A stretch of 22,043 nucleotides of DNA from a virus: IMG/VR virus record IMGVR_UViG_3300022220_000025, positions 1 through 22,043 of that record. One strand, written 5' to 3'. This document shows, in pieces, positions 1 to 22,043 of this stretch. The position numbers were made by a program, and so were the translations under genes. The notes beneath the pieces are model-generated. The model saw only the letters and a program-made list of their open reading frames with translations. It had not been told where the DNA came from and did no database searches. Position 1 is the stretch's first letter. Each line of letters starts with the position of its first letter.

Positions 1-31
1 TGAGTATTACTTGATTGATTATTCCTCTCAT
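1..31 (-). CDS. Possible start of a gene running off the left edge
   Basis: An ATG at 29-31 opens a minus-strand frame that stays open for ten codons (MRGIINQVIL) to the window edge. It follows an A-rich stretch (AAAAAGTT just before the ATG), which is the usual look of starts in this genome, and lies right after the strong terminator at 44-81. Nothing can be said about function. It could equally be a chance ATG, and I see no convincing promoter between the terminator and this codon. Confidence 0.25.
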   Translation of the reverse strand, partial: MRGIINQVIL

Positions 32-43
32 AACTTTTTAAAT

Positions 44-81
44 AAAAAAAATGGAGCTGCTAGTGTTACCTAACAACTCCA
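44..81 (-). terminator. Intrinsic terminator closing the early module
   Basis: On the minus strand a 12-bp stem (bases 70-81 with 52-63, including two G-U pairs in RNA) closes a 6-base loop (64-69) and is followed by eight U residues (plus-strand A run 44-51). It is the strongest hairpin-plus-U-tract in the window and lies about 70 bases past the stop codon of the last early gene. Confidence 0.85.
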
Positions 82-119
82 CACAAAACAACTGATGACA
101 AGACAATTATTGTTAGGAA

Positions 120-131
120 TTACAAATGTAA
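120..131 (-). promoter_or_regulatory. Palindrome with an embedded -7-like element
   Basis: The 12-base palindrome TTACAAATGTAA contains, on the minus strand, TACATTTG, a match to the flavobacterial -7 consensus TAnnTTTG. No TTG was found at the expected -33 spacing, so this is only half a promoter. It could be an operator, a weak promoter for a short RNA ending at the 44-81 terminator, or chance in AT-rich DNA. Confidence 0.25.
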
Positions 132-149
132 CAATTTTATTTTAACTAA

Positions 150-386
150 TTAAGTTATTAACTTTTTAGACTTCTCATCTATAATTTTTTTTGCTAATAA
201 TATTTCTTGTTCAATTCCTATTAACTTTTCAAGGTATACAGTTAAGTCCATAGCTTCTTCCTGTGCGTGTATAAGCCATTCTAAGCTACTTAAGTCAACT
301 CGCTCCATAGTTGTGCCATACTTTTTTTTGCCGACCTCAGCTCTATCAAGTATCTTACTGCACACTTTGTTTTCTATACTACTCAT
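150..386 (-). CDS. Small MazG-like / EExxD-helix protein
   Basis: A 78-residue protein with no signal peptide or membrane segment. The stretch KYGTTMERVDLSSLEWL followed by HAQEEAMDLTVYLEKL resembles small phage proteins related to the MazG/all-alpha NTP pyrophosphohydrolases, where an EExxD helix binds magnesium; here that is E-E-A-M-D. The protein is shorter than a full four-helix MazG domain, so it may be a minimal or non-catalytic version. I place the start at the ATG at 384-386, which gives an ATGA overlap with the preceding 45-residue gene; a TTG three codons upstream is less likely. It is the last gene before the 44-81 terminator. The family call is tentative and rests on motif resemblance only. 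Confidence 0.7.
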   Translation of the reverse strand: MSSIENKVCSKILDRAEVGKKKYGTTMERVDLSSLEWLIHAQEEAMDLTVYLEKLIGIEQEILLAKKIIDEKSKKLIT

Positions 387-520
387 GAGCCACAATTTTC
401 ACAATCTTCATCATCTATTGAGCAGGTTTCAGGTTGTTCCTTATCTTCTAAGTCTACAATCCAACTCTCCCATGTTTCCTTTGCAATCTCTTCGTTGCGT
501 TTCTTTTCGTCTTCGCTCAT
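383..520 (-). CDS. Small acidic protein with three C-terminal cysteines
   Basis: A 45-residue, strongly acidic protein. The N-terminal half is charged and probably helical (SEDEKKRNEEIAKETWESW). The C-terminal end carries three cysteines in about twelve residues (TCSIDDEDCENCGS), which could bind a metal or pair with a partner. It is supported by its junctions rather than by homology: its ATG overlaps the stop of the upstream 25-residue gene (TAATG) and its TGA overlaps the start of the next gene (ATGA). I do not recognise the family. Confidence 0.65.
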   Translation of the reverse strand: MSEDEKKRNEEIAKETWESWIVDLEDKEQPETCSIDDEDCENCGS

Positions 521-597
521 TACTTTTTGTTAAATGATTCTACAATTACTGTTAATGCTATTGCAGTTGTTGCAATTATTATGACGTTTTGTACCAT
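520..597 (-). CDS. 25-residue single-pass membrane peptide
   Basis: The 25-residue product is almost entirely one hydrophobic helix (VQNVIIIATTAIALTVIV) with a short charged tail (ESFNKK), as in small phage inner-membrane proteins. The leader AAACAAGATTA precedes the ATG and nearly repeats the leader shared by the genes at 5602 and 14102. The stop overlaps the next start (TAATG), and the gene follows the VRR-NUC stop by only two bases. Its small size makes it uncertain, but the tiling supports it. Function unknown. Confidence 0.5.
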   Translation of the reverse strand: MVQNVIIIATTAIALTVIVESFNKK

Positions 598-599
598 GT

Positions 600-947
600 T
601 TAATCTTGTTTAAAATAGTTATCAATTGTTTCTTTTGCATCGTCAAAGCCTGTGCAAACTTTTGCAAGGTAACCTCTATTGTTAAGGTTTACAATCCATG
701 CCTTTTGAGATGGGCTTGCATAATTGCCTTTTACCTTAAGCTCTATCGCTAAACCATTAAATCCGTTTCTTGCTTCATAGATAAATAAATCTGGGAAACC
801 TGCAACATATCCTGTCCTCTTGGCTTTGAGCCTTTGCGAATGATACTTTTGATATTGCCCTCCTAAAGATGCACAATACAAAGCTCTATATTCCATCTTT
901 AAATAGGAAACAATAGCAGTTTGTAGTTTGTCCTCTACTGCTTTCAT
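600..947 (-). CDS. VRR-NUC domain nuclease
   Basis: A 115-residue protein that is essentially one VRR-NUC domain, the PD-(D/E)XK-like nuclease family often found stand-alone in phages near replication genes. The expected landmarks are in order: an N-terminal helix (KLQTAIVSYLK), then GFPDLFI with the catalytic Asp at 53, IELKVK with Glu69 and Lys71, and SPSQKAW with Gln81 in the last conserved helix, ending in a GFDDA helix typical of the family. A role in processing branched or damaged DNA during phage replication or packaging is inferred from the family. The ATG lies in an ATGA overlap with the 28-residue gene upstream. Confidence 0.88.
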   Translation of the reverse strand: MKAVEDKLQTAIVSYLKMEYRALYCASLGGQYQKYHSQRLKAKRTGYVAGFPDLFIYEARNGFNGLAIELKVKGNYASPSQKAWIVNLNNRGYLAKVCTGFDDAKETIDNYFKQD

Positions 948-1030
948 TTTCTTTTGTCTTTACCTCTTGGCATTTCTGGAGGAGTAAATCCAAACATCAA
1001 CCAAAATGTATCAAATTTAACGTATTTCAT
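944..1030 (-). CDS. 28-residue linker gene between methyltransferase and nuclease
   Basis: This 28-residue frame (begins MKYVKFDTFWLMFGF, ends PRGKDKRK) fills exactly the gap between the methyltransferase and the VRR-NUC gene, with ATGA overlaps at both ends (1027-1030 and 944-947). Double overlap makes chance unlikely. The product has an aromatic N-terminal half and a basic tail. I recognise no family; it could be a translational coupling device as much as a functional peptide. Confidence 0.5.
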   Translation of the reverse strand: MKYVKFDTFWLMFGFTPPEMPRGKDKRK

Positions 1031-1698
1031 ATTATCCTTAATTGTGCTTTATGCTGATTAATTCTTTTCATTGATGCTTCGTAATAGTCTTTGTCTAATT
1101 CACAAGCAGTTAAGTCATATCCTAAGTTATGGCAAGCTATTGCTATTGAGCCACTACCTAAATGAGTGTCTAGTATTTTATCGCCCTCTTTAGCGTAGTT
1201 CATTAAAAGCCACTCATATAATTTAACAGGCTTTTGTGTTGGATGAAATCTACCACCATTTCTATTATTATCTGCTAAAGCACCACCTCTACTAAAGTCA
1301 AAAGTTCTCATTGCTTTTTGTGTTTCAGAATACCAAGCCAGCTCTCCATCTGCTAAACTAAAATCTCTTTGCATTTTATTCCAAATTAAAAAGCTATTAG
1401 AATAACTCCATATAAAAGGAAAATAATTACCACCCCATATAATTTGCTTTTTACTTACTCTAAATAATTCTTTAAAATATTCTTCATTAGGTGTTTCGTT
1501 ATCCCAATCAGTAACCTTATATTCTTTCCATCCTCTACCAGCTTTGCTTTTATTGTTTGCTTTTTTTCTACTTAATGCTGCTGAATTTTGTGCTTTATCT
1601 GCTCCAATACCATAAGGAGGGTCTACAATAGCTAAATCGAAATAGTTGTCCTCGTACCTAGCCATTAACTGCATGTTATCTTCGTTTGTTATTGTCAT
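1027..1698 (-). CDS. DNA methyltransferase, N4/N6 beta-class
   Basis: A 223-residue site-specific DNA methyltransferase. DPPYGIG (catalytic motif IV) is at 26-32 and the AdoMet-binding motif comes late as DTHLGSGS at 177-184, preceded by HPTQKP at 152-157. The order motif IV, target-recognition region, then motif I defines the beta class of amino-methyltransferases (N6-adenine or N4-cytosine). THL replaces the usual PFx in motif I, a form I recall from other phage methyltransferases. No cognate restriction enzyme is next to it, so it is an orphan, likely protecting phage DNA from host restriction or marking it. Target sequence is unknown. The start is fixed by an ATGA overlap at 1695-1698. 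Confidence 0.92.
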   Translation of the reverse strand: MTITNEDNMQLMARYEDNYFDLAIVDPPYGIGADKAQNSAALSRKKANNKSKAGRGWKEYKVTDWDNETPNEEYFKELFRVSKKQIIWGGNYFPFIWSYSNSFLIWNKMQRDFSLADGELAWYSETQKAMRTFDFSRGGALADNNRNGGRFHPTQKPVKLYEWLLMNYAKEGDKILDTHLGSGSIAIACHNLGYDLTACELDKDYYEASMKRINQHKAQLRII

Positions 1699-1871
1699 TG
1701 CTCTTTAATTATTTCGTAAAACTCTTTGTCTATTTTCTTAATATCTTTTTGTATCTCTTTCCAAGCCTTTGCAACTTCTTTCTCTCCTCCAATATCTTTC
1801 TTGCTTCCTGTGCCAGAGTTTGCAACATGAGATGCATTAAGTTCTAATAACTCGCTTATCCTCTTATCCAT
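1695..1871 (-). CDS. Small charged helical protein
   Basis: A 58-residue lysine- and glutamate-rich protein, soluble and mostly helical (EKEVAKAWKEIQKDIKKIDK), with no cysteine or membrane segment. It fills the gap between the 226-residue gene, which it overlaps by 8 bases, and the methyltransferase, which it overlaps as ATGA. Both junctions fit the tiling of this operon. The family is not recognised. Its position suggests expression with the replication and methyltransferase genes. Confidence 0.65.
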   Translation of the reverse strand: MDKRISELLELNASHVANSGTGSKKDIGGEKEVAKAWKEIQKDIKKIDKEFYEIIKEQ

Positions 1872-2544
1872 TGTCTAGTATTTTATATATTTCTTTTCTT
1901 AGGTTTTTCTTTGCTTTCTTCCACTTACCGAAATGCATCCTTAAGGCTTTCTCTCTGCACATTATTACAGGATGGAATTGTTTGCGTTTATTGTGAACAA
2001 ACTTTTTCCTTGCAACTATCTCCTCCTGCACCTCTTCCCACATTTGCTCTTTGTCCTTTGTTGTTAGCACAATAAAGTTGTTAAGCTCTAGCCATTGGAA
2101 TGCTTGGTTAATTCCTTGGAAAGTAATATCCTCCCCTTTGCAATGCTCTTCAAATGGTTCTATAACACAAAGCTCTAGGAACTCCTTAAGCACCTCGTCT
2201 TTGTCTATGTTCTGAGCATTCGATTCTATTAGTAATCGTTCGCCATCTTGCGACTGCTCAATCCTTAATTTGTTAGTTTTCATCTTTTGTTTGTTTAGCC
2301 AATTAAACCATGTTCTTGGATTGATTGCAAGCTGCTCTCCCTCTCTCACTCCTTTGTGAAATGCCTGAGTAACATCAGCAGCAGTCAATCTAAAAAACTT
2401 ATCGTTTAAATCGTTCATTAAAATGTTTGCTAATACTTTCCTGTCTGACTCAGCTTTGTTCTGACTCATCTCAAACAATGCTTTGTTTAAAGTCTTAAAG
2501 CAAAAGTCAAGTAATTGTTCTGTCGGTTGTTTTCCTATTTCCAT
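1864..2544 (-). CDS. Unknown replication-module protein next to the initiator
   Basis: A 226-residue soluble protein directly after the initiator gene (four bases between them). It is helical and charged. A central stretch AADVTQAFHKGVREGEQL followed by NPRTWFNWLNKQKM looks like a small helical DNA- or protein-binding unit, and the C-terminus is very basic (HFGKWKKAKKNLRKEIYK). I see no Walker A motif, so it is not an obvious AAA+ helicase loader. Its place suggests an accessory replisome or loader-like partner of the initiator; this is inference from context only. The family is common in Bacteroidota phages in my recollection but without a firm function. Confidence 0.8.
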   Translation of the reverse strand: MEIGKQPTEQLLDFCFKTLNKALFEMSQNKAESDRKVLANILMNDLNDKFFRLTAADVTQAFHKGVREGEQLAINPRTWFNWLNKQKMKTNKLRIEQSQDGERLLIESNAQNIDKDEVLKEFLELCVIEPFEEHCKGEDITFQGINQAFQWLELNNFIVLTTKDKEQMWEEVQEEIVARKKFVHNKRKQFHPVIMCREKALRMHFGKWKKAKKNLRKEIYKILDNG

Positions 2545-2548
2545 TCCG

Positions 2549-3199
2549 CTAATCTAGTAAATTTTTATTTGACATCAAATCGCCGAAGTATTCCTCGCTC
2601 AATCCTTTTTTCTTTGGCTTGGCATTCCTTATCCATCTATTTGCTGCGAGCTTCCACTTTTTCATCGCGTTTCTGCCCACTTTCCAACCATTGCTTTCGT
2701 AATACTCAAAGAAATTAATTGCCTCGCTTAAATCAAAGTTTTTTAATCTAAAATAATCTTCAACGATCGAGAGAGAAGATGGTTTACCATCTCTATTAGT
2801 TCTTGTAGTATTAATACTTGTAGTATTATCCTTTAACTTATCTTCAATAGGGGTAGGCAACATTTCTTCAATACCCCCCTTAACTTTTCTTATAGGGGTG
2901 TTTAACTTTTCTTTAATAGGGGTAACTGATATAATTCGCTTATCAATCTGCTTAGTTCCAGAAATGTAAAGCATTTGCACATGAATGTACTTTTTATCTG
3001 CTAATTGCTTTATCCATTTAGAGATTGATGTATTTGATACATTGTAAAGACCTGCAAAGTATCCATTGCTTGCCCAACATTTACCTTTCTTGTTAGATAA
3101 TGCAGTAATCTCTGAGTACAGGAGCTTGGCATTTGGTGTTAAGTCTTTGTCATACCTAACCGATGCAGTCAATATTGAGTAATAATTTGGTTGTTCCAT
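2549..3199 (-). CDS. Replication initiator with N-terminal HTH_36 domain
   Basis: A 216-residue protein. Residues 1-90 (YYSILTASVRYDKDLTPNAK, then a winged helix-turn-helix including NVSNTSISKWIKQLADKKYI) match the HTH_36 layout of phage replisome organisers. A linker at about 95-145 repeats TPI three times (VTPIKEKL, NTPIRKV, PTPIEDKL). The C-terminal domain (about 150-205) carries NFFEYYESNGWKVGRN and WKLAANRWIRNAKPKKK, the helicase- or partner-binding end seen in such proteins. The inferred role is binding the phage origin and recruiting the replicative helicase. The DNA of the linker holds iteron-like repeats. Its own -7 element overlaps a terminator just upstream, suggesting separate control from the preceding genes. 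Confidence 0.82.
   Translation of the reverse strand: MEQPNYYSILTASVRYDKDLTPNAKLLYSEITALSNKKGKCWASNGYFAGLYNVSNTSISKWIKQLADKKYIHVQMLYISGTKQIDKRIISVTPIKEKLNTPIRKVKGGIEEMLPTPIEDKLKDNTTSINTTRTNRDGKPSSLSIVEDYFRLKNFDLSEAINFFEYYESNGWKVGRNAMKKWKLAANRWIRNAKPKKKGLSEEYFGDLMSNKNLLD
2777..2923. repeat. Iteron-like repeat cluster, candidate replication origin
   Basis: Inside the initiator gene there are three near-identical units with consensus TTAACTTTTCTTTAATAGGG plus GT: 2833-2854, 2880-2899 (two bases shorter) and 2902-2923, with a degenerate unit at 2862-2879 in which GGGG is replaced by a C run. Next to them lie a 12-base direct repeat (CTTGTAGTATTA at 2802-2813 and 2817-2828) and a 16-base palindrome (AGATGGT, TT, ACCATCT at 2777-2792). 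Repeats inside the initiator gene are the arrangement of lambdoid origins. Function is inferred; the repeats also encode the TPI repeats of the protein linker, which is an alternative reason for them. Confidence 0.6.
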
Positions 3200-3208
3200 A
3201 GTTTTGTT

Positions 3209-3221
3209 TTGTCAAAGGTAA
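3209..3221 (-). promoter_or_regulatory. Putative promoter -7 element of the initiator gene
   Basis: On the minus strand TACCTTTG (3214-3221) matches TAnnTTTG, and it overlaps the palindrome TTTGTCAAA (3209-3217) that recurs at two other early promoters. The expected -33 region falls in the terminator hairpin at 3221-3244 and has no TTG, so any promoter here is weak or activator-dependent. The ATG is about 15 bases downstream. Confidence 0.4.
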
Positions 3222-3244
3222 AAAAAAAGGAGCATTACGCTCCT
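3221..3244 (-). terminator. Intrinsic terminator between SSB-like and initiator genes
   Basis: AGGAGC (3228-3233) pairs with GCTCCT (3239-3244) around a 5-base loop, and the minus-strand RNA continues into a U run of about eight (A run 3221-3228). It sits six bases after the stop codon of the DUF3127 gene. The stem and loop are nearly repeated at 5404-5420. Confidence 0.75.
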
Positions 3245-3249
3245 CTCAT

Positions 3250-3567
3250 TTAAAATGGCATTGAATCTTCTGCTGAAGATGTTGGTTGTTCAGACTCGAA
3301 ACCCTCTAATTTTTCAACTTTCCAAGCTTTTAAACTCACAAAATGTCTGTCCTTCCATTCTCTACCACTTATGTTAATACTAATCTCGTAGTTCTGACCT
3401 ACTTTTAAGCCCTTTACAAGAGCTATTCCTTTATCCTGCATAAACTCTATCGGAACATCTGCATCGTACTCTGTATCGGCTTGTTTCAAGATAACCTCTT
3501 GCTTCTTGAATTTGTCAGATATAACTTGTACATCTTTAATTTTAAGGATTGTTCCTTTTAGCTGCAT
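3250..3567 (-). CDS. DUF3127 single-strand DNA-binding-like protein
   Basis: A 105-residue protein matching my recollection of DUF3127, a Bacteroidota family with an OB-fold that is thought to act as a single-stranded DNA-binding protein. It opens with the beta-rich LKGTILKIKDVQVISDKFKK, continues through a central VPIEFMQDKGIAL segment and GREWKDRHFVSLKAWKV, and ends in a serine/acidic tail terminating DSMPF, which mimics the acidic MPF/IPF tip through which SSB recruits replication partners. Sitting between the DnaA-like protein and the initiator, it is the likely SSB of this replication module. It overlaps the upstream gene by 10 bases. Confidence 0.85.
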   Translation of the reverse strand: MQLKGTILKIKDVQVISDKFKKQEVILKQADTEYDADVPIEFMQDKGIALVKGLKVGQNYEISINISGREWKDRHFVSLKAWKVEKLEGFESEQPTSSAEDSMPF

Positions 3568-4037
3568 AATATATGTAATTTTTGGGTTAACATAGTTGAT
3601 TCATTGTGTGCCTGTAATACTTTTTTGGTCTTTTCTTTTAAATCGTAAATCTTCTCCTTAAGTCTGGCATTCTCATTCTGCAAGTTTTCGAGTTCATCCT
3701 TTGCTCTTTGCTTTGCTCGTAACTTTACAACCTCATTCATGTCTGTATTTTCAGCCATGATAAGAATTAACTTGTCATATGTCTTTTTATAGTAGTGTAG
3801 AGTTTTGTAATCGTTCTCATGATTCCTGCACCCATGAATTACCGAAGCATGGTTCTTACCAAATGCTCTCCCTATCTTTGTGCATCCCCAATGATTTTCA
3901 GAAAGGAATGCATAAATCATATTTCGAGCTTCGACAATAAATCGTTGCCTGTTTGTACTCATTATATTCTTTGTGTTAGTCTTGTTTAGCTTTGCAGCCT
4001 CCTCAACTAAATACTCAAATTTATCTTCTTTAAACAT
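3558..4037 (-). CDS. DnaA domain IV-like DNA-binding protein with coiled coil
   Basis: A 159-residue protein. Residues about 30-90 follow the helical pattern of the DnaA C-terminal DNA-binding domain: VEARNMIYAFLSE, then IGRAFGKNHASVIHG at 55-69, corresponding to the DnaA signature around IGxxFGxRDHSTVxHA (N-H-A-S-V-I-H here). There is no AAA+ ATPase domain. Residues about 105-140 form a probable coiled coil (DELENLQNENARLKEKIYDL), suggesting a dimer or oligomer. It may bind DnaA-box-like sites in the phage origin or in the host, or regulate early genes. It starts inside the stop of the XRE-like gene (TAATG), so the two are probably translated together. Confidence 0.75.
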   Translation of the reverse strand: MFKEDKFEYLVEEAAKLNKTNTKNIMSTNRQRFIVEARNMIYAFLSENHWGCTKIGRAFGKNHASVIHGCRNHENDYKTLHYYKKTYDKLILIMAENTDMNEVVKLRAKQRAKDELENLQNENARLKEKIYDLKEKTKKVLQAHNESTMLTQKLHILCS

Positions 4038-4258
4038 TACAATAGTTTTATTAATTTGATTAAACTTATTTTAGAATCGTTGCTAATCTGCACCAACTGA
4101 CTAAATGTAATCTTTCTCTCATCTTTAAGTAGAACATTCAATGTCGGTTGTGATAGCTTTAAAGCAGTACCAATTGTTGCCTTTGTTTTGTAGGTATTCA
4201 ATAACACCTCTTGTAAATTTGTGGTTGGATTCCAACCTCTTCCTGTTTCGTTTTTCAT
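4037..4258 (-). CDS. Small XRE/Cro-like helix-turn-helix protein
   Basis: A 73-residue protein that is little more than a helix-turn-helix domain. TKATIGTALKLSQPTLNVLL (residues about 24-44) has the helix-turn-recognition-helix spacing of Cro/CI-family domains, and DERKITFSQLVQISND gives the following helices. It is short even for Cro and has no dimerisation or cleavage domain. It could repress the early promoters whose -7 elements carry the TTTGWCAAA palindrome, but that link is only a hypothesis. It lies two bases after the preceding gene and overlaps the DnaA-like gene by one base. Confidence 0.7.
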   Translation of the reverse strand: MKNETGRGWNPTTNLQEVLLNTYKTKATIGTALKLSQPTLNVLLKDERKITFSQLVQISNDSKISLIKLIKLL

Positions 4259-4260
4259 GT

Positions 4261-4635
4261 CTATTTTCTTTTAAAATCATCAGCTTCATCTTCTCCAAAA
4301 TGCCCAAGCTCATAAAAGCCTGTTAGCTTTAGAACTGCTCTGCTCATTGCACGCTTCTCAGCCATTGCAACAGGATAAGCATTTGATGTGTTGTTTGGAG
4401 CTGATTCGCCAAATGTTTGAATTACCTTATCGCCACTCTTTGCCGTTGCCTTAATGATAATACATTTGTTATCTCCTGAGTTGTGCAGCAGTTGGTAATC
4501 AATCTCAATGTTGTTATTGGCTTGTATCTTATCGATTCCAGATCTAGAGATAATTGTGTAGAACTTATGCTTGAATACATCGTCAGCAGTCAATCCGTTC
4601 TTCTTGTACAATTCGTTTAGTTTGTCTTTATTCAT
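4261..4635 (-). CDS. Possible single-strand annealing/recombination protein
   Basis: A 124-residue protein with a beta-rich N-terminal half (NNNIEIDYQLLHNSGDNKCI, IIKATAKSGDKVIQTFGES) and a conserved-looking helical C-terminus, AYPVAMAEKRAMSRAVLKL followed by TGFYELGHFGEDEADD. The AEKRAxxRAxLxL helix with an acidic tail resembles parts of Rad52/Erf/Sak-type phage annealing proteins, which would suit a gene just upstream of the SSB-like protein. The match is a recollection of pattern, not a proven homology, and the protein is shorter than typical Erf or Sak3. The ATG follows the stop of the preceding gene by one base (TAAGATG). The gene contains one of the nine GATC sites. Confidence 0.75.
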   Translation of the reverse strand: MNKDKLNELYKKNGLTADDVFKHKFYTIISRSGIDKIQANNNIEIDYQLLHNSGDNKCIIIKATAKSGDKVIQTFGESAPNNTSNAYPVAMAEKRAMSRAVLKLTGFYELGHFGEDEADDFKRK

Positions 4636-4636
4636 C

Positions 4637-4834
4637 TTATTGTTGTTTACTTGGTTTGTCTAAATGTTCCCACTCTTTAATTGTTTCGTTCAATGGACTT
4701 CTTTTGCCATCGCTCCACTCTTTAGATAAGTAGTATTGTCTTTCCTCATCTAAACTTAACTCTATTGCATTCATAGCTGCAAAATCAATTTGCTGCTCTC
4801 TGCTTCCTAAAAAAAATTCTTTTAACTTTCCCAT
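4637..4834 (-). CDS. Small hypothetical early protein
   Basis: A 65-residue acidic, soluble protein starting MGKLKEFFLGSREQQIDFAA. I chose the ATG at 4832-4834 because it lies one base after the previous stop (TAAGATG, the same junction as at 4635) and follows an A-rich leader; a TTG eight codons upstream would give a 73-residue form. No domain is recognised. The WSDGKRSPLNETIKEWEHL stretch is hydrophilic and probably helical. It belongs to the run of small early genes after the 5646-5675 promoter. Confidence 0.7.
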   Translation of the reverse strand: MGKLKEFFLGSREQQIDFAAMNAIELSLDEERQYYLSKEWSDGKRSPLNETIKEWEHLDKPSKQQ

Positions 4835-4835
4835 C

Positions 4836-5039
4836 TTATTTTGTTTTGTAGTTTTCAATTTCTGATTCTAAAGCTACCTTAACTTTAGCAAGATTAACAT
4901 TTGCAGTAAAGTACAAACCCTCATCTAAAATAAACTTCTCTAGTTTTAAATGTTCTGTCAATGCTTGCTCTAAATAGTCAAGTCTTACTCTGTCTTGTGC
5001 TGATAAATTTGTCATGTCGTTTTGTTTTTGTTTTGTCAA
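4836..5039 (-). CDS. Small helical hypothetical early protein
   Basis: A 67-residue protein, mostly amphipathic helix (AQDRVRLDYLEQALTEHLKL and NLAKVKVALESEIENYKTK), suggesting a small helical bundle or dimer. No known family. It begins after an A/C-rich leader (AAAACAAAAACAAAACGAC before the ATG) and is preceded by a -7-like element at 5037-5044, so it may have its own weak promoter as well as read-through from upstream. Confidence 0.7.
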   Translation of the reverse strand: MTKQKQNDMTNLSAQDRVRLDYLEQALTEHLKLEKFILDEGLYFTANVNLAKVKVALESEIENYKTK

Positions 5040-5044
5040 ATATA
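5032..5044 (-). promoter_or_regulatory. Putative internal early promoter (-7 element with palindrome)
   Basis: The minus strand reads TATATTTG at 5037-5044, a full match to TAnnTTTG and identical to the -7 element at 5646-5653. It overlaps the palindrome TTTGTCAAA (5032-5040). No TTG is present at 17-23 bases upstream, so the -33 half is missing. The element overlaps the start codon of the 67-residue gene (ATG at 5037-5039 region is not involved; the ATG used lies further downstream at the 5039 end), so a transcript from here would be nearly leaderless or would serve the next gene; treat with caution. Confidence 0.3.
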
Positions 5045-5053
5045 TAAAAAATT

Positions 5054-5383
5054 TTATAAACTCCTAGAACCTAGTTTTTGACAAGGTGCATGTCTAAGTT
5101 GCATATCAACTTCTGGAACACCTGTGTAATCATCAGCCCAAACTGATTCAGGTTCATACCATGCACCTATTTTGTGCAACTGCATCTTCAACTCATAAAC
5201 TAAATCGCCATTGCCTTGCTCGTTCTCTAATTCCTTAATGCGAGCTTTCATGTTCTTGAGTAGGTTGTCAGCAAGTTCTTGCTTCATAACATACTGCTTA
5301 ACTACTTGTGTAATATGACCGACAGGATATTCGCCTCCTGTGTAAACTGTGGTCTTGTCTGATGTGTCAACTGTTACTTTCAT
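5054..5383 (-). CDS. Hypothetical early protein
   Basis: A 109-residue soluble protein with no recognised family. The N-terminus is beta-like (MKVTVDTSDKTTVYTGGEYP), the middle is a long helix (KQELADNLLKNMKARIKELE) and the C-terminus is loop-rich with one cysteine and a basic end. It follows the hairpin at 5404-5420 by about 20 bases and starts after the A-rich leader AAAGACAAAACA. It is in the early transcription unit driven from 5646-5675. The helix could mediate dimerisation, but nothing in it points to an enzyme. Confidence 0.75.
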   Translation of the reverse strand: MKVTVDTSDKTTVYTGGEYPVGHITQVVKQYVMKQELADNLLKNMKARIKELENEQGNGDLVYELKMQLHKIGAWYEPESVWADDYTGVPEVDMQLRHAPCQKLGSRSL

Positions 5384-5403
5384 TGTTTTGTCTTTAGGGT
5401 TAA

Positions 5404-5420
5404 AGGAGCATTACGATCCT
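5404..5420 (-). terminator. Hairpin related to the 3221-3244 terminator, probably leaky
   Basis: AGGAGC, loop ATTAC, GATCCT forms the same hairpin as at 3228-3244 with one mismatch in the stem. The U tract is only three long, so termination is likely weak or absent. It starts two bases after the stop of the 60-residue gene. It may act as an attenuator or RNA-processing site between the first and second early genes. Confidence 0.4.
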
Positions 5421-5421
5421 A

Positions 5422-5604
5422 TTAGTTTAATTTTTTTGCTGCCCATTTTTGAGCCATTTTTAAAGATTTATATTCTTTTGTATCTAAAACTTGCTCTTGT
5501 CCATTGTAAACCTGCACAAAAAAAGCTCTAAATATTGAATCGCCATAACCATTATCTGTAATTATGTTTACTCTTTTACTGTCTGTTGAATTTGAAATTG
5601 TCAT
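5422..5604 (-). CDS. First early gene, small hypothetical protein
   Basis: A 60-residue protein, the first gene after the best promoter in the window. It looks like a compact beta-beta-beta-alpha fold: SKRVNIITDN, FRAFFVQVYNGQEQVLDTKE, then the helix SLKMAQKWAAKKLN. No family recognised; similar small folds occur among phage anti-host and regulatory proteins. The start codon sits in the 17-base leader TAAAAAACAAGATTATG, identical to that of the spike-like gene at 14104. First-gene position suggests strong early expression. Confidence 0.75.
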   Translation of the reverse strand: MTISNSTDSKRVNIITDNGYGDSIFRAFFVQVYNGQEQVLDTKEYKSLKMAQKWAAKKLN

Positions 5605-5645
5605 AATCTTGTTTTTTAGTTGTTATTATTATCGCTTGTCTTTGA

Positions 5646-5675
5646 CAAATATATAATATATTTTAAGAATACCAA
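5646..5675 (-). promoter_or_regulatory. Flavobacterial-type early promoter
   Basis: On the minus strand a -33 TTG (5673-5675) is separated by 19 bases from TATATTTG (5646-5653), a full match to the Bacteroidota sigma-A pattern TTG...TAnnTTTG. It lies between the terminator at 5698-5725 and the first early gene, giving a leader of about 30-35 bases. The palindrome TTTGACAAA (5641-5649) overlaps the -7 element and could be an operator. Confidence 0.75.
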
Positions 5676-5697
5676 CTATAATATTAAAATAATTTGC

Positions 5698-5725
5698 AAA
5701 AAAAAGACCTACATCTCTGTAAGCC
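5698..5725 (-). terminator. Intrinsic terminator of the late block
   Basis: GGCTTAC and GTAGGTC (minus strand) form a 7-bp stem with two G-U pairs around the loop AGAGAU, followed by eight U residues. It lies about 25 bases past the phosphoesterase stop. The loop and closing base pairs are the same as in the terminator at 14166-14195. Confidence 0.8.
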
Positions 5726-5748
5726 TTAATTTTGGGGGGATTGTGTTG

Positions 5749-6843
5749 TTAAAAAAAATGTGTTAGCCTTGCGACTTGTCCTCTATCGAACTCATGTACA
5801 AACGCTTCTACTGCTTTTGAAGAGCCTGTAAACCCTTTTCTTGAATGCCATGAATCTGCTGCACTTGGACTTCTTAAATACTCGACAGTTACTCCGATGA
5901 AATCCTTTGCATCTCTCCATTTATGTTTCACTTTGTGATGTAGATGGTGTAAATACCAATATCTATATTTAGTTGCTGCCCATAGATCTGGTCTTTCTTG
6001 TGCCATTAACAATGGTAAATTATCCATTTTAGCACCATCGCCATGCTCTAAGCCTATTAAATTAATTCCGTACTTATAATACTTTCGATGTGCAACTCCT
6101 GCATCAACTGAAACGTCTTTTGTATTCCTGAACCAAGCCTTTAAAGCATGTGCCAAATGAAATCCACTTTGATAGTCATGATTGCTCATTGAGTGTACGC
6201 AGTCAACAGGTGCAACTTCTCTCAGCATCTCTACGCATTTAACATAGAGCTGCAATGCTATCTCGTAATGTTCCCACCATTTGCCATCGCAATCTTGTGG
6301 TGTTCCTTTTGTTGTGGTGTTATATACATTATCTACATGCAGTATATCGTTTCCTATGCAGAATAAAACCCTATCAATCTCAAAGCCTTTTGATTTTTGT
6401 ATCAAACCTTGCACTCCCTCAATAACTCTAGATACTGCAATAGGAATGTTGTAATCTTCTCCTGTTTCCTCTGCGTTTGCGTATTTGCCTATATGAATAT
6501 CAGCAGGATTGATTACTAATAGATGCCGACCTGCTTTGTGTTTGATTTTTGGATAGGTTGGTGCATGGTTTTCAATGAATGTATTGAGCCTACTAAATAT
6601 GCCATCTTCATCAATGCCAGAATCTTCCTTTGTAACAACTGAGAACCTAAGTTCCCCACCCATGTTTTGCCAATGCTTGACAGAAACAACGTCTTTTTTG
6701 TCAATCCCTCGCTCTTGTAAATGTAAATCAAGAGCTGAATTGTCATTGATGTTTTCTAAGGTGTTTGCTCTGTGCTTTTTGATTAGTTCAATCTCACTAG
6801 GTTTTAACCTCATACGATTCCAACCATCTTTTTTCTTTGTCAT
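5749..6843 (-). CDS. Calcineurin-like metallophosphoesterase
   Basis: A 364-residue protein with the full metal-binding motif series of the calcineurin-like phosphoesterase fold: DIH at 115-117, GNDILHVDN at 164-172, SNHD at 220-223, EHGD with His267, and HLH at 300-302. Two metals are expected. The closest functional relatives by motif are Mre11/SbcD-type nucleases and other phage phosphoesterases; the substrate is unknown but DNA is plausible. The N-terminal 100 residues are not part of the fold and start with a basic, possibly DNA-contacting helix. It is the last gene of the lysis-like cassette, overlapping its neighbour as TCAT at 6840-6843, and is followed by a terminator. Late expression suggests a role in DNA packaging or host DNA turnover (inference). 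Confidence 0.85.
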   Translation of the reverse strand: MTKKKDGWNRMRLKPSEIELIKKHRANTLENINDNSALDLHLQERGIDKKDVVSVKHWQNMGGELRFSVVTKEDSGIDEDGIFSRLNTFIENHAPTYPKIKHKAGRHLLVINPADIHIGKYANAEETGEDYNIPIAVSRVIEGVQGLIQKSKGFEIDRVLFCIGNDILHVDNVYNTTTKGTPQDCDGKWWEHYEIALQLYVKCVEMLREVAPVDCVHSMSNHDYQSGFHLAHALKAWFRNTKDVSVDAGVAHRKYYKYGINLIGLEHGDGAKMDNLPLLMAQERPDLWAATKYRYWYLHHLHHKVKHKWRDAKDFIGVTVEYLRSPSAADSWHSRKGFTGSSKAVEAFVHEFDRGQVARLTHFF

Positions 6844-7052
6844 GCTTTAGAGAATACAGTGAAACATAATGGCAAGATAGCAATAAAACTTAACATGACG
6901 TTAAGCTCCGTTAATCCATTTGCTGCCATGTCTGAAACTGCTGCCGTAACTAGCACTCCACTTACTGAACGCTTTGCACTCCACTTCTTTTGACGTTGTC
7001 CTTCTTGGAAGACTTCACTAATCTTGCCGACTGCTTTCGCTATTGCTCTCAT
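6840..7052 (-). CDS. Putative small membrane protein, holin-like
   Basis: A 70-residue protein with a basic N-terminal 28 residues (including EGQRQKKWSAKR) followed by two hydrophobic stretches, SVSGVLVTAAVSDMAANG and LNVMLSFIAILPLCFTVF. This basic-then-hairpin layout recalls small class II holins and unnamed membrane proteins common in marine Bacteroidota phages. It overlaps the 36-residue gene upstream by 35 bases in another frame and the phosphoesterase by four. Its neighbourhood, two genes from the endolysin-type peptidase, supports a lysis role; this is inference. Confidence 0.65.
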   Translation of the reverse strand: MRAIAKAVGKISEVFQEGQRQKKWSAKRSVSGVLVTAAVSDMAANGLTELNVMLSFIAILPLCFTVFSKA

Positions 7053-7128
7053 CTTTATAAAGCCATTTTAAATAATAAAATAAACAAACAGGTATTGATA
7101 ATATCAAAGTTGTAGTTAGTGAACTCAT
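7018..7128 (-). CDS. 36-residue membrane-anchored peptide
   Basis: The product has one N-terminal hydrophobic segment (TTTLILSIPVCLFYYLKWLY) and a short polar tail. It begins in an ATGA overlap with the 52-residue gene at 7125-7128 and its tail coding region overlaps the next gene by 35 bases in another frame. The nested arrangement resembles small overlapping lysis genes such as spanin pairs, but there is no lipobox and the tail is too short to span the periplasm, so the role is open. Confidence 0.5.
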   Translation of the reverse strand: MSSLTTTLILSIPVCLFYYLKWLYKDESNSESSRQD

Positions 7129-7283
7129 TTAATCTTATCGTATATAAACAAGTTGATTATAGTATCTAATCTTCCGAATACTGCATTATCTTTTTCCGTT
7201 GGTGTAAGATTAACAACAACCTTAATAAAAGCCAACAAACCGATTGTAAGCTCTCCCCAATTTTGGGCAATAAAATCAATCAT
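7125..7283 (-). CDS. Small membrane-associated phage protein
   Basis: A 52-residue protein: AQNWGELTIGLLAFIKVVVN is a likely membrane or membrane-surface helix, followed by the recognisable LTPTEKDNAVFGRLDTIINL segment, which I recall from small proteins near lysis genes in Bacteroidota and marine phages. It overlaps the gene before it by 8 bases and the one after it by 4 (ATGA). The function is not established; a holin-like or lysis-regulatory role is plausible from context. Confidence 0.7.
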   Translation of the reverse strand: MIDFIAQNWGELTIGLLAFIKVVVNLTPTEKDNAVFGRLDTIINLFIYDKIK

Positions 7284-7410
7284 AATAAAAGTCTAAACAA
7301 ATGAAACAAAAAGGTAAATATAAATAATGGGCAATCCCATCATCGTAACGCTTGGTGTAAACTCCCAAGAGTATTCCTGTGTAAAATCCTATTGATAATT
7401 CCCAACTCAT
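7276..7410 (-). CDS. Small conserved-looking phage protein next to the endolysin
   Basis: A 44-residue protein starting MSWELSIGFYTGILLGVYTK and ending in the hydrophobic, aromatic stretch YLYLPFCFICLDFYYD. I recall small proteins with the pattern WELSIGFYxGILxGxRxY...LPFxxICLxI near lysis genes of Bacteroidota phages, so I consider it a real gene. It starts within the stop of the M15 peptidase (TGATG). One or two short membrane-interacting segments are possible. Function unknown. Confidence 0.7.
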   Translation of the reverse strand: MSWELSIGFYTGILLGVYTKRYDDGIAHYLYLPFCFICLDFYYD

Positions 7411-7766
7411 CAGTACAACCACATTACTTGTTGTGGCGATTCTGCATCGTCATCAGCATGAATAAAAGATTTAGCTATTCCAATGCGTGTAAATCCTGCA
7501 TCAAGCAAGCCTCTCACAATTTGCATTCTTTGGTATGAACTCATACAGGAAATATCAAATGCAGTTCCTCTTAAATGTGCTGAATTTGGTTTTCCTCCGA
7601 CTTCCATATTATGTGCTTTGCTTCTCCAAGAGCTTGTTATTGTAAAAGGTACATCAGCAAACTCTCTTGCCAGATCTAAACGCTCTAAAGACTTCTTATT
7701 AATCTTATCAAAGCAATTTTTCCCATCACAGGTAAACTCTTCCTTTATAAAAAATCTAGGATTCAT
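7410..7766 (-). CDS. Peptidase M15 family endolysin
   Basis: A 118-residue zinc peptidase of the M15 (D-Ala-D-Ala carboxypeptidase/VanY-like, M15_3) family. SAHLRGTAFD at 62-71 supplies zinc ligands His64 and Asp71, and FIHADDD supplies the third ligand His103 with Asp105 nearby; SSWRS at 45-49 is the usual upstream motif. The domain fills the whole protein, with no signal peptide and no cell-wall-binding domain, so export probably depends on a holin. It would cut peptidoglycan stem peptides to release progeny. Two cysteines near the N-terminus (C13, C18) are unexplained. It is flanked on both sides by tiny membrane proteins. Confidence 0.9.
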   Translation of the reverse strand: MNPRFFIKEEFTCDGKNCFDKINKKSLERLDLAREFADVPFTITSSWRSKAHNMEVGGKPNSAHLRGTAFDISCMSSYQRMQIVRGLLDAGFTRIGIAKSFIHADDDAESPQQVMWLY

Positions 7767-7908
7767 CTCTTGTTAATTTCTTAATGTTATACAACAATGC
7801 ACTTACAAGAACTAAGATAGTTAAAACTTGCTCAACTCCGATAAATGTAACACCTAATGCACCAAAGTTAATTCCATTAAATATGACTGTATCAATTTTT
7901 TCGTTCAT
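7756..7908 (-). CDS. Putative holin, 50 residues
   Basis: A 50-residue protein with a hydrophobic core of about 30 residues (FGALGVTFIGVE, then QVLTILVLVSALLY) ending in a short basic tail (NIKKLTRDES). It fits one long or two short membrane helices. It lies directly before the M15 peptidase gene, overlapping it by 11 bases, which is the usual holin-endolysin order. No sequence family is recognised, so the holin call rests on topology and position. Confidence 0.6.
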   Translation of the reverse strand: MNEKIDTVIFNGINFGALGVTFIGVEQVLTILVLVSALLYNIKKLTRDES

Positions 7909-7975
7909 TGATTTTAATTTTAGCCAAATACGTCTTTAGCTTTTTGATATTTGTTTTCTTTGGCTTGTAACCCAT
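7892..7975 (-). CDS. 27-residue lysine-rich peptide
   Basis: A 27-residue frame (begins MGYKPKKTNIKKLKTYLAKI) with about a third lysine. It starts inside the stop of the connector gene (TAATG) and overlaps the putative holin start by 17 bases. The junctions argue for translation; the product could be a coupling peptide rather than a working protein. No family recognised. Confidence 0.4.
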   Translation of the reverse strand: MGYKPKKTNIKKLKTYLAKIKINERKN

Positions 7976-8478
7976 TAATCTATTTTAATGCCAGGATTGT
8001 ATGCGTTACCTATTGGGTCTATATCTGCATTTGAGTTTGAAGAATACTCAGGAAATGAGCTTGTCTTGTAAATCAAATAGTCTATTATTCTCTGCCCATA
8101 AAACTCTGCAGAATCCATTTGTTTACGTATCAACCAATCAACATCGTTTTTAGTTGCAGCAGTTCCGTTCTCACTATTCTTTTGAGTAATCGAACCATTT
8201 GCAATTTTATAGGAAATAAACGGCAACGCTTCAACAATAGCATAATGCACTAAAGCATCTTGTATATAGTCATCAACTAAAGTTTTATAAGCACCTGCTA
8301 AAGTTCCTGCCTGTATCTCTGCTTCTAACTTCTCATATAACTTAGTTCCCAAGATAGCTTGCAAATGCTTGTCTTGTGAAATTTTAACGAATGGAAGCAA
8401 ATACTCCGTATCGATGTTATAATTTAGAGCAGTTGATGTTTTCAACCTGTCCTGTGATATGAATAAAACTGTTGCCAT
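7975..8478 (-). CDS. Head-tail connector-like protein (DUF6712-like)
   Basis: A 167-residue, mostly helical protein. The N-terminal part (ATVLFISQDRLKTSTALNYN, then LLPFVKISQDKHLQAILGT) and the central helix YIQDALVHYAIVEALPFI match, from memory, the DUF6712 group of Bacteroidota phage proteins, which look like helical head-tail adaptor subunits of the gp6/gp15 type. Placement directly after the portal, which it touches at base 8478, supports a ring bound under the portal. No catalytic motif is expected or seen. The ATG follows an A-rich leader (TTTAAAAAATAGATA). Confidence 0.72.
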   Translation of the reverse strand: MATVLFISQDRLKTSTALNYNIDTEYLLPFVKISQDKHLQAILGTKLYEKLEAEIQAGTLAGAYKTLVDDYIQDALVHYAIVEALPFISYKIANGSITQKNSENGTAATKNDVDWLIRKQMDSAEFYGQRIIDYLIYKTSSFPEYSSNSNADIDPIGNAYNPGIKID

Positions 8479-10244
8479 TATCTATTTTTTAAACTTCCTC
8501 TATTCGGTGTTGTTATCGGTGCAACTGCTTCCGTTCCTTTCTGCTTTACATAAGGATTGTTACCAACTCGCTTCTCATTGTCAAGACCTTTGTTTGGTAA
8601 GAACTTACCTTTTACTTGCTTTCTAAAGTAGATTCTTCTCATCCAACCATGATAACAATAAACCCCACCTTTCCAAGTAAACAAATCGTATGTGCTAGAG
8701 CCTTTTGGTGCAAACTGCCCATTTACTCCTGCTCTACCCATTTTTTTAATGTCCTCGTATCTGAACTCAATGCCAGAATTAGCCATCATTATCATTTCAG
8801 TACAGAATGGTCTGCTTGGGTTTTTTGCTTGTTTAGTTGTAGTCTTTGCGTATGCATACCTTACTTTATACAAACCCTTATCTCCCCATTTAGACTTTTC
8901 TCCTGCCTTTGCATCGGAATCATTTGGTTGTCTATCAAAACCCTCAAACTCTTTGTGAAAATCAGGGTTTGTTGTGTCGACTAACTCCTCACTCATCAAC
9001 TCGTATTCCTCCTCATCGTTTACCTCTCCGTAAATCTTAAGCTCTTCGAGTAATGTTTCAGACTTAGCATCGTCAAGGAATGGTCTATCGTCATGCTTAC
9101 AAGCACTCATCTTAACACCTGTTTCCTTTTCTCTTGTTTCCTCGTCTAAGTCTGCTAAATCCTCTGCAAATTCAATTGGCTGCAATGTCTTAAAGTAAAC
9201 ATCTAAGTGAATACCATTAACTGCAAGCACCTCATCAATCGCATCAATGATTATGTTTTGCTTTGGCTTTATAACTGTGTTATCAAATAGCTGAGATGCA
9301 ACTTTTATCTCCTCTGCGTTGTTACCTAAACCTGTCTTGTCTTTAATACCAAACAACATTGGAGATGTAACTCTATGCCCAACTAAAATTTTCTTTGTGC
9401 ATTCCTCAGATAAGAACTTGTATTGCTCTGCTGCTTCCGAGATAGGTATTTGGTCTATCGTTGTAGCTTGTTGTTGATTATCGTTAAACGATAAAACAAA
9501 CTTTTTACCACTAGTACTCGTAAACTTCTGCGTTATCTTTCTCTCAATAGCATCTTGTTCCTCTTTTGTAGGTGTACCATTGTTAAAGTTTACCATCATG
9601 CTAGGTGCAAACCCCTGCTGAATGTTTGTCAAGTGATAGTTTCCTATCTCCTCATCTATCTCACTCCATTGTAAAGAACCTTGATAGTCAACAGGAGAGA
9701 AATAAAAGAAGCCAGGCGAGTAAGGATGTATAACCATGATTTGGCTATCGCTTGACTTACGCTTCCCATCAAAAGCATCTATTCTAATAGGCTTAAACTT
9801 GTCTTTTCTGAACTGCGACCAATCATCTGAGTAGTAATATGCTTGTATCTTTCCATCAACTGCCTTTTCTGGTCTTAAGTTTTGTATTGGAATATGCTTT
9901 GCTTTCTTAATTTCAGTCTTACCCTTGTTCCAAACTATATTAAACGCAGATTGACCTAGTAACTTTAAATCCAAAGATACTTTTCGTATATCTTCATCTC
10001 TAAATATGAGCTTCATTTTAGCATAGTCTAATGGTCTTTTGTCTGCATCTGTTGCATCAAGACCTTGACCATAAATCATCTCTCCTATACCTGTAATAAT
10101 AGCATTGTTTACTGCACTACCATTGAACCTATCTATTAAGAATTGATAGTAGTTGTTATCTCGCCCATATTCTACCCACTCCCTTGCAGGGTTCTCCTCA
10201 ATCTTTGGAGTAGTATAGGAAGCCATTTGTACTAAATTTATCAT
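8478..10244 (-). CDS. Portal protein with extra C-terminal domain
   Basis: A 588-residue phage portal protein. The N-terminal two thirds show portal features: EWVEYGRDNNYYQFLIDRFN near the start, NAIITGIGEMIYGQGL, a long wing/stem region, and the MLFGIKDKTGLGNNAEEI segment (about 296-315) followed by the stem helix, as in other Bacteroidota portals. The portal forms the dodecameric DNA gate at one capsid vertex. After about residue 440 there is an additional domain of about 100 residues with RYAYA, FCTEMI (Cys481), FRYEDIKKM, FAPKG and GGVYCYHGWMRR (Cys530, His532), then a basic tail. A similar segment is, as I recall, attached to other head proteins in Bacteroidota phages; its role is unknown. 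It lies far from the other head genes. Confidence 0.85.
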   Translation of the reverse strand: MINLVQMASYTTPKIEENPAREWVEYGRDNNYYQFLIDRFNGSAVNNAIITGIGEMIYGQGLDATDADKRPLDYAKMKLIFRDEDIRKVSLDLKLLGQSAFNIVWNKGKTEIKKAKHIPIQNLRPEKAVDGKIQAYYYSDDWSQFRKDKFKPIRIDAFDGKRKSSDSQIMVIHPYSPGFFYFSPVDYQGSLQWSEIDEEIGNYHLTNIQQGFAPSMMVNFNNGTPTKEEQDAIERKITQKFTSTSGKKFVLSFNDNQQQATTIDQIPISEAAEQYKFLSEECTKKILVGHRVTSPMLFGIKDKTGLGNNAEEIKVASQLFDNTVIKPKQNIIIDAIDEVLAVNGIHLDVYFKTLQPIEFAEDLADLDEETREKETGVKMSACKHDDRPFLDDAKSETLLEELKIYGEVNDEEEYELMSEELVDTTNPDFHKEFEGFDRQPNDSDAKAGEKSKWGDKGLYKVRYAYAKTTTKQAKNPSRPFCTEMIMMANSGIEFRYEDIKKMGRAGVNGQFAPKGSSTYDLFTWKGGVYCYHGWMRRIYFRKQVKGKFLPNKGLDNEKRVGNNPYVKQKGTEAVAPITTPNRGSLKNR

Positions 10245-10249
10245 GCTGC

Positions 10250-10651
10250 TTAATCTTCTGTGTTATAGTAAACGTAATTCCTTGCAGTTGGGTTTGCATA
10301 CTCAGTAAATGTAACCTCACTATCTGCATCTATTATCATTGTACCCTCCCATCGTAAACCAAGTACAACGGCATCTGTTGGACTTGTATTTGTATCATTC
10401 GTTTGCTCATATACAACAACATTGTAAAATGAGTTTGTCTTTAATGCATTAAATGGAGCTGCGTTTGTTGGTACATCAAATCTTATTGCTCTTTGCGATC
10501 TGGCAACAGGAGAAATTACTCCGTATGTTGCAACTCTTGTTTGGTCATCTATTACACCAATCAAAAAGTAATTACCCTCAGCATCTACACATTGATTGTA
10601 GATATTTAAAGACAATTTATTTATCGCAACACTTTGTAGCCAATGCTCCAT
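10250..10651 (-). CDS. Hypothetical virion-associated protein
   Basis: A 133-residue, beta-rich protein with no signal peptide. Strand-like stretches (NYFLIGVIDDQTRVATYGVI, FYNVVVYEQTND, MIIDADSEVTFTEYANP) and lack of charge clustering suggest a structural protein, possibly a tail completion or head-closure subunit. It sits between small unknown genes and the portal, five bases from the portal start. No family recognised; the structural role is inferred from composition and position. Confidence 0.7.
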   Translation of the reverse strand: MEHWLQSVAINKLSLNIYNQCVDAEGNYFLIGVIDDQTRVATYGVISPVARSQRAIRFDVPTNAAPFNALKTNSFYNVVVYEQTNDTNTSPTDAVVLGLRWEGTMIIDADSEVTFTEYANPTARNYVYYNTED

Positions 10652-10840
10652 TTACTTTTTCTTTTTTACTTTAAACGATTTGTGAACCTCACAATCTCTT
10701 TTTTTAGCATACCAATCAGCAAACTGCTCTGCATCTTTGTGCATGTCAAAATACTTTGTAATAGCAATAAAGTCTCCATCTACATGTGTAATTTTGTAAA
10801 CAGTTTTACTCTTGACTTTAAGTTTATCAAAATATATCAT
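10652..10840 (-). CDS. Small basic hypothetical protein
   Basis: A 62-residue, very basic protein ending KSFKVKKKK, with an apparent beta-beta-alpha core (TVYKITHVDGDFIAITKYF, then KDAEQFADWYAKKRD). It could bind nucleic acid or a virion component, but no family is recognised. The start overlaps the previous gene as ATGA (10837-10840) and the stop abuts the next start directly, so it is firmly in the operon. Confidence 0.7.
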   Translation of the reverse strand: MIYFDKLKVKSKTVYKITHVDGDFIAITKYFDMHKDAEQFADWYAKKRDCEVHKSFKVKKKK

Positions 10841-11196
10841 ATTATTGAATCGTCTGAGTTATCTCTAATAAATTCAGCTGCTTCTGTTCGTGTCATTAAG
10901 CAGTTGTTTGGATATTCCTTACCCTTACCTAATTCAAGCAATGCAGAAAGCTCTCCACTTACCCAACTAGCCTCGAGTTCAATTATATGAAATTTAACCT
11001 TACCAATTTTCACAACAGGGTTAGCACCAAACTTTCTACGATTGTACTCTCCAAGCTCTTTGAAGGTTGGTTTAATGACACCATTTTGAACACCCTCCTC
11101 GTCATATTGTGGTATTCCGTAGGTTTTCATTAACTCTTCTGGAATCAATCCTTTAAAAGTCTTTGTATCAAGAGATAAATAAACGTTTCCTCTCAT
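10837..11196 (-). CDS. Hypothetical protein downstream of the fibre gene
   Basis: A 119-residue soluble protein with no recognised domain. It contains a GLIPEELMKTYGIPQYDEEG segment, a basic stretch and a C-terminal helix rich in acidic residues. It follows the LamG fibre gene by two bases, so it might be a fibre chaperone or a small tail-attachment protein; genes in this place often are, but nothing in the sequence proves it. The start ATG lies right after the fibre stop. Confidence 0.7.
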   Translation of the reverse strand: MRGNVYLSLDTKTFKGLIPEELMKTYGIPQYDEEGVQNGVIKPTFKELGEYNRRKFGANPVVKIGKVKFHIIELEASWVSGELSALLELGKGKEYPNNCLMTRTEAAEFIRDNSDDSII

Positions 11197-11198
11197 AA

Positions 11199-13835
11199 TT
11201 AATTTGTATGTGCAGATAAACCTGCGTTATAATTGTTTTCTACTTCTGTTGCTGATAATTCTGCATCATAAAGTCTTACATCGCTAATTAAGTTATGATA
11301 ATGTCTTGAAAATCCATTGTTAGGAATACTCGTTGCATCTCCACCCACTCGTTTATTAGCTGCGTTTGTTATAGTAAGTATCGGATTTTGTGTAGTTGTA
11401 GCAGGATTTTCTAAATCAGTTGATGCGTAAAGTTTTACATTACCACTTGCATCCCTAGTTAATGCAAAATAAAACCAATCTCCTTCACTTAGCCCTGCTG
11501 AAAGTTCAAGTTCTACTCCACCAAACCAAGCAGATATTTTGCCACCTGTTTCTGTGTTTAAAGAAAATCCTGCACTTGTATTTGCACTATCTTCTAAGTG
11601 TGTGTAAATAGTATTCAAAGAACTTCCTTGGTTTACAAAAGCATACTTAGCCCATCCATCAAAAGAAAAAGCACCTGTACCAAAATCTAAATCAGTATCA
11701 TCAGCCACCTCAGCATAACCACTTCCGTCTAAATTAAACGAGTTCAATCTATCTCGAACTGCGTTACCGAAGATGTCCTGTGTTGGTATAGTTGGGTTAG
11801 CTATAACAATTGAGTTCGATGTTGCTGCTCCGTCTGTAAATCTGTAAACACCTGCTGACGAACCCTCAACTAATTGAGCCCCATAAATAAGAGCCTTACC
11901 GAGACAATCGGAATCTTGAGTACCACTTGCATCGGCTGAACCAATTATTGTAAACCTGTTACCTGTAATTGCATCAGTTGTCTCTAATCTTTGCCAAATA
12001 CTTGTTAACGCTATTTTTTCACTTGTTCCTGTATTCCAAGCAGCCCTATTGTTGTTTGTTATTCTAATATGTGTTGCACTTCCTGTTGGAGCTTGTTTAA
12101 CCCAAACAGAATGTGTTGAAGATGTTAAAGTTGCGTTAGTAGTTGCATATCTAATATAAGCATCGCTTTCTGATGCTTGCATTGTAATTGAATAAACATC
12201 GCCTTGTCCGTAAGGAGCTGCTTCGCTTGCTGCTAACAACACTTGTGATGTGGTTGGGGCAATTACCCACTCAGTAAAATCCTCACTATAAGGAAACAAA
12301 TTACTTCCCTTACTCCAATTCTGCATACCTAGTTGTGGTATTCTTGGTTGAGCATCAACGTAGTCAGCTCCAAGAATCAAACCTCCGTGGTTGGATGCGG
12401 TTACTTCTCGAACTGATACGTTAGATATAGAGCCATCAAAAAACTCATTCGCTTGAATATAAATTGTATCTGATGTTGATGCCTCAATAATTATAGTGTA
12501 AGTATCTGCTTCAGTTATAGTAAGCTGAGAATTTGAAGTACCTGTAAAAATCCCTAAAGAACCTGCATCTACCGAATCAACTGTAATTATAGTTTTATAT
12601 ACTTTACCTGGCGTATAAACAACTTGTGATAAATTAGAATTGGTTGTTTGTGTGCCATCACAAGTAGCCTTATTATTAACTACATCAATATCCCAACCTG
12701 TACCCTTTGACCAATCAGAATCAGTAGCAAAATCTCCATTAACAACATCTTCCTCTTCCAAATTAGTTCCACTATCATAAGCTAATTTACCATCGCCCTC
12801 ACTCATCGCCCAATAACCTTTTAAGTTTGTAACGACTAAATTCGTACTAGGGTTATCTATTGCAAGTTTATTTGGGTTTGCATAATCGTATGCGATGTCA
12901 TCGGCTGACCAAGTTTCATTATAAAATTGAACATCAGAAATAGCAAAATGACCATAAACACTACTATAAACTTTACCTATTTGTAAAGTCGTTGTTATCC
13001 ATTCATCAAAAGTTAATACAACTCTTTGCCAAACATCTTGTGTTACTGCTGAAGTTTGAATATTATTTACATAAGGAGTGAAGTTAGTAAAATAACTTGT
13101 TGCTGATATGTTACCACTTGTAATAGATATTTGTCTAAATTGTGGAAAACTAGACAAACCTAAATAAAATAACCCCTCATTACTTACAGATAAAGGTTTT
13201 ATCCAAAAACTAATAGTTTTGATAGGTATTTGTGCAGTTCCAAAATCAATTTCATCATTTAGCCCATCAAGCTCAATCGCCTTACCTGTAAACAACTCGC
13301 CTACATTATTGTTACCCGATTTGTCAGGTGTGATTTGGGTTATTTCTTTTAAAGATACGTTACTAAGAGAAAAAGAAGTTCCGTTAGTATGTCCTTTAAA
13401 AGCAAGAGTACTTTGATTTGTCGAAGATGTAAACGTAACTACATAGGAATCATTTGCTCTATAAGTGTAAGGAGAATATACCTCGCTTGCAGCTTGATTG
13501 CTTATTTGCATCCTTGACTGTCCTGAGCTATCCTCAATGTCAAATGACACTTGATACGTCTTACCTGCAATTATAGTTAGCCCACTTTGACTTATATAAG
13601 ATATTGCAGTATCATCATACAACGCCTTATTATTGTTAATACTCCAAGCGGAACTTTGAAAAATCCAATTTACATTTGGTAAAGGAAAATTACCATCAAC
13701 AAATTCCTCCCTACCTAATGTTTCGCTCGTTTCAAATCCAAGCCACATCTTTAGATTGGTTGTGATAACAGATGCTGCTGCAACCCCTGCACTTATAAAG
13801 CTGCTTATTGTATTTTGTATAATGTTTACTAACAT
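11199..13835 (-). CDS. LamG-containing tail fibre / receptor-binding protein
   Basis: An 878-residue modular protein. Residues 1-40 are a short hydrophobic N-terminus that may anchor it to the virion. About 45-170 and 360-485 are two related jelly-roll-like modules sharing the pattern DGNF/NGDF, W, NNKA and GKxY. About 185-325 and 690-878 are two LamG/concanavalin-like domains, recognisable by AIELDGLNDEIDFG and FNLDGSGYAEVADDTDLDFG at their starts and DVQFYNETWSADDI and DVRLYDAELSATEV at their ends. About 505-685 is another beta-rich module (NLFPYSEDFTEWV). Such architecture is typical of fibres or spikes binding cell-surface polysaccharide; I see no hydrolase motif. It likely determines host range (inference). 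Confidence 0.82.
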   Translation of the reverse strand: MLVNIIQNTISSFISAGVAAASVITTNLKMWLGFETSETLGREEFVDGNFPLPNVNWIFQSSAWSINNNKALYDDTAISYISQSGLTIIAGKTYQVSFDIEDSSGQSRMQISNQAASEVYSPYTYRANDSYVVTFTSSTNQSTLAFKGHTNGTSFSLSNVSLKEITQITPDKSGNNNVGELFTGKAIELDGLNDEIDFGTAQIPIKTISFWIKPLSVSNEGLFYLGLSSFPQFRQISITSGNISATSYFTNFTPYVNNIQTSAVTQDVWQRVVLTFDEWITTTLQIGKVYSSVYGHFAISDVQFYNETWSADDIAYDYANPNKLAIDNPSTNLVVTNLKGYWAMSEGDGKLAYDSGTNLEEEDVVNGDFATDSDWSKGTGWDIDVVNNKATCDGTQTTNSNLSQVVYTPGKVYKTIITVDSVDAGSLGIFTGTSNSQLTITEADTYTIIIEASTSDTIYIQANEFFDGSISNVSVREVTASNHGGLILGADYVDAQPRIPQLGMQNWSKGSNLFPYSEDFTEWVIAPTTSQVLLAASEAAPYGQGDVYSITMQASESDAYIRYATTNATLTSSTHSVWVKQAPTGSATHIRITNNNRAAWNTGTSEKIALTSIWQRLETTDAITGNRFTIIGSADASGTQDSDCLGKALIYGAQLVEGSSAGVYRFTDGAATSNSIVIANPTIPTQDIFGNAVRDRLNSFNLDGSGYAEVADDTDLDFGTGAFSFDGWAKYAFVNQGSSLNTIYTHLEDSANTSAGFSLNTETGGKISAWFGGVELELSAGLSEGDWFYFALTRDASGNVKLYASTDLENPATTTQNPILTITNAANKRVGGDATSIPNNGFSRHYHNLISDVRLYDAELSATEVENNYNAGLSAHTN

Positions 13836-13846
13836 ATAGCCCTATT

Positions 13847-14104
13847 TTAAAATAAAGCTACTATATCAGTTGCAGTTGTATCAGTTGCTTTTACATGCGT
13901 AACTTGAACAGGTAAAAATGTTCCGTTTGCTATGTTCTTTAATAAGACAGTAGAGCCACCTAAAGTGATAACGTTTATATCTCCTCCTGTACCTACAAAT
14001 AATGCAGCTGGAGAATTAAAAGATGCTCCAACTATTGCAGTTGCATCGCTTGGTGTTACTACTGATGCAGTTGCTGCTTGTCTTACTATTGTATTCTGTG
14101 GCAT
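13847..14104 (-). CDS. Small spike/decoration-like structural protein
   Basis: An 85-residue protein, all beta and nearly free of charge, with AALFVGTGGDINVITLGGST and FLPVQVTHVKATDTTATDIV. I recall this LPVQVTxVxxTxTTATxIVAL ending from small structural proteins in many phages that look like capsid decorations or tail spikes. I start it at the ATG at 14102-14104, which sits in the leader TAAAAAACAAGATTATG also used at 5604; the frame runs upstream to a TTG at 14167, but that lies inside the terminator U tract and would add residues foreign to this family. It is the first gene after the 14166-14195 terminator. Confidence 0.75.
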   Translation of the reverse strand: MPQNTIVRQAATASVVTPSDATAIVGASFNSPAALFVGTGGDINVITLGGSTVLLKNIANGTFLPVQVTHVKATDTTATDIVALF

Positions 14105-14134
14105 AATCTTGTTTTTTAAGTATATTAATAAATA

Positions 14135-14167
14135 GTAAACTACCTGTTTTGTTTTAGTATAGAGCAA
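14135..14167 (-). promoter_or_regulatory. Weak candidate promoter for the second late block
   Basis: Minus-strand TAGTTTAC (14135-14142) is a partial match to TAnnTTTG, with a TTG at 14165-14167 at a spacing of 22 bases. Both halves are off consensus. It is proposed because a terminator precedes it and the next gene must be transcribed somehow; read-through or an activated late promoter are alternatives. Confidence 0.3.
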
Positions 14168-14195
14168 AAAAAACCCTCACATCTCTGCAAGGGTT
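14166..14195 (-). terminator. Intrinsic terminator after the tail-tube-like gene
   Basis: On the minus strand AACCCTTGC and GTGAGGGTT form a 9-bp stem (two G-U pairs) with loop AGAGAU, followed by eight U residues (A run 14166-14173). It splits the structural genes into two transcription units and shares its loop with the terminator at 5698-5725. Confidence 0.85.
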
Positions 14196-14214
14196 CTAAT
14201 ATTATATACCAGAT

Positions 14215-14772
14215 CTATGAATCTACAACTGTAATACTACCAAGAGCATCAAATATTGTAGTAGCTCCCTCTTCAATAATTAGAGCTGACCTTTTTTCCC
14301 TAGATGTTATCGTCAATGTATAGCCACTCATATCGCCAAGAGCTTTACCCAAAGCAACAGTTCCACCTGTAACAGTAGCACCATTGTAAGCACCTACTAA
14401 ATAACAATTTCCAAATCCTTTACTTTCAATTATGTTATTATCCTCTGTGAAGATTTGAAAGCGACCTTGTGTCAATAAGCGAAGAGCAGAAAGTGCTGCC
14501 TTGCTTAAATTTGGTAACATTAGTGTAGTTACTTGCTCATAAAATACTGTACCATTGTCCTCAGACACAGTAATAGTTTCAGTATATTCAGAGCTTTGAG
14601 GGTTCAAGGCATATTTGAATACATTTGTTGTACCTGCAACGGCAGTTAACTGTCCGTCTGAGTCTACTGTATAAGCTCCAAGTGTATCATGATTAGCAAA
14701 ATAGACGTTTCTTAAACCACCTACTGCTTCTCTACACTCTAAGCCTCTACCATTTAATAATGCACATGCCAT
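14215..14772 (-). CDS. Putative major tail (tube) protein
   Basis: A 185-residue beta-rich protein directly after the major capsid gene. The opening MACALLNGRGLECREAVGGL, the central ETITVSEDNGTVFYEQV, and the end VTGGTVALGKALGDMSGYTL followed by TITSREK match a widespread Bacteroidota phage structural family as I remember it; the final GDxxGYxLTxT strand is reminiscent of tail-tube folds. A tube role would fit the presence of a tape-measure-like protein, but a head-tail adaptor or minor capsid protein is also possible. Four cysteines (C3, C13, and a pair of context cysteines later) are not placed as a metal site. Confidence 0.6.
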   Translation of the reverse strand: MACALLNGRGLECREAVGGLRNVYFANHDTLGAYTVDSDGQLTAVAGTTNVFKYALNPQSSEYTETITVSEDNGTVFYEQVTTLMLPNLSKAALSALRLLTQGRFQIFTEDNNIIESKGFGNCYLVGAYNGATVTGGTVALGKALGDMSGYTLTITSREKRSALIIEEGATTIFDALGSITVVDS

Positions 14773-14783
14773 ACCTTAACGAA

Positions 14784-15683
14784 TTATGCGTAAAGAACGA
14801 TGTCTGCACGAGTAGAGTAACCTACACCTGCATTGAACTTCATTACTAGATTAACATTATCTGAACCATCAACCATAGTTTGGTCTAATAGCTTGACCTC
14901 AGTCATATCTCCCTCTAAATCTGTTGCAAAGAACAAGTTAGATTTACGACCTGCTACCATTACGTTAGCTGCCATACCTGGACACCACTTAATTGGAATA
15001 CCCTCAAAGTTTGACTCAGTTACACCTGCATGGTATTGGTTTAAGTAACCTAAAGCTGCTTGTGCTGAGATGTAAGATTTGAATGCTGCCGTACCCATAA
15101 AGATACATAAGTCATCTTGTCCGTAAACTGCGTCTGCAATTCCATCACGAACTTTACCAATTTCAGCAATTACGTTTCCTGCATTGATACCACCACCAAC
15201 TGCTGCTACATCTGCACCACCATCGGCAGTAAGTAACGCTTGGAATCCATCAAACTCTCCACCTGTTGCTGCTGCACCTTGCCAAATTGACTTCTCTACT
15301 TGCTGCCCTACTAAAGAACCTGCATAAGAGATTAAGTAAGTTGCGAAGTCAGATTGTAAAGTACCATCTAAACCTGCTCTCATGTTTGCACCTGCCCAAG
15401 TTGAAAGCCAATCGTTTTTACACAATGCTCTGTTTACTTGTAAACGCTTTGGTGCAAGAGCTTTCTCAACGTAAGTAACATCTCCAGCACTTGTAAAGTC
15501 ACAAGTTGCATCTGCTACTGCTGCTGCATCTAAATTAAAATTGTTTAGGTTTACTTTGAATGCTACGTTTGGTAACACAGTTAAGTAACCTTTTGCTAAT
15601 GTCTCTCCACTTAGTAGAGATGCTGACATAAATCCTGCAGCAGCTTTACCTGCGTACAGTTTTGTGTAAGTATCATTTGGCAT
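14784..15683 (-). CDS. Major capsid protein, HK97 fold
   Basis: A 299-residue major capsid protein. The order of landmarks fits the HK97 fold: an N-terminal arm, a beta-rich segment (GDVTYVEKALAPKRLQVNRA), the spine-helix region (FATYLISYAGSLVGQQVEKS with IWQG and EFDGF following), a P-domain helix (GNVIAEIGKVRDGI), the A-domain with FMGTAAFKSYI, EGIPIKWCPGM and NLFFATDLEGD, and a final RADIVLYA strand. It is preceded by protease and scaffold-like genes, the classic maturation order. At 299 residues with no long delta domain, cleavage by the protease would act mainly on the scaffold. It is three bases from the scaffold gene. Confidence 0.88.
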   Translation of the reverse strand: MPNDTYTKLYAGKAAAGFMSASLLSGETLAKGYLTVLPNVAFKVNLNNFNLDAAAVADATCDFTSAGDVTYVEKALAPKRLQVNRALCKNDWLSTWAGANMRAGLDGTLQSDFATYLISYAGSLVGQQVEKSIWQGAAATGGEFDGFQALLTADGGADVAAVGGGINAGNVIAEIGKVRDGIADAVYGQDDLCIFMGTAAFKSYISAQAALGYLNQYHAGVTESNFEGIPIKWCPGMAANVMVAGRKSNLFFATDLEGDMTEVKLLDQTMVDGSDNVNLVMKFNAGVGYSTRADIVLYA

Positions 15684-15686
15684 GTC

Positions 15687-16304
15687 TTAAATATTTTGGT
15701 TTTTATTAATTAAATATTGAACTCTTTCTTGTGGGGATAACTTAGAAAACTCAACCATTGATTTAGTTCCTGATGTTTTTCCCTCTGGACTTGGTGTTAT
15801 TTCCTCGCCTACTTTCTCGAACTCCTCAACTTTAGCAACTGCCTCTTCTTTTGCAGTTTTCAAAGTATTGAACTCTTCTTTAATGCTTGCAAACTCTTGT
15901 ACTAAATTTTCTAGTACTCCAATCGCTTGCACTAATGCATCTTTTGTTTCGGTGTTAGTTTCGCTAAGTTCTTCAGTTTTTGAATCCTCAACTACTTCCT
16001 CAACAACCTCTTCTTCAGGTATTCCGATACGAGCAATAATTCCCTCTTCCTCTACTACTAGCAAAGTACCATCAGCAAAAACATACTCTCCAATAGGCAT
16101 TGGTTGACGCTCATCTTCTACAACGATAAACACCTCGTTACCAATATCAAATGAATCAGCACTAATTATAGTACCATCTTCAAGAGTTGCTTCCTCGAAT
16201 TTTAAATGTTCTTTTGCTTCAGATAATTCAGCAGGTGTAGGTTCGTTTTCGCTTACCACTTCTACCATACCCAAAATTTCTTTGATTTTGTCTAATGCTT
16301 CCAT
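15687..16304 (-). CDS. Acidic scaffold-like protein
   Basis: A 205-residue, very acidic protein between the protease and the major capsid protein, where phage scaffolds are encoded. The first 100 residues contain a small beta-rich region (ATLEDGTIISADSFDIGNEV, MPIGEYVFADGTLLVVEEE), residues about 105-165 form a glutamate-rich helical or coiled-coil stretch (EEVVEEVVEDSKTEELSE), and the basic-ended C-terminus (SKLSPQERVQYLINKNQNI) would bind the capsid shell. Transient scaffold removed by the adjacent protease is the likely role; this is based on position and composition. Confidence 0.72.
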   Translation of the reverse strand: MEALDKIKEILGMVEVVSENEPTPAELSEAKEHLKFEEATLEDGTIISADSFDIGNEVFIVVEDERQPMPIGEYVFADGTLLVVEEEGIIARIGIPEEEVVEEVVEDSKTEELSETNTETKDALVQAIGVLENLVQEFASIKEEFNTLKTAKEEAVAKVEEFEKVGEEITPSPEGKTSGTKSMVEFSKLSPQERVQYLINKNQNI

Positions 16305-16338
16305 TTTCTAGGGTTTGTTTCTATTCTATTAAATAGGT

Positions 16339-16995
16339 TTACTTTTTGTTTGTTTTATTTTCGCTATCCTTGATGATTTGTCTGAGCTTACTTAATACAT
16401 CTTCTTTCTCCATTTTAATGCCCTCAGATTCTTTAGTATCAAAGTAGCCCTCAATAGAGAAACCTTTAACCTCGCCCTCTTTTATATAGTTGCTCCAAAC
16501 ATCTTCGTTCTCAATCTTCATGCAAGCAACCCAAGTTCCAACAGGATAATTGAACCCATGCAATGCAGACTTGTCAATCTTTGAATCTTCTACAATCCAA
16601 GTTTCGATTGTGGTAACTCCGTTAACTGCTCTCTCATGACCTAAAGTTGCAGATTGATGTTTGCTATTAATCATGTAAAGCTCCTCAACTCTGCGTATCG
16701 TTTCCTTACTAAAGAAGCAATTATACTTCTCGCCCTCTGCATCAACTCTTAATATAGGCATGTCAGGAATCATTACTGCACCCATGACAATGCGTTTCTC
16801 ATCGCTTAACGTTGCAAACTTTTGAGGCTTTCCAGATCTAGAGAAATACATAAAGTTTTCTTCTATCGCCGGGTCTTCTACTAAGCTAATAGCAAAGACA
16901 CCAACATCTGCATCGTTCTCGTTAAGTACGAACTCAACTAATTTCATTTTGTCGTATTTCTTTTTTTTACGCTTCTCTTCGTCTTTCTTTTTCAT
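16339..16995 (-). CDS. XkdF-like capsid maturation protease (S78_2)
   Basis: A 218-residue protein of the XkdF-like phage serine protease family. The diagnostic start VFAISLVEDPAIEENFMYF is at 33-51. GAVMIPDMPILR follows, then LGHE with the probable catalytic His120, ETWIVED, and VKGFSIEG with the catalytic Ser180. It would cleave scaffold and capsid N-termini during maturation. The first 16 residues are extremely lysine-rich (MKKKDEEKRKKKKYDK); the ATG used lies in a TAATG junction with the tape-measure gene, but Met17 (MKLVEF) matches where the family normally begins, and the A-rich codons before it could act as its leader. Either start is possible. Confidence 0.85.
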   Translation of the reverse strand: MKKKDEEKRKKKKYDKMKLVEFVLNENDADVGVFAISLVEDPAIEENFMYFSRSGKPQKFATLSDEKRIVMGAVMIPDMPILRVDAEGEKYNCFFSKETIRRVEELYMINSKHQSATLGHERAVNGVTTIETWIVEDSKIDKSALHGFNYPVGTWVACMKIENEDVWSNYIKEGEVKGFSIEGYFDTKESEGIKMEKEDVLSKLRQIIKDSENKTNKK

Positions 16996-18476
16996 TATAG
17001 TACTGTTTGAGTTTTAATGTATAAATCTGCTTCTTGTGAATCTGTTACCTCTTGTGAAATTACATAGGCTTGTACAGGCGGTGCATCGTTTCCTTGATTA
17101 ACTAAATCATTTAGGTTAGCATTTACAGGTATTGCTTGCCCTATTGTATTGCCTATTGGAGATGCGTTTGGTATTGATGCTGATGCACCACCTCCTGAAC
17201 CTTTGACCTCAGTTTGCATTATGTTTCTAACATTTGCTAAACCTGCTGCAATAACTGCTGCACCTGTTATAAAACCTGCAACACCACCTTGAGCAAATGC
17301 CTTGTTTGCACCTACATAAGTATCTATGATTGCTGATGCAACTGCAAGCTCTTTGTTATCTCCTGCAAGACTTGACAATGCACCTGCTAATTGTGCACCT
17401 GCTTGTAGTTGGGACTCTGTGTTTGACTTTCTTAGTAGCTGCTCATCTTTGCTTAATTCCTTTTCAGAATCTAGTAAAGCATCGTTTAACTCTTGCCTTG
17501 AATCTATCAGCTTAAGGTTCGTTTGCTCTGCATCTTCTACTTTTAATTGATTTAAAGTTTTAGAGTTTTCCAAAATTATTGCATTTGTCATCTCCTCATT
17601 CTTTACTTTTGCAAATGCCTGCTCTTGTTCCTGTATTTGTAGCTGCCCATTTAAAGATTGTAATTGCCCTATTAAAGCCTTTCTCCTATCTGCTGCCTCT
17701 GCTCTAATATTTATCAATGCAATCTCTGCATCAGCTTCCTTTTGCATGTCCTCTCTTGTACTTTCTCCTAGAGCATTCTTTGCAAGTATTGTATCTAAGT
17801 TTAATTTTGCAATCCTTTCTTCTTCAAGAGCTTGTTCTTCAATCAAAGCCATTGCCTCTTTTAACTTAGTAACTCTTAAGTCTAAAGATGCGTTTTGGTC
17901 TGCTGCTAATGCTTCTGCCTCTCTAATGATAACATTGTTCTTAGCTTTCTGAACTGAAAACTCTCGTTCCATATCAATCAAGCTCTGCAAAGTTTTCTCT
18001 AAACCTGCTGCTGCTTTTGCTTCTCTTACAATCTCATCTCCTAAGCCAGAAAACGTCTTTGTCATTCCCTCAACTGCACCTGAAAAATCTCCACTAAAGA
18101 ACTTTGTAATACTATCGCCAAAGCTCGAAATCCTATCTATAATAACATCAACTGCTGCACCTAGACCTGCCATTGCTTGGTCAAGTAAATCAACACCCTT
18201 TTGTGTCTTTGTAAAGAATGCAACCAAAGAACCTAAAGCTATAACAAGCAATCCAATCCCTGTCGCAGCAATAGCACCCTTTAAAGTTTTAAAAGAGTTT
18301 ATAACAATCTTAACTCCACCCTTTAAAGACTTAAACGCATCTTTAAGTTTGTCAGTAGCTTTTGAGAATATAGTCTGCTCTTCTGATGCTTCTTTAATTT
18401 CTTCCTTTACGTCTTTGATGTCCTCAACCACCTCAGAAGTGTCAGCAGTCATTTTTAATTTGTACTCTTCTGCCAT
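16995..18476 (-). CDS. Short tape-measure-like tail protein
   Basis: A 493-residue protein with features of Bacteroidota phage tape measures. Residues 1-40 are acidic and helical, 65-92 form a hydrophobic segment (GAIAATGIGLLVIALGSLVA), about 170-370 are long alpha-helical coiled coil, 365-425 hold a second hydrophobic part (AGALSSLAGDNKELAVASAI, GGVAGFITGAAVIAAGLANV), then a glycine/alanine/proline-rich linker and the C-terminal VQAYVISQEVTDSQ found at the end of many such proteins. It is short for a siphovirus tape measure; at the usual 1.5 angstrom per residue it would measure a tube of about 70 nm. A podovirus internal protein is an alternative. It precedes the protease gene (TAATG). Confidence 0.75.
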   Translation of the reverse strand: MAEEYKLKMTADTSEVVEDIKDVKEEIKEASEEQTIFSKATDKLKDAFKSLKGGVKIVINSFKTLKGAIAATGIGLLVIALGSLVAFFTKTQKGVDLLDQAMAGLGAAVDVIIDRISSFGDSITKFFSGDFSGAVEGMTKTFSGLGDEIVREAKAAAGLEKTLQSLIDMEREFSVQKAKNNVIIREAEALAADQNASLDLRVTKLKEAMALIEEQALEEERIAKLNLDTILAKNALGESTREDMQKEADAEIALINIRAEAADRRKALIGQLQSLNGQLQIQEQEQAFAKVKNEEMTNAIILENSKTLNQLKVEDAEQTNLKLIDSRQELNDALLDSEKELSKDEQLLRKSNTESQLQAGAQLAGALSSLAGDNKELAVASAIIDTYVGANKAFAQGGVAGFITGAAVIAAGLANVRNIMQTEVKGSGGGASASIPNASPIGNTIGQAIPVNANLNDLVNQGNDAPPVQAYVISQEVTDSQEADLYIKTQTVL

Positions 18477-18607
18477 ATCTCTTTTTTAAATTGTTGCCAT
18501 GCTTCTATCATTGATGTTGGATATTTAAAAGCTCCAAACAATACTTTGTTCTCTTCCGTTTCTTTGATTTGGTTAGATGTAACCAACCTTATAACTTCGT
18601 TTATCAT
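18455..18607 (-). CDS. Small helical protein between tail genes
   Basis: A 50-residue protein (begins MINEVIRLVTSNQIKETEEN; then VLFGAFKYPTSMIEAWQQF) that fills the apparent gap between the 988-residue gene and the tape-measure-like gene. It starts in an ATGA overlap at 18604-18607 and runs 22 bases into the next gene. In this position tail assembly chaperones are usual, but it is much smaller than G/GT-type chaperones and no slippery sequence was noted. Function unknown. Confidence 0.65.
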   Translation of the reverse strand: MINEVIRLVTSNQIKETEENKVLFGAFKYPTSMIEAWQQFKKEIWQKSTN

Positions 18608-21570
18608 GGTGCTGCCGTTACTCTTTCTAAGATTATTTTTGCTCCGTTTATATGCTTAGTTGCGTTTAAGCTGCTACATTTTATCGTCCAATATGTACCC
18701 TTGCTTGCATATTGACCGCTTAAACTTACAGTTGAATTTATTGCAGTTGTAGTTCCTACTTCTGTACTTGTATCAATATCAACATCTGATGTATAAACAT
18801 TAAAGTTTGACGATGTGTCATTACCATATACAACAACTGAATTAGCTCTATAACCTAATGGAAGTTGAAAAGATGCATATAAGTTTGAGCTTGCACTAGA
18901 TGGTTTTATATGCCCTCCGTTATCATGCATTATACCACTTGCACCAGAATTAGAATCTTCTGCTAAGAAATCTCTTGCAGTAAGATACATCTCAGTATCG
19001 TAAATTGTGCCTATGTTCTGCCCTCTTATTGGAACTGTGCTAGGGAACTCTGTGCGTGTTACCCATTCAGTATTTTCGTTTGTTACATCGTAACTTAAAA
19101 CATTGTTTGTCTTTGCCTCCTCGCCTATTCTCCTAACTGTACCCTCTAGGTATATCTGTGTTGATTCGTTTACTACAACGCTTGATGCAGTTTGTCCGAC
19201 TATAACTTCGCCACCTGTAGTATTTACATTCTTATTTTGATTGAATACAATCGGAGATGGTACAGGTTCGTGTGGCAAGACAGTTGTATTCCAATAACAA
19301 ACATTGTCTATAAAGCTAAAGTTGTTAGCCTCGCAACATGATTGTGTTGGAGTAGTTGATGCACCTGATGAATTTACCCAAGTTGTAGTTCCGTTTAAGT
19401 TTGTTGATAATAATTCTAAATCACAATCAAAAACAAGCATTGAATCATTAAATACTCCCTCAATAGATTTTATCAGCTCTACCTTTGTACTTTGGTTTTT
19501 ACCTAAAGCATAAGATGTAATTTTGTTAATTCTATAATACGAGTTTTGAACAAAAATTTTATCGTTGTACTTAAACTGAGCAATGTCTTCTGGAGTAAGA
19601 TAAAAGTTTGCAGTCAGTATTCTTGCTTCCTCACTATATATATTGTTTAAATACTTTCTCCAACACTTTGCGTATGTATCGTTTACAGTTGGTTGGTTAA
19701 CATAAAATTGTGAATCAAATACACCTTTAGTTTTAAATCTTATATCTGAATCAGTAGAAATAACACTATCGCCACTCATTAAATAATGATTGCAAAAAGG
19801 GTAAGATGTTTCTGTTGTATATCCACCTGTTGCTTGACTCCAATATCTGTATGGTTGGCAAGACTTTAAACCACTATAAGCAAACAGTCTAGGTTTAATC
19901 TCTACAAAAGTAGGTTCTCCATTATCCCATTTGTAAGGCATTGCAATGAGCATGTTATGACCTTGTGGTCTTTTGGTATTCCATGAAGAAAATATTGTTT
20001 TAATCTCTAAATCATCCTTTCCAAAATCGCCATTAAAATCAGCAGTATAACTATTGTAAACCTCATCAAATGTATCTTGCCAATAATAGTTAAGTCTGTC
20101 CTCATCTTCTAAATCAAACATGTTAATGCGTTCTTTTCTGAACTCATTTGTTGGCTTTAGCTTAACATCTTTGTTTAAATCTATTTTGTTACTCCAATCC
20201 TTACTTGTTCCTGCATCAAAATAATCTTGTGCAGGTTCAATATTTAATTGTCTAGGAATTTCTTTGTCAAGCTCAATTATTAAATTGTACCTAGAGCATA
20301 TTGCACTAATAAAATCAACTTGCTTTTCAGTTGGTAAAATATTATTGTTAGCTGATAAATCAATAGTAGAACCCTCTTGCGAAACAGGTGCAGCATATAA
20401 TTCAAAAGATGAACCTGTTGAGTTTATTGTTAATGTCTGACTTACTGAGTTCATTACTATTTGCAAATAAATCTCATCGCCACCTTGTAAAGTTATATCA
20501 TTTGTTACAATCTCTAATTGTTGGGTTCCTACAACAGTTGTAAAAGGAGAGTAATCTGTTCCATTCCATTGCCCAAACACCTCAGAAGAAAATGAAGCAT
20601 CATTTAATTTTTTAACAAATAGCTTTGTAATTGTTTGTGTATTTGATGCAAAAGTATAGGATAGTTTTATTTTAAATTGATGGTTACCTGTTAAAGGTAC
20701 GTTGTAGTGTGGTGTTGATGCTCCTGCATCATAATTACCATGCCCATCAAAAAAGTTACCTCCAGAATCAGTATCAAATGAAATCGTCGCAGTAACTGCA
20801 TCGTCTAAATCTTGTTCTTGTGAAATACCTGCTCTAAAACTATCTTGAAAAGTTGAAGCAACCACTTGCACAGAATTAGCTAAAGTCATGTATTGCTTTG
20901 CAAAGAAATCAGTTGCAAAGAATGTAGAGCTTATTGTATAACCTATTGAAGATAACACCTTTTCAAATAATACCTTTAATTTAATTGCAGGCTTTAGTCT
21001 TGCAGGATATAATGCTGCTAATGGTGCGTTTAAAGATGCATTATCATAGTCATAACCATAATCAGCAATCGGATATAGTATTTCCTCTCCTGTCTGCCCT
21101 ACTGATGTTGTGTAAGTTGTGTCTCCACTCCATGAATCCTTAACATTTGCAGCAGTAAGCACATGGCTAAACTCAGACAAGTCTAATTCATTAAGCTGCT
21201 TCTCATCTAATGAAGTTGCAATGTTTGATATTACACCAAAAACTAGAGCTTCATAATACTTTGTTGAATTGTTTACATTTAGCAGTTGTAAATAACCACT
21301 AAAGACAATATTTGAATCCACATAAATATCTGCCTCGCATTTTATAGAACTATTAAAAGAACCATTAACTGAAACAACATCATAAAAATGACTAAAAAAA
21401 TCATTGTTCACTTGTGTAAATGGCAATGTAAACGCTTGAGTAAAATCAGACTTTTGCGATGCCAGATCTTGTATCTCTTTAGCTGAGTAATTACCTTTGA
21501 TAGATACATCGCTTACATCTAAATAATGTAAATCAGTTCCTCCTTGCTCTTTTACAACTAACTGAACCAT
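18604..21570 (-). CDS. Large tail/baseplate structural protein
   Basis: A 988-residue protein, the largest in the window. The N-terminal region (DVSDVSIKGNYSAKEIQDLA, SQKSDFTQAFTLPFTQVNN, FFSHFYDV) matches my recollection of a large structural family in Bacteroidota phages, with a beta-rich core thought to belong to the tail tip or baseplate. The middle is beta-rich with repeated YNV, LNI and WNG motifs. Near 740-760 there is a cysteine cluster (SCCEANNFSFIDNVCYW), likely disulfide or metal. The C-terminal 200 residues look like a receptor-binding or fibre-attachment domain with a fibronectin-like pattern. No enzyme motif is seen. It touches the next genes at base 21570 and through an ATGA overlap at 18604-18607. 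Confidence 0.75.
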   Translation of the reverse strand: MVQLVVKEQGGTDLHYLDVSDVSIKGNYSAKEIQDLASQKSDFTQAFTLPFTQVNNDFFSHFYDVVSVNGSFNSSIKCEADIYVDSNIVFSGYLQLLNVNNSTKYYEALVFGVISNIATSLDEKQLNELDLSEFSHVLTAANVKDSWSGDTTYTTSVGQTGEEILYPIADYGYDYDNASLNAPLAALYPARLKPAIKLKVLFEKVLSSIGYTISSTFFATDFFAKQYMTLANSVQVVASTFQDSFRAGISQEQDLDDAVTATISFDTDSGGNFFDGHGNYDAGASTPHYNVPLTGNHQFKIKLSYTFASNTQTITKLFVKKLNDASFSSEVFGQWNGTDYSPFTTVVGTQQLEIVTNDITLQGGDEIYLQIVMNSVSQTLTINSTGSSFELYAAPVSQEGSTIDLSANNNILPTEKQVDFISAICSRYNLIIELDKEIPRQLNIEPAQDYFDAGTSKDWSNKIDLNKDVKLKPTNEFRKERINMFDLEDEDRLNYYWQDTFDEVYNSYTADFNGDFGKDDLEIKTIFSSWNTKRPQGHNMLIAMPYKWDNGEPTFVEIKPRLFAYSGLKSCQPYRYWSQATGGYTTETSYPFCNHYLMSGDSVISTDSDIRFKTKGVFDSQFYVNQPTVNDTYAKCWRKYLNNIYSEEARILTANFYLTPEDIAQFKYNDKIFVQNSYYRINKITSYALGKNQSTKVELIKSIEGVFNDSMLVFDCDLELLSTNLNGTTTWVNSSGASTTPTQSCCEANNFSFIDNVCYWNTTVLPHEPVPSPIVFNQNKNVNTTGGEVIVGQTASSVVVNESTQIYLEGTVRRIGEEAKTNNVLSYDVTNENTEWVTRTEFPSTVPIRGQNIGTIYDTEMYLTARDFLAEDSNSGASGIMHDNGGHIKPSSASSNLYASFQLPLGYRANSVVVYGNDTSSNFNVYTSDVDIDTSTEVGTTTAINSTVSLSGQYASKGTYWTIKCSSLNATKHINGAKIILERVTAAP

Positions 21571-22043
21571 TATATCATTCTTTTTAAGTTATGTGCGTAT
21601 TGAAAAGTAAACGAGTATTGAATGAGCTTATCTTTAACTGTGGTCTTGTATTGGAATTGACTATCGATTAAAATCAAAGGCACAGGTTCTTGCAATACAC
21701 CATCATCGCCAACCTCAACAGGAGCAATTAATTGTATATCGTTTGACTGCATCATTCCTTTAAAGTAATCGTTGTACGCTTCATCTAAGTAGCCTGTGTT
21801 AACTGTTATCTGCTTTGTTCCATTAACGCTCTGCACCTTACCTCTTTCAAAGCTATCTATTGAGAATGTTGCTGCATTCCATGAACCTGCATTCCGTTCG
21901 TATTCGATTGACCTAGTCATCGAGATGCTCTCATCTGAATTGTTATTGAAATAGTGATAATCCCATGTGCCAAATTTGTTTTTCCAAGCTATTGATTGTG
22001 ATGGATATTTTGAGCATTGAGAAATCTCAAATAATAAAGGCTT
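21570..22043 (-). CDS. C-terminal part of a structural protein cut by the window edge
   Basis: The minus-strand frame is open from the edge (first codons KPLLFEISQCSKYP) through the ATG at 21920 to the stop at 21570, giving at least 157 residues. The 41 codons before that ATG look like the same protein (IAWKNKFGTWDYHYFNNNSD, ISMTRSIEYERNAG), so the ATG is internal and the gene begins outside the window. The NKFGxWDY...SxxxxRxxYxRNxG pattern belongs, as I recall, to a large virion protein family of Bacteroidota phages, often next to the big tail protein. It is beta-rich at the C-terminus (QFQYKTTVKDKLIQYSFTFQ). Function: probable tail structural component. Confidence 0.75.
   Translation of the reverse strand, partial: KPLLFEISQCSKYPSQSIAWKNKFGTWDYHYFNNNSDESISMTRSIEYERNAGSWNAATFSIDSFERGKVQSVNGTKQITVNTGYLDEAYNDYFKGMMQSNDIQLIAPVEVGDDGVLQEPVPLILIDSQFQYKTTVKDKLIQYSFTFQYAHNLKRMI

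Follow-up and report, generated by a model that had tools for sequence, protein, structure and literature searches.

Scarcity of GATC in a tailed-phage clade and its survival within CCAGATC, a possible trace of shelter by an overlapping CCAGA mark

The window, that is, the whole stretch of 22,043 nucleotides analysed here, is a 22 kb tailed-phage fragment whose main genes all lie on the minus strand. Its gene content includes a portal protein, an exonuclease, SSB-like and replication-initiation proteins, an endolysin and an N6/N4 methyltransferase, and the gene at 14784-15683 probably encodes the major capsid protein, judging from its position. Among named phages, those of Flavobacterium and Nonlabens come closest to the window, at a low level of identity, and one phage relative (73% over the exonuclease) was found inside a Flavobacteriales MAG. 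This makes a marine member of the Flavobacteriales the probable host. Two features concern the methyltransferase:

1027-1698, minus strand: N6/N4 DNA methyltransferase gene with a DPPY motif (Pfam PF01555, phrog_67, PADLOC type II MTase)
1245-1605, minus strand: swapped central segment, the target recognition region of the methyltransferase

The close relatives of the window, some 45 IMG/VR fragments with a nucleotide identity of at least 87%, are referred to below as the clade. Its contigs that reach the methyltransferase locus carry one methyltransferase of the PF01555-type family each. Among four clade members, the ends of this enzyme are 88-100% identical and its central segment 31-40%. 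At the DNA level the flanks of the segment align at 91-95%, and the segment itself is unaligned except for about 100 bases at 80%.

GATC occurs only nine times in the window, compared with 62 sites expected from a second-order Markov model, 47 from a first-order model and 69 from base composition. A sequence-only reading of this DNA had listed nine sites and called the word depleted; the exact count agrees at all nine positions, and GATC does not fall within the normal range. The sites, with their occurrence in the clade genomes covering each position, are:

2765-2768: GATC outside CCAGATC; window only, 1 of 5 covering genomes
4538-4545, plus strand: CCAGATCT, GATC at 4541; in 8 of 8 covering genomes, the window included
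5415-5418: GATC outside CCAGATC; window only, 1 of 8 covering genomes
5984-5991, minus strand: CCAGATCT, GATC at 5985; in 8 of 14 covering genomes
7670-7677, plus strand: CCAGATCT, GATC at 7673; in 18 of 18 covering genomes
10497-10503, minus strand: CCAGATC followed by G, GATC at 10497; GATC in 21 of 24 covering genomes
14209-14216, plus strand: CCAGATCT between two genes, GATC at 14212; GATC in 21 of 26 covering genomes
16832-16839, plus strand: CCAGATCT, GATC at 16835; in 17 of 21 covering genomes
21462-21469, plus strand: CCAGATCT, GATC at 21465; GATC in 8 of 8 covering genomes

Seven of the nine sites thus lie in CCAGATC or its complement and six in CCAGATCT, just as that reading had counted them. 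With the flanks of GATA, GATG and GATT as the control, the presence of CCA upstream of GATC in the window has a P of about 2e-14. The scarcity extends to the coding sequence, where 7 GATC are observed against 35 in a synonymous-codon shuffle of the window genes, a number as low being reached in none of 1000 shuffles. Coding CCAGATC, on the other side, stands at 6 against 1.25 in the codon shuffle (P 0.002). The word CCAG is itself scarce in the window, solely as CCAG[CGT] (8 against about 68 expected), CCAGA being near normal both overall (22 against 29 expected) and in coding sequence (19 against 21.7 expected from the codon shuffle). This partial depletion of CCAG had been missed in the sequence-only reading, as had the fact that GATC is only one among many depleted words.

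The breadth of the loss is considerable. Among shorter words, the window holds (observed/expected) 0/24 GGCC, 0/21 GCGC, 0/29 CCAGT, 4/23 CCAGC and 0/24 GGTGA; among longer ones, 1/18 GGNNCC, 3/21 CTRYAG, 1/14 GWGCWC, 1/16 AAGCTT, 0/7 GAATTC and 0/4 GATATC. CCAGT is the complement of ACTGG, the BsrI site. Over the 64 palindromic hexamers, the clade has a median ratio of observed to expected of 0.18 and undepleted relatives one of 0.89, non-palindromes of the clade standing at 0.86; 37 of the 64 fall under 30% of expectation in the clade. Which of CCAGA, CCAGC, CCAGT and CCAGG are avoided differs from one relative to the next, and GATC or CCAG is completely missing in some. These four words therefore look like separate targets, so that CCAG depletion alone is no proof of protection; a single "CCAG" enzyme from which CCAGA is exempt was rejected on the same grounds. 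The loss of GATC is very likely a case of broad avoidance of type II restriction sites: the word is under-represented against Markov and codon controls alike, other sites are hit with palindromes foremost, and the depletion is not fixed by ancestry.

Selection by a GATC-cutting host system had already been proposed from the window; depletion driven by restriction is now well supported by the pattern shared among close relatives and lacking in some distant ones, by the loss of many other type II sites, and by the occurrence of Sau3AI-type systems in the likely host order. In Flavobacteriales genomes, a Sau3AI homologue (PDB 4pxg, E 8e-78) adjoins a C5-cytosine methyltransferase. Matches to the MutH family exceeded the cut-off in 8 of 296 sampled genomes of the order and were of Sau3AI type where inspected, DpnII-family matches were found in 1-2 of the 296, and DpnI exceeded the cut-off in 3 of 196. 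GATC-cutting systems do occur in the likely host order, but the Sau3AI type is commoner there than the DpnII type named in the earlier reading, which was rejected as the selecting family because of its rarity in the order.

How far is the window representative of its relatives? Both the depletion and the CCAGATC context are found again in the fragments of the clade, which show the same GATC pattern. Of the GATC positions of the clade, 39 can be aligned to the window, 11 of them in CCAGATC and 28 in other contexts. Mean sharing among the covering genomes is 0.67 for the CCAGATC positions against 0.15 for other GATC, and 0.62 for CCAGA positions against 0.13 for CCAG[CGT], a contrast that reads as the signature of tolerated as opposed to purged sites. 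CCAGATC itself amounts to 114 occurrences against 22 expected, pooled counts from related genomes that overstate independence, since there are 16 distinct positions in total, of which 11 align to the window. Compared with undepleted relatives (L032, L134, L105, L090 and L091 are undepleted for GATC), these 114 represent no depletion, and ACAGATC, GCAGATC and TCAGATC come to 4 together; the C three bases upstream of GATC is decisive for the exemption.

This exemption is specific to the clade and not general to such phages, since 49 other phages that are CCAGA-tolerant and GATC-depleted purge CCAGATC (2 against 28 expected). No exempt GATC context as strong was found in other phages, the best outside the clade being CGGATC in L243 (P 5e-6). 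In the closest sisters, the L031-like phages, CCAGA is reduced to 3 against 88 expected and CCAGATC is absent, whereas the clade retains 345 CCAGA against 488 expected. Judging by these counts, tolerance of CCAGA and survival of CCAGATC changed together in the clade.

The best explanation found for this double change is that a CCAGA-specific modification overlapping GATC shelters CCAGATC, a proposal to which we would give even chances and in which we infer the modification, its source, the modified base and the host. Host enzymes cutting GATC would select against this word, one of the many type II sites that the phage avoids. The DNA of the clade would normally carry a stable CCAGA-specific modification, most likely from the usual host, and the modified base would sit inside the GATC of CCAGATC, blocking the GATC enzyme and letting the site survive. 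Within CCAGATC, the words CCAG and GATC have one base pair in common, formed by the fourth base, G, and the C opposite it. A mark on the cytosine of 5'-TCTGG-3' would then fall on the C of GATC, which would suit an enzyme of Sau3AI type; a mark on the final adenine of CCAGA would fall on the A of GATC, which would suit a DpnII/MboI-type enzyme. The methyltransferase partner of Sau3AI methylates the C of GATC, and that mark blocks Sau3AI. A stable modification of this kind would explain both the lifted avoidance of CCAGA and the safety of CCAGATC, and the free eighth base at 10497, where T, C, A or G may follow CCAGATC, is expected if CCAGATC alone matters.

The number of sites can be approached in the same way. 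A model of one-by-one GATC removal with rescue by flank mutation predicts 2.5-3.0 coding CCAGATC, and the 6 observed lie somewhat above this (P 0.04-0.08), which counts against shelter; shelter and rescue together nevertheless explain the excess largely. Three positions, 4538, 10497 and 21462, have GATC between different flanks in siblings or outgroups, as would be consistent with flank rescue. At 4538, the outgroups L134 and L109 also have CCAGATCT, and L117, L124 and L105 have CCC or CCT before GATC; at 21462, L032 has CTAGATCTT. At 5984, the remaining covering genomes carry CCAGAGCT, GCAGAGCT or TCAGAGCT. An exemption of other avoided words by CCAGA overlap is not visible in GGCCAGA (0/18) or TCACCAGA (0/9), nor in CCAGAGTC, CCAGACTC and CCAGAGAC (0/5 each), the pooled expectation for each of the five amounting to only about 1 independent site.

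A second-placed reading, which we consider unlikely, takes CCAGATC(T) for a functional phage motif, bound by a regulator, a packaging protein or a nucleoid-like protein and retained despite GATC restriction. The excess of coding CCAGATC over the codon shuffle would fit such a motif, as would the spacing of the eight persistent sites, more even than random (P 0.004, in a post hoc test), the presence of the word on both strands and in different reading frames, and the new gain of several sites within the clade, for instance at 7670, where outgroups have no GATC. Yet any base may come eighth at 10497, about half of the genomes covering 5985 and 18566 lack the site there, there is no sign of an extended consensus, and the sites, in coding frames on both strands, have no common position relative to genes; shelter with rescue nearly accounts for their number, and the simultaneous lifting of CCAGA avoidance would be left unexplained. 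A Chi-like motif was rejected, CCAGATCT having no clear enrichment in 52 genomes from the family to which the MAG with the phage relative belongs, where its counts are near the reversed-pattern control. The sequence-only reading had left masking by methylation and conservation for another function side by side for the surviving sites: masking is now favoured, indirectly, and the other function less so, given that shelter and rescue largely explain the excess and that genomes of the host family show no clear enrichment of the word.

Could the phage protect itself, or the enzyme simply cut these sites badly? That the methyltransferase at 1027-1698 makes, or once made, a protective mark at CCAGA or CCAGATC is distinctly improbable. 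The enzyme is phage-borne and has the DPPY motif that is usual in adenine enzymes, and the recognition segment of L208 has related counterparts in L228 and L225, both tolerant of CCAGA and avoiding CCAG[CGT]; but the exemption is common to four clade members with four different recognition segments, and the phages with a segment of the window type (L172-L176) avoid CCAGA. As the recognition segment is swapped and the exemption common to all, a host-made mark appears more likely than one from the current phage enzyme, which was rejected as the obvious protector. Poor cutting of CCAGATC by the selecting GATC enzyme because of its flanks, with no modification involved, has in its favour that it requires no extra enzyme and that flank effects are generally known for restriction enzymes. 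It is nonetheless very unlikely, for the 49 other GATC-depleted phages, meeting similar enzymes, purge the word, the exemption requires the C three bases upstream, as the near absence of ACAGATC, GCAGATC and TCAGATC indicates, and the lifted avoidance of CCAGA is again left unexplained. Finally, an artefact of composition, codon use or protein sequence is scarcely credible: GATC is a palindrome, a class of word often under-represented in phage genomes, but no codon shuffle was as low as the observed count, and L032, L134 and L105, whose proteins are homologous and whose composition is similar, show no shortfall of GATC. The depletion is therefore not imposed by the proteins, and chance and codon bias were rejected on the shuffle and the undepleted relatives together.

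Several known systems resemble in part what is seen here. Rusinov et al. (2018, PMC6286503) report a reduction of GATC in every one of 46 phages with a host encoding the corresponding enzyme. As in that survey of type II avoidance by dsDNA phages, short and mostly palindromic sites including GATC are under-represented here; what differs is the simultaneous avoidance of a whole panel of sites, and a sharp exempt context for GATC that is common to the clade. The candidate selecting system is Sau3AI restriction-modification, which acts on GATC with a C5-cytosine methyltransferase and a double MutH-like nuclease, and of which a homologue is known from Flavobacteriales genomes. A type IIS CCAGA cytosine-5 methyltransferase occurs in Neisseria (PMC7973814, PMC7046676); its specificity equals that of the proposed protective mark, the enzyme being known from Neisseria. 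In a Helicobacter phage, the DNA carries the motifs of the most recent host (PMC12003011), which there concerns a transient change of tropism, whereas in the present clade the mark would be stable and would have left its footprint in evolution. Chi-type or skewed repair motifs are likewise short, asymmetric and over-represented, but CCAGATCT differs in remaining near its control in host-family genomes. An account of context-exempt site avoidance was not found in the open-licence literature.

More generally, though somewhat short of even chances, the modification of one restriction system may shield phage DNA from another wherever their sites overlap, and phages may keep such overlaps and even create them by flank mutation, leaving an "all but CCAGATC" footprint. 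The clade is an extreme case of palindrome loss, which points to hosts that are heavily armed as a community. Avoidance of restriction sites is a familiar phenomenon, but a sharp context where such a site is tolerated provides evidence of another kind: from sequence alone, it could reveal the DNA marks that an uncultured phage usually carries, its hidden methylation history included.

Across the clade, that is, the approximately 45 IMG/VR fragments with at least 87% nucleotide identity to the window that share its GATC depletion, word avoidance is broad: 37 of the 64 palindromic hexamers lie below 30% of expectation. Over the whole length of the window and its clade, many non-palindromic type II sites are also nearly absent, for example GGTGA, CCAGT, GGACC and CCTTC. 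CACTG is purged from the window except for a single copy, where 38 would be expected:

Window 6857: sole CACTG, immediately 5' of the exonuclease gene; 15 of 17 relatives retain it.

Avoidance is also found in other marine phages (among them loci L138, L143, L144, L146, L209, L211 and L214), some of which contain no GATC and no CCAG at all over 11-18 kb, while others avoid CCAG partially, through mixed subsets of CCAGA, CCAGC, CCAGT and CCAGG. The outgroup relative L134, 75% identical, shows the reverse of the window, its GATC being over-represented (117 versus about 44 expected under a first-order Markov model).

DpnI, a member of the DpnI family, cleaves methylated GATC. At L263 (G035:C24), from the search of Flavobacteriales genomes for GATC-cutting systems, a DpnI-family match directly adjoins a Sau3AI-like gene of the double MutH type, and an integrase-like gene comes next on the opposite strand.

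Three regions in and beyond the window differ among relatives:

Window 11199-13835: gene for an 878-aa protein, containing the stretch 11300-13700.
L208 12550-13008 and L119 12898-13437: past the window, where a ParB-like protein precedes the terminase gene.
Window 1245-1605, minus strand: central recognition segment of the phage methyltransferase gene.

Much of 11300-13700 is unalignable to relatives about 93% identical elsewhere and, judged by alignment, is a hypervariable region. The ParB-like region diverges clearly between clade members L208 and L119.

In the methyltransferase gene, near-identical ends flank an exchanged middle in the window, in clade members L208, L119 and L207, in the outgroup relative L124 and in about 95 more loci. 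Four distinct recognition segments occur inside one clade of about 93% identity, and dozens of types across marine phages. On the L124 contig the gene is present twice. From these sequence comparisons, the phage methyltransferase looks like a cassette-swapping specificity gene.
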